Translations under genes and position numbers: made by a program | Shown: piece after piece, positions 1 through 64,000 of the stretch | Layout of the letters: every line of letters begins with the position of its first letter | Position numbering within the stretch: the stretch's first letter is position 1 | The notes under the pieces: generated by a model | Seen by the model: the letters and a program-made list of their open reading frames with translations, nothing else | Told to the model about the DNA's origin: nothing | The model's database searches: none | NCBI RefSeq assembly: GCF_004786015.1 | Contig: NZ_CP032096.1 | Coordinates: 1,984,001 to 2,048,000 of the forward strand | Source: Hydrogenovibrio crunogenus | GTDB taxonomy: Bacteria; Pseudomonadota; Gammaproteobacteria; Thiomicrospirales; Thiomicrospiraceae | Length of the DNA: 64,000 bases | Direction: 5' to 3'

Positions 1-72
1 CTTCAAAGGAAGCCAGGTTAACCCCCATAAAACTGAGGCACTAAAAAGCACGAAGATCGCGACTGCTTCCAT
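1..72 (-). CDS. DMT/EamA-type transporter, N-terminal fragment
   Basis: Only the first 24 codons lie in the window; the gene continues beyond position 1. The start is ATG at 72-70, preceded by a GGAT ribosome-binding site. The peptide opens with one hydrophobic helix followed by WGLTWLPLK, which resembles the first membrane helix of EamA (drug/metabolite transporter) proteins. The gene is 30 bases downstream of the TIM-barrel gene on the same strand and may be the last gene of that operon, which would suggest export or import of the product. The family call rests on a very short fragment. Confidence 0.55.
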   Translation of the reverse strand, partial: MEAVAIFVLFSASVLWGLTWLPLK

Positions 73-102
73 ATAAAAGATCCTTATTAATTTTCGTATT
101 GA

Positions 103-957
103 TTAAACTTGAGACTTTAAAAACTGATTGAAATGCTGACGCTCGGTTTGCGCCATCCATTGATTGATTTGCCAGATATCCGCGACAGGTGCTTGCGTGA
201 AAGGCAATAAATGACAATAACCATCCGGCCCAAATTCCGGGGTCATGGTTGTAAAGGCTTTGCCCTGATCCAAATGATCATGCCAAATAGCTTGCCAAAA
301 AGTCTGATGCGAACGCAGTGCCGCTTCATACTCCGGTGCAGCCGGATGAGGTACTTGAGGTCCTTGATCGTATCCAACGCGAGCATGGACATGCGCCACC
401 CGTGGCACCAACTGCATCAATGTCTCCATTTCCGAATCCATCAGACGCTCACACACCACACACCAATGACTGATGTCCGCGGTCAACTTTAAATCCGGCA
501 ATTGCTGCACGATTCTTAAGGTCGACCACGGATTAAAGAAAGGACGACTCCGGTGCGTTTCAAAACTCAACGGCAGCCCATACTCTTTTGCAATACCTAA
601 CGCCTCGCCATAAAAGTCCACACTTTGAGATTCTTCCCAAGCATCACAACCGGTTAAACAGGTGGCCGCCACAGGCGACAATATCAAACTGGCTTCCAGC
701 CGTCTTTTAAAATCATCCAAGTGTTGTTTGGGCGTCCAATCTCGCTGAGGCACATAATCCCCACCGGTGACAATCTCGGCAATGTAATCCAATCCATTTT
801 GATTTAACTGATCGCGCCACTCTTTCTGTTCGGTAACGACTAATGGCGCTGGGCCTTCAATTCCATCAAACAAAGCGTCTTTGGCTTGAAGGCAGGCCTG
901 GTCAAATTTAAGCGTATTGCCCCAAAGGCTTTTAAACAATTTAAGTTCCATTCGCAT
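103..957 (-). CDS. TIM-barrel sugar phosphate isomerase/epimerase-like protein
   Basis: About 284 residues with the layout of the xylose-isomerase-like TIM barrel (AP endonuclease 2 superfamily). An acidic/His pair (SFETHRSRPF) falls near the middle, then TADISHW and HVHARVGYD, the usual metal-ligand segments of that fold. The substrate cannot be told from sequence. The start ATG shares one base with the stop of the upstream MBL gene (TGATG), so translation is probably coupled. A second ATG six bases on (951) has a better spaced GAG and is an alternative. A copy of the CAGGCCTGG word lies inside the gene at 893-901. Confidence 0.75.
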   Translation of the reverse strand: MRMELKLFKSLWGNTLKFDQACLQAKDALFDGIEGPAPLVVTEQKEWRDQLNQNGLDYIAEIVTGGDYVPQRDWTPKQHLDDFKRRLEASLILSPVAATCLTGCDAWEESQSVDFYGEALGIAKEYGLPLSFETHRSRPFFNPWSTLRIVQQLPDLKLTADISHWCVVCERLMDSEMETLMQLVPRVAHVHARVGYDQGPQVPHPAAPEYEAALRSHQTFWQAIWHDHLDQGKAFTTMTPEFGPDGYCHLLPFTQAPVADIWQINQWMAQTERQHFNQFLKSQV

Positions 958-1739
958 CACTCAAAATGTTTTGGAAAACGATTATGGCGCTGAAAAAATT
1001 CCCAGTCATGATTCGGCCACAAATTGGCTTCATTTTTTTGGCTTAGATATTTCAACTTCTGAATACTTTCAATCGCCAGTTGCTCATTGTCTTGCCAACA
1101 CAATCCCGGGGCGATTTCTTCTTCGATATTCTCAGAAAGATCGGCCGCGTCGCCCGCCAATAAAATCGGGCTGCCTTTTGGCATCTCAATCAACATCGAC
1201 ATATGCCCCGCAGTATGTCCCGGTGTTTCAATCGCGCTGACACCCGGCACCAAATCATACTCACCCGTTTGAATCTTCCAGTTCAAAGGCAATTCAAAAT
1301 CCGAAGCAAAATAGGCATCATCCGCCGGCTCTTTAGCCGCCTGCATTTCTTTTGCATGCACATGCACTTCCGCATGACAAAATTCACACAACCCACCCGC
1401 ATGATCAAAATGCAAATGACTACAAAAAACCAAATCAATATCTTCCGACTGAAGACCTAACACTTCCAAACGATTCGGCAGTCGCTCTTCTTCAGACATT
1501 TCTGGTGGACCAAACGGAAAGGCATCATTTTCGTAATATTGCTTTCTTTGGTCGTCTTGTTGAATCTTTTGGTAATCACACCCCACATCAAACAAAATTC
1601 GACCATTTGTCGTTTCAATCAAATATGCCAAAATCGGTGCTTTGATCAACTCTCCATGCCCTCTATTTCGAGTTGAAAGCGTTTTTTCGTAGGTATGTCG
1701 ACCGGTTAAAATCGGCCAAAATTTGGTTACTTGTGTCAT
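957..1739 (-). CDS. MBL-fold hydrolase, N-acyl homoserine lactonase-like
   Basis: 260 residues of a metallo-beta-lactamase fold. Visible metal ligands are H108, H110, D112 and H113 in SHLHFDHAGG, H175 in PGHTAGH, D197 in LAGDAAD and H244 in PNHDW. This is the complete dinuclear zinc set. Spacing and the GHTAGHMS segment match the AiiA/AttM group of quorum-quenching lactonases, but other lactonases or esterases of the fold look alike. The gene is middle of a minus-strand operon behind a desaturase and ahead of a TIM-barrel protein. That context points to a metabolic role as readily as to signal degradation. No AHL synthase is visible in the window. Confidence 0.8.
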   Translation of the reverse strand: MTQVTKFWPILTGRHTYEKTLSTRNRGHGELIKAPILAYLIETTNGRILFDVGCDYQKIQQDDQRKQYYENDAFPFGPPEMSEEERLPNRLEVLGLQSEDIDLVFCSHLHFDHAGGLCEFCHAEVHVHAKEMQAAKEPADDAYFASDFELPLNWKIQTGEYDLVPGVSAIETPGHTAGHMSMLIEMPKGSPILLAGDAADLSENIEEEIAPGLCWQDNEQLAIESIQKLKYLSQKNEANLWPNHDWEFFQRHNRFPKHFE

Positions 1740-1757
1740 AAGCCTGCTCTTTTAAGA

Positions 1758-2771
1758 TTAATGTGCGGTTAAAAAGGAAACCCCATCCACCCCGATAAAA
1801 CTTTCCCCTTCATCTTGCTTCACCGGTAGATTAACCGGATCGCCATTCAGGATTCTCGGCACACGATAACGATGAAAACTTTTGATTAAATGCTTAAAGG
1901 TCAAAATCTGCTGATAGTCGTTGCCGAACATCTCGGCATGCAGTTTCGGCAATCGATACCAAGGTTGCAGCATGCTTTTGTGATGCACATTGTGATAACA
2001 AAAATTCAACACCAACAAATTCACCCAAGGGTAACGCAGCGACAACAAATTAGAATAGGTATTATGTTCTTCAAACTCAGCGTCTCTGAGTTTCGCCTCT
2101 GGTCCTCTTTTCTGATCCAATGTTTCAAACACTTCATAAGTATGTTGATGCACATCCATAAAACGCATCACCGTCAAAAACATTAAATAAGCGATGGGAT
2201 ACAACCAAAGCACATCAATGGAAATGGACGCCAAGCCCCAGAAAAAAGCCACTCTTAAAATCAGAACCGTCACGACATGGGTTCTGCGTGCACGACGACT
2301 CTCTTTGATAAACGGAAGGACAATCACCAAAAAGTGCATCCAAATTTCCAGTGCCGGAATATACGCCCATTCGAAAGCTTTAATGACTTTTAAAAACAGA
2401 GGATGCTTTTGTAATAAAGGACGGAAATCAAAAGAAACCACATCGGCTCGGTCAATGTGATGTCGGTTATGTTTGTTTTGAATATCTTCAAAGTGAGAAT
2501 AACTGGTGCCCGTGACCCATAACAGGATTTCAGAAAACCACTGGTTATGTTTTTTATTCCTAAACAAACTGTGGTGCGCGGCTTCGTGAATCAAATAAGC
2601 GGCAATCACCATCGAGTGCGCCAACATCACCACACCAATTACATTCAGCCAAAGAGGCTCTGACAAAACAAACACAAAGCCAAACACATACGTTAACGCA
2701 ATATAGGTAAATGCTAAAAAATTAGGTAACTTTGCATCTTCATGCCTGAATAAAGACTGCTTGTTATCCAT
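1758..2771 (-). CDS. Membrane fatty acid desaturase family protein
   Basis: About 337 residues, with hydrophobic helices at the N terminus and around residues 140-205. The three His boxes of membrane di-iron desaturases are present: HEAAHH at 63-68, HNRHH at 102-106 and HNVHH at 261-265, with an extra HQH around 209-211. It should introduce a double bond or hydroxyl into an acyl chain in the inner membrane; the substrate is unknown. The ATG at 2771 is preferred over the GTG one codon earlier. It heads an operon with the MBL hydrolase 18 bases downstream. A perfect 11-base inverted repeat lies 25-62 bases upstream of the start. Confidence 0.88.
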   Translation of the reverse strand: MDNKQSLFRHEDAKLPNFLAFTYIALTYVFGFVFVLSEPLWLNVIGVVMLAHSMVIAAYLIHEAAHHSLFRNKKHNQWFSEILLWVTGTSYSHFEDIQNKHNRHHIDRADVVSFDFRPLLQKHPLFLKVIKAFEWAYIPALEIWMHFLVIVLPFIKESRRARRTHVVTVLILRVAFFWGLASISIDVLWLYPIAYLMFLTVMRFMDVHQHTYEVFETLDQKRGPEAKLRDAEFEEHNTYSNLLSLRYPWVNLLVLNFCYHNVHHKSMLQPWYRLPKLHAEMFGNDYQQILTFKHLIKSFHRYRVPRILNGDPVNLPVKQDEGESFIGVDGVSFLTAH

Positions 2772-2795
2772 CACTCACCACCCGACCCTAAACGC

Positions 2796-2833
2796 CTTAG
2801 TTATTATGAAATATAAAATTTGTAATAACTAAG
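2796..2833. promoter_or_regulatory. Inverted repeat upstream of desaturase operon
   Basis: CTTAGTTATTA at 2796-2806 and its exact reverse complement at 2823-2833 are separated by 16 bases. The repeat ends about 25 bases upstream of the desaturase start, over AT-rich DNA likely to contain the promoter. It looks like a dimer operator, for example for a TetR- or LysR-type regulator, or a transcript hairpin. No regulator gene is adjacent. Confidence 0.5.
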
Positions 2834-3291
2834 TTAGCAGTGACCATGCCATAAACATAAGGTATTGATTTTGAATGGATTAATGAATATTTTGTTATTT
2901 AGAGGAATTAGAATTGCACCAATAAAGTGCTAAAAAAATTTAAGAATAGTGAATAAAGTTATTAGCAACTATTAGAAAAAATTAAAATGGTGCCTCATCT
3001 GTGACTTGAACACAAACCTACCAGTTATGAGACGAAGACTCTATTAACATATTATTATACAAATATCAACAAGTTAAACTACAGACTCCTTCCCAAAAAC
3101 CTGCCTTAAACATGCTTAAAAAGGATTTAAATACGTTAAGTTAGCCTAAGTTGTGGGAAAGAAGAAATACAAAAATCCACTACTAAAACAAAGATCAGGA
3201 AGACCTTACAATCTCAGTAACCAAAATACTTTTCAAGCGCGAGTTAAGCCTACTTAGCAAATCTGCACTTAATTCATTACCTCCCTCAATA
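2834..3291. other. AT-rich intergenic DNA at left edge of island
   Basis: No gene was seen up to the left IS copy apart from two remnants. The decayed tRNA half at 2988-3046 is described separately. On the minus strand a short open frame enters from the IS edge at 3291 and stops at 3195-3197 (about 32 codons, containing ELSADLLSRLNSRLKS). It could be the tail of a gene cut off by the IS, but nothing identifies it. Confidence 0.4.
2988..3046 (-). repeat. Decayed tRNA 3' half, candidate island att repeat
   Basis: This segment copies the 3' half of the intact tRNA at 21562-21638, in the same orientation. The first 27 bases from the CCA end match at 26 positions. About 40 of 45 columns match through the T arm and variable loop to the anticodon loop, whose CAT triplet is still present; similarity then fades. 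There is no 5' half, so it cannot be a functional tRNA. An intact tRNA at one end and a 3'-end copy at the other is the classic scar of element integration at a tRNA 3' end. Confidence 0.8.
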
Positions 3292-3299
3292 TGTAGTGG

Positions 3300-4477
<1,178 letters not shown>

Positions 4478-4560
4478 TTTGACTCACCTTTTTGATTTAG
4501 ATGCATTTTAGCATCTCCAATTAGGTGGCCAATTTCACTTTACCACTACAAAGAGATAAT

Positions 4561-4588
4561 AAAAGCCCTGAACAATGAGGGCTTTTTT
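4561..4588. terminator. Rho-independent terminator downstream of hsdR
   Basis: A stem of AAAAGCCCT with AGGGCTTTT surrounds an 8-base loop, followed by T residues on the plus strand and a weaker T-rich run on the minus strand. It lies about 115 bases past the hsdR stop and just outside the left IS, so it may end hsdR transcription or act in both directions. Confidence 0.7.
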
Positions 4589-4702
4589 ATTTGTTTAGAA
4601 ACTCCTCAAAATTCTTGAATACTGATTACCTTCTTTTAATCTACTGCCATTCTTTATCGCTTAAGTCAGAACATATCAAGACTATGCTCTACCTCTCTAT
4701 TA

Positions 4703-7700
4703 TCAGCGCGATGAAGCAGAACTAATATGTTCATAAACCATTCCCAAAATCAAACGTGCAAACCCATTTTGGACCTGTTCATTACGAAGCACCTGTGTTG
4801 CCATATTTTGGTGGTTATCCATACTCTCGATAACAGCATTAGTAATCAAAGCCGGAAAATCCCCTAGCATCGTTTGTTCTGGAGTATTTACTTTAAACTG
4901 GGCCATTACACCTTCATTTTCCATCACTTTATCGCGAATTGTCTGAGCATAATTTAGCTTATCATCTTCAGTCAATTCCCCCGCAAACAACTCATTCATG
5001 ACTTCTACTATATGCGCAAGCGTATCTGCTTTGCGGTCTTTACCGTAAGCAGAACCTGGCTCTTTAATTCCACGTATTTCAGAACCTGTTAAATCGATGT
5101 TATAGGTCTTTTGATTTTTAATATTGTAATGAGTCATCTCCACTTCAGATAAGTCGATAGGAGGCTCATACTCGCCTGTTACTAGATTCGGAACCAGTCC
5201 TTTGGCAAAAGCATTTAACTTCTCTAACTCTTCATCACCATAGTCCACTATTTGTGATAAAAACTCATACATTCTCGCAAAGGTCCCTAAGTCTTTTTTG
5301 AAAATATCCAGCTCATCTTTATCTTCTTTCGAACCTTTCAGATCCATTTCCGCGTTATGAATTAAAGCCTCATCTTGATTGGCTTTTGCCATATTTAAAG
5401 CATCTCTTGCAGAGTTAATCGCCTGAACAACCCTCTTATATCGGTGATTAAATCGATCCGACGCTGGCTTAACCGCTGAAGCCATCGCTGCTTGTGTGCC
5501 TTTAGGATCAAAAAACGCTTTGGCAAACTGATCGACTTCTTGTTGGGTATAAATGGAACTTGAATCCAGTTTAATTTGTAAATCAAATATCAGATTTGGA
5601 TCCGTCACTGCATCAAGCTTAGCTGATGTATAGTAAGGATCAAATGCCTCTTTAATCTCTTCGGGTTTATTAAAAAAATCTAGAATAAACGTCTTATCTT
5701 TTCCTGGGTAGGTACGATTTAAACGTGACAATGTTTGCACCGCATCAACGCCGCTTAACTTCTTATCCACATACATTGCACACAGCTTTGGCTGATCAAA
5801 ACCAGTCTGGAATTTATTCGCCACCAGCATCACTTGATACTCATCGGTATCAAACGCCTTACGCATATCACGACCTTTTAACCCTGGGTTCTGATTAATT
5901 TCTGTATATTCTTTAGGCTCCCCTTCCACATCATCCACCACACTCCCAGAATAAGCGACCATGGCCTGTAAATTCGGATACCCCTGATCTTCAATGTATT
6001 GATCAAACGCAATCTTATAACGTACTGCTTCTTTGCGTGAAGACGTCACCACCATGGCTTTAGCTTTGCCGCCCAATAAAGGGGCGATATTGGTTCTGAA
6101 GTGCTCGATAATAATCTCGATTTTCTGTGCGATGTTGTATGGGTGCAGTTTCACCCACTTAGCCAGCTGAACCTTGGCTTTTTTACTGTCCACTTCTTTA
6201 TCATCATCGTGACTGGCCAGTTTGTAAGCCACATCGTAAGTGGTGTAGTTTTGCAGAACATCCAAAATAAAGCCTTCTTCAATGGCCTGTTGCATTGTGT
6301 AAATATGAAAAGGTTCTGGCTTATTTTCATCGGATAATGGTAATTCAGGATGCTTAGGACGCCCAAACATCTCCATAGTTTTTGGTTTTGGTGTCGCCGT
6401 AAAGGCAAAGAAACTGATGTTCTTGCGATTGGTATTGGCTTCCAAGGTGGCATTCAACACATCTTCCGCTGAAATCTCTTCGTCCTCTTCTATCTGTTGA
6501 GCACTCAGTACTTCCTTTAGCTTTTTAGCGGTGCTGCCAGACTGCGAAGAGTGCGCTTCATCCGCAATAATGGCGAATGTTTTATCTTTTAGCGAGGTCC
6601 TTTCTTGAATCACTTCCAACACAAACGGAAAGGTTTGAATTGTGACCACAATAACCGACGCGGAATGTTCTAATGCATCCGCTAACTTAGCTGACTTGCT
6701 CCCCTCGCCTTCTTCTCGGTTAATAGTGACCACCACGCCACTTTTATGGTCAAACTGAGTAATAGTCTCTTGCAGCTGAGAATCCAGAACGGTTCGATCT
6801 GTTAACACTATGACGGTATCAAAGACTTGTTGTTGCCCTGTATCATGAAGAGATGAAAGCTGGTGTGCCAACCAGGCGATGGAATTGGATTTTCCCGATC
6901 CCGCACTATGTTGAATCAGATAGTTATGCCCCGATCCCTGTTCTTTGGCATCAGCAATAAGTGCTCGAACTGCATCAAGCTGGTGATAACGCGGAAAGAT
7001 CAGCGATTCTTTCAAATGCTTCTTGCCGGTATGATCTTCTTTGTACTCTTGTTGCAGGTGCAAAAAACGCCCTAATATGCGTAACCAAGTGTCCTTGGCA
7101 AAAATCTCTTCCCATAGATAGGCAGTCGTATAACCATGTGGATTAGGAGGATTGCCCGCCCCGCCGTTACGCCCCTTGTTAAACGGCAAGAAAAAGGTAT
7201 CTTTGCCGTTTAATTTAGTGGTCATATAGACTTCATCGGTACTCACCGCAAAGTGCACCAAAGCACGCTTTTTAAACGCTAACAGAGGCTCTTCTTGTCT
7301 GGTTTTGGGGTCTTTAGGTTGGCGGTCGTATTTGTATTGATTAATGGCATCCTGTACGTTCTGGGTAAAATCGGTTTTCAGCTCTAAAGTTGCCACCGGC
7401 AAACCATTCACAAACAGCACCAAATCAATCGAATTCTGATTATGTTCGGAATAATAAACTTGCCTTACCACACGTAAAATATTCTGCTGATACTTTTTTA
7501 CCAGGCCTGGTGTGGGTAAATCGGGCTGAAACTGACATAATCGAAACTTACCGCCAATAAACTTCATCTCATTACGCAAATAAAACAACGCGCCCTGCTT
7601 ATCCAGGTTCTTGGCCACCTCTTTCACCAAGTGCGAATCCGTATCCGTCGCATAACGCTTGGCAAATTTCTCATAAGCTTCAGGTTGCGTGTTTTTGACA

Positions 7701-7828
7701 AAACTCACCACATCTTCAGGATACAAAGCCAACGCCTTGTCGTAGTCATCAGATTGTCCTTCAATCCAATCATGATTGGTAAGATGCTGGATGATTTCAG
7801 TTTCAAATACGATTTCTTTATGTTTCAT
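4703..7828 (-). CDS. hsdR: Type I restriction enzyme R subunit
   Basis: 1041 residues, the usual HsdR length. The N-terminal PD-(D/E)xK nuclease shows D135 and ELK at 149-151. The Swi2/Snf2-type translocase follows, with Walker A SAGSGKS at 308-314, DEAH at 423-426, a FTATPK motif, and the late helicase motif with QTLSRLNRT. HsdR joins HsdM2S to cut unmethylated DNA after ATP-driven translocation. It starts 11 bases after the fic stop and is the last gene of the hsdM-hsdS-accessory-hsdR run. A copy of CCAGGCCTGG lies at 7501-7510. No frameshift is seen, so it is probably functional. Confidence 0.96.
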   Translation of the reverse strand: MKHKEIVFETEIIQHLTNHDWIEGQSDDYDKALALYPEDVVSFVKNTQPEAYEKFAKRYATDTDSHLVKEVAKNLDKQGALFYLRNEMKFIGGKFRLCQFQPDLPTPGLVKKYQQNILRVVRQVYYSEHNQNSIDLVLFVNGLPVATLELKTDFTQNVQDAINQYKYDRQPKDPKTRQEEPLLAFKKRALVHFAVSTDEVYMTTKLNGKDTFFLPFNKGRNGGAGNPPNPHGYTTAYLWEEIFAKDTWLRILGRFLHLQQEYKEDHTGKKHLKESLIFPRYHQLDAVRALIADAKEQGSGHNYLIQHSAGSGKSNSIAWLAHQLSSLHDTGQQQVFDTVIVLTDRTVLDSQLQETITQFDHKSGVVVTINREEGEGSKSAKLADALEHSASVIVVTIQTFPFVLEVIQERTSLKDKTFAIIADEAHSSQSGSTAKKLKEVLSAQQIEEDEEISAEDVLNATLEANTNRKNISFFAFTATPKPKTMEMFGRPKHPELPLSDENKPEPFHIYTMQQAIEEGFILDVLQNYTTYDVAYKLASHDDDKEVDSKKAKVQLAKWVKLHPYNIAQKIEIIIEHFRTNIAPLLGGKAKAMVVTSSRKEAVRYKIAFDQYIEDQGYPNLQAMVAYSGSVVDDVEGEPKEYTEINQNPGLKGRDMRKAFDTDEYQVMLVANKFQTGFDQPKLCAMYVDKKLSGVDAVQTLSRLNRTYPGKDKTFILDFFNKPEEIKEAFDPYYTSAKLDAVTDPNLIFDLQIKLDSSSIYTQQEVDQFAKAFFDPKGTQAAMASAVKPASDRFNHRYKRVVQAINSARDALNMAKANQDEALIHNAEMDLKGSKEDKDELDIFKKDLGTFARMYEFLSQIVDYGDEELEKLNAFAKGLVPNLVTGEYEPPIDLSEVEMTHYNIKNQKTYNIDLTGSEIRGIKEPGSAYGKDRKADTLAHIVEVMNELFAGELTEDDKLNYAQTIRDKVMENEGVMAQFKVNTPEQTMLGDFPALITNAVIESMDNHQNMATQVLRNEQVQNGFARLILGMVYEHISSASSR

Positions 7829-7839
7829 ATTGTCTCTAT

Positions 7840-9012
7840 TTAAAAGTCTTCTATAAAACCTGGCATCAACTCACCCTTTTTATTTACCAAGATCAGCTTT
7901 AATTCTTTCAGCTTAGATAAATCTCTAGACTTGGTTTTATCGGTCAGCTTGCTATACAGCGCTAAATACCACGGCGCCTTTTTCAACTCACTCAAAGACA
8001 TTCCAGCACCATTATGTAAAACCGCATTCACAATCGCATACTGTCGGTCATTAATCTGCTTTTCATCATGTATTCGCTTCAAGTTCGCTTCAAATAACAC
8101 AATATGAATCAGTCGATTCACACGATCATGTAAGTGATTAATCGTTTCCAGCATGCCCTCTAAAAAGAATTCCACGAATTCTGCATTGGCAAATTCATTC
8201 TTCTTGTCCGCCGCCTTTCTACAACGATTAAACAGCGCAAAATACTCATGAATATTTCTTAAATAGTAATTCGCTTGGGCAAAAGGTGCATACCGAAACC
8301 CGTCAGAATACAGAATACCCGCTTCCAATACGCGCCCGACCCGGCCATTTCCATCCCAAAAAGGATGTATCAACTCAAAATACAAATGAACCAATGGGGC
8401 GCGTATCAATGCAGGCACGCCTTTTTCGGCCAGCTCAGCCTGCCACGCCAATAAAGATTCCAGCAATAGTCGAATATCTTTCCCAAGCTGAGGCGGCTTA
8501 TAAACGCCCCCATGTTCGGCATTACCCACCCGTGTTACGATTCCTTTTGGATTGTCTCGCAACAATCCTGGTTCGTTGTTTTCATTATCGGCTTCTAAGC
8601 CGTCATAAACTAATTGATGAATTTTCAGAACATCGGCTAGTGAGGGTTGCCAACCTTTTTGCACCGACACCTCACGAATATAATCGTAGGCATTTCGAAT
8701 ATTCACTGCACGCTTCTGCTGAATGTTTTGAACTTGCTCTGGAGAAAGCGATAACGCCTCTTGAGTCTCCTGCTCAGAAAGCTCGCCGCCTTCAATCGTA
8801 TTGGTGCCAAAAACCGAACTGACTACCACCTCTTTTTCAAGGTCGTTCGCCACCGTCGCTAATGGCGAGGTACGAAAACGTTCCTGAGCATCCATAACCC
8901 GCTGCAACAACACAGCCAAATCGTCATCATTTAGGCCAAGCTGAAACTTAACAATGCCTGACCGGATCGTCTCAACTCGTTTTGTTAAGGTTTCGTCCAA
9001 CAAAATGTCCAT
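7840..9012 (-). CDS. Fic-domain protein (AMP transferase), class II-like
   Basis: 390 residues. The Fic signature HPFWDGNGRVGR occupies 216-227 with an intact catalytic His. An N-terminal inhibitory-type motif (S/T)xxxE(G/N) is present as TNTIEG at 70-75, the class II arrangement in which an alpha helix blocks ATP binding. A winged-helix-like tail follows from about residue 320. Fic enzymes usually AMPylate a hydroxyl side chain on a target protein; the target is unknown. The gene lies directly upstream of hsdR, a position where other type I loci carry anti-phage or toxin genes. A partial, decayed copy of its own first codons lies 91 bases upstream (9085-9103). Confidence 0.92.
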   Translation of the reverse strand: MDILLDETLTKRVETIRSGIVKFQLGLNDDDLAVLLQRVMDAQERFRTSPLATVANDLEKEVVVSSVFGTNTIEGGELSEQETQEALSLSPEQVQNIQQKRAVNIRNAYDYIREVSVQKGWQPSLADVLKIHQLVYDGLEADNENNEPGLLRDNPKGIVTRVGNAEHGGVYKPPQLGKDIRLLLESLLAWQAELAEKGVPALIRAPLVHLYFELIHPFWDGNGRVGRVLEAGILYSDGFRYAPFAQANYYLRNIHEYFALFNRCRKAADKKNEFANAEFVEFFLEGMLETINHLHDRVNRLIHIVLFEANLKRIHDEKQINDRQYAIVNAVLHNGAGMSLSELKKAPWYLALYSKLTDKTKSRDLSKLKELKLILVNKKGELMPGFIEDF

Positions 9013-9084
9013 TAAATTGTCCAGATAAAAAAAAGAGTATTTTACTTATTATTCAAACATTTACATAGATTTAACTATACTTAA

Positions 9085-9103
9085 CGTCTAAAAAAATGTC
9101 CAC
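9085..9103 (-). repeat. Partial duplicate of fic gene start
   Basis: On the minus strand this 19-base stretch matches the first codons of the fic gene (8994-9012) at 16 of 19 positions. It would read (V)DIFLD against MDILLD. It begins immediately after the stop of the GIY-YIG gene. It could be a scar of gene insertion between the two; the match is short and the DNA AT-rich. Confidence 0.4.
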
Positions 9104-9753
9104 TAAAAATCTTCTAAAGTGTAAGTTTCATTATAGATACTTAACAGGTCTTTTCCATTGTAAAACCAATACCCCGCAGGTTGAACGCTATAATCCAACT
9201 CCAAAACGATTCTGGTTGCCCGAGTTAACGACATTTCTTCGCCATTAAACAAGACTTTCTTTTCAGAAATGACCTCAGCGGTAATCGAATCATCCTCTAC
9301 ATAAACTAAAGTTGAACCAATAGGAATACCCATTTCGACATAGTTCATATTAGGACGTCTTTTGGCTTTTTTAGCCGAATTCTTTTCAGACTCACTTACT
9401 CCCACATTCAGCTGCTGATTAACCTGTGGCGTGACCTCCTTAAGTCTTAACAGTTTTAATACCGCTATCGCCTGCTCTGGCTCAATGTCAAAAAATTCTC
9501 GTTTAGGGTTAACACGATTTGGATGAAAAGCTATATGTAATGCCTGCTCCACCACGGAACAATCCTCAACCTCAACCGCATACACACACTCAAACGGCAA
9601 AGGCACGCCAGTTGAATACAATTGCGACATACGCTGCTCCACATCGGTTTGCGTAGTCTTGCCAATCTTGACCATATTCGGCATCGCTGGATTGGTTAAG
9701 ACATAGACGATTTGGTTTTCATTCATTTGCATTATCATAATATCACTGACCAA
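9103..9753 (-). CDS. GIY-YIG / T5orf172-domain protein
   Basis: Up to 216 residues. The N-terminal domain, with VYVLTNP, MVKIGKT and ALHIAFHPNRV...REFF, matches the T5orf172 branch of the GIY-YIG nuclease superfamily. The C-terminal part (GSTLVYVEDD, VLFNGEEMSLTRAT, GYWFYNGK) resembles DUF4357-type domains often fused to it. The frame opens with a TTG; ATG codons at residues 6, 8 and 10 are equally possible starts and no good Shine-Dalgarno separates them. It lies inside the type I R-M operon between an unknown membrane protein and Fic. A DNA-targeting role, or DNA binding without cutting, is a reasonable guess. Confidence 0.75.
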   Translation of the reverse strand: MVSDIMIMQMNENQIVYVLTNPAMPNMVKIGKTTQTDVEQRMSQLYSTGVPLPFECVYAVEVEDCSVVEQALHIAFHPNRVNPKREFFDIEPEQAIAVLKLLRLKEVTPQVNQQLNVGVSESEKNSAKKAKRRPNMNYVEMGIPIGSTLVYVEDDSITAEVISEKKVLFNGEEMSLTRATRIVLELDYSVQPAGYWFYNGKDLLSIYNETYTLEDF

Positions 9754-9787
9754 TACTGTTAATATCTTGGTTCATTTATGACTTCCT

Positions 9788-10495
9788 TTATGGATTAAGA
9801 ATTTGTGATAGCACTTGTGCCAGCTGACTCTGGAATACCAAAGAACAAATTGCTGCTAAAGCCATTAAATAAGGAGCTTGAATATCCAAGTTCTCAGGAT
9901 ATCTCAAATACCCACCAAACCGATGTCTAAACTCGATTAAGAGAGCTTGAAAATACACTTTAGGATATGTCATTAATAAGTTAATTCTCCTAACACTAAC
10001 AACTTCACCAACCTGTTTGTTAATTTCCTCAAAAACAAAATACCTTAAAACTAGCCACCGAGATTCATAATAATAATCCCATTCAGTTTCACATTGTGGG
10101 TGACTCATATGTGCCAAATCAGATTCAAAACTACCTGGCGAAACGTCAATTAATAGACCCGAAAGTTCATCACTGTGATAATCACGGTCTAAAATAGATG
10201 GCGTTTTAAAAAAATCATTTTTCCAAAGCTGAGTTAACTCCTGATGGTATTTAAAGGCATAGGAGTAGTAACGAATAGTTAAAAATAAAACAACGAGTGC
10301 CAATAGAAGACTTAAAGCTTCACCTTGCTGGAAAGAAATTTTTAGGATAAATGTATTAGCCTCTTCAATTACGGCACCGGTAAAAGTCACAACAATTAGA
10401 ACGAGGCTAACGGTAGTTAGCAATAGCCTTTTTGACTTTAGCCCTTCGTCAGCATCAATACGCTCTTTTAGAGTTAGTTTCTTATCAGTTGACAT
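9788..10495 (-). CDS. Unknown membrane protein in type I R-M operon
   Basis: 235 residues. I do not recognise the family. Two hydrophobic helices lie near residues 24-45 and 58-76, a long soluble middle rich in aromatic and acidic residues follows, and a third possible helix ends the protein. The ATG is preceded by a strong AGGAGG, and those bases belong to the decayed hsdS tail just upstream. Its position among R-M accessory genes suggests a defence or membrane-effector role, which is inference only. Confidence 0.7.
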   Translation of the reverse strand: MSTDKKLTLKERIDADEGLKSKRLLLTTVSLVLIVVTFTGAVIEEANTFILKISFQQGEALSLLLALVVLFLTIRYYSYAFKYHQELTQLWKNDFFKTPSILDRDYHSDELSGLLIDVSPGSFESDLAHMSHPQCETEWDYYYESRWLVLRYFVFEEINKQVGEVVSVRRINLLMTYPKVYFQALLIEFRHRFGGYLRYPENLDIQAPYLMALAAICSLVFQSQLAQVLSQILNP

Positions 10496-10496
10496 C

Positions 10497-10625
10497 CCCC
10501 CTCCTCACATCAATCTTGTTGTTGACCAGAGCGGTTTTGCTTTCTTTTAGTAGCAATATAATTTGTTGGGATTTTTCGATTTTCATATATATTTTTGGTA
10601 ATTTTCTCATCTAAATACGAAACCG
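10497..10625 (-). pseudogene. Decayed hsdS 3'-end remnant
   Basis: The reverse strand reads VSYLD in one frame, then after a frameshift KIEKSQQ, LLKESKTAL and KIDVR. It parallels the end of the intact hsdS (VDYLD, LIEKSQQ, LLKERKTAL, KIDVR). The DNA also aligns, with shared blocks gcggttttgc and tgttgggatttttcgatt (plus strand). One internal gap of about 12 bases removes the AAVTG codons. It sits between the pentapeptide-like gene and the next accessory gene. A 65-codon open frame here (10510-10707) is this remnant read partly out of frame, not a separate gene. Confidence 0.82.
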
Positions 10626-10649
10626 TTTTATTTCCTTTATCTATTACAA

Positions 10650-12329
10650 TTATCTTTGGGAAGTTCTTTTTATAGCTACAATTGCATGCCATAAAAATAT
10701 TGAGCATAGCAAACCAAAAAATAAACTTTCTATTTCCATACCTTTAACAAGAAACTGGTTAAAAGGTATTACTGATTTCGCCCAATCATTTATTATGTCT
10801 AATACAGCTATTGGTAATGAGTAATTCAAACGAGCAATATCTGAAATAGTAAATTTGTCATGAATGAACGTATAAACCGAAAATAAAATTGTTGTAAGAA
10901 AGAACAAGATTAATGGGCGTATATAACACTGTCCAAAATCAGATACTTTATGATTAAACCATAGAAGAAACCTTTTAAAATAATTTTTGCTCTCTTCTGC
11001 CAAGTCCTTTCTATACTCAACCATTTCACGCTTGAAAAATTTATTAGCTTCAATGTGATTACTAGCTAAATCATATGAATTTTTTATAGTTCTATATGTC
11101 TCTCTTGTCGAAGGTCCGTCAATAGTTATACCAAGAAAATTTGATTCACTATTGTAATTACACTTCCCTAAATCTACGCCTTTAAAAAACTTGGCATCCC
11201 TAAAACTGATTACCTGATTAAATGTGTTATGAATAAAAACGGCTTTTTTACTTTTTACCTGTAGGCTTTCAAAGCCCACAAAGTTTTCAAACACACACTT
11301 TCTGATATAAACTGAATCGCATATAGAACCATTCAAATCAGCAACTTTTTCAAAATTGCAATCATCAACAACTAAGCTTCCTATATCACAAGATTTAAGC
11401 TCGAATTTGTCTTCAAATAAGCTCTTTCTAAGTAAAATATTTTCAATATAACCGCGTGAACCTTTATAACCGCTAAGAATAAAACGCCCACCCACCTTGC
11501 AGTTTTCGATATTAATCATCTTTATTTTTTTAGATAAATTGATAGCAGAAAAAATAGGTTTTTCAAAATAACAATATTGAAAATACACTTCAGATTTGAA
11601 AGTACAATTCGAAAATTGACTTGCAGCCAGAATCAAATCATTAAGCTCATCCCCTTTAGCAATAACTTGCTTTTCAAAAATACATTTAGAGTACAAGGAT
11701 GAAGAAGGGTTCTTTAGAAGCATATAGTTCACTAAATGCCATTCATGTTTAAAAGTACATGATTCAAAAAATACTTGCTGATTCATTAAGGCCAAAGAAG
11801 CTGTAATTTCACAATCTCTAAACGAGACATTATTAAGTTTGTGCAAGACTTTAATGTATTCATTAGAACTAAAAGGGAATTTGATTTTGGTTAATTGGAC
11901 TTCAACACTTCTTATCTCATCAAAAAATGCATCAGGAGGAGTTACTCTATTAACGATTCTAAACCCAGTATCATAGCTATTCTCGTCTTCTACTACCCCG
12001 AAATAAGGATATAACTTAAATTGAAATTCATTAAAGTCACCATAAAACTCACCGTCAATCTCTAAACCTTCATCCAGATCATTATCTGAATATCCATACT
12101 TATCTATACGACGATAGCTAAGCTCACCACCTGTATCAGTTTCATCAACTTTTAGGACTTTCTTTAAATTGGAATCAAAATAAAGGTATCCGGCTATATG
12201 ATTTATAAGTTCTATGCAAAACTCGTTATATTCTTCAAATAATCCATTCTTATTACAGTGAAGGATGCAATCCGAACTTCCTTCAGAGCGCTTTCCAATA
12301 CATCGGCTAACACAACAATAACTATTCAT
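10650..12329 (-). CDS. Pentapeptide-like beta-helix protein with C-terminal membrane helices
   Basis: 559 residues. The N terminus is Cys-rich (CCVSRC, CILHC). A long middle (about 170-430) alternates short segments such as FRDCEITA, FESCTF, FSNCTF and IRKCVF, resembling a degenerate pentapeptide or right-handed beta-helix solenoid. A conserved-looking linker (RETYRTIKN, EANKFFKREM) precedes two hydrophobic helices near 470-490 and 535-555. Related proteins of this build are membrane-anchored; their function is unclear to me. The ATG overlaps the hsdS stop by 8 bases, and its AGGGGG ribosome-binding site lies inside the last hsdS codons, so the two are translationally coupled. Composition is more AT-rich than hsdM or hsdR, consistent with separate acquisition. 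Confidence 0.72.
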   Translation of the reverse strand: MNSYCCVSRCIGKRSEGSSDCILHCNKNGLFEEYNEFCIELINHIAGYLYFDSNLKKVLKVDETDTGGELSYRRIDKYGYSDNDLDEGLEIDGEFYGDFNEFQFKLYPYFGVVEDENSYDTGFRIVNRVTPPDAFFDEIRSVEVQLTKIKFPFSSNEYIKVLHKLNNVSFRDCEITASLALMNQQVFFESCTFKHEWHLVNYMLLKNPSSSLYSKCIFEKQVIAKGDELNDLILAASQFSNCTFKSEVYFQYCYFEKPIFSAINLSKKIKMINIENCKVGGRFILSGYKGSRGYIENILLRKSLFEDKFELKSCDIGSLVVDDCNFEKVADLNGSICDSVYIRKCVFENFVGFESLQVKSKKAVFIHNTFNQVISFRDAKFFKGVDLGKCNYNSESNFLGITIDGPSTRETYRTIKNSYDLASNHIEANKFFKREMVEYRKDLAEESKNYFKRFLLWFNHKVSDFGQCYIRPLILFFLTTILFSVYTFIHDKFTISDIARLNYSLPIAVLDIINDWAKSVIPFNQFLVKGMEIESLFFGLLCSIFLWHAIVAIKRTSQR

Positions 12330-13680
12330 CGTTCCCCCTAACATCAATTTTGCCGGTAACCGCTGCGGAGATTAGGGCGGTTTTGCGTTCTTTGAGCAGT
12401 TCTATGGCTTGTTGGGATTTTTCGATTAGGGTGTCGATTTTTTTGGTTTGATTATCGAGATAATCTACGATTTCTTGTTGCTCCATTTTGGGAGGAAAAA
12501 GGTATTTTGCTTCCCTGATGGTATCTTGTCCGATATTAGGGTCTTTTCTCGTACCTTCCGCCCCAACCATCCAATAAGGTCGGTAATGTTGAACAAAATA
12601 ATGCAAATACTCGGACACAACTTTATTCGCATCAGGTATTACTGCACAAACAGCTTGATTGATTGTAGAGTTAAACTTTAACAACGAATGTTTACCGATT
12701 GTTCCTGCACCACCATACATACCTAGTAACACACTGCCCTCAGGGATAATTGAACAAGCTGTTTCAGCAACTGCCTTTTCTGTAATCTTGATTGGAGTAT
12801 CAAACAACAGCGCATTATTAAGGTCTGTCGTTCTAATCCAAGGGTAGATACCATCCTCGTAATATAAATCTTGCTTTGAAGTATTAGGCGTACCACCGCT
12901 ATCGGTATTTGCAACCCATTTAATCTTCGGTTGCTCCCAATGCTCAGGGATTTGGCCTAGCCATTGGATGCCTGAGTCTTTGAGTGGGGCGTTGGGATTG
13001 AGGCCTTTGGTGACGGCGTGGCTGATGACGGCTTGGCGTTTTTCTTTTAGCAAAGCAATCATGGCTTGTTGCTTTTCAATCAACAAATCTATTTTGCCTG
13101 TTTCTTGGTCTAGGAAATTGGCTATAGCTTTTTGTTCATTAATAGCAGGCAACGAAAATATAAATTTTGGTATATCTGCCATACTTATATTTTGTTGGGT
13201 ATTTGATGTACTCAACTGTTGTATTTGATATTGAGTAAGCGGACTTTTTAACAAGTATTCCAGATAAGGTGCCAGCACCTTGTTTAGGTTTGGTTTGATA
13301 AGAGCCAAAGGTGACCAAATGCTAAATTCAAAATCTACCTTTACTCTAGCTACTTTACCTATTGAAGCCGCTTTTCCTAATAAAATATCATCCTTTTCAA
13401 TGTCAGCTTTTTTCTTGTACTCTTTGTGGTCCTCTTGACTTATGTATCGGCATTTATCAAAAACTAATTCACCATTCTGAATACCATCCACTGACAAAAA
13501 AGGTATCCCAGAATCAATAAAAACTGGCGTTGTATGAGGCCCATCCGTAATGGATGCTCTAATGATGTTTTTTAATCGATTCGTACTCCAATCAAGTGGA
13601 ATCTGACCCAACCACTCAATTCCAGAATCTTTATAACTTGGATAAGGTTTATATTTACCCATATTCATGACCTCTGGCAT
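12322..13680 (-). CDS. hsdS: Type I restriction enzyme specificity subunit
   Basis: 452 residues with the two-fold architecture of HsdS. Each half opens with a similar box (YKDSGIEWLGQIP and LKDSGIQWLGQIP), carries a variable target recognition domain, and ends in a coiled-coil spacer (LLIEKQQAMIALLKEKR and TLIEKSQQAIELLKERK). The two TRDs define a bipartite recognition site that cannot be read from sequence. The start shares a base with the hsdM stop (TAATG). The 3' end overlaps the next gene, and its tail is duplicated in decayed form at 10497-10625. No CAGGCCTGG copy is present, unlike hsdM and hsdR. Confidence 0.95.
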   Translation of the reverse strand: MPEVMNMGKYKPYPSYKDSGIEWLGQIPLDWSTNRLKNIIRASITDGPHTTPVFIDSGIPFLSVDGIQNGELVFDKCRYISQEDHKEYKKKADIEKDDILLGKAASIGKVARVKVDFEFSIWSPLALIKPNLNKVLAPYLEYLLKSPLTQYQIQQLSTSNTQQNISMADIPKFIFSLPAINEQKAIANFLDQETGKIDLLIEKQQAMIALLKEKRQAVISHAVTKGLNPNAPLKDSGIQWLGQIPEHWEQPKIKWVANTDSGGTPNTSKQDLYYEDGIYPWIRTTDLNNALLFDTPIKITEKAVAETACSIIPEGSVLLGMYGGAGTIGKHSLLKFNSTINQAVCAVIPDANKVVSEYLHYFVQHYRPYWMVGAEGTRKDPNIGQDTIREAKYLFPPKMEQQEIVDYLDNQTKKIDTLIEKSQQAIELLKERKTALISAAVTGKIDVRGNDE

Positions 13681-15665
13681 TAGGCATGCACCTCATTCAG
13701 AAGCTTAAGAATATCCGCTGTAACCGCATCCAAATCCGCATCAATTTCTTCCAAGGCTCTGGGTGGTGTGTATTCATAGAAGTGTCGGTTAAATGGTATT
13801 TCGTAACCGACAATGCCTGTTTTTCCGTCTTTGTCATCGGTTTTGTTTTGATCTATCCACGCATCCGGCACATGGGGTAACACTTCTCGTTCAAAATAGG
13901 TTTGTATGTCTTCTTTTAATGGGATGTTTTCGTAATCCCGTAAGTCTGGATTGGGTTCTGGGTTACCTTTTTTGTCGGTGCAAATCACTGCATTATCGTT
14001 GTGCTCGGAGATGTGTTTTTGTATTAACTTAAATTGCGCGGCGGTGAGTTTGACTTTAAAGTGGGTTTTAAAGATTTCCCGGTCAAGCAGTTCGTCTTCT
14101 GGAATGGATTTTAAAGCGTCTAACACTTCGGTTTTAAGCAGGCCTGGTAGTTTTTCAAAGGCTTTGTCGGCTTGCAGGGCTGCTAATCTGTTTTCATCAT
14201 GCGGGTAAAAGGCGAGCTGCAATGGGCGCTCAACGGTAATGCGTCTAAAACCAAAGTCGGTGGTATCAAACACCTTGGAGGTTATATTCGCTTCAAAGTC
14301 TCCGTAAAGCCGGTTAATTTCTTTGATGTGCGTTTCATTGAGCTGTTTGCGTTTTGATCCCAATGATTTACGCATGGGCTCACTCATGGCCGTGGCATTA
14401 ATCAGTTGTACCTTGCCTTTACGCTCTGAGGTTTTGTGGTTGGACAAAATCCAGATATAGGTGGCAATGCCGGTATTAAAAAACATATCGGTTGGCAAAG
14501 CGATAATGGCTTCCAGCAGGTCGTTTTCTAACACATAACGCCGTATTTCGGATTCGCCCGACCCTGCGCCGCCAGTAAACAAAGGGGAACCATTGAGGAT
14601 AATGCCAATGCGGCTACCCGGCTGTTTATTGGCTTTATCCGCTTTTTCGGCTGGTCGCATTTTAGAAATCAAATGCATTAAAAACAGTAAAGAGCCATCG
14701 CTTACTCTGGGCAGGCCTGGTCCAAATCGGCCTTCGTAGCCTTTTAAGGTATGTTCGTCTTTAACGGCTTTTTCGACCTTTTTCCATTCCACACCAAATG
14801 GCGGATTGGAGAGCATGTAATCGAACTTTTGGTCATCAAGCTGGTCGTCACTGAGGGTGTTGCCGTATTTAATGTTTTCAACCGGCTGACCTTTTATGAG
14901 CATGTCGGCTTTACAGATGGCGTACGATTCCGGGTTTAACTCTTGCCCAAAGGTGACGAGCTTGGCTTGTTCGTTCATCTCATGAATGTATTCCGAACCG
15001 GAGCTTAAAAACCCGCCGGTGCCCGCGGTGGGGTCATACAGGCTGCGTACAATACCAGGCCTGGTTAAAACGTCATCATCCAAACTAAACAGTAACGAGG
15101 TGGTTAAACGCACAATGTCTCTGGGGGTAAAGTGTTCCCCGGCAGTTTCGTTGGAGGCTTCGGCAAAACGACGAATCAGCTCTTCAAAGATTAAGCCCAT
15201 GTCGTGATTGGTGACCACCTCGGGCTTGAGGTTAATGGCCGTGAATTTTTCGACCACTTTGAACAACAGGTCGGATTCGTCCAGATAATCCAATTGTTCG
15301 ATAAACTTATAACGCTCGAAGATTTCACGCGTATTGGCGCTGAAATCATTGATATAAGCCTCCAAGTTGTCTTTTAAATTGTTTGGATCACCCAGCAAAG
15401 AAGCCAGATTATAAGGTGAGGTGTTGTAAAAGCTTTGGCCGGATTTTTTGGTTAGAAAGGCTTCTAATGGAATATCTAAATGCTTGCGCGCTTCATACTC
15501 ATCAATCACGTCTTGTTTGGTGGGCTCCAACACACATTCCAAACGGCGCAACAACGTAAAGGGTAAAATCACTTTTCCATAATCTGCTTGTTTATAATCT
15601 CCACGCAGCAGGTCGGCGACCGACCAGATAAACGAAGCAATTGAAGAAAAGTTTGTGTTAGACAT
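13680..15665 (-). CDS. hsdM: Type I DNA adenine methyltransferase M subunit
   Basis: 661 residues: an N-terminal HsdM helical domain, then an N6-adenine methylase with [10 protein letters not shown], the SAM motif DPTAGTGGF at 211-219 and the catalytic NPPF at 287-290. The C-terminal extension (from about 500) is longer than in the classical EcoKI/EcoR124 subunits. It is first gene of the R-M operon, with a good ribosome-binding site (AAGGA) before the ATG. It contains three copies of the CAGGCCTGG word (14139, 14712, 15056), the densest cluster in the window. Confidence 0.96.
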
Positions 15666-15775
15666 GCATGTTCCTTAAAAAGTGTTTTTACCAAAAGAAG
15701 TTATTAGTACTAAAAAAGTTTAAGACTGACAATTTTGCGTAATACTATAACGTGTTTACAGAAGATTGCATGATT

Positions 15776-16354
15776 TTATGGCCTTTCAGGCAATCCATCA
15801 AACCCCTCTCGTGTTAATGATTTATTCAAAGTTAAACGACTCACCTTAAAATGCTCTGCTACTTCTTTTTTAGTAATATTTGGGTCTTTTAACATGGCAG
15901 CTGCTTTTTGAACATCTGACCGGGTCATCGAAGGTTTTCGACCGCCTTTACGACCTCTTGCTCTTGCTGCTTTAAGACCTTCAAGAGTTCTTTCTCTAAT
16001 CAAACTATGCTCGAACTCAGATAAAGCACCAAATATATGAAAAATGAGCTTCCCACCAGGAGAGGTGGTATCAATAGATTCAGTTAATGACTTAAAACCA
16101 ACCCCTTTAGCTTCAAGCTCTGAAATAATCTCAACGAGATCTTTAAGGGAACGAGCAAGCCGATCCAACTTCCACACCACCAAAACATCCCCAGCTCTCA
16201 ACATCTTTAAACAGAAACTAAGTTCAGGGCGATCTTTGCTCTTACCTGTAATTTTTTCTTTGAAAGTTTGTTCACAACCTGCTTTCGACAAGGCATCTAC
16301 TTGAAGTTCAAGATTTTGATCCTGAGTACTTACTCGTGCATAACCTACAAACAT
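15776..16354 (-). CDS. Serine recombinase, resolvase/invertase family
   Basis: 192 residues, the normal size for small serine recombinases. The N-terminal catalytic domain has YARVST with the nucleophile at S9, R7, and the DRLARS motif at 64-69. After the long E helix, an HTH domain (KKEVAEHFKVSRLTLNKSL) binds the crossover site. Such enzymes resolve plasmid or transposon cointegrates or invert segments; they are not typical tRNA-site integrases. It lies upstream of and codirectional with hsdM. A perfect 18-base palindrome lies one base upstream of its ATG. Confidence 0.93.
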   Translation of the reverse strand: MFVGYARVSTQDQNLELQVDALSKAGCEQTFKEKITGKSKDRPELSFCLKMLRAGDVLVVWKLDRLARSLKDLVEIISELEAKGVGFKSLTESIDTTSPGGKLIFHIFGALSEFEHSLIRERTLEGLKAARARGRKGGRKPSMTRSDVQKAAAMLKDPNITKKEVAEHFKVSRLTLNKSLTREGFDGLPERP

Positions 16355-16355
16355 A

Positions 16356-16373
16356 ATAAAAGGTACCTTTTAT
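16356..16373. promoter_or_regulatory. 18-base palindrome at recombinase start
   Basis: ATAAAAGGTACCTTTTAT is a perfect palindrome ending one base before the recombinase start codon. Small serine recombinases often bind palindromic res or inversion sites next to their own gene and repress themselves there. A second, imperfect TAATAATA/TTATTAT repeat follows at about 16373-16391. Confidence 0.55.
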
Positions 16374-16498
16374 AATAATAGATTTATTATCGTAATTTCT
16401 TTACACAATAACAAGTACTTTTGTTAGTTTTTAGACTTGGCAGGTAGATGTAAATAAAACGGTCGTTTTATAACTGTATTACAATCACTAAAACTAAT

Positions 16499-16604
16499 AC
16501 AACTAATAAGTTGTTTAAAAAACATAATACAATTAATTAGTTGTAAATTATTATTTAAACAATATTTAAGTTGTTTTTATTGCATAAAACAACTTATTAG
16601 TTGT
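16499..16604. promoter_or_regulatory. Four phased operator palindromes upstream of hipBA
   Basis: Four 16-base palindromic units start at 16499, 16529, 16559 and 16589, exactly 30 bases apart. Their arms are ACAACT/AGTTGT, ACAATT/AGTTGT, ACAATA/AGTTGT and ACAACT/AGTTGT, with 4-base AT spacers. They end about 22 bases upstream of the first hipB start. Spacing close to three helical turns would place four HipB dimers on roughly the same DNA face, consistent with cooperative autorepression. Confidence 0.82.
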
Positions 16605-16626
16605 AATATAAGGACATTCAAATACA

Positions 16627-17019
16627 TTGGCTATAAACATGAAAAACTTAAATGAAATATCAAAAGCCTTAATCAAAAGACGCAATGACCTTTCCCTTGA
16701 TCAGACAGACATGAAGTCTCGTATAGGCATGTCCCAACAACAGTACTCAAAATTAGAGTCTTCTGGCGAAATGAGATTAAGCACCTTATTGAGAGTCTTA
16801 GAAGGATTAGAGCTTGAAATTAAGTTCATCCCAAAAGAACATCTAAAAATCGAAGCCTTCATTTCTGATCAAATTGAAAAAAAACCGGAAAATTTAGACA
16901 AACTGCTAGAAACCATGTTTGGTAAAAATTTAGAGGAAATCGATAAAACCTTAGAGCCTAAAACCGAATATGACCCAGAAAGCTTTGAATCTAAACTAAA
17001 GGCTCTTGCTGATGACTAA
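16627..17019 (+). CDS. hipB: HipB-like antitoxin, XRE-type HTH
   Basis: 130 residues from a TTG start 12 bases after AAGGA, or 126 from the ATG at 16639. The HTH domain (residues about 12-60, with SRIGMSQQQYSKLES) is followed by an acidic helical tail. As the antitoxin of a HipBA module it should bind HipA and repress the operon through the four upstream palindromes. It overlaps hipA by 8 bases. HipB and HipA together are a stability and dormancy module typical of plasmids and islands. Confidence 0.87.
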   Translation: MAINMKNLNEISKALIKRRNDLSLDQTDMKSRIGMSQQQYSKLESSGEMRLSTLLRVLEGLELEIKFIPKEHLKIEAFISDQIEKKPENLDKLLETMFGKNLEEIDKTLEPKTEYDPESFESKLKALADD

Positions 17020-18280
17020 AAGACATGAAGACGTAGCTGCATTACGCATAACTCTTCAGGGAGTTGAAATAGGAGTTCTGACACATTATACCGGCGGTAA
17101 GAATATCCTTACATTCTCACCAGACTATATTGCCATACCTGAATACTTAAAACCCACAATCTCTCTAAGACAAATAATTACTAAAAGTTTTGTTGAAAAA
17201 CCAATAGTCAGCAATCAAAAAATAATGCCTATTCTTTCAAATCTTCTTCCCGAAGGTGCATTAAGAGAATGGATGGCGAAATCACTAAAAACTCATCCCG
17301 ACAATGAGTTTGCTTTAATGGCCTACGCTGGTAAAAATCTAACTGGTGGAATTATTGCCATCCCTATCTCTAAAGGCGAAATTCCACCTTGGGCGTTAGA
17401 CTCTCGGCAAAGTACGGACCCAGTACAGATCAACGTCACAGCTCCTGAGAACAAATTCTCGCTGGCTGGCATTCAAATGAAATTTTCCTCCAAAAGAGAA
17501 GATGGTCGTTTTTTAATTACAGATGACACCAACGGAGATTCCTGGATTATAAAAACCCCTAGCACACAGCACAAAAACGTGCCTGAAAACGAGTTCACTG
17601 CTATGACTCTTGCAAAAATAGCGGGAATAGAAATTCCAGAAATAAAACTTATTAAATTAAGTGACCTAGACAACCTGCCTGATATAAAACTACCCGACGA
17701 AGAGTTTGCATATGCCATTAAACGATTTGATAGAAAAGCTAAGGCTGATGGTTTTCAAAGATTACATACAGAAGATTTTGCCCAAATCCTCAATTTATAC
17801 CCAACCCAAAAATACGATAAAGTAAATTATGAGCAGATGGGATTAATCATTAAAGATTTTAGTCAAAAAGGACTTTTTGATGTTCAGCAGTTCGCCAAAA
17901 GACTACTTATCAATATCTTGTTAGGAAATGGGGATGCGCATATTAAAAACTGGTCGATGATATACCATGACCAACAAACACCTCAGCTCTCACCTGCATA
18001 TGACATTCTCAGCACGATGGTTTATATCCATAATGAACGTGATTTAGCTTTAAACATGGCTAAAAATAAAGATTGGTACGCAATGTCCTTCGAACACTTT
18101 AAAAGCTGGGCAGAAAGAATTGACGTCAACTGGAGTGCAATCAAAGTTCATTTAGATGAAACCATGAATATAGCAAGAACAAGATGGCTAGAAGAATTAA
18201 ATCATCTTCCTATGATTGAGCAGCACAAATCTCAGCTTAAAGAGCATTGGGCAAAATTGCATCCTGATTTTAGAATCTAG
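17012..18280 (+). CDS. hipA: HipA-like Ser/Thr kinase toxin
   Basis: 422 residues from the ATG that overlaps the hipB stop. The N-terminal HipA domain is followed by the kinase core, with SLAGIQMKFS (nucleotide-binding loop), IKRFDR, and the catalytic GNGDAHIKNWS with SPAYDILS (DFG-like metal site). Known HipA kinases phosphorylate GltX and induce persistence; the target here is not shown. All recognisable catalytic motifs are intact. Confidence 0.92.
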   Translation: MTKRHEDVAALRITLQGVEIGVLTHYTGGKNILTFSPDYIAIPEYLKPTISLRQIITKSFVEKPIVSNQKIMPILSNLLPEGALREWMAKSLKTHPDNEFALMAYAGKNLTGGIIAIPISKGEIPPWALDSRQSTDPVQINVTAPENKFSLAGIQMKFSSKREDGRFLITDDTNGDSWIIKTPSTQHKNVPENEFTAMTLAKIAGIEIPEIKLIKLSDLDNLPDIKLPDEEFAYAIKRFDRKAKADGFQRLHTEDFAQILNLYPTQKYDKVNYEQMGLIIKDFSQKGLFDVQQFAKRLLINILLGNGDAHIKNWSMIYHDQQTPQLSPAYDILSTMVYIHNERDLALNMAKNKDWYAMSFEHFKSWAERIDVNWSAIKVHLDETMNIARTRWLEELNHLPMIEQHKSQLKEHWAKLHPDFRI

Positions 18281-18987
18281 GAGAAATGCTGTAAAACTCC
18301 AAGATTATGTACGATATGTATATATCGTGCGTACAAAAATGATATTTCGCCTTCAAAATGAGGTTTTAACACTTGTGAAGCATGGAATGGATAAGTGACA
18401 CTTTAGTTCTGCTACAAATTTACGTTTTTTAAGTGACACTCTAAAAGCCATCACCTTTAAGAGTACCCGTTTAAGCAAACAAGCTATTTTTTATTCAACA
18501 CACTTTTTAGGTTTCAAGTCATCCGGATCCAAACAAAGCGCTAATTATCCTGTATTCATTCCATACTGTACGACATCAACACAACCATACATTTTGTATC
18601 AGCAATATCGAGTCACTTTGTAAAAATCAATTGCTCAATTTTTTTGTATTTTTTTATAAAAATTTATTTAAACATTGCTCAGACACAATTAATAATATTG
18701 TGACGCAGACATGTGACCGTCACAATTACAAATTCAAAAAAATATTTTTTTTCTCCTAGTGACGTGCCTATGCAGAAAAAATGCTCCCACTAGTGACGCA
18801 CCTATGCAGATTTATATAAAAAATTTCTAAAATTAAGTACAAAAAATCAATTTTTAAAAAAGTACTTTAATCAATTCCACCCCCTGTTTCTAAGAACTGC
18901 ATTAGCAACCAAATATAGAAAATCCGCTAAAATTGTTTATTATGAAGTGTGTTAACATTATGTTTATAAAACGAAAAGGTGATAATA
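18281..18987. other. AT-rich gene-free stretch with iteron-like repeats
   Basis: No convincing gene is present. Two direct repeats of AAGTGACACT begin at 18393 and 18431. A 21-base direct repeat (core CTAGTGACG followed by CCTATGCAGA, with two differences between copies) begins at 18756 and 18790, 34 bases apart. A further GTGACGCAGACATGTGACC stretch lies near 18700. Long A/T tracts surround them. The pattern resembles plasmid replication-origin iterons, but no rep gene is adjacent. Confidence 0.5.
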
Positions 18988-19146
18988 ATGGACAAAATCG
19001 ATCCTACAACTTCTTTAGTCATTGGTTCAATAGTTGTGCTTCTTGTAGGCGGATATCTAGTTAGTTTCGCCCTCTGGATGCTTAAAGTTGCCAATAAAAA
19101 AGAAGAACAAGAAAAACGATTAGAGACCTGTAAAGAGTCAATATAA
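18988..19146 (+). CDS. Small single-helix membrane protein (52 aa)
   Basis: ATG at 18988 follows AAGGTGAT, a good ribosome-binding site. The 52-residue product has a short polar start (MDKIDPTTS), one hydrophobic helix (about residues 9-31), then a charged tail KKEEQEKRLE. I do not recognise it. It is followed 76 bases on by a second tiny membrane protein of similar design, which argues that both are real. Confidence 0.6.
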   Translation: MDKIDPTTSLVIGSIVVLLVGGYLVSFALWMLKVANKKEEQEKRLETCKESI

Positions 19147-19222
19147 TTTAAAACTCTTTTAAAGCCACATCGATCATTAGGTCTCATTAAAACTGAATCG
19201 CCACAAATAAAGAGGAATAATT

Positions 19223-19387
19223 ATGTGGTTATTTTTAGGATTTTTAGCTTTTGGAGCTTTCATTTATTTTTACGGAAAAAAAATTGAAAAGCAAAAAGAA
19301 GAAATAGGTATCCAAAATAAACCTGAAGAAGATGATTCTTTTGGCTATGGTGTGGATCCTGGTGACGTTGCAACCTATGATGATTAG
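19223..19387 (+). CDS. Small membrane-anchored acidic protein (54 aa)
   Basis: ATG at 19223 follows AGAGGA. The product starts directly with a hydrophobic helix (MWLFLGFLAFGAFIYFYG), then a basic stretch and an acidic C terminus (EEDDSFGYGVDPGD). It may be co-transcribed with the small protein at 18988-19146. The family is unknown. The helix-first layout resembles small membrane partners, holin-like or regulatory peptides. Confidence 0.6.
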   Translation: MWLFLGFLAFGAFIYFYGKKIEKQKEEIGIQNKPEEDDSFGYGVDPGDVATYDD

Positions 19388-19835
19388 GTGCCTTAAATTA
19401 ATCCCCTCATAATTTACTATGTGGGGTTACTATCTTCCTCCTGAACGACTTGAAACTTCATAATCGGTACCCGCAAATACCTGCTTTAACTTGCTCTCCA
19501 TTAGGACTGGAATCTTTTGCTATGAAAGATAGTCTTTAGCCTTATCTACCATGCGCCCAACAACTGAACTAACAGGTTCCTCTACCTGGTAGACTCAGGC
19601 TACATATCGCTGCCAAGCACGTCAAGATCTTCTCTACGATCTATTTGACAAGAGATTTTCTCTTGTTGATCCGCAGATGGTGCGGAACCATGCATGTCAT
19701 TTATTTTTGGCATAATTTTACTACCAAAAAAATTGTTTGTACTGACATATTCCTGATAACCTTATCGTGCTTTCTGACTAAGCTTTCCCAACGTCAGTTT
19801 ATGCCACAGGTGTAAAGTTTTACGTTTAGACATGG
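19388..19835. other. Gene-free stretch with decayed minus-strand frames
   Basis: No intact gene. On the minus strand, protein-like frames broken by stops and shifts run from about 19716 down to 19430: one starts MPKINDMHGSAPSADQQEK and stops after 37 codons, a second contains VEEPVSSVVGRMVDKAKDYL, and a third starts MESKLKQVFAGTDYEV. They look like one or two decayed genes of unknown family. A GTTTTACGTTTA element at 19817-19828 matches repeats beyond the right IS. Confidence 0.4.
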
Positions 19836-19908
19836 TGTAGTGGTAAAGTGAAATTGGCCACCTAATTGGAGATGCTAAAATGCATCTAAATCAAAAAGGT
19901 GAGTCAAA

Positions 19909-21086
<1,178 letters not shown>

Positions 21087-21094
21087 CCACTACA

Positions 21095-21561
21095 TGGTAA
21101 ACCTGTTTGAAAGTGTAAAGAATTACGCCTTTCAAGTGGACAATATACCTGTATGCCGAGGATTACGCTTCATAAACCTATATTTTGTTCTGTGAAACGT
21201 AAAACTGGTTGCTTTTAGTTTGGTAAAACGTAAAAGTGGATACCTTTTAAAGAGTCTAATTATGTTGTAACCAAAATTACTACGCCACTAAAATCAAATT
21301 ATTCAGATGAATTGTATTTTTGTAGGTTTTGTAGGTTTTGTAGGGCTACTTGTGTACTTAAAAATAATGAGGTGGTGATACGTAATGGTTGTTTACAACC
21401 ATTGCGAATCACCGCCCGACAACCGACTAAAGGGAGGGCGTCAGTATCTATTTAGATAGTAATACCTTTTTTTAAAGTTGCACAGAGGTTGCACAAAATA
21501 AATAATACTTTAAAGAAAAGAAATAAAAACAAGACAAGCTATTGAAAATAAAGAAATAAAT
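21095..21561. other. Gene-free right edge of island
   Basis: No gene seen. AAACGTAAAA occurs at 21195-21204 and 21226-21235, 31 bases apart, within longer similar units (GTGAAACGTAAAACTGG and GTAAAACGTAAAAGTGG). Similar TTACGTTT elements lie left of the right IS. A long imperfect palindrome at 21371-21416 is listed separately. These repeats look like replication or partition protein binding sites. Confidence 0.5.
21371..21416. repeat. 46-base interrupted palindrome
   Basis: Outer arms GGTGGTGAT / ATCACCGCC pair with one wobble, and inner arms AATGGTTGT / ACAACCATT pair perfectly. A symmetric 4-base internal loop separates them and the apical loop is TT. No T-tract follows, so it is not a typical terminator. 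It could be a recombination, transfer or single-strand origin site. Confidence 0.6.
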
Positions 21562-21638
21562 TGGTGCCTCCTCTGTGACTTGAACACAGGACCTACCGAT
21601 TATGAGTCGGGTGCTCTAACCAACTGAGCTAAGGAGGC
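21562..21638 (-). tRNA. tRNA with CAT anticodon (Met or Ile2)
   Basis: A complete 77-base cloverleaf with encoded CCA. The acceptor stem is GCCTCCT/AGGAGGC, the D arm GCTC...GAGC, the anticodon loop CTCATAA, and the T arm CTGTG TTCAAGT CACAG. CAT is read by elongator tRNA-Met or by lysidine-modified tRNA-Ile2. The CGACTCATAATCG stem and the place beside rpoD are reminiscent of E. coli ileX, so Ile2 is favoured, but acceptor bases 4 and 5 (T, C) are mixed. Its 3' end borders the island and a decayed copy of its 3' half lies at 2988-3046. Confidence 0.95.
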
Positions 21639-21656
21639 GTAAGGAAGGTGTTAAAC

Positions 21657-21680
21657 AAAAACCACCAGGCCTGGTGGTTT
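21657..21680 (-). terminator. rpoD terminator built on the CCAGGCCTGG palindrome
   Basis: The stem AAACCACCAGG/CCTGGTGGTTT has the CCAGGCCTGG word at its centre, flanked by A and T runs. It lies about 65 bases past the rpoD stop and upstream of the tRNA on the same strand. It probably ends the rpsU-dnaG-rpoD transcript. Confidence 0.75.
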
Positions 21681-21745
21681 TTTGGTTGCCTATTATAGGC
21701 AAATTAATATTTTTTGCAGTGGTTTTTCAACACTACAAAACGATA

Positions 21746-23530
21746 TTAATCTAAGAAGCTTTTTAAGCGTTCCGCACGACTTGGGTGACGAAGTTTACGC
21801 AAGGCTTTGGCTTCAATCTGACGAATACGCTCACGCGTGACATCAAACTGTTTACCCACTTCTTCCAGCGTATGATCCGTGTTCATGCCTAGCCCGAAAC
21901 GCATACGAAGCACCTTGGCTTCACGTGGTGTTAAAGTGCTTAACATTTCACGAACCGTTTCACCCATGCCTTCTAAATCGGCAGAGTCTTGCGGAGATAA
22001 GATATTGGAATCTTCAATGAAATCTCCCAAAGAAGAATCTTCATCATCCCCAACTGGCGTTTCCATTGAGATCGGTTCTTTGGCGATTTTCATCACTTTG
22101 CGAACTTTGTCTTCCGGCATTTCCATTTCTTCAGCCAGCTCTTCAGGAGTCGGTTCACGCCCCATTTTTTGCAGCAACTGACGCTGAATACGGTTCAGTT
22201 TGTTGATGGTTTCAATCATGTGCACCGGAATACGGATCGTACGAGCCTGGTCGGCAATCGAACGGGTAATGGCCTGACGAATCCACCAGGTGGCGTAAGT
22301 TGAGAACTTGTAACCACGACGGTATTCGAACTTCTCAACCGCTTTCATGAGACCAATATTCCCTTCTTGGATTAAGTCTAGGAATTGTAGACCGCGGTTG
22401 GTGTATTTTTTGGCAATCGAGATTACCAGACGCAAGTTCGCTTCGATCATTTCACGTTTTGCAACACGTGCGATGCTTTCGGCTTTACTTAAATCTTTGT
22501 AAATTGTTTTGTATTGATTGATTGGCATTTTTTCAGCTTTTTCAATCATCGCCAGGCGTTTTTGAGCTCGCTTCACATCAGCTCGCACTTCTTCCAGTGC
22601 ATCGGCTTTATCTGGGTGCGCTTCTTTCAGACGGTCTAAGACTTCATAATCCGTTTCAGACCCAACGAATAGTTTTAGGAAGCTTGGGCGAGGCACACCC
22701 ACTTGACGCATCACAACATTGACGATATTACGCTCTTGTTCACGAATGGATGAAACGCGTAACTTGATGCCCTTAATCATGCGGTTTACGAAAACAGGCG
22801 ACAGTTTGACGGTTGCAAGCAATTCGACAATTTCAGCACGTTTTTTAACGGACTTCGGATCAGAATAACCGTTCTTTTCTTCTGCTTTCAGCGTATCGGC
22901 ATTCAGTTTGGCTAACTTTTGCAAAAACGCTTCCAGCTCTTCTGGATTAATACCGTCTTCTTTTGGTTCGCCTGAATCGTTGTCTGGCGACAGCTCTTCA
23001 ATTGGAATATCGACCAAGTCTGCCGGGCGAATAAAACCTTGAATCAAGTCAGCGGTTTTTCCTTCACCGTCTTCGATTCGAGAGAAAGAGGCTAGTAACT
23101 CCATAGCGACCTGAGGATATTTGGCCATGGCTTCAAGCATGTCACGAATGCCGTATTCAATACGCTTCGCAATTTCGACTTCGCCTTGACGCGTCAACAG
23201 CTCAACCGATCCCATTTCACGCATGTACATACGAACAGGATCTGTTGTGCGACCAAATTCAGCGTCTACTTCTGCTAGAGCTAAGATAGCGGCTTCAGCT
23301 GCCGCATCATCGAAGGTTTCACCTTCTTTGGTCAACAACTCATCTGCATCGGGAGCAGACTCAAATAATTGGATTCCAAAATCCCTTAGAATCGTTAAAA
23401 CTTGCCCCAGTTGATCTTCTTCAATATCATCTGGCAGAACATCATTCACGTCAGAGAAGGTTAAGTAACCAAGATCCTTGGCTCTTTCAATCAAATCGAT
23501 TAATTGCTGCTTTCTTTCTACTCTTGTCAT
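21746..23530 (-). CDS. rpoD: RNA polymerase primary sigma factor
   Basis: 594 residues. Region 1.1 ([19 protein letters not shown]), the acidic non-conserved region, region 2 ([37 protein letters not shown]), region 3 and region 4 ([30 protein letters not shown]) are all present. It is the housekeeping sigma-70. The ATG at 23530 follows GAGG and is preferred to an upstream TTG. It is the last gene of the rpsU-yqeY-dnaG-rpoD cluster, the classic macromolecular synthesis operon with yqeY inserted. Confidence 0.98.
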
Positions 23531-23667
23531 CTTCGCCTCAATTTTAGATTCTAAGGAAGGAACGCCTCCCAAAAAATAGAACAGAATATTATACTAGATT
23601 TTTTAATTTAACGCTTTGAAATTTAATTAAATTCTAATTTTATCCTTGCAAAATTAATGCCGTTTTT

Positions 23668-25398
23668 TCAATTCATTAATTTTTTTTGCAACGTTTTTTT
23701 GTCTTTTTCTTTTTTCAATTCTGACCCAATCTGCAACACAATCGCTTTGAATTCATTTTCAATGAACGCTTCATTCTCTTGGATTACAATGGCATACACT
23801 TGTTTTAGAACATGTGCCCGGTTCGCTTCGCCTAACCAGCTTTCTAACGACTCACTGATATAGGCATTTTGTTTTAGCACTTGAATCGCTTGTGCTAAAA
23901 AACGGAATTCAGCATTATGCGATTCTTGTAAATCTTGTAACAAGTCGTCTGAAAACACGGTCGCCCAATGGGCGCGTAACATTAACAGTCGAATCAATCT
24001 TAATACAATGCTGGTCGCTTTGATCCGAACAGGCTGTTCATTTTTTTTCTTCGCAGAAGGCTGCTTGGTGGAAGAGACCCGAATCCCCATAATTTGCCCT
24101 AAACGCCACACCGGCACATCCACATAATCTGACAAAACCTTGGTTAACAGATCCGGCATAGCGCCTGGTGCTGATGCAATATAAGGTGTTGCCAACGCAA
24201 TCAGTTGTTGCTGGCCTTCCACAGTGGATACCGGTGAGCCTAAACGCCCAATCAAGCCTTTAAACAAGAAGCCTGATAAAGTCATGGCTTGCTGAATGCG
24301 GTTTTGAAACCCTTCAACCCCTTCTTGGCGTACCGTGGAATCCGGGTCTTCGCCTTGATCTAAAAACAAAAACTTGATCGAGCGCGTATCCTGCATTTTA
24401 GGCAACGCCAATTCCAATGCTTTCCAAGCGGCTTTTTGTCCGGCGTCATCTCCATCAAAACAAAACACCACTTCATTGACCTGACGAAACATAATGTCCA
24501 GGTGTTCGGTTGTAATCGCAGTCCCTAACGTTGCAACAGCATTGCGAATACCGAACTGCGCCAGAGCAACCACGTCCATATACCCTTCTACGACCAAAAT
24601 ATGATTGACCTGTTGCCGTGCTTGACGCATTTCATACAGACCATACAAGGTCACTGACTTATGAAATATGGGCGTTTCTGGAGAATTCAAGTATTTAGGT
24701 TGTTCTTCTGCAGATAAAACTCGACCGCCAAAGGCAATGACCCGCCCACGACCATCGCGAATAGGGAACATTATGCGATGCCGAAAACGGTCATAGGTTT
24801 TGCCATCTTCTTTTTGAATCAACATACCTGTTTCAACAAGTTGTTGCTTGAGTATTGTATCGGCCTTTAAGTTAGAAACTAAACTGTCCCAACCAGGAGG
24901 CGCAAAACCGATAACAAATTCTTTGGCGATCTCAGCCGTCAACCCTCTTTGTTTCAAATAGGTTTTGGCTTCTGCTGATGCGGGATGACTCTTGAGTTGT
25001 TGGCGATAAAATTTCGCGACACTGTGCATGACGTCATATAGATCGCGTGTTTTTTGTTGCTGCTGTGCTTGTTTTTGGGTGAGTTTTTCTCTAGGCACTT
25101 CCATGCCGTTCATGGCTGCTAGGGTTTCGACGGCTTCGACAAAGGACAACCCATCATAGTCGGTTAAAAACTTGAGGGCATCGCCACTGGCACCGCAACC
25201 AAAACAATGATAGAACTGCTTTTGGGCACTGACATTAAAAGAAGGGGTTTTTTCATCATGAAACGGGCAACAGGCTTTGTAATTGGTGCCTGCTTTTTTT
25301 AACGGCACTCGTTGATTAATGACTTGCACGATATCGGCTCGTGCCAGCAAGTCTTCAATAAATGAACGAGGAATCGTTCCTTTTGCCGTCTTATTCAC
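23668..25398 (-). CDS. dnaG: DNA primase
   Basis: 576 residues. The N-terminal CHC2 zinc finger shows CCPFHDEK and CFGCG. The TOPRIM catalytic core has VVEGYMDVVAL and FDGDDAGQKAA, and a C-terminal DnaB-interacting helical region ends the protein. It makes RNA primers at the replication fork. The start is GTG, about 10 bases after AAAGGA. It lies between yqeY and rpoD on the same strand. Confidence 0.98.
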   Translation of the reverse strand: MNKTAKGTIPRSFIEDLLARADIVQVINQRVPLKKAGTNYKACCPFHDEKTPSFNVSAQKQFYHCFGCGASGDALKFLTDYDGLSFVEAVETLAAMNGMEVPREKLTQKQAQQQQKTRDLYDVMHSVAKFYRQQLKSHPASAEAKTYLKQRGLTAEIAKEFVIGFAPPGWDSLVSNLKADTILKQQLVETGMLIQKEDGKTYDRFRHRIMFPIRDGRGRVIAFGGRVLSAEEQPKYLNSPETPIFHKSVTLYGLYEMRQARQQVNHILVVEGYMDVVALAQFGIRNAVATLGTAITTEHLDIMFRQVNEVVFCFDGDDAGQKAAWKALELALPKMQDTRSIKFLFLDQGEDPDSTVRQEGVEGFQNRIQQAMTLSGFLFKGLIGRLGSPVSTVEGQQQLIALATPYIASAPGAMPDLLTKVLSDYVDVPVWRLGQIMGIRVSSTKQPSAKKKNEQPVRIKATSIVLRLIRLLMLRAHWATVFSDDLLQDLQESHNAEFRFLAQAIQVLKQNAYISESLESWLGEANRAHVLKQVYAIVIQENEAFIENEFKAIVLQIGSELKKEKDKKTLQKKLMN

Positions 25399-25485
25399 TA
25401 ATGCGCAATCCTTTCAACTTTAAATCCGATTTAATGAAACTAAACACATGTTATCCACAGAAAAATACACAGGCTCTAAACGCAA

Positions 25486-25517
25486 AAAACCCGTTAGTGA
25501 AATCACCAACGGGTTTT
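25486..25517. terminator. Terminator between yqeY and dnaG
   Basis: The stem AAAACCCGTT / AACGGGTTTT has a 12-base loop and A/T runs on both sides. It lies about 50 bases past the yqeY stop, so it should partly end the rpsU-yqeY transcript and separate it from dnaG, as the internal terminator does in the E. coli macromolecular synthesis operon. A TTATCCACA, the DnaA-box consensus, lies at 25451-25459 just upstream of dnaG. Confidence 0.75.
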
Positions 25518-25565
25518 ATCTTATCAACGATCAGTTAAGTGAATTAAATTAATACAGTCTTTGTA

Positions 25566-26018
25566 TTAGCTTAATTTTGCCTTAATCAGTTTACTGACTT
25601 CTGCCATATCGGCACGACCTTGCATCTTTGGCTTTAACAGCCCCATGACTTTCCCCATATCCTGCATGGAGGATGCTGAAACGTCTGAAATCGCTTCATC
25701 CACTAATTGCGAAACCTCTGCTTCTGTTAGTGGTTGTGGCAAGAAGTCTTGAATAATCTTCATTTCTAAAGCTTCTTGCTCAGCCAGCTCTGGTCGGCCT
25801 GCTTCTTCGTATTGCTGCAAAGAATCGCGACGTTGCTTCAACATTTTATCTAAAATTGGCAACACTTCCGCGTCATCTTCAAGCGTGGTCTGATTATCAA
25901 TTTCCACTTGCTTGATTGCAGCCTGCATTGAACGAATTACCGCTAGGCGCTCTTTCTCTTTTGCCTTCATGGCAATCTTCATTTCTGAAGTCAGACGGGC
26001 TTTTAATTCACTTGACAT
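25566..26018 (-). CDS. GatB/YqeY domain protein
   Basis: 150 residues of the YqeY family, with MKAKEKERLAVIRSMQAAIKQ, the QRRDSLQQYEEAGRPELA segment and the tail QDMGKVMGLLKPKMQGRADM. It resembles the tail domain of the GatB amidotransferase; a tRNA-binding role is suspected in the family but not established. The ATG after AAAGG at 26018 is used rather than an upstream start. It lies 25 bases downstream of rpsU, a common arrangement. Confidence 0.93.
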   Translation of the reverse strand: MSSELKARLTSEMKIAMKAKEKERLAVIRSMQAAIKQVEIDNQTTLEDDAEVLPILDKMLKQRRDSLQQYEEAGRPELAEQEALEMKIIQDFLPQPLTEAEVSQLVDEAISDVSASSMQDMGKVMGLLKPKMQGRADMAEVSKLIKAKLS

Positions 26019-26043
26019 TGATTGACCTTTTATCCAGTCAAAC

Positions 26044-26259
26044 TTAGTACATACGAGTCGTACGACGGTTTTCACGCGACAAACGTTTTGCTAAACGCTT
26101 AACGGCTGCCGCTTTCATACGCTTTCTAGCCCAAGTTGGCTTTTCATAGAACTCACGCTTACGTGACTCTGTTAACACACCTGCTTTTTCGCAAGCACGC
26201 TTGAAACGACGTAGTGCAACGTCAAATGGTTCTGTATCTCTTACTTTTACGCTTGGCAT
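26044..26259 (-). CDS. rpsU: 30S ribosomal protein S21
   Basis: 71 residues, very basic, starting [20 protein letters not shown] and ending RRTTRMY, the normal S21 length and sequence. It is involved in initiation on the 30S subunit. It heads the rpsU-yqeY-dnaG-rpoD run and diverges from tsaD across about 180 bases that must hold both promoters. Confidence 0.98.
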
Positions 26260-26440
26260 AATATACTCTTTCTTTAAAATTCGTTTTATGACTTTCAATA
26301 GGGAAAATCGGGAAAACGCGAATTATAAAATTAAGTGCCTTGTTTTGCAAACAAAACTTCAGACATTTCTTGAGTTTTTGTTAAAATCGTTAACCTTTCT
26401 TAAGTACTCGACACTCAATAGGCTCTAGTAAAACGATTTT

Positions 26441-27517
26441 ATGCAGACAACTCATTCGAATCCGTCATCTCCTTCCTTAACGCTTGGCATTGAAACGTCT
26501 TGTGATGAAACTGGAATAGCATTATACCATTCTGAAAAAGGATTAATTGCACACACGCTTTACAGCCAGATAAAACTTCATGCGGAGTATGGCGGTGTGG
26601 TGCCGGAACTGGCTTCTCGTGATCACATTCGAAAGATCACCCCGTTGATTCAGGAAACGTTGAAAAAGGGTCAGGTCAGCGCGAAAGACATTACCGGCAT
26701 TGCCTATACGGCGGGACCGGGGCTAATGGGTGCCCTGCTTTCAGGTGCATCGGTGGCTCGCAGCCTGGCGTTTGCCTGGCAAATTCCAGCCATTGCCATT
26801 CATCATATGGAAGGCCATTTACTGGCGCCGATGTTGGAAGAAACCCAGCCGGAATTTCCATTTGTCTGTCTGTTGGTGTCTGGCGGTCACACAATGATTA
26901 TTCGAGTGGACGGCATTGGGCGTTATAAATTACTCGGCGACACCTTAGATGATGCCGCAGGTGAAGCGTTTGATAAAACCGCTAAAATGCTTGGTTTGGG
27001 CTACCCGGGCGGACCTGAAGTGTCCAAACTGGCGTTGCAAGGCCAAACCGATCGTTATAAATTTCCACGTCCGATGGTGGATCGCCCTGGCTTGGACATG
27101 AGTTTCAGTGGTTTGAAAACTTTTACCCTCAACACATGGCTAAAAGCAAAAGAGAGCGGTGATGATTCTGAACAAACCAAAGCCGACATTTGCCGTGCGT
27201 TTGAAGTGGCGGTGGCCGATACGTTGAGCATTAAATGCAAGCGTGCTTTAGAACAGGAAGGGTTGAACCGTTTGGTGGTGTCCGGCGGCGTCAGTGCGAA
27301 TCGTGAAATTCGAGCGAAGCTGGATGCGTTAATGGCGAAACGAAAAGGCAGCGCTTTTTACCCAAGGCTTGAATTCTGTACCGACAACGGTGCGATGATT
27401 GCCTATGCCGGGTCAAAACGATTAGACGCCGGGCAATCTTCTGATTTAAATTTTGCCTGCCAACCTCGCTGGGATTTGGAATCACTGGAGCCGATAGACC
27501 CCATTGAAGTGGCTTAA
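26441..27517 (+). CDS. tsaD: tRNA N6-adenosine threonylcarbamoyltransferase
   Basis: 358 residues of the Kae1/Qri7/TsaD family. The ASKHA start [14 protein letters not shown], the metal site [16 protein letters not shown] and the C-terminal [12 protein letters not shown] are intact. With TsaB, TsaC and TsaE it makes t6A37 in ANN-decoding tRNAs. It diverges from rpsU as in many gammaproteobacteria. Confidence 0.98.
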
Positions 27518-27540
27518 CGCCTTCCAACTCTTACAAACAA

Positions 27541-27564
27541 AAAACGACCAGGCCTGGTCGTTTT
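27541..27564. terminator. Bidirectional terminator on the CCAGGCCTGG palindrome
   Basis: AAAACGACCAGG / CCTGGTCGTTTT is a perfect 24-base palindrome between the convergent tsaD and wzz genes, whose stop codon lies at its edge. The central word is the window-wide motif, and A and T runs allow termination in both directions. Confidence 0.85.
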
Positions 27565-28879
27565 AACCTTTAGCTTCCTCAAAACGTCTCTTTTCTTGAT
27601 GATTTAATGCCGCAGAGCGAATAAGTGCAACAAACACCGCCAATAACAACCCTAAAACGATAGCAACTGCGATAATCAATTTTCCTTTGGGTTTCACAGG
27701 GGCTTCCGGTGTGCTTGGCGACTTAAGTACAAGAAAGGTATCAAATGTAATGGCTTTCAATGCTTTAAGATCATGTAATATCTTTTCTTTTTCAATCTTC
27801 AGCATTCTTAAACGCTCTGAATAAGGCAAGTTACTTTGACGATTTTTAAGCTGATCAACACGCGGATTTTGCTTCAAAAGCAATAAATCTGCTTTTAAAG
27901 CTGAAATTTGCGGAATAAAGGCGGCTAAATTCTGGCGGCGTTTCAAGCTGTTTATTTCTGCCGATAAGATTTTCGTTCCCATCCAATATCCTTTCATACC
28001 AGATTGCGTATTCACATCAACAATCATATTGGACGTATTTTTTGCTTGCATTGTTTTGCCATATTGCCCTGGTTCAATAGGCTCTGTAATACCTAACTTT
28101 TGGGCAATCCGCAAGTTTTCATTTAACCGCTGTAATTGATCATCCAAATTTTCTTTTGAATTATCAATCAGCGCTTTGATTTTTTGTTCTATTTGTTCAC
28201 GCTTTAAAGCATCAGCTTCTTGTATGCGTTCAATTTCTGATTCGATTTCTAAATTAATTTTTTGATTTTCCAGCTGATAGTGAAAACGATTTATTCCTAA
28301 CACTTCATTTAAATGTGAGGTTAAATCTTGTTTAAGGGCATTAACCGCTTGACGGTTCGCAATTTCTAAAACAAGTGCCAATGCTTTTTGACTGGCTTGT
28401 ACAGAAGGCAACGACATCGAAAGTTTGGTCTTTTGAAGAACGGATAGCTGCACTTTTTTATTTTGCTCTGGCCATGCCACCTTCAACTTGCCATCATTCA
28501 GAAACACTCGCAACTCTGATGCAGAATCAAAATCATATCCTGCATTGGCTAGGAGTTGATTCAACGTTTTTGAGTTAGATAAAACTTGAAATGTATTCTG
28601 ATTTTGCAAATTCTTTAAGAACTCAACATAAACTGATTCACGATCAATATCTTGGGTGTTCGACAAGCTCTTTAACGATGCGATTTGACTACTATTAGGC
28701 AGTGCCACTTCCGCTTCGGATTGATATATTTTTTGTGCGGTAAGTACATAAATCACCGCCAGCAGCAATACAGTCAACACAATTCCGACAATCAACTTTC
28801 TTTGCCGAACTAAAGCACGCCACAATTCAAACAAATCAATTTCATCATCTACATGGGCACGATCGGGCGTCGTATTCAT
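27563..28879 (-). CDS. Wzz-type polysaccharide chain-length protein
   Basis: 438 residues. The cytoplasmic start (DDEIDLFELWRALVRQRK) leads into a membrane helix at about 31-50. A long periplasmic coiled-coil region follows, then a proline-containing segment (PSTPEAPVKPKGK) before the second helix (about 400-422). This is the Wzz/PCP layout controlling O-antigen or exopolysaccharide length. No glycosyltransferase or polymerase gene is nearby, which is unusual. It overlaps the upstream small membrane gene by 4 bases (ATGA). Confidence 0.85.
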   Translation of the reverse strand: MNTTPDRAHVDDEIDLFELWRALVRQRKLIVGIVLTVLLLAVIYVLTAQKIYQSEAEVALPNSSQIASLKSLSNTQDIDRESVYVEFLKNLQNQNTFQVLSNSKTLNQLLANAGYDFDSASELRVFLNDGKLKVAWPEQNKKVQLSVLQKTKLSMSLPSVQASQKALALVLEIANRQAVNALKQDLTSHLNEVLGINRFHYQLENQKINLEIESEIERIQEADALKREQIEQKIKALIDNSKENLDDQLQRLNENLRIAQKLGITEPIEPGQYGKTMQAKNTSNMIVDVNTQSGMKGYWMGTKILSAEINSLKRRQNLAAFIPQISALKADLLLLKQNPRVDQLKNRQSNLPYSERLRMLKIEKEKILHDLKALKAITFDTFLVLKSPSTPEAPVKPKGKLIIAVAIVLGLLLAVFVALIRSAALNHQEKRRFEEAKG

Positions 28880-29160
28880 TGGCTTCTCCTAACCCATAAG
28901 TAGTCAATATTCCATCTTTTTCTGACCTGATATAACACCCCCAGCAGAATCATAAATAAAAACAGACCTGCGTAACTTACATCCCATTGCCAAATTAAAT
29001 ACAACACAAAAATGTGAAATAGGCTCATTGCAATGAACCCTAATTTAGAAGGCAACATTAAAATGGCAGGATAAAAAAACGTCATCACCATACCAAAAGA
29101 GCAGACTTTGAGGGAAGGACACTTCAAAAACCAATTCAAAACTTTTTTCCTTAAAAACAC
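28876..29160 (-). CDS. Small hydrophobic membrane protein upstream of wzz
   Basis: 94 residues, mostly hydrophobic, with about three predicted membrane helices and a basic C-terminal end (QVRKRWNIDYLWVRR). No family recognised. Its stop overlaps the wzz start, so the two are probably translated together and it may assist Wzz. Confidence 0.65.
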   Translation of the reverse strand: MFLRKKVLNWFLKCPSLKVCSFGMVMTFFYPAILMLPSKLGFIAMSLFHIFVLYLIWQWDVSYAGLFLFMILLGVLYQVRKRWNIDYLWVRRSQ

Positions 29161-29235
29161 GTATTTATAAACAGTCGCTAATTCTACTTTGTTCCTGATT
29201 TAGGTACAAGCATTTTGTCTCGATAATAGGAACAA

Positions 29236-29478
29236 ATGAAAACCATTTATTCCCCAGAATCTAAAATATTGTGCCTTTGGTTAAGAAAACAAAGAGAACT
29301 AAAAGGACTCACAATGAGAGAAGCGGCCCATTTACTTGGAAAGCCGCATTCTTTTATTGGAAAAATAGAAGTCGGTCAACGACGTTTAGATGTGATTGAA
29401 TTTATTTGGTATTGTCGCTCCCTTGGGTTCGACCCCATTGAAGGGATACGACAACTCTACACAGAAAAGCACACTTAA
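29236..29478 (+). CDS. XRE-family HTH regulator
   Basis: 80 residues, almost entirely a helix-turn-helix: LRKQRELKGLTMREAAHLLGKPHSFIGKIEVGQRRLD. It diverges from the wzz module across about 75 bases and may regulate it, which is inference from position. Confidence 0.8.
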   Translation: MKTIYSPESKILCLWLRKQRELKGLTMREAAHLLGKPHSFIGKIEVGQRRLDVIEFIWYCRSLGFDPIEGIRQLYTEKHT

Positions 29479-29513
29479 AATTTAAATGCGTAAAAAGTTG
29501 TTACTGGTTCAGC

Positions 29514-30119
29514 TTATGACTTTTTAATCAAATCTTCTTCTCCTTTTAGCAATCGCTCGATATTGCTTCGATGACGCCAGAACAAAATAAGGGTCATGAT
29601 GGCCGTCACCGACACCCAAGCCATATTGCCGTCGGCCAATAAATAAATGTAAAGTGGCGCCAAAGCCGTGGCGATTAAGGCCGACAAAGAGGAAATTTTA
29701 AGAACCTTCGCCACAAACAACCATGTACCGGCAACAGCGGCACCGATTGGCAAAGACAACCCAAACATTACTCCCAGCATGGTTGCGACCCCTTTGCCAC
29801 CACGAAAGCCAAAGAAAATTGGGTAAAGGTGACCAATAAAACTGGCAAACCCAACCAGAATAACGGCCAAAGGCGACCAGCCCGCCATATTCGCTAAAGC
29901 AACAGGCACAACCCCTTTCAGCATATCGCCCAACAAAGTGATCGCCGCAGGCTTGGAGCCATAAAGTCGCTTAACATTAGTTGCACCAGGGTTGCCAGAC
30001 CCTTCCTGACGTGGATCGCCCAACCCCATTAAACGACAAACAATAATCGCTGACGATAGCGACCCTAAAAAATACGCGCCTGCAATCCCTGCTAACTCTA
30101 TTTCTGACAAGCCTACCAC
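29514..30119 (-). CDS. plsY: Glycerol-3-phosphate acyltransferase PlsY
   Basis: 201 residues, multi-spanning. The PlsY motifs GSLSSAIIVCRL, GSGNPGATNVKRLYG and FRGGKGVATMLG are present. It acylates glycerol-3-phosphate from acyl phosphate in the inner membrane, the first phospholipid step. It starts with GTG. It diverges from folB, as in many gammaproteobacterial tsaD-plsY-folB regions. Confidence 0.97.
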   Translation of the reverse strand: MVGLSEIELAGIAGAYFLGSLSSAIIVCRLMGLGDPRQEGSGNPGATNVKRLYGSKPAAITLLGDMLKGVVPVALANMAGWSPLAVILVGFASFIGHLYPIFFGFRGGKGVATMLGVMFGLSLPIGAAVAGTWLFVAKVLKISSLSALIATALAPLYIYLLADGNMAWVSVTAIMTLILFWRHRSNIERLLKGEEDLIKKS

Positions 30120-30221
30120 TGATGGTCACCTTTATTTATCTTAAAAACTTGGAGCGTTATTCTAGCGGAATGTGCGATAATTTCGTACTTAATTCCTTTA
30201 TTTAAACCACAAGAGAACTTT

Positions 30222-30584
30222 ATGGCACTGGATATCATTTTCATTCAAGGGTTGAAAATCAACGCCGTCATCGGTGTGTACGACTGGGAAAAACAATTCA
30301 AACAGCCGTTAATTTTTGATCTGTCATTATCCACCGATCTTCAAGCGTCTGCTCAGTCGGATGACATTAATGACACGGTGAACTATAAGACGATTGCCGA
30401 TGAAGTGATTGAGTTGGTGGAAAACAGTCGTTATGAATTGATTGAAACATTGGCGGAAGCGACTTGCCAGCAGATCTTTCAACGCCATCAAGCGGTGCAA
30501 CAAATTGAATTGACATTGAAAAAACCAAACGCGGTGGTGGAAGCGGAAACCGTGGGATTAAAGATAGTTCGTTCTCGCTCTTAA
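30222..30584 (+). CDS. folB: Dihydroneopterin aldolase
   Basis: 120 residues, full length. The pterin-binding and catalytic segments GVYDWEKQFKQPL, DTVNYKTIADEV and ELIETLAEA are visible, with the C-terminal KKPNAV. It converts dihydroneopterin to hydroxymethyl-dihydropterin in folate synthesis. A single gene, ended by a CCAGGCCTGG terminator. Confidence 0.97.
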   Translation: MALDIIFIQGLKINAVIGVYDWEKQFKQPLIFDLSLSTDLQASAQSDDINDTVNYKTIADEVIELVENSRYELIETLAEATCQQIFQRHQAVQQIELTLKKPNAVVEAETVGLKIVRSRS

Positions 30585-30605
30585 ACGTTTTAAAGCGCTC
30601 AAAAC

Positions 30606-30632
30606 AAAAAACGACCAGGCCTGGTCGTTTTT
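30606..30632. terminator. Bidirectional terminator on the CCAGGCCTGG palindrome
   Basis: AAAACGACCAGG / CCTGGTCGTTTT again forms a perfect stem, here between the convergent folB and FliG-C-like genes. Its 24-base palindrome is the same as that at 27541-27564. Confidence 0.85.
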
Positions 30633-30656
30633 AATAATAATGAAGCCACCCACACT

Positions 30657-31121
30657 CTAACTCGATTGCGCCAACATTTCTTTTTGTGCCTGAGCGGCCT
30701 TTTTTATCATCGGCACGATTTGTTCCATGTACAAACAGGCCTGATGTTCGGTAATCCGATTCAAATCTTGATAGTCCTGTTGGAACTGCTGACCATTTTG
30801 GCGAGACATATTACGCATGACTTTATGGAACAACCGCTCTCCCTCTGCCAGACGCACCAGCGTAACCAACTGTTCCGCTGAAGCTTGCGGCAGAAAACTT
30901 TGCAAGATACGGTCATCCACCGTGATCATTTTGGTCGCCAAGTTTCGATAGGTATTGAGTTTTCTACTCAACCCTTCCGAACTTGAAGACGTTGCTTTCT
31001 CCAGACGATCACTCACCACCTTTTGCAGGCTTTCCAGTGCCTGTTGCGGCAACTCAAAACTCACAGGCCCAGTTTCCAAAATATAAAGCCCATCATGATC
31101 TCGTTTAGCGGTAATTTCCAT
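30657..31121 (-). CDS. FliG C-terminal-domain-like protein, copy 2
   Basis: 154 residues. After about 45 residues of unclear fold, the segment ITVDDRILQSFLPQASAEQL, the VMRNMSRQNGQQFQQD stretch and a closing helix follow the FliG C-terminal pattern (DDRxLQ, then NMSxRAA, then a long helix). It is only half a FliG in length and has no FliG N domain. It lies 33 bases downstream of a paralogue of the same size, away from any flagellar gene. Function unknown; a shortened torque-ring-like or regulatory protein is a guess. Confidence 0.55.
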   Translation of the reverse strand: MEITAKRDHDGLYILETGPVSFELPQQALESLQKVVSDRLEKATSSSSEGLSRKLNTYRNLATKMITVDDRILQSFLPQASAEQLVTLVRLAEGERLFHKVMRNMSRQNGQQFQQDYQDLNRITEHQACLYMEQIVPMIKKAAQAQKEMLAQSS

Positions 31122-31154
31122 GTATCATCCTACTTTGTTAGGTCATGAAACGAT

Positions 31155-31619
31155 TTAAATATACTCGGTCATTTCATCCATAAATTCAATCTTGCCTTGT
31201 GATTCAAGATCAAACATCTTTTCAACGATTCGTTTAATCGCCACTTTAGCATCACCTTCAGACGGCATAATCGATTTTTCAAGGTCAGCACTCAGTTGTT
31301 TAGACAAAATACTGCCTACATTACCAACTACCATCTCTGACAGCTCGGCATCATTTGCAACCTGCATTAGTTTCAGCAAATCTTGGTTATCAATTGAACG
31401 TACCAATAACTGCACACCTGCTGGTGTCAGCTCTTTAATTTTTCGCCCTAGTTCAATATAACTGTTTAGAATGGAATGCGTTTCACCATGCTCTAACGCA
31501 ATCAAATGCTCCAGCGTAATATTCAATAGCTCAACCGAAAAACGATCCATTTTAATCGACGCATAGCCAATATGGATTAACCATTCATTCTCATGAACTT
31601 TTTTAATTCCTAACTTCAT
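31155..31619 (-). CDS. FliG C-terminal-domain-like protein, copy 1
   Basis: 154 residues. The region from about 75 (LLVRSIDNQDLLKLMQVANDA, then a NVGSILSKQLSADLE stretch and ending KIEF) parallels the FliG C-terminal domain, including the NMSxRAA-like position and the closing EEGKI-like end. The N-terminal 70 residues are not recognised. It is the first gene of a tandem pair with copy 2. No other flagellar genes are in the window. Confidence 0.55.
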   Translation of the reverse strand: MKLGIKKVHENEWLIHIGYASIKMDRFSVELLNITLEHLIALEHGETHSILNSYIELGRKIKELTPAGVQLLVRSIDNQDLLKLMQVANDAELSEMVVGNVGSILSKQLSADLEKSIMPSEGDAKVAIKRIVEKMFDLESQGKIEFMDEMTEYI

Positions 31620-31761
31620 GTCATCCTGCCTTAAAATCGGGTAAGCCTTCTTAATGATACCGTTAAAGCAAAAAGACTGCCAAATACCATCCAGTTATTT
31701 GCTTCATACTATAATATAATGTTTTAAAATTTTAATTCAATTAAACGCTAGACTGGTCACC

Positions 31762-32946
31762 ATGAAACCCAATCAACAACTCCCCTCGCCTTCTGAAGAG
31801 GCGCAACAAAAAAGCCTTTCGTTACAACAAAAGATCCGTCAAATGCTCAAACGCCACGGTATGATGCCGTTTCCACGTTTTATGGAAATGGCGCTTTACA
31901 CCCCAGGGCTGGGGTATTACGCCAGCGGCTTGCCAAAGATCGGTCAGCAGGGCGACTTTATTACCGCCCCGGAAGTATCATCTATTTTCTCACGCTGCCT
32001 TGCTCGACAAGCAGCGCAAGTACTCGAAACATTGGACACCCCCAATGTGATTGAATTCGGTGCTGGGAAAGGCACCATGGCAAAAGACATTTTGCGGGAA
32101 CTGGATGCGCTAGAACAGCCTATTGAACAATACTATATTGTTGAACTCAGTGCGGATTTAAGAGCTCGGCAACAAGAAACCCTTCAAACATTACCTGAAA
32201 CGTTATTTAACAAAGTGGTCTGGCTGGATCAATTACCAAAAGACTCACTGCAAGCCGTGGTGCTGGCCAATGAGGTACTAGATGCCATGCCGGTTGAAAG
32301 GCTTCGCTTGGAAGAAGATCAGAGTCTTCGTGGCTATGTCACGTTTAATGAAGACAAACAACGATTTGAGTGGGATTACCACCCAATCACAGACGCCACA
32401 CTTCAGAAAGCCAGCAATGCGATTTTAAACCTCATTGGTACTCCGTCACCGCGCGGGTATGAAACCGAAATCAATTTAAACATTCACCCTTGGTTGCAAT
32501 CCATTGCGGATTTTTTAAGCCAAGGCGCGGTGCTTTTAATCGACTACGGTTACAGCCGAAAAGAATATTATCAACCGTCCCGTCACATGGGAACGCTACG
32601 TTGCCATTACCAACACCGAGCGCATGGCGACCCTTTCTTTTTCCCGGGGTTACAGGACATTACAGCTCATGTGGACTTTACCAGCGTGGCGGAATCGGGC
32701 TTTGACACAGGCTTTAAGGTCGCTGGTTACACCACCCAAGCGCATTTTCTAATGGGCAGTGGCTTATTGGAAATGTCTGGCGACCCGACGGCCGACATTA
32801 CCGAATCGCTTAAAATTGCACAGCAAATCAAAACATTGACCTTGCCCGATGAAATGGGGGAGAGCTTCAAAGTCATCGCCTTAACCAAAGACGTTGACCT
32901 GTCATTAATCGGATTTAAATTACGCGACTTACGCCACCAGCTTTAA
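31762..32946 (+). CDS. MidA-family (NDUFAF7-like) SAM methyltransferase
   Basis: 394 residues. The family start [21 protein letters not shown], the SAM motif [15 protein letters not shown] and [13 protein letters not shown] are clear. Mitochondrial relatives methylate an arginine of a complex I subunit; the bacterial target is not established. Followed by uppP after 13 bases. Confidence 0.9.
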
Positions 32947-32959
32947 GGAACCCTATTTT

Positions 32960-33727
32960 ATGGAAATATTTCAGGCCGCTATTTTAGGCATTATTGAAGG
33001 ACTAACCGAATTCCTACCCATTTCATCTACAGGTCATTTGATTGTTGTCAGTGATTGGCTGGGAATTGAACAAACCAAACAGAACACTGCCTTTGAAGTG
33101 ATTATTCAGGTCGCAGCCATCTTGGCCATTTTTTCGCACTACAAAGAAAAATTTTCGCTGCAACATCTTCGGCTTTGGAACAACGTTCTGATTGCCTTTT
33201 TACCCATTGCAATCATCGGGTTTATCTTTCAAGACACTGTGAAAGCCTTTTTTACCATTGAAACCGTCGCCTGGTTTTTCATTATCGGCGGTCTGATTTT
33301 CCTCGTCATGGAAAAGCTGTATGTGGACGGCAAACACCGAACCCAAGACATAGAAGACTTAACAATAAGACAAGCTTTTTGGATAGGAATCATTCAAGTG
33401 TTTGCCTTAATTCCCGGAACCAGTCGTGCTGGCGCATCGATTGTCGGCGGTGTAATGATGGGGTTGGACCGAAAAACAGCGGCTGAATTTTCATTCTTAC
33501 TCGCCTTGCCGGTGTTAATGGCAGCTTCTGGTTTGGATTTGCTCAAGCATTATGAAGACTTCAACAACACCAGCTGGACCCCTTTAATGGTTGGATTTTT
33601 AATGGCTTTCCTTGCCGCTTGGCTGACCATCAAAGTGTTTATTAAATTCCTGCAAACCTTTACTTTCAATGCATTTGGGGTATATCGTATTGTCTTTGGA
33701 ATTGTGTTATTAATTTGGTTCGTTTAA
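32960..33727 (+). CDS. uppP: Undecaprenyl-diphosphatase
   Basis: 255 residues, multi-spanning BacA/UppP. Catalytic motifs [14 protein letters not shown] and [10 protein letters not shown] are both intact. It recycles the lipid carrier for peptidoglycan and other envelope polymers by removing one phosphate in the membrane. Probably co-transcribed with the MidA-like gene upstream and nnr downstream. Confidence 0.97.
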
Positions 33728-33756
33728 TGCGTTAACCTGATATCAAAAGGACTGTC

Positions 33757-35229
33757 ATGATGCAGCTGTACACTACTCAAAGCACGCAAGCGATTGAACG
33801 TTTCGCCATTGATCAGCAAAGCATTCCTGGACTCCTTTTGATGAAACGCGCCGCTTATTTTAGCTACCAGACCCTTCGAAGATGCTATCCCGATTCACAA
33901 AATGTTCTGGTCGTCTGCGGCACGGGCAACAATGGCGGCGATGGATTGGCTCTGGCGCAGTATGCACTGATTGACGGTTGCAATGTTTCCATTGCGTTAC
34001 TGGGATCACAAGATAGAATTAAAGGTGACGCCCAAACTTGTTTGCAGGAATGCCTGGCACTTGGCCTCTCGCCGCAACCGTTTGACTCTGCCTTACTTGA
34101 AAATGTCGACACGATTGTGGACGCGGTGTTTGGCACAGGTTTAAATCAGCCAGTGACCGGAAAGTACGCTGAGATTTTTGAACGCTTGAACGAAACGCAT
34201 ACGCCCATTCTGGCACTCGATATTCCCAGCGGTTTACAAGCTGACACCGGCAACATCTTAGGCACGGCGATTCGTGCCAGCCACACTTGCACATTTATCA
34301 CCCATAAGCCGGGACTCTACACTTACCTTGGCCCCGAAACGGCAGGCAAAGTTCATTACAGTCCATTATTTCTAAATCAGAGCAACTACAGCGGACATCC
34401 TCCTATCGCTGAAAGCCACTCTCTCAAATATTGGCTAAACCAACTGCCTAAAACGCCTGCATCGAGCCATAAAGGCACGCGAGGCACCCTCTTGCTGATC
34501 GGCGGAAACCATCATATGATGGGCGCCATTCAGTTAGCCAGTTTGGCTGCTTTAACCACAGGAGCAGGCCTGGTCAAAATCATCACCCAAACTGATCACT
34601 TAACGGCTTTAACCCAGGCTCAGCCTGAACTTATGACTTACACCCAACAAGATTTTGAGCAACAAGCCGCTTCGGCTAAAGTCATTGGCATTGGCCCCGG
34701 ATTGGATCAAGATGATTGGGCAGTTGATCGCTTCCATGAGACGCTTAATCAAGACATACCCAAAGTGTTAGATGCCGATGCATTAAACCTGTTAGCGAAA
34801 TCGCCGCAACAAGATGATGATTGGGTGCTTACGCCCCACCCGGGAGAGGCAGCCCGATTACTGGGAACATCAACGGAAGCCATTCAAAGCAACCGAATCG
34901 AAGCCGTCAAAAGACTGCAACAAAAGTATGGTGGCGTCATTGTATTAAAAGGCAATGGCACCTTGGTTTACGATGGTAAGCAAATGGAATTGTGCACCGC
35001 TGGCAATGCCGGCATGGCAGTGGGCGGAATGGGAGATGTTTTAACCGGTGCGATCACCAGTTTTATCGCACAAGGCATGGATTTATATTCCGCTGCATGT
35101 TTAGGGGTTTCTCTACATGCACATAGCGGCGACACTCTAGCCAATCAAAAAAGCCAAGCCGGAGTCATTCCTTCCGACCTGGCTTTGGTAATGAGTCAGC
35201 TGTTAAGCTATGCCAGCAAAAATGCTTGA
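33757..35229 (+). CDS. nnr: Bifunctional NAD(P)H-hydrate epimerase / dehydratase
   Basis: 490 residues combining both repair activities. The N-terminal YjeF epimerase has GTGNNGGDGLALAQY and DIPSGL. The C-terminal ribokinase-like ADP-dependent dehydratase has LIGGNHHMMGA, TPHPGEAARLL and AGNAGMAVGGMGDVL. It repairs hydrated NADH and NADPH. It contains one CAGGCCTGG copy (34565). It ends one base before the convergent purK stop. Confidence 0.96.
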   Translation: MMQLYTTQSTQAIERFAIDQQSIPGLLLMKRAAYFSYQTLRRCYPDSQNVLVVCGTGNNGGDGLALAQYALIDGCNVSIALLGSQDRIKGDAQTCLQECLALGLSPQPFDSALLENVDTIVDAVFGTGLNQPVTGKYAEIFERLNETHTPILALDIPSGLQADTGNILGTAIRASHTCTFITHKPGLYTYLGPETAGKVHYSPLFLNQSNYSGHPPIAESHSLKYWLNQLPKTPASSHKGTRGTLLLIGGNHHMMGAIQLASLAALTTGAGLVKIITQTDHLTALTQAQPELMTYTQQDFEQQAASAKVIGIGPGLDQDDWAVDRFHETLNQDIPKVLDADALNLLAKSPQQDDDWVLTPHPGEAARLLGTSTEAIQSNRIEAVKRLQQKYGGVIVLKGNGTLVYDGKQMELCTAGNAGMAVGGMGDVLTGAITSFIAQGMDLYSAACLGVSLHAHSGDTLANQKSQAGVIPSDLALVMSQLLSYASKNA

Positions 35230-35230
35230 G

Positions 35231-36340
35231 TTAGACCTTAGGCAGAAACGCACTCAGCTGATTGATTTGCTGATAAAGCTCATCTTCACTGTCCGCCACC
35301 AAGTTGATATGCCCGAGTTTTCGCCCCGCTCTTTCAGCTTTATCGTACAAATGCAAAAAAGCCTTCGGCATCGTCAAAACGTCTTTAACGGGGCCTGTTT
35401 CACCAATAATATTTACCATGGCGGCAATTTCCTGGCGCGGTGAGGTGTCACCCAACGGCAATCCGGTAATCGCCCGAATATGATTTTCAAACTGACTGGT
35501 CAATGCGCCTTCGATTGTCCAATGCCCTGAATTATGAACTCGCGGTGCCATTTCATTCGCCACCAGTCCATCCACCGTTTCAAAAAGCTCCAGCGTTAAC
35601 ACGCCGACATGATCCAACTCATCCAACAAAGCTTTCATATATTGTTCAGCCTGAGTTTGAACCTCTTCTGAAATCTGACGGGCCGGTGCGATGGTGTAAC
35701 GTAAAATCCCTTCATGATGGACATTCTGCACCAGCGGATAATAAACATGCTGATTATCAACATTACGAACCGCGACAATGGAAAGCTCGCGGCTAAAATC
35801 GACAAAGCCTTCCAAAATAAGTTCTCGCCCGCCGACTTCCTTCCAGGCCTGGTCAATTTGAGTGGTTTCTTTAATGACAAACTGACCTTTACCGTCATAG
35901 CCTTCTGTGGTGGTTTTCAACACGGCAGGCAACCCAATTTCATCCACCGCTTGTGTCAAGCTTTCTAATGAATCCACCACTTGATAAGGAGCACAAGGAA
36001 TATTTAAGCTATCAAACATGCCTTTTTCACGGCCACGATGTTGAGAATAATACAGCGACTTTTCCGCCGGAAAGACCGGAGTGGTTTCGGCAATTTTCCG
36101 AACCAACTCAACCGATGTATTTTCACTTTCATACGTCATGACATCGGAAAAGGCAATCAGCTCCGACAAGGAAGACGCTTCATCTTTTTCTGTATACATA
36201 TGCCCCAACAGTGCCGAAGGTTCTTCATGACTGGCGCCTAAAAACCCGAATTTTTGTCCTAACGGATAGCCGGCAATCGCTAACATGCGACCAAGTTGTC
36301 CGGCACCTAAAACACCAATCTTTTTTGTCACTGGGGTCAT
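35231..36340 (-). CDS. purK: 5-(carboxyamino)imidazole ribonucleotide synthase
   Basis: 369 residues from the ATG after GAGGA (a TTG four codons upstream is less likely). The Rossmann start KIGVLGAGQLGRMLA is followed by an ATP-grasp domain with TTTEGYDGKGQFV and the NEMAPRVHNSGHWT active site. It makes N5-CAIR from AIR, ATP and bicarbonate. It follows purE with a hairpin between them. A CAGGCCTGG copy lies at 35844. Confidence 0.97.
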   Translation of the reverse strand: MTPVTKKIGVLGAGQLGRMLAIAGYPLGQKFGFLGASHEEPSALLGHMYTEKDEASSLSELIAFSDVMTYESENTSVELVRKIAETTPVFPAEKSLYYSQHRGREKGMFDSLNIPCAPYQVVDSLESLTQAVDEIGLPAVLKTTTEGYDGKGQFVIKETTQIDQAWKEVGGRELILEGFVDFSRELSIVAVRNVDNQHVYYPLVQNVHHEGILRYTIAPARQISEEVQTQAEQYMKALLDELDHVGVLTLELFETVDGLVANEMAPRVHNSGHWTIEGALTSQFENHIRAITGLPLGDTSPRQEIAAMVNIIGETGPVKDVLTMPKAFLHLYDKAERAGRKLGHINLVADSEDELYQQINQLSAFLPKV

Positions 36341-36370
36341 ATCATTCCTCAAACTGAAATCTCTGTAACA

Positions 36371-36398
36371 GAATCAGCCGACAAAGTCGGCTGATTTT
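36371..36398. terminator. Strong hairpin between purE and purK
   Basis: GAATCAGCCGAC and GTCGGCTGATTTT surround a 3-base loop, giving a 12-base stem. The clear T-run is on the plus strand; on the minus strand, the transcription direction of purE-purK, the run is weaker. It may attenuate purK or stop antisense transcription. Confidence 0.6.
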
Positions 36399-36449
36399 CT
36401 TAAAAAGAATATTTTACGTTAAAAGTTTTGCGAGATTGAAATTAATCTT

Positions 36450-36965
36450 TTAAGGGAGGGTCGGATCAGGATTTTCTAAAACGAACTGAGTTTGAGCTTC
36501 TCGAAACGCTCTGACTTTCTCTCGTACCGCAGCATTTTGGTTGCCGACGATTTGCGCCGCCATAATACCGGCATTCTTCGCACCTGCTTCACCAATTGCA
36601 AGCGTTCCGACTGGGATGCCGCCCGGCATTTGTACGATCGATAACAAAGAGTCCTGACCGCTTAATGCACGGGACTGCACCGGCACACCTAAAACAGGCA
36701 CAATGGTTTTAGCCGCAACCATACCGGGTAAATGAGCTGCACCGCCAGCCCCCGCGATAATGACTTGCAGCCCACGTGCTTCCGCTTCTGACGCATACTC
36801 AAACATCAAGTCGGGTGTACGGTGAGCCGACACGACTTTCACTTCATGTGCCACGCCGAATTCTTCAAGCATTTCAACGGCCTTTTCCATGGTTGGCCAA
36901 TCTGACTTGGACCCCATAATCACACCCACCAACGGGATGTTACTTCCTGTTTTTGCGGTCGACAT
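36450..36965 (-). CDS. purE: N5-CAIR mutase
   Basis: 171 residues from the ATG at 36965, giving the normal length. Class I PurE motifs [27 protein letters not shown] and [10 protein letters not shown] are intact. It converts N5-CAIR to CAIR in purine synthesis. An upstream in-frame extension is likely untranslated. Gene order purE then purK is standard, though a 109-base gap with a hairpin separates them. Confidence 0.97.
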
Positions 36966-37116
36966 ACTTTCGTACCTGTTTTGAAAAAAGCCGCTAATTT
37001 TACATGACTTCTGTAGATATGCAAGCAATATCACTCAAGAGCATAAGCGGCAAGTCTTTGTTACTATTAATTTTTATATATTTTAGACTAGAACGGCACT
37101 GAGGAGAAGGTTGATA

Positions 37117-38916
37117 TTAAGCGCGTAATAATCCGACTTGGCGAGAATCCACTACATAATAAGTATTCCCCCCTTCTGACTTCGCTCCTTTCTTAGCGCG
37201 AGTCGCGTAGGAAGATAATTTTTGTGTATGGTCAAACACCCCTGGATGAACCAGCAAAACGCCAAGAGAAAGCGTCATCATTGGGAAGAAAACCTCTTTA
37301 CCGGATCTATCTTCGGTATAAATCCCACCATGCTCACGGTCTTCCCGAGTATAAAAACTGGCCGTAGCCCCTTGGAAGCCGGTCAAAATACGCTGACAAA
37401 TTTCTTGATACGCCAACATAGGAATCACAACCACAAAATCATCTCCACCAACATGTCCAATAAAACTGGATTGCTGCCCCACCGCATCCTGGAGCACTTT
37501 TGCCACTTCACTGATCACTTGATCCCCTTGTTCAAAACTATAGTAGTCGTTATAAGGCTTGAAGTTATCCACATCCACATAAATCACAACAAAGGGCAGT
37601 TGTTTGTCCAAATACTCTTGAATCGTATTCTGAATAGGGACATTCCCTGGCAATCCAGACAGTGGATTGGCATATTGTGCACTTCGAATTTTCAAATCGG
37701 TAATCACTCGAAGCAGTTCCATAAAGGAACCATAACCTTTATAAAGTCCTTTTTCAGTAATGATAAAGGTTCCTTTATCATAAGAGCCGTTCTCGGTAAT
37801 CTCACGACTAACCTCGACTAAAGGCGTATTCCAGTCAAAAACAAGCGGCGCTTTATCCATGACTTTTGAGATGTTCTTTCGGCCATGCAAGTCACGTCCG
37901 AATTTACTGGCCAATAATTCGATCAATTCTCGTCGCCACACCACACCATGCACCACTCCCTGCTCCACTATCGGCACAAATTCAACACCAGGGCGATGCA
38001 ACAACTCTTCCGTAATCGCATCTACCGTGGTGTCTGGAGGCATCGTAAACGCTTCACGACACAACAACTTCACCGTCTCTTTCGGGCTGGCGATGTCTTT
38101 AATGGATTCACGCCACTGGTAATCTAAGGTCAGTGCGGTTGAAGGAGAAGGTTTTTTCAATAAGAACCCCTGAACAAAATCCACACCAAGCTTCTCTAAG
38201 ATTTGCAACTCGGCTTCGGTTTCCACCCCTTCGGCGATAATTTTGGTGCCTAAGCTTTTTGCCAGCGTTAGAATCGTTTCCATAAACCGATATTTATCGG
38301 CTTGCTTATCAATGTTGGCAATGAAGTGTTTGTCAATTTTGACAAAATCAGGCTTTACTTCCGACCATAGCTTCAACCCATTATAGCCCGATCCCAGATC
38401 ATCAATTGCCACCTTAAACCCCATCTTGCGGTAGTGCTTGATGGCGTTCAAGAACAACCCGCTGTCTTCAACCGGTTGCAGTTCGGTAATCTCAATAACC
38501 ACTTGGCGAATATTCAAACCGTAGTACTGCAAACAATCCAGCGTAAGCCCCGTGCGATGTTCGGTATTCATTAAAGAACTGACGGAAATATTTAAGAACA
38601 GCTTGGCTTGATTTTGATGTGTCGAAACCGCTTGCATATAGTTTTTAATGGAAACTCGTCGGGCCATCAAATCCATCTCAAGTAAACAGTTGTGCTCCGA
38701 TGCAACATTAAACAAGTTGGCGGGCGAGTATAATGCTGAATCTTCCGGACCACGGGTCAATGCTTCAAAAGCATAAATCGAACGTGTTTTAAGCCCCACA
38801 ATCGGCTGAAAATGGGTGCTGATTGCCTGTTGCTCAAATACCTGCTGAAGCTCTCGCCCCAAGTGCGTGTTTTGCAATCCCGTGCTTTTTTCGGCTGGCA
38901 ATACGACTTTTTCCAC
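37117..38916 (-). CDS. c-di-GMP protein: EAL - CBS - GGDEF
   Basis: 599 residues. The N-terminal EAL domain has EALTRG at 51-56, VIEITE, DDLGSGY and AEGVET, so the phosphodiesterase residues look present. A CBS-pair-like segment (about 285-410) follows, then a GGDEF domain whose active loop reads GGDDF. GGDDF differs from the consensus, so the cyclase may be weak or serve as a sensor. EAL ahead of GGDEF with a CBS linker is the less common order. Starts with GTG after AAAGGG. No membrane helix is seen, so it is probably cytosolic. Confidence 0.9.
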   Translation of the reverse strand: MEKVVLPAEKSTGLQNTHLGRELQQVFEQQAISTHFQPIVGLKTRSIYAFEALTRGPEDSALYSPANLFNVASEHNCLLEMDLMARRVSIKNYMQAVSTHQNQAKLFLNISVSSLMNTEHRTGLTLDCLQYYGLNIRQVVIEITELQPVEDSGLFLNAIKHYRKMGFKVAIDDLGSGYNGLKLWSEVKPDFVKIDKHFIANIDKQADKYRFMETILTLAKSLGTKIIAEGVETEAELQILEKLGVDFVQGFLLKKPSPSTALTLDYQWRESIKDIASPKETVKLLCREAFTMPPDTTVDAITEELLHRPGVEFVPIVEQGVVHGVVWRRELIELLASKFGRDLHGRKNISKVMDKAPLVFDWNTPLVEVSREITENGSYDKGTFIITEKGLYKGYGSFMELLRVITDLKIRSAQYANPLSGLPGNVPIQNTIQEYLDKQLPFVVIYVDVDNFKPYNDYYSFEQGDQVISEVAKVLQDAVGQQSSFIGHVGGDDFVVVIPMLAYQEICQRILTGFQGATASFYTREDREHGGIYTEDRSGKEVFFPMMTLSLGVLLVHPGVFDHTQKLSSYATRAKKGAKSEGGNTYYVVDSRQVGLLRA

Positions 38917-39260
38917 ATCAAACCCTTTATGATCCTGTTAACGCTTGTTGGAACGCTGAGATAAAACGCTTCCTTAAAACTGTTTGCGGATAATAGCAAA
39001 ATGATTTTTTATGAATATGACAGTTTCGTGATACACCTATCCGTGCTTCCTGTTGAAATAATAACTATTTTCGGTAAAAAGCATAAAAAACTTGCATCAC
39101 ACTGCTTTTTTAAAGAAAATGGCGACCTAGCGCCGATTTGAATCATCAGCTTGCGGGCGCATAAAAAGTACGGCTAAAGCGAGGAACTGTCTATGTAGTA
39201 TTCCCGCCTGATATCCCGTATCTCAACTTTGTATTGAATAAACTTTGAGGACACGACCCC
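38917..39260. promoter_or_regulatory. Intergenic region with structured metK leader candidate
   Basis: About 345 bases between the divergent EAL-GGDEF and metK genes. A possible promoter (TTGCAT near 39092) would give a leader of roughly 140 bases. Within it, GGCG/CGCC (39121-39134) can form a small hairpin, and ATCAG-CTT-GCGGG (39145-39157) can pair with CCCGCCTGAT (39203-39212) as a 10-pair stem with one bulge. CTCAA (39222-39226) can pair with TTGAG (39245-39249), covering the metK ribosome-binding site. I do not recognise a known riboswitch class. Confidence 0.4.
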
Positions 39261-40418
39261 ATGACAACCACAGTATTTACTTCTGAATCCGTCTCCGAAG
39301 GCCATCCGGATAAAATTGCAGATCAAATCTCCGACGCGATGTTGGACGCCATTATGAAACAAGACCCTAAAGCCCGCGTGGCATGTGAAACCTTTGTTAA
39401 AACAGGGATGGTCATGCTAGGTGGCGAAATCACCACTTCAGCCTGGGTAGACCAGGAAGAATTGGTTCGTCAGGTCGTTAATGACATTGGTTACAATCAT
39501 GGAGACTTAGGGTTTGATGGCGAAACTTGCGCTGTGCTAAGTTCTATTGGCAAGCAATCGCCAGAAATTGCTCAAGGCGTGGATGAATACGATGACCACG
39601 AACAAGGTGCCGGCGACCAAGGGTTGATGTTTGGATATGCTTCGAATGAAACCGATGTTCTGATGCCGGCTCCGATTTATTTTGCCCACCGCTTAATGGA
39701 AAAACAAGCCGAACTACGAAAAGCAGGCAAGCTTGACTGGTTAAGACCGGACGCTAAAAGTCAGGTCACTTTACGCTATGAAGACGGTCAGCCTGTTGCC
39801 GTGGATGCCGTCGTATTATCGACGCAACACGCTCCCGAAGTGGATAACAAAGACCTGCATGAAGCCGTTATGGAAGAAATCATTAAACCTGTTCTACCGG
39901 AAAACTGGCTGCACTCGGGAACTCAGTATCACATCAACCCGACAGGACGTTTTGTCATTGGTGGCCCGGTTGGCGATGCGGGACTGACAGGCCGCAAAAT
40001 CATAGTGGACACTTATGGTGGCATGGCTCGACATGGTGGCGGGGCGTTTTCCGGAAAAGACCCTTCCAAAGTTGACCGCTCAGCTGCATACGCAGGGCGT
40101 TATGTTGCTAAGAACATCGTGGCTGCAGGCTTAGCCGACAAATGCGAAATTCAGGTTTCTTATGCGATTGGGGTGGCGGCACCGACGTCGATCAGCATTG
40201 AAACATTCGGCACGGAAAAAGTGGCTGTTTCTTTGATTGAAAAGCTGGTACGCGAACATTTTGATTTGCGCCCGAAAGGCCTCATCGCAATGCTGGATCT
40301 GTATCGCCCGATTTATCAGAAAACAGCCTCTTATGGTCATTTTGGTCGCGAATTACCCGAATTCACTTGGGAAAAAACAGATAAAGCGGCGGCATTAAAA
40401 GCAGACGCGGGTCTGTAA
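39261..40418 (+). CDS. metK: S-adenosylmethionine synthetase
   Basis: 385 residues, full length. [15 protein letters not shown], the ATP-binding [12 protein letters not shown] and [19 protein letters not shown] are all present. It makes SAM from methionine and ATP. The ribosome-binding site TGAGGA is part of a possible small hairpin. Followed by metF after about 80 bases that hold a mutated copy of the CCAGGCCTGG hairpin. Confidence 0.98.
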
Positions 40419-40451
40419 AATCAAAGCAATACAAGAGGATTTAATCGGATA

Positions 40452-40475
40452 AAACAGCCAGACCTGGTCGTTTTT
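40452..40475 (+). terminator. Degenerate copy of the CCAGGCCTGG hairpin
   Basis: AAACAGCCAGACCTGGTCGTTTTT differs from the AACGACCAGGCCTGGTCGTT palindromes by a few changes, including GGCC to GACC at the centre. It retains a T-run and lies between metK and metF. It probably descends from a full copy, and stem strength is reduced. Confidence 0.6.
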
Positions 40476-40500
40476 ATTCGGTTAAACACAAGGAAACCTT

Positions 40501-41358
40501 ATGCAATCTCAACAGAAATACGAGCAAAAATTGAGTTTAGAATTTTTTCCGCCACGAACAGAAAAAGGCGTTGAGAAACTGAAAACGGTCATTGAAGAGC
40601 TGGGAACGATCAACCCTGAATATATGTCTGTGACTTATGGAGCAGGTGGAACCACTCAAAACCGAACCATCGAAACCGTTGAGTACATCCAAACACAAAC
40701 AGCTTTTGACGCCGCCCCACACTTAACGTGTATTGGCGCATCAGAAGAGAGCGTTCTTGAATTATTAGACCGTTATGAAGCCATGGGAATCAAGCGCATC
40801 GTGGCATTAAGAGGCGACTTACCTTCTGGCATGATGGATCCAGGCGAGTTCAAATACGCCAGTGATTTAATTGCTTTTATTCGTCAGGAACGTGGCGATA
40901 CCTTCAAGCTGGAAGTGGCGGCCTACCCGGAAACCCATCCACAGGCGCGTAACTGTGACATCGGCATCAAATGGTTCAAACACAAAGTGGATCAAGGAGC
41001 GGATTCGGCCATTACCCAATATTTTTACAACGTGGACAGCTATCTGTATTTCATCGACAATTGTGAACGTTCAGGAATTGATTTACCGATTGTGCCCGGC
41101 ATTATGCCGATCACAAACTATGAAAACCTGATTCGTTTTTCAGAAGGGTGTGGCGCAGAAGTTCCTCGCTGGTTAAAATGCCGTCTGGAAAGTTTCGGCG
41201 ATGATACCGACAGCTTAAAAGCGTTTGGGGAAGATGTTGTCACTGAACTCTCTCAGAGATTACTTGACGCTGGCGCACCAGGGCTACATTTTTACAGCAT
41301 GAACCAATCTGCCCCTACGCTTAATATTGTCAATGCGTTAACCTTTAAAAACACCTAA
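40501..41358 (+). CDS. metF: 5,10-methylenetetrahydrofolate reductase
   Basis: 285 residues of the bacterial MTHFR TIM barrel: LSLEFFPPRTEKG, VTYGAGGTTQNRT, IVALRGDLP and ITQYFYNVDSY. It reduces methylene-THF to methyl-THF for methionine synthesis with FAD. The place after metK makes a SAM-cycle pair. Confidence 0.97.
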   Translation: MQSQQKYEQKLSLEFFPPRTEKGVEKLKTVIEELGTINPEYMSVTYGAGGTTQNRTIETVEYIQTQTAFDAAPHLTCIGASEESVLELLDRYEAMGIKRIVALRGDLPSGMMDPGEFKYASDLIAFIRQERGDTFKLEVAAYPETHPQARNCDIGIKWFKHKVDQGADSAITQYFYNVDSYLYFIDNCERSGIDLPIVPGIMPITNYENLIRFSEGCGAEVPRWLKCRLESFGDDTDSLKAFGEDVVTELSQRLLDAGAPGLHFYSMNQSAPTLNIVNALTFKNT

Positions 41359-41377
41359 TGCTAATTGAGTGGTTCTG

Positions 41378-42115
41378 ATGAGAATTCCTCGCTTTTATTT
41401 ACCAAAGACCTTCCAGGAAGGGCTGTCTATTTCTCTAGACAAATCGCAAGCGCACTATGCCTTGACGGTTTTACGGTTAAAAGATCAGCGTCCCGTTGAA
41501 GTGTTTGATGGCAAAGGCCATCAAGCGCATGCCACACTCCAGGTCACAGGGCGTAAAACAGCGGATGTGTTAATCGAACACTGTGAATCGGTCAATACCG
41601 AATCGCCTCTGCAAACAGTATTGCTACAGGGCATTTCAAAAGGCGATCGAATGGACTACACCATTCAGAAGTCGGTCGAACTCGGTGTTACGGCTATCCA
41701 ACCGCTTTTCACTGAGCGCTGCGACGTCAAACTGACGGGAGATCGATTGAATAAAAAACAAACCCAATGGCAAGACATTGCCATTAATGCCTGTGAGCAA
41801 TCCAACCGTAATATTGTCCCAACAGTTTTACCACCACTCTCTTACGGTGACTGGCTAAGCACACACAAAAAAGTGTCGGGACTGGTGTTGAGCCCAACAG
41901 CTGAATATACCCTGCAAACGCTACCTTCTTCGTTATCAGAAAAAACGATATATTTACTCATTGGGCCGGAAGGCGGCTTAACCGAAGAAGAGGTCTTACA
42001 AGGCACTCAACAAGGACTGACTTCCATAAGATTGGGACCGCGCGTTTTACGAACAGAAACCGCGGGTGTGGTCGTTTTATCCGCATTGCAAACCTTATGG
42101 GGTGATTTTCGTTAA
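41378..42115 (+). CDS. rsmE: 16S rRNA m3U1498 methyltransferase
   Basis: About 245 residues from the ATG at 41378. An N-terminal PUA-like RNA-binding domain is followed by a SPOUT knot with LIGPEGGLTEEE and LGPRVLRTETA, the SAM-binding signature of RsmE. It methylates U1498 of 16S rRNA. It lies 19 bases after metF and upstream of gshA. Confidence 0.95.
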   Translation: MRIPRFYLPKTFQEGLSISLDKSQAHYALTVLRLKDQRPVEVFDGKGHQAHATLQVTGRKTADVLIEHCESVNTESPLQTVLLQGISKGDRMDYTIQKSVELGVTAIQPLFTERCDVKLTGDRLNKKQTQWQDIAINACEQSNRNIVPTVLPPLSYGDWLSTHKKVSGLVLSPTAEYTLQTLPSSLSEKTIYLLIGPEGGLTEEEVLQGTQQGLTSIRLGPRVLRTETAGVVVLSALQTLWGDFR

Positions 42116-42184
42116 ACTGAGATTCAAGAAATTTCAATGTGAATCTGTATAATTAAAACTCAATAGAATAAATTAGAGAGCACT

Positions 42185-43495
42185 ATGCCAACAGTCAATC
42201 AGGTACCTCATCTACAAACGGCTTTAACGGGCCCTTTATTGGAATTGGAGCAACATCTTCTAAACCATCAAGCGGATATAGAATGTTGGTTTCGAAAACA
42301 ATTCAAGCAGACCCCTGCCCCGTTTTACGCCTCGGTTGATTTGAGAAACGCCGGCTATAAATTAGCGCCGGTTGATACCAATCTGTTCCCAGCAGGCTTT
42401 AATAACTTACACCCTGATTTACGCCCACTGGCCATTCAAGCCGCACAAAGCGCCATCACACAAGCGTGTCCCATTGCCGATGGCGTATTACTAATTCCGG
42501 AAAACCATACACGTAATCAATTCTATTTAGAAAATGTCGTCGTTCTGCAGGAGATTTTGATTTCCGCCGGCTATGAAGTTCAAATCGGTAGTCTCAACCC
42601 AGAAATTACGGAAAACACCACCATTGACCTTCCTTCTGGCAAAAAACTCACGTTAAAGCCATTAGTCAAAAAAGACGATCGTGTCGGCGTGGAAGATTTT
42701 TTCCCTTGTGCCGTGCTATTAAACAACGATCTGTCCAGCGGTCGCCCGGAAATTTTAGAAGACATTGACCAAACCTTGCTTCCGCCACTGGATTTAGGCT
42801 GGGCGAACCGGTATAAAACCGAACATTTTGATCACTATAAAAATGTCAGCAACGAATTTTCAAAAATCATCGAAATCGATCCTTGGCTCATCAACCCGAT
42901 GTCTTTGCAGTGTGGTCCGGTCAATTTCAAAGACCGCACGGGGCTGGAATGTTTGGCAGGCGCGGTCAATACCGTTTTGCAGGAAACCCAACAATATTAC
43001 GATCAACATGACATCGACAGCGAACCATTTGCGATTGTAAAATCTGACAGCGGGACCTATGGCATGGCAATCATGTCGGTCAATACACCAGACGATGTAC
43101 TTAACTTGAACCGTAAGCAACGTAACAAAATGTCTTCCGCCAAAGAAGGCTTGGTGGCCGAACAAATGCTGGTTCAGGAAGGGGTTTACACCAATGAACG
43201 CATCAATGATGCGGTGGCGGAGCCGGTGGTGTATATGATGCATAACCAAGTCATCGGCGGATTCTATCGTGTCCACACCGGCAAGGGGTCTACCGACAAT
43301 TTGAACTCCCCAGGCATGCACTTTGAATCGATTTCATTCCAAAGTTCTTGTGTGATGCCGGATCAAAACCAAGCACCAGATGCCGGTCCAAACCGCTTCT
43401 ACGCTTATGGCGTCGTCGCCCGCTTAGCCCTATTAGCCGCGGCACGGGAAATTGCAGCTTCTAAAAATGCCAGCGAGGTTGAAAAAGCATCATGA
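42185..43495 (+). CDS. gshA: Glutamate-cysteine ligase, Acidithiobacillus-type
   Basis: 436 residues. It is unlike E. coli GshA and matches the separate family seen in Acidithiobacillus and related betaproteobacteria and gammaproteobacteria, with SVDLRNAGYKLAPVDTNLFPAGFNN and IVKSDSGTYGMAIMSV. It catalyses the first step of glutathione synthesis. The stop overlaps the gshB start (ATGA), so the two enzymes of the pathway are coupled. Confidence 0.92.
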   Translation: MPTVNQVPHLQTALTGPLLELEQHLLNHQADIECWFRKQFKQTPAPFYASVDLRNAGYKLAPVDTNLFPAGFNNLHPDLRPLAIQAAQSAITQACPIADGVLLIPENHTRNQFYLENVVVLQEILISAGYEVQIGSLNPEITENTTIDLPSGKKLTLKPLVKKDDRVGVEDFFPCAVLLNNDLSSGRPEILEDIDQTLLPPLDLGWANRYKTEHFDHYKNVSNEFSKIIEIDPWLINPMSLQCGPVNFKDRTGLECLAGAVNTVLQETQQYYDQHDIDSEPFAIVKSDSGTYGMAIMSVNTPDDVLNLNRKQRNKMSSAKEGLVAEQMLVQEGVYTNERINDAVAEPVVYMMHNQVIGGFYRVHTGKGSTDNLNSPGMHFESISFQSSCVMPDQNQAPDAGPNRFYAYGVVARLALLAAAREIAASKNASEVEKAS

Positions 43496-44457
43496 AACCA
43501 TGCAAAGTCGGCATCGTCATGGACCCCATCTCGGAGATAAAACCCTACAAAGACAGCTCTTTTGCCATGCTTTTAGAAGCACAACGTCGTGGCCATGAGC
43601 TGTTTTACATGCAACCGGAAGATATTTTTTTAAAAAACGGTCTACCTAATGCAACGATTACCGAACTCAAGGTTTGGGATCGCGCGCAATCGGACACCTC
43701 TTCCCAGTTTTATGGATTCGGTGCCAGTTATGATACAGCCCTTTCAAGCTTAGATACCATCTTGATTCGACAGGATCCACCATTTAATAACGACTACCTG
43801 TATTCGACCCATATGTTGGAGCTGGCTGAGGCCGAGGGGGTGTTAGTCGTGAATAAACCGCAATCCTTAAGAGATGCTAATGAAAAACTGTTTGCCAGCT
43901 GGTTTCCGAACTGCATTCCGCCAACCTTGGTTTCAGCGAATGCAACTCAACTGAAAACATTCATTAACAACCATCAAGATGTTATCTTAAAACCACTTGA
44001 TGCAATGGGCGGCGCATCGATTTTTCGAGTCAAACAAAACGACCCGAACATCAATGTCATTATTGAAACCATGACTGACCATGGCCAACACCACATTATG
44101 GCGCAGATTTATTTGCCAGAAATCAGGCAGGGGGATAAACGTATCCTTCTGATTAACGGCGAACCGGTTCCCTATGCGCTTGCACGAATCCCTGCTGAGG
44201 GCGAAACTCGGGGGAATATCGCAGCTGGAGGCAAAGGAATTGGCATTGAGCTTTCTGAACGCGATCGTTGGTTGTGTGAGCAGATTGCCCCGACCCTTCA
44301 GCGCAAAGGATTGCATTTTGTTGGACTGGATGTCATTGGTGATTACATTACTGAAATTAATGTCACCAGCCCGACCTGCATTCGCGAGTTGGATGCTCAA
44401 TATAATTTAAATATCGCCGGACAGCTGTTTGACCACCTAGAGTCTCTCCGAGCATAA
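43492..44457 (+). CDS. gshB: Glutathione synthetase
   Basis: 321 residues, ATP-grasp. The start GIVMDPISEIKPYKDSSFAM, the segment VILKPLDAMGGASIFRV, and EINVTSPTCIRELD are typical of bacterial GshB. It adds glycine to gamma-glutamylcysteine. Overlaps gshA by 4 bases. Confidence 0.97.
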   Translation: MKPCKVGIVMDPISEIKPYKDSSFAMLLEAQRRGHELFYMQPEDIFLKNGLPNATITELKVWDRAQSDTSSQFYGFGASYDTALSSLDTILIRQDPPFNNDYLYSTHMLELAEAEGVLVVNKPQSLRDANEKLFASWFPNCIPPTLVSANATQLKTFINNHQDVILKPLDAMGGASIFRVKQNDPNINVIIETMTDHGQHHIMAQIYLPEIRQGDKRILLINGEPVPYALARIPAEGETRGNIAAGGKGIGIELSERDRWLCEQIAPTLQRKGLHFVGLDVIGDYITEINVTSPTCIRELDAQYNLNIAGQLFDHLESLRA

Positions 44458-44470
44458 TCTCTTACCTTTA

Positions 44471-44492
44471 AATGCCCAGGCCTGGGCGTTTT
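44471..44492 (+). terminator. Terminator on the CCAGGCCTGG palindrome after gshB
   Basis: GCCCAGGCCTGGGC is a perfect 14-base palindrome followed by GTTTTAAA, 14 bases past the gshB stop. It should end the gshAB transcript before apbE. Confidence 0.75.
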
Positions 44493-44549
44493 AAAGGCCG
44501 GTAACGGAATAACCCTGTCTGCTTTTATTTGGAGAAAAAACGCCGTTTT

Positions 44550-45605
44550 ATGACTTCCTTCTCTTTTCGACCGCTTCCGATTTTTAAAGGGCTTAGCTTT
44601 TTTTTGCTACTGCTTGTTTTGAGTAGTTGTTCCCAACCATCCTATGAAAAAGTACAGCAAACTTTTTATGTGTTTGGCACTGAAGTGCAGGTAGAAATCG
44701 TCGACACGCCAAAAGACAAAGCACAACACGCCATTCAAACCATCGAAGCACGTTTTCAGAAATTCAATCGCGATTGGCACGCCTGGGAACCGGGCGGCAT
44801 CATTGCCAAAATCAACACAGCCATTTCGCAGCAAAAGCCCATTGAAGTACAGGAAAGCATCAAAGCTTTTATTTTAAAATCAAAAAAACTGGCTGCCGAA
44901 TCCGATTATTTATTCGACCCCGGCATTGGTCAACTGGTGAATCTATGGGGCTTTCATTCAGAAGACTGGCATGGCCCGCCACCGTCACAAAAAGTCATCC
45001 AGCAATGGCTAACAAGCAGACCATCCATTAAAAACATTCACTTTAAAGGCAATCGCTTAATCAGCGATAACCCAAATGTGCAACTCGATTTTGGTGGCAA
45101 TGCAAAAGGATTAGCGCTAGACATTGCCATTCATAGTTTAAAATCTGTTGGCATCCAAAATGCGATTGTGAATATCGGTGGCGATATGCGGATTATTGGT
45201 TCCAAAAACCCAAATCGACATCAAGCCTGGCGTATAGGCATTCAAAACCCAAAACACCCGGGACAGATTTTAGCGGCAATCCAAATCCAAGGGGACGAAA
45301 GCATCGTGACATCAGGTTCTTATCAACGTTACTTTGAATGGAAAGGAAAGCGTTACAGTCACATCATTAACCCGAACACAGGCTATCCGGCGGATCACTT
45401 TATTTCCGTCACTGTAATTCACAAAGATGCCACCACTGCGGATGCGGCGGCGACAGCCTTAATGATTGCCGGCCCCAAGCATTGGCAAAAAATTGCACAA
45501 CAAATGCAGATCACAGAGGCATTCATGGTTGATGACAATCAAAAAACCTATGTCACACCGGACATGGCAAAACGTATGCAATTAATAAATGAGGATTCAG
45601 ATTAA
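44550..45605 (+). CDS. apbE: FAD:protein FMN transferase, lipoprotein
   Basis: About 351 residues. A signal peptide ends in a lipobox (VLSSC), so the mature protein is a periplasmic lipoprotein. ApbE motifs include FGTEVQVEI, LDFGGNAKGLALD, SGSYQRYFE and HIINPNTGYP with the Mg-binding DATTADAAATALM. It attaches FMN covalently to targets such as Rnf or Nqr subunits. GGAG lies somewhat far (about 17 bases) from this ATG; an upstream TTG at 44529 is the alternative. Confidence 0.94.
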   Translation: MTSFSFRPLPIFKGLSFFLLLLVLSSCSQPSYEKVQQTFYVFGTEVQVEIVDTPKDKAQHAIQTIEARFQKFNRDWHAWEPGGIIAKINTAISQQKPIEVQESIKAFILKSKKLAAESDYLFDPGIGQLVNLWGFHSEDWHGPPPSQKVIQQWLTSRPSIKNIHFKGNRLISDNPNVQLDFGGNAKGLALDIAIHSLKSVGIQNAIVNIGGDMRIIGSKNPNRHQAWRIGIQNPKHPGQILAAIQIQGDESIVTSGSYQRYFEWKGKRYSHIINPNTGYPADHFISVTVIHKDATTADAAATALMIAGPKHWQKIAQQMQITEAFMVDDNQKTYVTPDMAKRMQLINEDSD

Positions 45606-45667
45606 AAAAACGCTCCAAATCTCATGTTATCCGCCATAGGTCATACAAACTGATATAATTCGAATTT

Positions 45668-46234
45668 ATGGAACATTTAAACTCTTTGGAACACCACTTT
45701 CTTATCGCCATGCCCAATTTGACGGAAAGCTGGTTTGATAAAACCGTGATTTATATTGTCGAAGACAATGAACATGGCACGATGGGGCTGGTCATTAATT
45801 TAGAACATAATTTAACCGTTCCAGAATTACTCGACCACTTTGAGCTGACAGTGGAAGCACCGGAAACCTATGCTGATCAGCCTGTATTGATGGGAGGACC
45901 CGTTGATTTAGAACATGGATTTATTTTGCATGAACCTCAAGGTGCTTGGCAAAAAAGCCTTCCTTTACGGGACAACCTCGCCATGACGGTTTCTGAAGAC
46001 TTCTTAAAAGCCATGGCAGAAGGCACTGCTCCAGAAAAAACGGTGGTGTGTTTAGGGTTTTCAGGCTGGGAAAAAGGGCAACTGAATGACGAAATTCAAG
46101 CCAACAATTGGCTGACGATTCCTTATAATGAAGCCCTATTGTTTGATGTTCCTCATGATCAGAAGTGGCAAGTGGCTTTAAACACGCTCGGCATTTCCCC
46201 CGAATCGCTGAGTATGGATGCCGGTCATGACTAA
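45668..46234 (+). CDS. YqgE/AlgH family protein
   Basis: 188 residues, the usual family length. HHFLIAMPNL, VIYIVEDNEHGTMGLVIN and VLMGGPVDLEHGFILH are characteristic. Biochemical role is not established. It overlaps the next gene, and the yqgE-ruvX pair is conserved in many proteobacteria. Confidence 0.95.
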   Translation: MEHLNSLEHHFLIAMPNLTESWFDKTVIYIVEDNEHGTMGLVINLEHNLTVPELLDHFELTVEAPETYADQPVLMGGPVDLEHGFILHEPQGAWQKSLPLRDNLAMTVSEDFLKAMAEGTAPEKTVVCLGFSGWEKGQLNDEIQANNWLTIPYNEALLFDVPHDQKWQVALNTLGISPESLSMDAGHD

Positions 46235-46631
46235 GCCAGTTGAAGGCGTCGTGATCGGTTTTGACTTTGGTTTAAAGCGTATCGGGGTGGCGATTGGACA
46301 GACCATTACCCGCACCGCCACCCCGGAAGCGATTGTGGCCAGCAAGGATGGCAAACCCGACTGGGAACATATTACTCGCCTGTTTGAGGAATGGAAGCCA
46401 AGTGCGATTGTCGTTGGGTTGCCGATGCGCTTAAATGGAGAAGAACAAGCTTTAACACAACCTGCCCGTAAATTTGGACAGCGCTTGAGTGGCCGTTATC
46501 AAAGACCGGTTTTTTATATCGAAGAGCAACTGAGCTCTATTGAAGCTGAACAACGCAAAACAAAAACCAGTCAACCGATGGATGATCACGCCGCGCAAAT
46601 TATTTTAGAAAATTGGTTAGACGCTCTCTAA
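46227..46631 (+). CDS. ruvX: YqgF/RuvX Holliday-junction resolvase-like protein
   Basis: About 134 residues (137 from an ATG at 46218). The RNase H-like fold shows GFDFGLKRIGVAIG, VVGLPMRLNGEE, YIEEQLSS and a C-terminal DDHAAQIILENW. It is implicated in 16S rRNA 5' end processing. It overlaps the yqgE stop and precedes pyrB. Confidence 0.95.
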   Translation: MTKPVEGVVIGFDFGLKRIGVAIGQTITRTATPEAIVASKDGKPDWEHITRLFEEWKPSAIVVGLPMRLNGEEQALTQPARKFGQRLSGRYQRPVFYIEEQLSSIEAEQRKTKTSQPMDDHAAQIILENWLDAL

Positions 46632-46649
46632 ATATCAAAAGGAATTTCA

Positions 46650-47669
46650 ATGAGACTCTCAACGCCCAACCTCCAACTGAACGAACAAGGAAAGTTGCGC
46701 CACTTTTTAACCATCGAAGGGTTAAAACAACATCATTTAACCGAAATTTTAGATGTTGCAGAAAGTTTCATTGACCCCGTGACTGGTGAGATCAGCAAAG
46801 TGCCTAATTTGCATGGTAAAACCATCATGAATTTGTTTTTTGAGCCCAGTACCCGAACTCTCACTACGTTTGAAATTGCGGAAAAACGACTCTCCGCTGA
46901 TGTCGTGAACCTAAACATCGAAACCTCTTCCACCAAAAAAGGGGAGACCTTACTCGATACACTTTGGAACTTAGAGGCCATGCTTGCCGATGTGTTTGTG
47001 GTTCGCCACAGTGAAAGTGGCGCAGCTCACTTCATTGCTAAACATGTCGCCCCCCATGTTCATGTTGTGAATGCAGGCGACGGACAGCATGCCCATCCAA
47101 CCCAAGCCATGCTGGATATGTTTACCATTCGCAAACACAAGGGCGATATTTTTGATCTCAAGGTCGCCATCATCGGCGATGTGCAACACTCCCGCGTCGT
47201 CCGTTCCCAAATCCAAGCGCTCAGCATTTTGGAAGCACGTGAAATCCGAGTCATTGGCCCTCAAACGCTCATGCCTTCGCATCCGGAAGCCTTAGGGGTA
47301 CATGTTTACGATCATATCGAAGAAGGTTTAGACGGAGTGGATGTCATTATCAATGTCCGACTGCAAAACGAACGCATGAAGAGCGCCCTGCTACCAAGTG
47401 AAAAAGAATTCTTTAACTTGTATGGTCTCACGAAAGAGAGACTGAGTTACGCCAAGCCCGATGCTATAGTCATGCACCCTGGTCCAGTAAACCGCGGCGT
47501 GGAAATCGATTCTGAAGTCGCCGATGGTCACCAATCCGTTATTTTAGAACAAGTCACTTATGGCATCGCGGTTCGTATGGCGGTGATGAGTATCATCATC
47601 GATAACGCCAAGCAACTGAACGCAGATAGACAAACCACGAAAAAGGTAACAGAGGAGGCTCGCTCTTGA
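46650..47669 (+). CDS. pyrB: Aspartate carbamoyltransferase catalytic subunit
   Basis: 339 residues, the longer Pseudomonas-type. The carbamoyl-phosphate site [25 protein letters not shown] and [12 protein letters not shown] are intact. No pyrI is present. The stop overlaps the TTG start of the pyrC-like gene (TTGA). In Pseudomonas such PyrB forms a complex with an inactive dihydroorotase homologue, matching the gene that follows. Confidence 0.97.
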
Positions 47670-48952
47670 GACTTTTAATCGAAAATGCTCGTATCATTGA
47701 TCCGAGCCAACAAATGGATCAAGTATCGAACCTTTATATCTCTCGTGGACGTATCCTTAAAATCAGCGACACCGATCCGGAAGGCTTTACAGCGGATCAA
47801 GTGATTGATGGTGCGGGAAAATGGGTGTTGCCAGGCCTGGTCGATTTACATGCCCGCCTTGCAGAACCCGGTAGCCGTTATGAAGGAAACATTGCATCAG
47901 AAACCAAAGCGGCTGTCTCCGGGGGCATTACCACCATCTGCAGTCCACCGGACACCAACCCAGTGAATGACACACAAGCAGTCACTGAACTCATTCAGCG
48001 TCGTGCTCGCCAAGCAGCTACGGCATTCGTATTGCCGATCGGAGCACTGACCCAAGGGTTGGAAGGCAAAATGCTCAGCAATATGGCGGCATTGAAAAAT
48101 GCCGGCTGCATTGCTCTGAGTCAGGCCAGTCAACCCATACAAAACCCGCTGACAATGAAAAATGCGATGGCTTATGCAGCCAGCAATGAAATCTTACTCA
48201 TGCTACGCTGCGAAGACGCCGAACTGAAAAATAATGGTGTCGTGCATAGTGGTGTGATTAGCAGCCGTTTGGGTTTGTCTGAAATTCCAGCTTCCGCAGA
48301 AACCGCGGCACTGGCGCGTGACTTGATTCTGGCTGAAGAAACCGGCGCACGCGTCCATTTCTCCCAGATATCCACCGCACGTTCTCTGGAAATGATTACC
48401 GATGCGAAAAAGCGAGGCATGCCGGTAACCTGTGATGTGGCCATCCACCAGCTGCACCTGACCGAATATGATGTGATGGACTTTGATTCCTTGTTCCATG
48501 TGACGCCGCCATTACGAACGCATGAAGATAAAGAAGCCCTGCGTCTCGGCGTTAAAATGGGCATTATTGATGCCATTGTCAGTGACCACACGCCTTTGGA
48601 TCGTGATGTCAAATTACTGCCGTTTGGAGAAAGTGAGCCAGGTATCAGTGGATTGGAAACCTTACTGCCCTTAACGTTAAGATTAGTCGAAGAAGGCGTT
48701 CTCGACCTCAACACCGCTATCAGCGCCTTAACGCAACGCCCGGCCGATATTCTGGGCATTCATAACGGCAGCTTGATTGAAGGGCATTATGCCGATTTCA
48801 GTTTATTCAACCCTGAAACACCTTGGATATTAAACCGCTCAGAAATGGTCAGCCAAGGGGATAATTCACCTTTCCAAGGGTGGGAGTTCACCGGGCAAAT
48901 TGAAACGACTTATTTCCAAGGCCGCCCCGTCTATCGTAACAATCAAGTATAA
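47666..48952 (+). CDS. Dihydroorotase-like PyrC', probably non-catalytic
   Basis: 428 residues of the dihydroorotase fold. The metal-binding HxH that should follow LPGLVDLH reads HAR (H62, R64), so one zinc ligand is missing, although VSDHTPLD near the C-terminal active site remains. This is the PyrC' pattern of Pseudomonas, where the homologue stabilises aspartate carbamoyltransferase. A separate active dihydroorotase is expected elsewhere. The start is TTG after GAGG, overlapping the pyrB stop. A CCAGGCCTGG copy (47831-47840) encodes part of the LPGLV motif. Confidence 0.9.
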
Positions 48953-48961
48953 AGAAATAGC

Positions 48962-49558
48962 GTGTCGGTGGTTTTACAGTTTATCCAACAGATAGAACAG
49001 CCGAATGGCTATTGGCTAGTAGAGTTTGAGCAGAAAAACACGCAACCTGTGCCTGTTAATTTGCAACTCACGATAAATGAAATTGCCTTGCAACTGTTTG
49101 CCCAACAGGACAACCGGTTACAATTTCTGACAACTCAGGCAGTGTCCTTACCCCCGGGTAGCGAATTTAATGCCTCAAAAAACAGCCAGGCCTGGCTATT
49201 TTTACCGGAACTCGTTAACAATCTGTTACCAAACCACCCCATTCTGATCGTGGCTTCGGGAATCGAAATGGCCACGGCTTTTTATCTTTCCAAAACGTTA
49301 TCTCAAAACTTTGACGTACGAACCATTTTACATACAGCAGATACTTTTCCTTTCCAAATCAAACCGGCGCGGTTTATGTTCGCTGATTTCCCGGCTTATG
49401 CCATTGGTGCTTCCACATTACTGGAAGATTGGAAAGTGCCCAATCGCCTTTGTTGCAATACTTTTCTACCGGGAAGCTACGAAGGCAGTCTCTCCGAACT
49501 GTTGACAGAATGGACGCCCCCTTCCGACTGGCAAACCCTCGACTGTAATCAACTTTAA
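48962..49558 (+). CDS. Unknown protein at end of pyr operon
   Basis: 198 residues from a GTG start 10 bases after pyrC'. It opens with beta-rich sequence and has a middle segment ILIVASGIEMATAFYLSKTL like a Rossmann or NAD-binding region. The end, VPNRLCCNTFLPGSYEGSLSELL, resembles the tail of PyrK-type electron-transfer proteins, but no flavin-binding RxYS or Cys cluster is seen. A role with pyrimidine enzymes is inference from position. Contains CCAGGCCTGG at 49186-49195 as part of a 14-base palindrome. Confidence 0.6.
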   Translation: MSVVLQFIQQIEQPNGYWLVEFEQKNTQPVPVNLQLTINEIALQLFAQQDNRLQFLTTQAVSLPPGSEFNASKNSQAWLFLPELVNNLLPNHPILIVASGIEMATAFYLSKTLSQNFDVRTILHTADTFPFQIKPARFMFADFPAYAIGASTLLEDWKVPNRLCCNTFLPGSYEGSLSELLTEWTPPSDWQTLDCNQL

Positions 49559-49577
49559 CCTAGCTTAATAACGTCGT

Positions 49578-49802
49578 TTAATCCGTTTCGTTGGCTTCTT
49601 GCCGTAACTCTCTTGCAACGTTTTCTAACGACTTGGCGGCTTTATGCGACACTTCCGAGTGCACCACGCCCAAAGCAGCGGTAATCAACGTTTCCAATTC
49701 TTGAAAATGTTCTTCGGTAATGACATCCACTTGATCGTCAGAAAGCATTTGTTGAAAACGCTCTACGACTTCTTTAGCGTGTTTTTGATAATGTAAACTC
49801 AT
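49578..49802 (-). CDS. Small helical protein, unknown
   Basis: 74 residues, almost wholly helical and charged (KEVVERFQQMLSDDQVD, SLENVARELRQEA). No family recognised. It lies 20 bases downstream of ppk2 on the same strand and is probably co-transcribed. Confidence 0.65.
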   Translation of the reverse strand: MSLHYQKHAKEVVERFQQMLSDDQVDVITEEHFQELETLITAALGVVHSEVSHKAAKSLENVARELRQEANETD

Positions 49803-49822
49803 TCTGACCTTTCCTTTACGCT

Positions 49823-50614
49823 TTAATCTTCTTTAAACACATCTTCACCACTGCTGATGATTAATGGATCCTGTTGTAACACGCCTTCGTTTTTGTCCTC
49901 GTAATCAAAATAATTCAAAATAAAACGCATAGCTTCCAGTCGGGCACGCTTTTTATCATTTGATTTGATGACCGTCCAAGGCGCCTCAGTGGTATTGGTG
50001 TAAAAGAACATATCTTCTTTCGCTTTGGTGTAATCATTCCATCGATCTAAGGATGCCAAATCCATCGGACTGAGCTTCCATTGTTTAAGGGGGTCGTTTT
50101 TTCGGGCATTAAAGCGGCGTAATTGCTCTTCTCGCCCGACTGAAAACCAAAACTTCATCAGGTGAATACCACTTGCGGAAATCATGCGCTCAAATTCAGG
50201 TGCCTGATGCACAAACTGATTGTACTGAGGCGGGGTACAAAATCCCATCACGCGTTCCACACCCGCGCGGTTATACCAAGACCGGTCAAAGAGCACCATC
50301 TCTCCCGCAGTGGGTAAATGTTGCACATAGCGTTGAAAATACCATTGGCCTTTTTCAGTTTCACTCGGCTTATCCAAAGCCACCACTCTCGCGCCACGAG
50401 GATTTAAGTGCTCCATGATGCGCTTAATGGTGCCCCCTTTTCCTGCCGCGTCTCGACCTTCAAACAAAATCACCAAACGCTCACCGTTGTGTTTAATCCA
50501 CTTCTGCAGCTTCAAGAGTTCTATTTGCAATAATTTTTTGGTTTCTTCATACTCGGAACGAGACATTTTCTCGGTATAGGGATAACTCACATCACTGGAT
50601 TGAATTTTTTTCAT
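49823..50614 (-). CDS. ppk2: Polyphosphate kinase 2
   Basis: 263 residues, a single PPK2 domain. Walker A lies in FEGRDAAGKGGTIKR, the lid and Walker B in DRSWYNRAGVERVMGF, with NPRGARVVAL between. Class I PPK2 enzymes transfer phosphate between polyphosphate and nucleoside diphosphates. The preferred nucleotide cannot be told. Confidence 0.95.
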   Translation of the reverse strand: MKKIQSSDVSYPYTEKMSRSEYEETKKLLQIELLKLQKWIKHNGERLVILFEGRDAAGKGGTIKRIMEHLNPRGARVVALDKPSETEKGQWYFQRYVQHLPTAGEMVLFDRSWYNRAGVERVMGFCTPPQYNQFVHQAPEFERMISASGIHLMKFWFSVGREEQLRRFNARKNDPLKQWKLSPMDLASLDRWNDYTKAKEDMFFYTNTTEAPWTVIKSNDKKRARLEAMRFILNYFDYEDKNEGVLQQDPLIISSGEDVFKED

Positions 50615-50781
50615 TTATTCTCCTGACTTTCAACACAAGGTGATTTACATCACGCAAAGAACTCAAATTAAACAACCTGATTATTTATAATCTTTTTCTT
50701 CTATTCTACGCTGGTGGCAATCCACCCCATAATGAAATATATTAATAAACCATACAAACTCATTTTATACAGGGCATTTTT

Positions 50782-51465
50782 ATGACTACCTCTCTGATAC
50801 AACGTTATCAAAACGTCCAGAAGCGGATTGATGACGCAATGCTGTCAGCCAATCGTACAGACCACATCCAATTATTGGCCGTGAGTAAAACCAAACCTAT
50901 TGAAGACATTGTCGCTTTGGCCGAAGTTGGACAGCGCGCTTTTGGGGAAAATTACGTTCAAGAGGCACTGGATAAAATAGAACAAAGGCCGGACTTGGAA
51001 TGGCATTTTATTGGGCCGATTCAATCCAACAAAACCAAACCTATTGCAGAAAATTTTCACTGGGTTCACAGCGTAGACCGTTTTAAGATTGCACGTCGCT
51101 TGTCTGACCAACGACCAGATAACTCACCAAGCCTCAATATCTTATTGGAAGTCAACATCAGCAATGAAACCTCCAAAGCCGGGTTTTCTCCAACTGAAAT
51201 TTTAGACGTCGCCAAGCAAGTCCTAGAGCTGCCTCATCTTACCTTGCGAGGACTGATGGCCATTCCAGCCAAAACCCATTCTCATGAAGAGCAAAAAGAA
51301 CCGTTTCATCAAATGAAAGTGCTTTTAGATTCTTTGCAAGCAACCTTTCCAGGCCAACCTATTGATACCTTATCGATGGGAATGTCAGCTGATCTAGAAG
51401 CCGCAATTGAAGAAGGCGCAACCATTGTTCGAATCGGCACAGATATCTTTGGTGCTCGCACCTAA
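50782..51465 (+). CDS. YggS-family PLP homeostasis protein
   Basis: 227 residues. The PLP-binding Lys is in LLAVSKTKP; FGENYVQEA, WHFIGPIQSNK, and SMGMSADLEAAI near the phosphate site are all conserved. It buffers pyridoxal phosphate levels. Often found with proC-yggT; here those genes lie about 3 kb downstream. Ended by a strong terminator. Confidence 0.95.
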   Translation: MTTSLIQRYQNVQKRIDDAMLSANRTDHIQLLAVSKTKPIEDIVALAEVGQRAFGENYVQEALDKIEQRPDLEWHFIGPIQSNKTKPIAENFHWVHSVDRFKIARRLSDQRPDNSPSLNILLEVNISNETSKAGFSPTEILDVAKQVLELPHLTLRGLMAIPAKTHSHEEQKEPFHQMKVLLDSLQATFPGQPIDTLSMGMSADLEAAIEEGATIVRIGTDIFGART

Positions 51466-51485
51466 AAACATGCCGCTTGAAAACA

Positions 51486-51525
51486 AAAAACCGAGTCCAT
51501 GTTTAAATACAGACTCGGTTTTTTA
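51486..51525. terminator. Terminator after yggS
   Basis: AAAAACCGAGTC pairs with GACTCGGTTTTTT around a 14-base loop, directly after the yggS stop and before the convergent DUF5610-like gene. Works in both directions. Confidence 0.85.
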
Positions 51526-51568
51526 TTATGTCACCAATCTTTAGAGTAAAGACTCATTTCTTTCACTC

Positions 51569-52579
51569 TTAAGTCTCAGAGGTTAGCTGCTCATCTTTTA
51601 TCGCCGGCTCAGAGGGAGGATTTCCTTCTTCACTCTTATGGGCTAACGGTTCCACTTCGACACCGCTAGGCTTTAATGTTTGCTTATCCAGTCCGGCAGC
51701 TTCCGCTAATTGATCATGGAATGATTTCACACGATCGTACCAAGTCGAAAAATTGGTTTCATCTCCTGCTCTTTGCGAGACGGTTCCTGCCAATAAACGA
51801 TCAAAGGTTTCTCGTGCATTCACAAACTTTTCATTCATCTTCTCAATGATATTTTGCCAGTTTTGTAAATATGGCGGCAGTTGAGCGATTTGACCTTTCG
51901 TTTCTTCTGAAGGTTCTGCTGCCTGTTGTTCTGTTCCTTTGTAAGCATTCGCTTGCTGGTACGCCACGGTTGCACTTTCTGTTTTCTGTAAATTCAAATT
52001 AAAGCTTTTGATCTGACCAAAATCGATTTCCAGGCTTTGTACTTTTTCAAACGCTTTCTCAATATCACCATTAAAGAACTCGCTCGCCAGTTTGTCGACT
52101 TTTTCGAAGACGTCATAAACCGCTTTCAACTCATCTTCATTCAGATCACCCTTAATGGAAAACCCAAAACGCTCTTGAAAAGCCGTTGCCTCCATAGCTT
52201 CTGTGCTTTCAAAATAACGAGCACCTTTTGGGCCTTCTTGCATAGATTGCTCTTGCTTATAAGACTGGTATTGTGCGTACAATTGTCGAAAATCGACTTG
52301 AACAACATCCCCCTCTTGGGTTTGCAAGCTCATCGTCATGGTTTGACTGTACTGATAGGATTGCTGATATTTTTCTATCGCTGAAGCCGCTTGCATCCCT
52401 TTCGTTGTTGGCGAATAGACATCAGAAACCGATGAAGCAGCACCATCGCTATTATCTTGAGCCGCCACACTTTCGGCTCGGTGCTTAGCTTTTAACGCTT
52501 CATCCAATGCACTGGCTGACTTTCTATCATGATTCTGCATATAGTTGACAGAATCATTTTGAGGTGTAATAGTTGCCAT
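51569..52579 (-). CDS. DUF5610-like protein
   Basis: 336 residues, polar, without signal or membrane helix. The centre (GDLNEDELKAVYDVFEKV, then LASEFFNGDIEKAFEKVQSL) matches the helical DUF5610 core. The flanks are low-complexity and Gln/Ser-rich. No function is known for the family. A single gene, probably monocistronic. Confidence 0.75.
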   Translation of the reverse strand: MATITPQNDSVNYMQNHDRKSASALDEALKAKHRAESVAAQDNSDGAASSVSDVYSPTTKGMQAASAIEKYQQSYQYSQTMTMSLQTQEGDVVQVDFRQLYAQYQSYKQEQSMQEGPKGARYFESTEAMEATAFQERFGFSIKGDLNEDELKAVYDVFEKVDKLASEFFNGDIEKAFEKVQSLEIDFGQIKSFNLNLQKTESATVAYQQANAYKGTEQQAAEPSEETKGQIAQLPPYLQNWQNIIEKMNEKFVNARETFDRLLAGTVSQRAGDETNFSTWYDRVKSFHDQLAEAAGLDKQTLKPSGVEVEPLAHKSEEGNPPSEPAIKDEQLTSET

Positions 52580-52948
52580 AAGAAAATTCCTTTTCTAATT
52601 CTGAGAGGGTAACCCGCTTTCACCTAAACGACTCCCTTATTATTATTTTATAGCTTACTGTATATGTAACGGCCACTGCACTATAAACTTTACTAAATTA
52701 ATTTAAAAATCAATAAATTATTTCAAACCCCTCTTTCTTCAAGGGAAATCTCTCCATTCTTTACTAAAAATTTCCTTCCAAATATAGGGCTTTTTTGCTG
52801 CAACGCGATTTCATAAATTTGATGATTCACCATCAAAACGCTTTCTTTTGGTTGCATTCCAACTATTTTCGCTTATCCTTAACGAACCAGTAAACTTACT
52901 TAATATTGTCTTACAAAAGAGACGCCTTTAACTGAAAAAGAGAGTGTT
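52580..52948. other. Gene-free region upstream of glutamate dehydrogenase
   Basis: AT-rich, no reading frame of interest. TTTGATG (52818-52824) and CATCAAA (52831-52837) form a perfect 7-base inverted repeat about 110 bases before the gene. It could be an operator. The region must hold the promoters of the two divergent genes. Confidence 0.45.
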
Positions 52949-54223
52949 ATGTTTGAAATTGCAAAGCAGCGATTGAGTGACGTTTTTAAACATATTGACG
53001 TAGAAGAAGAAGTGATTACTCGACTCTCCGTGCCGAAAAGATCCATTAAAGCCAGTATTCCGGTTCGAATGGATGACGGCAGCCTTCGTATCTTTACCGG
53101 TTATCGTGTGCAATATGATGACACACGCGGCCCCACCAAAGGCGGTATTCGTTACCATCCTCGGGTCAACGAAGATGAGGTGACCTCTTTAAGCTTCTGG
53201 ATGACCGTGAAATGCGCCGTGGCCGGATTGCCTTTTGGTGGCGCCAAAGGCGGCATCACCGTTAACCCAAAAGAACTCTCTCAGTTAGAAATTGAGCGCC
53301 TCTCTCGCGGGTACATTCGGGCCTTTGCAGATGTGATTGGAGAAACGCGAGACATTCCGGCACCGGACATGTACACCAACGCCACCATTATGGGGTGGAT
53401 GGCAGATGAATACTCCATCATATCTCGCCAGCAAGTTCCTGGCATTATTACAGGAAAACCCGTTCACTTGAACGGCTCTGAAGGTCGCACACAAGCCACT
53501 GGCCAAGGCGCATTATTCTGTTTGAATGAATACGCACGCCGTCAGGGCTGGGACATTAATAACACCACCGTCGCGGTACAAGGATTTGGGAATGCCGGGT
53601 ACCATTTTGCTCGCCTCGCGCAACAAGAAGGATATCGAGTGATTGCAGTCTCTGATTCCAGCGGGGGCATATTGACGCCAAGTGGCCTGAACATAGACGA
53701 TGTCAAACAGTACAAAGATCAGACATCTGAACTGCAAGCCGTCTATTGTGATGGTTCTGACTGCAAAGTGATCGAACATGAAAAATTAACCAATGAAGAA
53801 TTACTGGAACTGGAAATTGATGTTCTGGTCTTAGCAGCGATGGAAAACCAGGTCACACAAGAAAACGTAGACAACATTCAAGCCCATACCATTCTTGAAA
53901 TTGCCAACGGGCCGGTATCCCCGCAAGCGGATGAAGTACTTTATGCTAAAAACATTCAAATCATTCCAGATGTGTTGGCGAATGCGGGCGGGGTCACCGT
54001 CAGTTATTTTGAATGGGTTCAAAACCGCGCGGGCTTTTACTGGGAAGCAGATGAAATACGAGCCAAATTGGCTAAAATTATGCAACGAGAGTCTAATATT
54101 ATTTATGACCTAGCCATTCGTTATGAAACCTCTTTGAGAACGGCGGCTTATATTCATGGCATTGAACGATTAGCTGGGGCGATTAACCAACGAGGAAACT
54201 GTAAATTCTTTAAAAAAAATTAA
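52949..54223 (+). CDS. Glutamate dehydrogenase (Glu/Leu/Phe/Val family)
   Basis: 424 residues, the hexameric NAD-type size. The glutamate-binding GPTKGGIRYHP, the catalytic Lys in GLPFGGAKGGI, PAPDMYTN, the Rossmann VAVQGFGNAGYHFARL and the C-terminal DVLANAGGVTVSYFEW are intact. It interconverts glutamate and 2-oxoglutarate. Coenzyme preference cannot be told with certainty. Confidence 0.95.
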   Translation: MFEIAKQRLSDVFKHIDVEEEVITRLSVPKRSIKASIPVRMDDGSLRIFTGYRVQYDDTRGPTKGGIRYHPRVNEDEVTSLSFWMTVKCAVAGLPFGGAKGGITVNPKELSQLEIERLSRGYIRAFADVIGETRDIPAPDMYTNATIMGWMADEYSIISRQQVPGIITGKPVHLNGSEGRTQATGQGALFCLNEYARRQGWDINNTTVAVQGFGNAGYHFARLAQQEGYRVIAVSDSSGGILTPSGLNIDDVKQYKDQTSELQAVYCDGSDCKVIEHEKLTNEELLELEIDVLVLAAMENQVTQENVDNIQAHTILEIANGPVSPQADEVLYAKNIQIIPDVLANAGGVTVSYFEWVQNRAGFYWEADEIRAKLAKIMQRESNIIYDLAIRYETSLRTAAYIHGIERLAGAINQRGNCKFFKKN

Positions 54224-54353
54224 GTGTTGCAACATGATTTTTTAGCGGTCAGACTTACCGAACCTGACAGGAATTCGTTATAATAGCATCATATAAAATT
54301 GCGGTTCAGACCATTTGAACACCACTCCAATTTAAACGAAAAGAGATTTGCCC

Positions 54354-55211
54354 ATGAATTTAACCATTTGCTTTATTGGCGCTGGAAACATGTCGATCAG
54401 TTTGATTGGCGGACTGATTGCCAGTGGATACCCTAAAGACAAAATACGGGCAACAGATCCCTCTGAAGCAAGACGGCGTGACATAACGCAATCCATGGGA
54501 ATTCACTGCAGCGAAGATAATATTGACGCCGCCAAAAACTCGGACATCATTGTTTTAGCGGTCAAGCCGCAAATGCTGGAATCGGTTTGTCAGGAATTGT
54601 CGGCAACCCTTCAGGCAAAACGCCCATTAGTGATTTCAATTGCCGCTGGCGTCCGATCAACGGATATTGACTATTGGCTGGGTGGCAATATGGCCATTGT
54701 GAGAACCATGCCAAACACGCCGGCTTTAATTCGCAGTGGCGCAACCGGATTATTTGCCAACAACGCGGTAAATGACGCACAAAAAGAACAGGCCGAACAT
54801 ATTCTCCGTGCCGCGGGCATTACGGTTTGGGTCCCAAAAGAAACAGATTTAGACATCGTTACCGCGATTTCAGGAAGTGGACCTGCATACTATTTCTTGT
54901 TTATGGAAGCTATGCAACAAGCTGGACAAAAACTTGGCCTGGATGAATCAACGGCACGTTTATTAACCATTCAGACGGCCTTTGGTGCCGCAAAAATGGC
55001 GCTTGAAAGTCCCGATGATTGCGCAACGTTAAGACAAAAAGTGACCTCGCCAAACGGCACGACTGAAAAAGCCATTCAAAGCTTTGAAAGCCATCAATTA
55101 CGCGAAACGATTGAAGAAGCGATGAAAGCGGCTAAAGATCGTGCTATTAGCCTGGCCAACGAGCTGGGGTCCACCCAAACAGATTTTCAGAATAAAACAG
55201 GAGAAAAATAA
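54354..55211 (+). CDS. proC: Pyrroline-5-carboxylate reductase
   Basis: 285 residues from the ATG at 54354 after AAAGAGA. The Rossmann start CFIGAGNMSISLIGG, VRTMPNTPALI and AISGSGPAYYFLFMEAM are diagnostic. Last step of proline synthesis. Its stop overlaps the yggT start (TAATG). Confidence 0.97.
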   Translation: MNLTICFIGAGNMSISLIGGLIASGYPKDKIRATDPSEARRRDITQSMGIHCSEDNIDAAKNSDIIVLAVKPQMLESVCQELSATLQAKRPLVISIAAGVRSTDIDYWLGGNMAIVRTMPNTPALIRSGATGLFANNAVNDAQKEQAEHILRAAGITVWVPKETDLDIVTAISGSGPAYYFLFMEAMQQAGQKLGLDESTARLLTIQTAFGAAKMALESPDDCATLRQKVTSPNGTTEKAIQSFESHQLRETIEEAMKAAKDRAISLANELGSTQTDFQNKTGEK

Positions 55212-55780
55212 TGTCACCAGTCGGTCAAGGTGGTTTGTTCTTAATTCAATTTTTAGCAGGCCTGGTTATTTTTACCCTACTGTTACGTTTTTTCATGCGT
55301 GCAACCTATGTCGATTGGCGACACCCTATCGTGACCTTTATTGCCAAAGTCACCAACCCATTGTGCGCCCCACTCAATACCATTTTACCGAAACCACACC
55401 GCTGGGATTGGAGTGCCATTTTGACCGCTATGTTGGTACAAGCGCTTTTAGTCATCTTAATCGGATTTTTAACGGATCGTAGTTTTGGGGTGGGGTTGAT
55501 TGTTATTTCTTCTGTCACCGAGGTTATGAACCAACTTCTGGATATGATGTTCTGGCTGATTATCATTCAAGTGATTCTAAGCTGGGTGTCGCAGGGCTAC
55601 AATCCAAACACAGCGATTTTCGATCAAATGGCACAACCTATTTTAAGCCCTTTTCAAAGACTGATTCCTCCGATGGGTGGACTCGATTTATCGCCGATTG
55701 TGGCCATCATTGCCATCAAATTGACACAGATTGTCGTTGTCGGTTCCATTGCGCAACTGGGCCAAAACATGTTGCTTTAG
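55211..55780 (+). CDS. YggT family membrane protein
   Basis: 189 residues with two YGGT repeats, each a pair of hydrophobic helices followed by a conserved loop (VTNPLCAPLNTILP; MAQPILSPFQRLIPP). It is implicated in osmotic and potassium homeostasis or membrane organisation. Coupled to proC. CAGGCCTGG at 55257 lies in the first helix. Confidence 0.93.
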   Translation: MSPVGQGGLFLIQFLAGLVIFTLLLRFFMRATYVDWRHPIVTFIAKVTNPLCAPLNTILPKPHRWDWSAILTAMLVQALLVILIGFLTDRSFGVGLIVISSVTEVMNQLLDMMFWLIIIQVILSWVSQGYNPNTAIFDQMAQPILSPFQRLIPPMGGLDLSPIVAIIAIKLTQIVVVGSIAQLGQNMLL

Positions 55781-55795
55781 GATGAATGCCAGGCC

Positions 55796-55826
55796 GTGCT
55801 TGAAGCCTGTGCAAACAAGCACTTTT
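55796..55826 (+). terminator. Terminator after yggT
   Basis: GTGCTTG (55796-55802) and CAAGCAC (55816-55822) form a 7-base stem followed by TTTT. It lies about 15 bases past the yggT stop. Confidence 0.65.
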
Positions 55827-55881
55827 AATTGATCTCTAATCAACCCACTGACATTTATATAGATACTGTAAAATAACGCCC

Positions 55882-57039
55882 ATGACAGATGAAATTGGTA
55901 TAGTCACCCCTGAAAAACTCCATGTTTCGACCCCTCTTGAGATGGTCAGTGGTTCCACTTTGCCGGAATATGACCTGGCTTATGAAACCTATGGCTCCTT
56001 AAATGCTGATAAAAGCAACGCCATTTTAATTTGCCATGCGTTAAGTGGAAACCATCATGTGGCGGGTCAATACGAAGGAGACTCAACAAGAGGTTGGTGG
56101 GATGGTTACATCGGACCAGGCAAACCCATCGATACCAATCGTTTTTTTGTGGTCTGCTCCAATAATTTGGGCGGTTGCCATGGCTCAACAGGGCCGGCCA
56201 GCATCAACCCCTTGACAGGAAAGGTGTATGGCCCCGACTTTCCGATTGTGACTTGTAAGGACTGGGTTCATAGTCAGAATACGCTTCGTCAACATTTAGA
56301 GATTGAGGCTTGGGCGGCCGTCATTGGCGGCTCAATGGGAGGCATGCAGGTTTTACAATGGGCCATCGACTTTCCCGATCAAATTCGCCATGCCATCGTG
56401 ATTGCATCCGCCCCTAAATTATCGGCACAAAATATTGCATTCAATGAAGTCGCACGTCGTGCCATTATGACCGACCCCGACTTTCATGACGGTCGTTTCA
56501 TCGAAGCTGGCACCACGCCAAAAAGAGGACTGGCCTTAGCCCGAATGCTAGGGCATCTGACCTACTTATCTGATGATATGATGGGGTCAAAGTTTGGTCG
56601 CGAACTGCGTGAAGGCAAGCTCAATTATAACTTTGATGTGGAATTTCAAGTTGAAAGCTATCTTCGTTATCAAGGGGAAAAGTTTGCGACCAAACAAAAC
56701 TTTGATGCGAACACCTATTTATTGATGACCAAGGCACTGGATTATTTTGATCCTGCTGCGGACTTTGACGACGACCTGTCCAAAGCACTTTCAGCAGCAA
56801 CGGCAAAATTCCTAATCATCTCTTTTACTACTGACTGGCGTTTCTCCCCAGAGCGATCACATGAAATCGTTAAAGCGCTACTCGATAATGATGCCGACAT
56901 CAGTTACGCAGAAGTGAACTCTCAACACGGACATGATGCTTTTTTATTACCGAATGACCATTATGAGGGGGTTTTTCGGGCTTATATGAACCGGATTCAT
57001 GTCGAACTGAATCCCCCTCTTTTACAGGAAGGAGAATAG
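55882..57039 (+). CDS. metX: Homoserine O-acyltransferase MetX
   Basis: 385 residues, alpha/beta hydrolase. The nucleophile Ser is in [13 protein letters not shown], the acid in FTTDWRFSP and the His in [11 protein letters not shown]. Many proteobacterial MetX enzymes use succinyl-CoA rather than acetyl-CoA, so acyl preference is left open. Followed 3 bases later by metW, a typical pair. Confidence 0.96.
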
Positions 57040-57042
57040 AAG

Positions 57043-57660
57043 ATGACCTCACAACCCCTTTCTCCTGAATTCAAATTAATCGCCGAATGGATTCACAGCA
57101 AGAGCCGAGTACTTGATTTGGGCTGTGGTGATGGCCAATTACTTGATTATCTCATCCAGCACCGCAACATTACCGGCTATGGCATGGAAATCGACCCTCA
57201 AAAAAACATCAAGGCGGTTCAACGAGGCATTAATGTCATTCAGAGCAACCTGAACAGCCATGACATCTGCGATTATTTTGATGAAGATTCTTTTGATTTC
57301 GTCATCATGACTCAAGCGCTTCAAGTCGTGAGTCGACCTGATTTATTATTGGATGAAATGTTGGCCGTTGGCAAACAAAGCATTATCACTTTTCCTAATT
57401 TCGGACACTGGCGAAACCGTGCTCAATTGTTTTTTGGGGGTCACATGCCTCAAAACAAAAGCCTACCCAACCCTTGGTACAATACGCCAAATATCCACTT
57501 ATGCACCTTCAATGACTTCGAAGATTTATGTGAAGAAAAAAACATTGAAGTCGTCGCAAGAACGGTTGTCAACAGCCGACACGAGCCGACTTTTGCCATG
57601 CGGTTTGCTCCAAACTGGCTTGGAGAAATCGCACTTTATCGCGTACAAAGAAAGTCTTGA
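57043..57660 (+). CDS. metW: Methionine biosynthesis protein MetW
   Basis: 205 residues, methyltransferase fold. SAM-binding motif VLDLGCGDGQLLDYL, then MTQALQVVSRPD and ITFPNFGHWRNR. MetW is coupled to MetX in many proteobacteria and needed with it for full activity in some. Operon partner of metX. Confidence 0.95.
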   Translation: MTSQPLSPEFKLIAEWIHSKSRVLDLGCGDGQLLDYLIQHRNITGYGMEIDPQKNIKAVQRGINVIQSNLNSHDICDYFDEDSFDFVIMTQALQVVSRPDLLLDEMLAVGKQSIITFPNFGHWRNRAQLFFGGHMPQNKSLPNPWYNTPNIHLCTFNDFEDLCEEKNIEVVARTVVNSRHEPTFAMRFAPNWLGEIALYRVQRKS

Positions 57661-57678
57661 TATAGCCATAACCAACAT

Positions 57679-57707
57679 TTGACAATACAATCCTTTTTGC
57701 TTAACAT
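57679..57707 (+). promoter_or_regulatory. Sigma-70 promoter of feo operon
   Basis: TTGACA (57679-57684) and TAACAT (57702-57707) are separated by 17 bases, a near-consensus promoter about 35 bases upstream of feoA. Confidence 0.75.
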
Positions 57708-57713
57708 GTAATT

Positions 57714-57738
57714 GCAATCAATAATAATTATTATTTAT
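57714..57738. promoter_or_regulatory. Fur-box-like operator of feo operon
   Basis: ATAATAATTATTAT (57721-57734) is a perfect AT-rich palindrome with Fur-type flanks (GCAATCA before it), lying between the promoter and feoA. Its position and sequence fit iron-dependent repression by Fur. Confidence 0.6.
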
Positions 57739-57741
57739 TTT

Positions 57742-57990
57742 ATGAATTATACTTCTAAAAAACCAACAATTAGCTTAGCGGAATGCTTGCAAGGCCAAAC
57801 CTGTCAAATCATCTCTTTGACGGGAGATTTGGAATGCAAACTGCATTTAGTGAATCTTGGTTTTCATACTGAGAGCCATATAAAGCTTGCGATGATCTGC
57901 AACGACAGCTTGATCATCTCTGTCGATGGTAGCCGCTTTGCGGTTGATAGAAGTGTTGCACAACATATTCAAGTTCAATTACTTTCATGA
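57742..57990 (+). CDS. feoA: Ferrous iron transport protein A
   Basis: About 82 residues from the ATG at 57742. An SH3-like FeoA domain: LAECLQGQTCQIISL, LVNLGFHTESHIKL and VDGSRFAVDRSVAQHI. It supports FeoB. Its stop overlaps the feoB start by 4 bases. Confidence 0.93.
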   Translation: MNYTSKKPTISLAECLQGQTCQIISLTGDLECKLHLVNLGFHTESHIKLAMICNDSLIISVDGSRFAVDRSVAQHIQVQLLS

Positions 57991-60296
57991 AACTGTCCCA
58001 GATTAAGAAAAAAATCCCGCATCAAGTTGCTCTGATTGGAAGCCCCAATTCAGGGAAAACGACGCTGTTTAATCGTTTAACCGGTTCCAACCAAACAACT
58101 GGAAATTGGCCGGGGGTGACGGTTGAAAAAAAAGTAGGCGATTTTCAAGCTGGATTACAAAACTATCACATCACCGACCTGCCAGGGGTTTACAGCTTAG
58201 AAAACTCAACCCGTTCTGGGTTGGATGAGAAAGTAGCACGCGACTTTCTACAAAACCACCCGGTAGACCTGTTAATTAATGTGGTCGATGCGACGTGTCT
58301 GGAACGTCAGCTTTTCCTGACGGCACAATTACTCCATATGGGACTTCCCGTGGTGGTGGTTCTGAATCAGATGGACAAACTCGAAAACCATCATTTAGAG
58401 CTGGATGAAAACATTTTGTCTGAAAAATTAGGTTGTCCAGTCATCCCGATTTCGGCTTACTACAACCAAGGGATCGATGAGTTTAAAGAAACACTGTCTG
58501 GCCTGCTGGACAATCACACCCCGCTCCACTTTGACTTGCCAGATGAACTGCATGATTCGGTACATGCGATTAGAGACAAACTCCCGGATCAAAACCGCAA
58601 CGAATCTTGCTGGAAATCCTTACATTATTTAATCAAACCAGAAAATGCGCCGGTGACATTGCAAGCGTTTGCAAAGCAGGAAAAAGAGCGCCTGGAAGAC
58701 TATTACGAAGAAGATTTGGCGTTAATTGCTGCTGATTTATACTTTCAGTTCGCACATGATGCGGCACACGCCAGCCAGACACATACTGATAAATTTACCC
58801 GTGACACCACGGAAATGATCGATCATTGGACGCTCCACCCTATTTGGGGCATTCCGATTTTCTTAGGGGTCATGTACTTATTATTCGCTTTATCGATTAC
58901 GCTTGGAAACCTGTTTATCGACTTTTTCGATCTCAGCGCACAGGCTTTGTTTGTCGATGCCCCAACGGAACTGATGGCGGAAGTGAATGCACCGGAATGG
59001 TTAATTGCCTTACTGGCCAATGGCATCGGAGGAGGTTTGCAGGTTGTCGCCACCTTTATCCCTGTCATTGGAGCGCTATTCCTGTTGCTTTCTGTGATTG
59101 AAGAAACCGGTTACATGCAACGTGCAGCGTTCATCATGGATCGTGCAATGAGAAAACTCGGACTTTCCGGCCAGGCCTTCATTCCCTTGGTCGTGGGGTT
59201 TGGATGTAACATTCCTGCCGTGTTAGCCAGCCGAACCTTACCGGATGAGCGCGTTCGAATCATGACAATCATGATGACCCCTTTTATGTCTTGTAGTGCA
59301 CGCTTAACAGTGTATGTACTCTTCGCAACTGCTTTTTTTACTGACCATGCAACTTTATTGGTGTTCTCCTTATATTTAATCGGAATTATCGCCGCGGTTA
59401 TTACCGCATTGCTTTTAAAGCACACTCTGCTTCATGGTCAAGCTGCCCCTTTGTTGATGGAACTGCCTAGCTACCACAAACCTTCCCTCATGAATGTGGG
59501 CATCAATACCTACAACAAAATGAAAGGCTTTATCTTTGGTGCAGGGAAAGTCATTGTCATTATTGTCTTACTCATCAATTTCTTTAACAGCCTGGGAACC
59601 GATGGTAGCTTTGGCAATGAAAACCAAAGCAATTCAGTCCTAAGTAGCATCGCCAAAACTGCAACGCCCATTGTTGAACCACTTGGTGTAGATGAAGAAA
59701 ACTGGCCAGCAACCGTGGGCCTCATTACGGGTATCCTGGCCAAAGAAGTAGTGGTAGGTGCACTTGATGCCCTTTACCAATCACTTGATAAACCTTCGAC
59801 CGAAGCGCCGGCGCCTCAATTTACCATCGGAGAAAAACTGACACAGGCGGTTCAAACCATTCCTGATAACTTTGGCAAATTTTTCAATGATTTCTCAGAT
59901 CCTTTAGGCCTGAAATCGCTTTCAAGCGTAGAAGACAGTAATAAAGCTTCTTCTGAACTGGATATTTCATCCTCAACTTTAACGAAAATGGTTCAGCATT
60001 TTAACGGTGAAGTCGGAGCCTATGCATACTTGCTACTGGTATTGCTATACTTCCCTTGTGTGGCAACATTTGCAGCCATTCGAAAAGAACTGGGCTGGCG
60101 TTGGGCTCTTTCAAGTGGGGGCTGGAGTTTATTCTTAGGTTACAGCACCGCTGTGAGTTTCTATCAGCTCATGACGTATCAACAACACCCAACCAGCAGT
60201 CTATTGTGGGTTAGCTTTTTTGCACTTTGCTACCTATTACTCTTTTTAGGACTGAAGCAAATCGGAAAAGCCACATTACCCGCCAGAAAAAGCTAA
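57987..60296 (+). CDS. feoB: Ferrous iron transport protein B
   Basis: 769 residues. The N-terminal G domain has GSPNSGKTTLFNRLTG (G1), DLPGVYSL (G3) and NQMD (G4). The membrane part contains two gate regions (PVIGALFLLLSVIEETGYMQRAAF and FGCNIPAVLASR). It imports Fe(II) across the inner membrane. Second gene of feoABC. Confidence 0.98.
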   Translation: MKLSQIKKKIPHQVALIGSPNSGKTTLFNRLTGSNQTTGNWPGVTVEKKVGDFQAGLQNYHITDLPGVYSLENSTRSGLDEKVARDFLQNHPVDLLINVVDATCLERQLFLTAQLLHMGLPVVVVLNQMDKLENHHLELDENILSEKLGCPVIPISAYYNQGIDEFKETLSGLLDNHTPLHFDLPDELHDSVHAIRDKLPDQNRNESCWKSLHYLIKPENAPVTLQAFAKQEKERLEDYYEEDLALIAADLYFQFAHDAAHASQTHTDKFTRDTTEMIDHWTLHPIWGIPIFLGVMYLLFALSITLGNLFIDFFDLSAQALFVDAPTELMAEVNAPEWLIALLANGIGGGLQVVATFIPVIGALFLLLSVIEETGYMQRAAFIMDRAMRKLGLSGQAFIPLVVGFGCNIPAVLASRTLPDERVRIMTIMMTPFMSCSARLTVYVLFATAFFTDHATLLVFSLYLIGIIAAVITALLLKHTLLHGQAAPLLMELPSYHKPSLMNVGINTYNKMKGFIFGAGKVIVIIVLLINFFNSLGTDGSFGNENQSNSVLSSIAKTATPIVEPLGVDEENWPATVGLITGILAKEVVVGALDALYQSLDKPSTEAPAPQFTIGEKLTQAVQTIPDNFGKFFNDFSDPLGLKSLSSVEDSNKASSELDISSSTLTKMVQHFNGEVGAYAYLLLVLLYFPCVATFAAIRKELGWRWALSSGGWSLFLGYSTAVSFYQLMTYQQHPTSSLLWVSFFALCYLLLFLGLKQIGKATLPARKS

Positions 60297-60320
60297 TATT
60301 GGGTCAAAAAGGAGTTGATT

Positions 60321-60593
60321 ATGATTTTATTAGAGCTCAAGCGCTATATAAAAAAACATCGATCCGTCTCGGCCCAAAATATCCAAAACCACTTTGACAT
60401 ATCAGAAGAAACGCTTGAAGGATTGATTCGCCCCCTTGTAGAGCAGGGGCACATCAAAGAGGTACACCCCTCTAGTGGTAACAGTTGCAGCACGGGAACC
60501 TGCCAAACAGGTTGTACTGTCGGGGCACAAAAAGAGTATTTTTGGACCGACAAACAACATAAATCGATACACATTCCGCTTGAGATTCATTAG
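60321..60593 (+). CDS. feoC: FeoC-like protein with Cys cluster
   Basis: About 90 residues from the ATG after GGAG. A winged-helix N-terminal part (SVSAQNIQNHFDISEETLEGLIRPL) is followed by a Cys-rich loop (CSTGTCQTGC), which in FeoC proteins can bind an iron-sulfur cluster. It may sense iron or oxygen and control FeoB stability. Confidence 0.88.
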   Translation: MILLELKRYIKKHRSVSAQNIQNHFDISEETLEGLIRPLVEQGHIKEVHPSSGNSCSTGTCQTGCTVGAQKEYFWTDKQHKSIHIPLEIH

Positions 60594-60699
60594 AATCATA
60601 CTTAATCGTAAAACAACGTACTATATACTTCATTGGCATTGACTTTGCATAACAATATAGCAGCGTTCTAATCCAAATTACTTTTAAAGAGCACAATTA

Positions 60700-61641
60700 A
60701 TGAATAGATGGTTTCACAAAGGTAACTCGCGTCGATTCTTTCGAATAGACATGCCGATTCGTTTGTTCATTGCTCCCTCTTCTCCCATTAAAGATCGTGA
60801 AATATTTGCCACCGGCATTGATTATTTTCCACCGACCACCAAGCGGCTTATTGAAAGACAAAAAAACGAAACCTATTTCTGGATTAATCGCATTCAAGAT
60901 CAAAAAGAAATTGTATCGGCACTCTTTCAGGAAACCATTGAAGCCGTTGAATTTTTTGGTCAGTGTGCTGAGTCGGTTTCAAAAGGAATCAATCCGAAAG
61001 TCGACCCGAAATATTGGATGCAAATCAACCAACGTTTAAAAGGATTTCAAACCATTGAAACCCTTAAATCTTCATCTCCTAAAACATACGGTTACTTTAA
61101 GCTGATTGAAGAAAAATACTTGCTATTTTTACAATCTATTGCCGACAGTATTTCACTTTCAACCCCAACAGAGTTTAAAGCCAATGCTAACTTACCTTAT
61201 GGCTTCAAAATCGATGAAACGTTGGAACTCTTCAAAAGTGATAAATTTGCCAAAATACCGCTGATTCAGGCCATTCTGTCATTAAGCACCTTCATGGATA
61301 CGTACATTGAAGCCTACCGACAAATCAACGATGACAACATCATGCGACAATACCCACAAGAATGGAAACTACAGCAAGCGAATGTCAGCGCATCTGGTAT
61401 CGCCTTGCTGATGAACAAACGCTTTAAGAATTTTGAAAAAGTCGATGTTTACTTTTATTTCCCAACGCAGAATGCCACACTGTCCTTTAGTGGTAGTATT
61501 GTCGATGTCAGAAGTATTGACGATCAATACAAAGAAAGGGTTGCGGTAAACTTTGAGTTTCCAGATGGAAAAACACAAGACTTTCTTCAAAATGAAATTC
61601 AGCGTTACGAACTTGAGGAATGTATGAGCTTAACGCTCTGA
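60700..61641 (+). CDS. PilZ-like c-di-GMP protein with large insertion
   Basis: 313 residues. The c-di-GMP motif RxxxR is at the very N terminus (R11-R15, RRFFR), and the second motif NxSxxG is at N228-G233 (NVSASG), followed by PilZ-like beta strands (VDVYFYFP, RVAVNFEF). A largely helical stretch of about 200 residues separates the two motifs, whereas they normally lie a few tens of residues apart. It may be a PilZ domain split by a helical insertion. A paralogue of the same build lies at 62068-62994 on the other strand. The ligand and partner are unknown. Confidence 0.7.
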   Translation: MNRWFHKGNSRRFFRIDMPIRLFIAPSSPIKDREIFATGIDYFPPTTKRLIERQKNETYFWINRIQDQKEIVSALFQETIEAVEFFGQCAESVSKGINPKVDPKYWMQINQRLKGFQTIETLKSSSPKTYGYFKLIEEKYLLFLQSIADSISLSTPTEFKANANLPYGFKIDETLELFKSDKFAKIPLIQAILSLSTFMDTYIEAYRQINDDNIMRQYPQEWKLQQANVSASGIALLMNKRFKNFEKVDVYFYFPTQNATLSFSGSIVDVRSIDDQYKERVAVNFEFPDGKTQDFLQNEIQRYELEECMSLTL

Positions 61642-61650
61642 AGCCAGATT

Positions 61651-62076
61651 ATGCCAGGAAGAAATCACTCTGTAGAAGCCGGCTTTTTAGATGCCTTGCC
61701 GAATTCACTAAGACCTGCTGCTGCAGACTTACTACATTATTACCGATTATCACAGCTCATTATCATGCGTAAAGAAGGTGTGGATGACGACCTAAAAAAG
61801 CGCTTTGATTTAAAAACCATGCATTGGTTACAGGTATTAGATGCCGTAATCCTAACCAAAGTCAGTTATTTTGACGTGACAACGCAAATGACACCTAAAC
61901 ACATCAATAAGCTATTAGAAATCACCGCTTTCGCATTGCACGAACCGGATGCCACTTTAAGTGAACTCATCAAACGGGTTGAAAAGGATTATGTGTTTTT
62001 TGCCGACTGGTTAAAGCAAGTGCATGAAGTGCGCATGGAATTTGTCAAACACGCCAAGTCTAAAGGGTTAATTTAA
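61651..62076 (+). CDS. Unknown helical protein between two PilZ-like genes
   Basis: 141 residues, helical and charged (LDALPNSLRPAAADLLHYY, LSELIKRVEKDYVFFADWL). No family recognised. It starts 9 bases after the first PilZ-like gene, so probably co-transcribed with it. It overlaps the convergent second PilZ-like gene by 9 bases. Confidence 0.65.
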   Translation: MPGRNHSVEAGFLDALPNSLRPAAADLLHYYRLSQLIIMRKEGVDDDLKKRFDLKTMHWLQVLDAVILTKVSYFDVTTQMTPKHINKLLEITAFALHEPDATLSELIKRVEKDYVFFADWLKQVHEVRMEFVKHAKSKGLI

Positions 62077-62994
62077 CAAGTCGTCAGGAACCATTTTCAT
62101 CGCATCTTGTAACTCACAATGTTGCTCAAAAAGCGTTATTTTTTGCGCATGTTCATTACTCAGAAATTCAAATTCAACGGCAACTCGGTATGAAAATTCT
62201 GCACTTTTCAGTTTTTTATTTAAAACAATTTTGCCTCGGCAAACCAAGATGTGATCATCCAGCTGCATAAAAACATTCATATGTGCAAAGTTTTCAAACT
62301 TCTGATTGGTCAAAAAACTGAATCCACCCGCGCTTAAATTAATCTTTTGAACAGCCCAGGTTTCCGGGTCAGAAATAGAATGATATGCCTCTTTTAAACG
62401 CCCTAAAATGGTTTCATATAAATTCAACCGCTCAATCAAAAGAATCAATGCTTTTGCCGGCGCAATCCCTTTGTCACTTAACTCTTTCAAGTTTTTGACA
62501 TAGTCTCGTTCGTTAAAGTTCGGCTTGATTTTTCTGGGAAATAAAAAGATTTTTCCATCAATACTGTTCTCTACCGATTCAATCAATTCATGAATATGAT
62601 CAGTCAGTTGTAAGAAAAACCCTTCTATCAATGGGCCGACTTTCGACTCGTTGCGAACATCGGGTAGTTTATGTTTATGGTCTTCTCTTAAACGGAACTT
62701 ATAATCCGATCTCAAACGCGGATCGACCTGATCAATCAAATCATCCAATAACCAAGCCATATAATTAATTCGATGATTCAGCATATAAAAGATATGTAAA
62801 GCGTCCGATTCGGCTGAAAAAGCTTCTGCCAACAGTTCTTTGATCGTTAGGTTTAAATGTTCGAGATGCGCTTCTTCCTGCTCTGAAATTAATTTTTTTC
62901 GATTTACTTTCAGAACATATCCCTTATCGTCGACGGTTTCAAAATACAAAGGAACCTCAACATCATATCGAAAAAAACGTCTTACATTTGCCAT
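62068..62994 (-). CDS. PilZ-like c-di-GMP protein with large insertion, paralogue
   Basis: 308 residues with the same layout as 60700-61641: RxxxR at R5-R9 (RRFFR), NxSxxG at N219-G224 (NLSAGG), PilZ-like strands after it (HMNVFMQL, YRVAVEFEF), and about 210 mostly helical residues between. The shared design indicates a local family duplicated and then diverged. Convergent with the unknown helical gene. Confidence 0.7.
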   Translation of the reverse strand: MANVRRFFRYDVEVPLYFETVDDKGYVLKVNRKKLISEQEEAHLEHLNLTIKELLAEAFSAESDALHIFYMLNHRINYMAWLLDDLIDQVDPRLRSDYKFRLREDHKHKLPDVRNESKVGPLIEGFFLQLTDHIHELIESVENSIDGKIFLFPRKIKPNFNERDYVKNLKELSDKGIAPAKALILLIERLNLYETILGRLKEAYHSISDPETWAVQKINLSAGGFSFLTNQKFENFAHMNVFMQLDDHILVCRGKIVLNKKLKSAEFSYRVAVEFEFLSNEHAQKITLFEQHCELQDAMKMVPDDLLN

Positions 62995-63046
62995 CTAACT
63001 TTCCTTAATCCGCTTTTCAAATGCGTCTGTCATCTGCTGTTTCTCC

Positions 63047-63055
63047 CAGGCCTGG
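63047..63055. repeat. CCAGGCCTGG word between esterase and PilZ-like gene
   Basis: A copy of the window-wide palindrome lies just past the esterase stop and about 50 bases upstream of the PilZ-like gene. Flanking pairing extends little, so a terminator is doubtful. A 3-prime AT-rich run (CTATTTATTG on the plus strand) follows, as at most copies. Confidence 0.7.
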
Positions 63056-63059
63056 CTAT

Positions 63060-63731
63060 TTATTGAATATTCAAACATTGTCGAACAAAAGCCGCCATGT
63101 CTTTTATTTCATCCAAACACACTTGATGCTGCATCGGGTAAGTGTGCCACTGAGGTTGAAATCCTAATTCCGTCAATGCTTGACGAGATTGCTCGGCAAC
63201 AAAAAATGGACAAACCGGGTCGTCCATCCCATGAGCCATAAAAACAGGGCAGCTTTTAGGTTGCATGTATTTTCCCTTGCGAGCTTCAGGATCAGGAAAG
63301 TATGTCGACAACGCCATCATCCCGGCTAATGGTTTTTCAAACGTTAAACCGGCATTCAAAATAACCACTCCTCCTTGAGAAAACCCTGCTAAGACTATTT
63401 TATCACTCTCAATGCCTGAAAAAATCTGAGATTCAATCAAATCGTGCACTACTGTGACACTCTGATCAATTCCTTCCCAATCCACATCGTGAATAAGATT
63501 TAAAGATCGAATGTCATACCATGCTGTCATTTCGCTCCCTAGGTTAACCGTGACTGGCATTTTCCTGGCTGTAGGAAAAACAAAACGAACAGAATGATTC
63601 TCAGGTAACCCAAGCTCTGGAACAATATTTTCAAAGTCATGGCCGTCTGCGCCAAGCCCATGCAACCAAATCACGCAAGCCTCGGCTTGAGCATTTGGCT
63701 CTAGAATAATCGGGGGCTGAACAGCATCCAT
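63060..63731 (-). CDS. Carboxylesterase/phospholipase family hydrolase
   Basis: 223 residues, alpha/beta hydrolase of the EstB/APT1-like family. The oxyanion start VIWLHGLGADGHDF, the nucleophile S118 in AGFSQGG, D171 in HGMDDPV and H202 in QHQVC complete the triad. Substrate unknown. Single gene. Confidence 0.92.
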   Translation of the reverse strand: MDAVQPPIILEPNAQAEACVIWLHGLGADGHDFENIVPELGLPENHSVRFVFPTARKMPVTVNLGSEMTAWYDIRSLNLIHDVDWEGIDQSVTVVHDLIESQIFSGIESDKIVLAGFSQGGVVILNAGLTFEKPLAGMMALSTYFPDPEARKGKYMQPKSCPVFMAHGMDDPVCPFFVAEQSRQALTELGFQPQWHTYPMQHQVCLDEIKDMAAFVRQCLNIQ

Positions 63732-63873
63732 AAAACACTTCCTTATTTGATAATTGTGGTTGATGGCTATTTTAACGAAAAACCAAGCGTTATTTGCACT
63801 GCAAGGCCTTTAAAGTTTTTAATTTAACCAAGGGATAAGATAAAATAATCGCTTTACTGTTTTGGATAGTTCA

Positions 63874-64000
63874 ATGCCTTATTTATCTGTTGCGACACAA
63901 AAAAAATATTCTGCTGTTATCGTAGCTTTCTCGATCGCATTAATGACGTCTTCATTAACAGGATGCGGCAAAAAAGGACCTTTGTATTTACCGGAAACCC
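63874..64000 (+). CDS. lptM: LPS-assembly lipoprotein LptM, partial
   Basis: 42 codons are visible before the window ends. A short hydrophobic signal ends in a lipobox (LTGC), then GKKGPLYLPE, the hallmark of YifL/LptM, the small outer-membrane lipoprotein that helps LptD mature. In many genomes lysA follows. Confidence 0.88.
   Translation, partial: MPYLSVATQKKYSAVIVAFSIALMTSSLTGCGKKGPLYLPET

Follow-up and report, generated by a model that had tools for sequence, protein, structure and literature searches.

A candidate DNA uptake sequence with several dialects in Hydrogenovibrio and related sulfur-oxidising bacteria

Introduction

Why should one short GC-rich word recur, inside genes as well as between them, along a stretch of the Hydrogenovibrio crunogenus genome? 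A preliminary description of the window (the whole 64-kb stretch analysed here) proposed that CAGGCCTGG could be an uptake or other recognition word of this lineage. In the portions of PMC13020248, PMC7811141 and PMC1939737 that bear on the subject, uptake sequences are described only for Neisseriaceae and Pasteurellaceae. No literature report of such words was found for the Hydrogenovibrio/Thiomicrorhabdus/Thiomicrospira group.

Results

Occurrence of the word in the window

All 15 plus-strand starts of CAGGCCTGG given in the preliminary description were exact, and the palindrome CCAGGCCTGG, claimed for ten of the copies, was confirmed at ten sites (Table 1). When both strands were read, CAGGCCTGG had 25 matches at 15 distinct sites. 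In 100 dinucleotide shuffles the mean number of matches was 0.29 and the largest was 2, and none reached 25. The expectation of about 0.1 copies proposed earlier becomes about 0.3 with the shuffles, and the enrichment still holds. The G+C content of the window, estimated by eye at about 43%, was computed as 42.6%.

The copies had been divided into four intergenic hairpins and a remainder in coding DNA. Ten sites do lie in coding DNA, where the readings LPGLV, QAW and TRPG are all present in window ORFs, but with greedily called ORFs five sites, one more than supposed, are intergenic (21666, 27549, 30616, 44477 and 63047). Four of these five take the form of a terminator stem and fold as hairpins, to between -12.7 and -17.4 kcal/mol, although only two of them are clearly better than shuffled sequences (z of -5.4, -3.3, -2.2 and -1.2). 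The site at 63047 showed no hairpin fold (-4.2 kcal/mol). The AT-rich stretch reported on the plus strand exists, but it is not limited to that strand, as T-tracts are often found on both sides. The five non-palindromic copies all have the same orientation.

Table 1. Sites of the word in the window, with their flanks, locations and counterparts in relatives
Coordinates	Strand	Word and flank	Location	Counterpart in relatives
892..901	+	GCAGGCCTGG-TCAAATTT, non-palindromic	ORF 103-960 (-)	
7501..7510	.	CCAGGCCTGG	ORF 4703-7828 (-), HsdR-like	
14138..14147	+	GCAGGCCTGG-TAGTTTTT	ORF 13680-15665 (-), HsdM-like	
14711..14720	+	GCAGGCCTGG-TCCAAAT	ORF 13680-15665 (-), HsdM-like	
15055..15064	.	CCAGGCCTGG-TTAAAA	ORF 13680-15665 (-), HsdM-like	
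21665..21674	.	CCAGGCCTGG, T-tracts both sides	Intergenic hairpin, between tRNA-Met and rpoD-like gene	Word at same place in SC-1 and CG07
27548..27557	.	CCAGGCCTGG, T-tracts both sides	Intergenic hairpin	
30615..30624	.	CCAGGCCTGG, T-tracts both sides	Intergenic hairpin	
34564..34573	+	GCAGGCCTGG-TCAAAAT	ORF 33757-35229 (+), NAD(P)H-hydrate dehydratase/epimerase-like	Near-miss GCAGGCCTAG in SC-1
35843..35852	.	CCAGGCCTGG-TCAATTT	ORF 35231-36352 (-)	Same word, same coding place in SC-1
44476..44485	.	CCAGGCCTGG-GCGTTTT	Intergenic hairpin, after glutathione synthetase-like gene	
47831..47840	.	CCAGGCCTGG-TCGATTT	ORF 47666-48952 (+), amidohydrolase family	
49186..49195	.	CCAGGCCTGG-CTATTTTT	ORF 48962-49558 (+)	
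55256..55265	+	GCAGGCCTGG-TTATTTTT	ORF 55211-55780 (+), YggT family	
63046..63055	.	CCAGGCCTGG-CTATTTAT	Intergenic, without strong hairpin	

Abundance, flanks and distribution in the genome

The abundance seen in the window extends to the whole genome, where CCAGGCCTGG occurs 367 times and its reversed control is absent, while CAGGCCTG occurs 482 times and its reversed control 4 times. In a sample of 864 kb that includes the window, CCAGGCCTGG was counted 282 times on both strands (141 sites), and an order-2 Markov model expects 1.4. The comparison with a Markov model suggested in the preliminary description therefore places the word far above expectation. A restriction to terminators with no enrichment inside genes, which would have argued against that proposal, is not what was found: 101 of 176 sampled sites are coding, 74 are intergenic and 1 is partial, with intergenic DNA making up 10% of the sequence.

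A conserved flank was also found, as had been predicted. The extended motif is CCAGGCCTGG-YNRWTTTT, with the flank on one or both sides, and it is present in coding DNA too. The complete YNRWTTTT accompanies 34 of 173 coding half-sites vs 3 of 847 other CCTGG, and the number of T residues at +4 to +8 differs between the two sets with a Mann-Whitney p of about 2e-29. At least three T residues at +4 to +8 on both sides are found at 63 of the 74 intergenic sites of the 864-kb sample.

The sites are spaced more regularly than random ones (coefficient of variation 0.63 for 139 gaps, vs 0.87 +/- 0.05), and none of 500 simulations was as regular as the observed set. Of the gaps between listed positions, the widest (37 kb) looks like ribosomal and RNA-polymerase operons, which would agree with words arising in tolerant DNA only. 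CAGGCCTGGT occurs 215 times in forward and 180 times in reverse orientation genome-wide, which indicates no strong strand rule. No orientation switch between replichores was seen in the sample, where the summed forward/reverse counts are 37/31 as far as 1.28 Mb and 43/28 past that point.

Dialects in related genomes

The host genome (G000), a member of the Hydrogenovibrio/Thiomicrorhabdus/Thiomicrospira group, was compared within a set of 62 genomes. CAGGCCTG is abundant in 32 of them. Five of the other 30 carry other words, and in four of the five, all from the same genus as the window, the right half CCTGG-YNRWTTTT is kept and the left half is changed. The words of these four (G006, G007, G012 and G013) are one-sided, oriented, non-palindromic 18-mers with a common right half: CCCAGCCTGG-CAGATTTT in G006, CCCAACCTGG-YAGATTTT in G007 and G012, and CCACCCCTGG-CGATTTTT in G013. 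CAGATTTT is found on the right side in both G006 and G007, and the left halves within the genus are CCAGG, CCCAG, CCCAA and CCACC. The right flank of the oriented dialects is conserved and the left one essentially is not. That G013 should have a dialect of its own was inferred from 222 copies of CCTGGYNRWTTTT in a genome with only 18 CAGGCCTG and 5 CCCARCCTGG, and it was then found in a fresh sample. Whole-genome totals for the two orientations in oriented-dialect genomes, not split by replichore, are 188/143, 202/169 and 207/196.

The word is palindromic in G000 and also in G026, whose ACCGGCCGGT has only the palindromic plan in common with the other dialects. No clear AT flank was found in G053, and the flank is weak in G020. 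Samples of G024, G030, G042, G004, G029 and G028 yielded no word. This survey of related genera came out mostly as the preliminary description had predicted, and the dialects are evidence beyond it. Half-conserved, oriented dialects are built like those of the Haemophilus uptake signal sequence (USS) and the Neisseria DNA uptake sequence (DUS); palindromes for methylation, terminators and polarity sites have another anatomy.

Most of the sites tried in alignments between relatives did not align. Alignments were obtained at 4 of 9 sites from the host genome to SC-1 and at 4 of 5 from SC-1 to the host genome, at few sites to CG07 or JE_KL2, and around comEC at 0 of 5 and 0 of 4 to G006. Some sites face near-miss sequence with no gap between the host genome and SC-1, as where CCAGGCCTGG in SC-1 faces CCAAGCCAGG in the host genome. 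Gain of the word by substitution fits the few sites that aligned.

Competence genes

Also as anticipated, genes for competence and pili are present. ComEC was found in the host genome and in 56 of the 62 genomes; the host genome also has four PF00437 ATPases, with pilus ATPase and secretin genes, and one of its operons was read as that of an MSHA-type pilus. The presence of ComEC and of a word do not always coincide, as ComEC is present in the six genomes named above whose samples yielded no word and was not found in the word-bearing G035 (82% complete). None of the 62 genomes had a ComP_DUS (PF16732) match over the cut-off, and one, G051, had a match below it, in a run that had no positive control since 14 control genomes were also without a match. 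Two minor pilins, at least one of which was matched in 57 of the 62 genomes, point to no particular reader, because a match is found regardless of the word and is missing in the word-rich G048.

Discussion

CCAGGCCTGG with its AT flank is probably this lineage's DNA uptake sequence, a candidate that would work like USS and DUS. The abundance, enrichment in coding DNA, flanks, dialects and com/pil genes uphold this part of the original proposal; on the other side, the search for a reader protein gave none, and samples of several relatives that have ComEC showed no word. We infer a receptor, a bias in uptake and a drive. The half-site CCTGG-YNRWTTTT would be bound by a DNA receptor that a type IV pilus displays at the cell surface. 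Retraction of the pilus would then pull the DNA in, and the T-tract would make it easier for the DNA to kink on its way through the secretin. ComEC would move one strand into the cytoplasm, where the strand would recombine. Because word-bearing fragments would enter more often, alleles that create the word by point mutation would spread, and the word would accumulate evenly where it is tolerated, in intergenic DNA and weakly constrained codons, often to be reused as a terminator stem. Should the preference of the receptor shift, the genome would drift to a new dialect in which, within the genus, the right half stays and the left half changes. Palindromic dialects have the half-site on both strands, so that binding could start from either side of the site.

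A broader reading, close to an even call but tilted slightly against, would be that DNA uptake with self-recognition arose a third time, independently, in the sulfur-oxidising Thiomicrospira-Hydrogenovibrio-Thiomicrorhabdus group. Its words would be modular: the receptor would read a constant half, CCTGG with the T-tract, and the dialect would depend on a second half that changes fast; this second half would mirror the first in palindromic dialects, where the site works from both sides, and sites would be oriented otherwise. For the putative reader, this reading would point to a minor pilin from an MSHA-like pilus, and not to a ComP or ComN homologue.

T-tract flanks are known for USS and not for DUS, and the flank plan of USS is nRWWWWW. 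In USS as in the word described here, a purine and an A/T tract come after a GC-rich core (AT-tracts in PMC7811141). USS are likewise found in genes and terminators, evenly spaced and gained by point mutation (PMC1939737), a type of gain that here fits the few aligned sites, and they have two dialects with a common inner core (PMC12616744). The cores are unrelated (AAGTGCGGT in USS vs CCAGGCCTGG here), and neither AAGTGCGGT nor ACAAGCGGT is among the best 24 over-represented 8-, 9- or 10-mers of the 864-kb sample. The density of CAGGCCTG, about 1 per 5 kb, is below the 1 per 1 kb or so of H. influenzae (PMC7811141). The uptake words described for H. influenzae and Neisseria are non-palindromic (PMC1939737), whereas in the host genome and several relatives the candidate word is palindromic. 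As in Neisseria, where related species have distinct DUS variants around a constant core and some family members have none (PMC3630211), dialects are found here, and the functional DUS core CTG lies, perhaps by chance, inside the CAGGCCTG- and CCTGG-based dialects, though not in ACCGGCCGGT. The palindromic forms and the lack of a ComP_DUS match above the cut-off set the present words apart from DUS.

The sulfur-oxidiser group may be a further bacterial lineage with self-DNA marks. If so, marks of this kind have evolved more than once and do not depend on life with an animal host, as these sulfur oxidisers are free-living. With several dialects in one genus, and words absent or replaced, close relatives would allow tests of the reader, dialect switching and species walls. 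Since the USS receptor is so far only predicted, as ComN (PMC12616744), it would help to have another system with T-tract flanks to compare it with.

The alternative that survives best, though unlikely, is that the word resembles the highly iterated palindromes (HIP1 and alternate HIPs) of cyanobacteria, for which accumulation by DNA methylation and repair has been proposed (Elhai 2015; PMC4390886), and serves repair or recombination. The GC-rich palindromes of G000 and G026 and their exchange between relatives are consistent with it, as over-represented GC-rich palindromes are also swapped for others among HIPs (PMC4390886). Among copies with a single mismatch, the first and last base are the ones most often changed (23 and 11 copies, at most 8 for any other base), as reported for HIP1 (PMC4390886), and two adjacent C5-methylase-like ORFs lie at L016 1-2531 in a motif scan of about 37% of the genome. 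However, the inner hexamer is not enriched: AGGCCT outside CAGGCCTG is below expectation (204 vs 269), and GGCC is depleted (3888 vs 5788 expected). HIP1 extensions keep the palindrome (PMC4390886), whereas one-sided T-tracts and the oriented 18-mers of the four same-genus genomes do not.

Slightly less likely still is a binding site, spread over the chromosome, for a structuring or cell-division protein (nucleoid-associated, or similar to SlmA, Noc or MatP). Even spacing, AT-tract flanks and the palindromic form would suit a dimeric DNA-binding protein, and the even spacing of USS was once read in this way (Karlin, cited in PMC1939737). Every one of the 40 stretches has palindromes, at 1 to 6 per 20 kb, also beside the GC-skew switch near 1.33 Mb, and they are thus neither Ter-only nor Ter-excluded. 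The non-palindromic dialects and the replacement of the word within a genus fit a conserved dimer poorly, and samples of several genomes showed no word.

It is very improbable that the word is simply a favoured stem of intrinsic terminators, a palindrome with a T-tract evolved at gene ends. The excess of intergenic sites, their T-tracts on both sides and the three window hairpins out of four that beat shuffles at z < -2 are in its favour, but it is largely refuted by the copies inside genes, where the T-tract is enriched too, and the non-palindromic words of relatives cannot make a stem from one copy. A polar site of the Chi or KOPS type, for recombination or segregation, is suggested by a short, abundant, GC-rich word and the five co-oriented non-palindromic window copies; it is more remote again and is contradicted by the orientation of CAGGCCTGGT, which does not follow the replichores in the sample. 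Least credible is a small mobile element, MITE or REP-like, as the source of these many near-identical short inverted repeats, a reading contradicted by conservation that stops about 8 bases beyond the core and by aligned coding copies that face near-miss sequence without gaps.

Abundance and distribution of the word

The preliminary description had reported a 9-mer, extended to a palindrome in ten copies, as over-represented in the window, and the recount bore this out. All 15 start positions were exact, with 25 matches on both strands at these 15 sites against a shuffle mean of 0.29. The single contig of the genome under study, in which the window occupies bases 1,984,001-2,048,000, has 2,453,259 bases and contains 482 copies of CAGGCCTG and 367 of CCAGGCCTGG (reversed controls, 4 and 0, respectively). 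One-mismatch neighbours were scarce in the 864 kb sample of this genome (0 to 11 each), apart from the variant with an initial G or a terminal C, which was counted 23 times. Palindrome density was 1 to 6 per 20 kb stretch throughout the sample, and the gaps between sites were more even than chance (CV 0.63 vs 0.87 +/- 0.05; 0 of 500 simulations were as low).

Among the positions listed, which span the first 362 kb, the longest word-free gap was 37 kb (325-362 kb). Its ORF sizes, tRNAs and alpha-operon leader fit ribosomal and RNA-polymerase operons. From this resemblance, genes under strong constraint would appear to be kept clear of the word; the stretch does not look like a mobile island. 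The second contigs of relatives, used as a plasmid comparison, had 3 copies of CAGGCCTG in 20 kb (G020), 2 in 16 kb (G059), 10 in 20 kb (G032), 0 in 3.4 kb (G006) and 0 in a 1 kb piece without any G or C (G023), a mixed control with too few numbers. Features found in the course of the analysis are collected in the table.

Features of interest (L, sampled stretch of genome DNA with local coordinates)
Feature	Location	Strand	Remarks
Type I restriction-like locus (HsdR-, HsdM-, HsdS-like)	window 4703-15665	-	carries four word copies
Fic-family gene	window 7840-9012		inside the restriction-like locus
Pentapeptide-repeat gene	window 10650-12347		inside the restriction-like locus
HipA-like gene	window 17006-18280	+	near the restriction-like locus
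Two C5-methylase-like ORFs, then 619-aa and 279-aa ORFs	L016 1-5206 (genome 420,001-425,206)		methylase-like ORFs in opposite directions
MSHA-type pilus operon, predicted	L021 296-9172	+	from protein sequences
Prepilin-like protein, 458 aa	L216 9277-10653	+
Two tandem c-di-GMP-I riboswitches	L270 235-313 and 412-490	+	by a 179-aa ORF starting at 465

Flanking sequence and apparent gain or loss of words

The motif extends beyond the core word. When both sides of 141 palindromes were averaged, the consensus adjoining the core was Y-N-R-W-T-T-T-T, with little conserved further out. The Haemophilus USS has the same plan, a core followed by an A/T flank (nRWWWWW). AT-tracts adjoining the USS core are described in PMC7811141.

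The 176 CAGGCCTGG-type sites in the sample comprised 101 coding, 74 intergenic and one partial, coding DNA being 90% of the total. At least three T residues at +4 to +8 were present on both sides of 63 of the 74 intergenic sites, which look like two-way terminators. At the coding sites, such a tract was found on one side in 51 cases, on both in 28 and on neither in 22. The full YNRWTTTT occurred in 34 of 173 half-sites at coding sites, but followed just 3 of the 847 CCTGG found elsewhere in coding DNA; T residues at +4 to +8 averaged 2.9 and 1.4, respectively. Sites too close to the end of a stretch were excluded from the flank tests, as were, in the coding test, those whose flank left the ORF. 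Since the T-tract is enriched at coding sites over other CCTGG, it is not a by-product of terminators or codon use.

The window and the relative Hydrogenovibrio sp. SC-1 have in common the word at 21666 and the coding word at 35844, the latter in an alignment of 68% identity. At other sites a word was opposed without gaps by a near-miss, as with CCAGGCCTGG in SC-1 vs CCAAGCCAGG in the window and, in the opposite case, GCAGGCCTGG in the window vs GCAGGCCTAG in SC-1. This looks like gain and loss of words by substitution, a process argued for uptake sequences in PMC1939737. The alignable sites were few: with SC-1, 4 of 9 in one direction and 4 of 5 in the other, and round comEC with G006, 0 of 5 and 0 of 4.

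Dialects among relatives

A DnaG search identified Hydrogenovibrio, Thiomicrospira and Thiomicrorhabdus as neighbours. The comparison set was 62 family genomes, and an order-level search gave the same 62. CAGGCCTG was present in 236-1173 copies in 32 of them and in 0-74 in the other 30, a split that cuts across genera (in Hydrogenovibrio, 7 of 11 rich and 4 of 11 poor). Each of the four word-poor Hydrogenovibrio members bears another word. The dialect of G006 is CCCAGCCTGG-CAGATTTT, and that of G007 and G012 is CCCAACCTGG-YAGATTTT, words in the repeat-rich G007 sample being counted as distinct places. CCCARCCTGG occurs 331, 371 and 403 times in G006, G007 and G012, respectively, and never more than 15 times in any of the remaining 59. 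The fourth, G013, has 18 copies of CAGGCCTG and 5 of CCCARCCTGG, yet 222 of the shared right half CCTGGYNRWTTTT. Its dialect, CCACCCCTGG-CGATTTTT (10 copies), came from a separate 80 kb sample, the first one, of small low-GC contigs, being uninformative. A further conserved T-run at +12 to +14 in G013 is reminiscent of the second AT-tract of the USS. In these four genomes conservation is strong in the right flank and almost lacking in the left, so that the motif is directional.

Words were also found in other genera: ACCGGCCGGT in G026 (49 sites in 100 kb), (A/G)CAGGCCTG(T/C) in G023 and G047, GCAGGCCTGGT in G053, and ACCAGGCCTGGT in G020 and G061, the last shared with the Hydrogenovibrio genome G005. 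Counter to a uniform flank rule, G053 lacks a clear AT flank and that of G020 is weak. Altogether 37 of the 62 genomes have a word, and eight of the other 25 were sampled. No word was seen in 80 kb of G024, 100 kb of G030, 61 kb of G042, 80 kb of G004, 60 kb of G029 or the short samples of G050 (40 kb) and G028 (20 kb); in the G051 sample, repeats swamped the word count. The repeat-rich stretches concerned are L134-L138 (G007) and L190-L192 (G051). In addition, L175-L177 of G020 hold a repeat of GTTTCAATCCACGC-like units, with 38 counts within four 1-kb bins, presumably a CRISPR array.

Interpretation of the word

On most computable features, the candidate uptake word behaves like DUS and USS. 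It is a candidate recognition word that is genome-wide, forms dialects and has the anatomy of an uptake sequence, in a lineage for which no report was found. The literature matches listed held no report of uptake words in the Hydrogenovibrio/Thiomicrospira/Thiomicrorhabdus group, which falls short of proving novelty. According to PMC13020248, uptake motifs were sought in terminators of thousands of genomes and reported for Neisseriaceae and Pasteurellaceae.

The strongest rival is a HIP-like palindrome driven by methylation, because relatives exchange one palindrome for another as cyanobacteria swap HIP palindromes (PMC4390886). Its standing is lowered by the inner hexamer, which outside the word shows no enrichment (204 vs 269 expected), and by the oriented dialects of relatives, which have half of the motif in common. 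The locus with two C5-methylase-like ORFs is perhaps a restriction or defence island, and no word copies lie within it. Three other readings were rejected. A terminator-only reading leaves the 101 coding copies unexplained. A mobile element would need insertions; conservation is short, and the coding sites that aligned show gap-free near-misses. Chi or KOPS would need polarity and none was found, nor did orientation switch at the GC-skew change in the sample.

Candidate uptake machinery and pilins

If the candidate is an uptake word, its receptor may lie on a type IV pilus. ComEC was detected in 56 of the 62 genomes, including the one under study (NCBIfam ComEC_Rec2, 385 bits). The latter also has four PF00437 ATPases, read by length and context as GspE, MshE/PilB and two PilT/PilU. 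Apart from the T2SS-like one, the sole PilB-type ATPase lies in the predicted pilus operon, whose gene names we take to be of the MSHA type. No separate major PilA was found in this genome by PF07963; a T2SS-like pseudopilin set is located at 305-307 kb, and four pilin-like proteins are clustered at 527-533 kb.

No ComP_DUS homologue scored over the cut-off among the 62 genomes. The two minor pilins tested fail to predict the word, at least one being matched in 57 of 62 genomes, word-bearing or not. Comparison of pilin and ComEC identity in ten relatives gave a weak hint, the pilins of G061 being closer than its ComEC implies; no argument is built on it. The prepilin-like protein has in its C-terminal part GDDTLYV-like repeats, which we take to be as in RTX-type calcium-binding repeats. 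In G011 and G061 the match covers the whole protein; in G009, G010 and G014 it is limited to some 260 aa.
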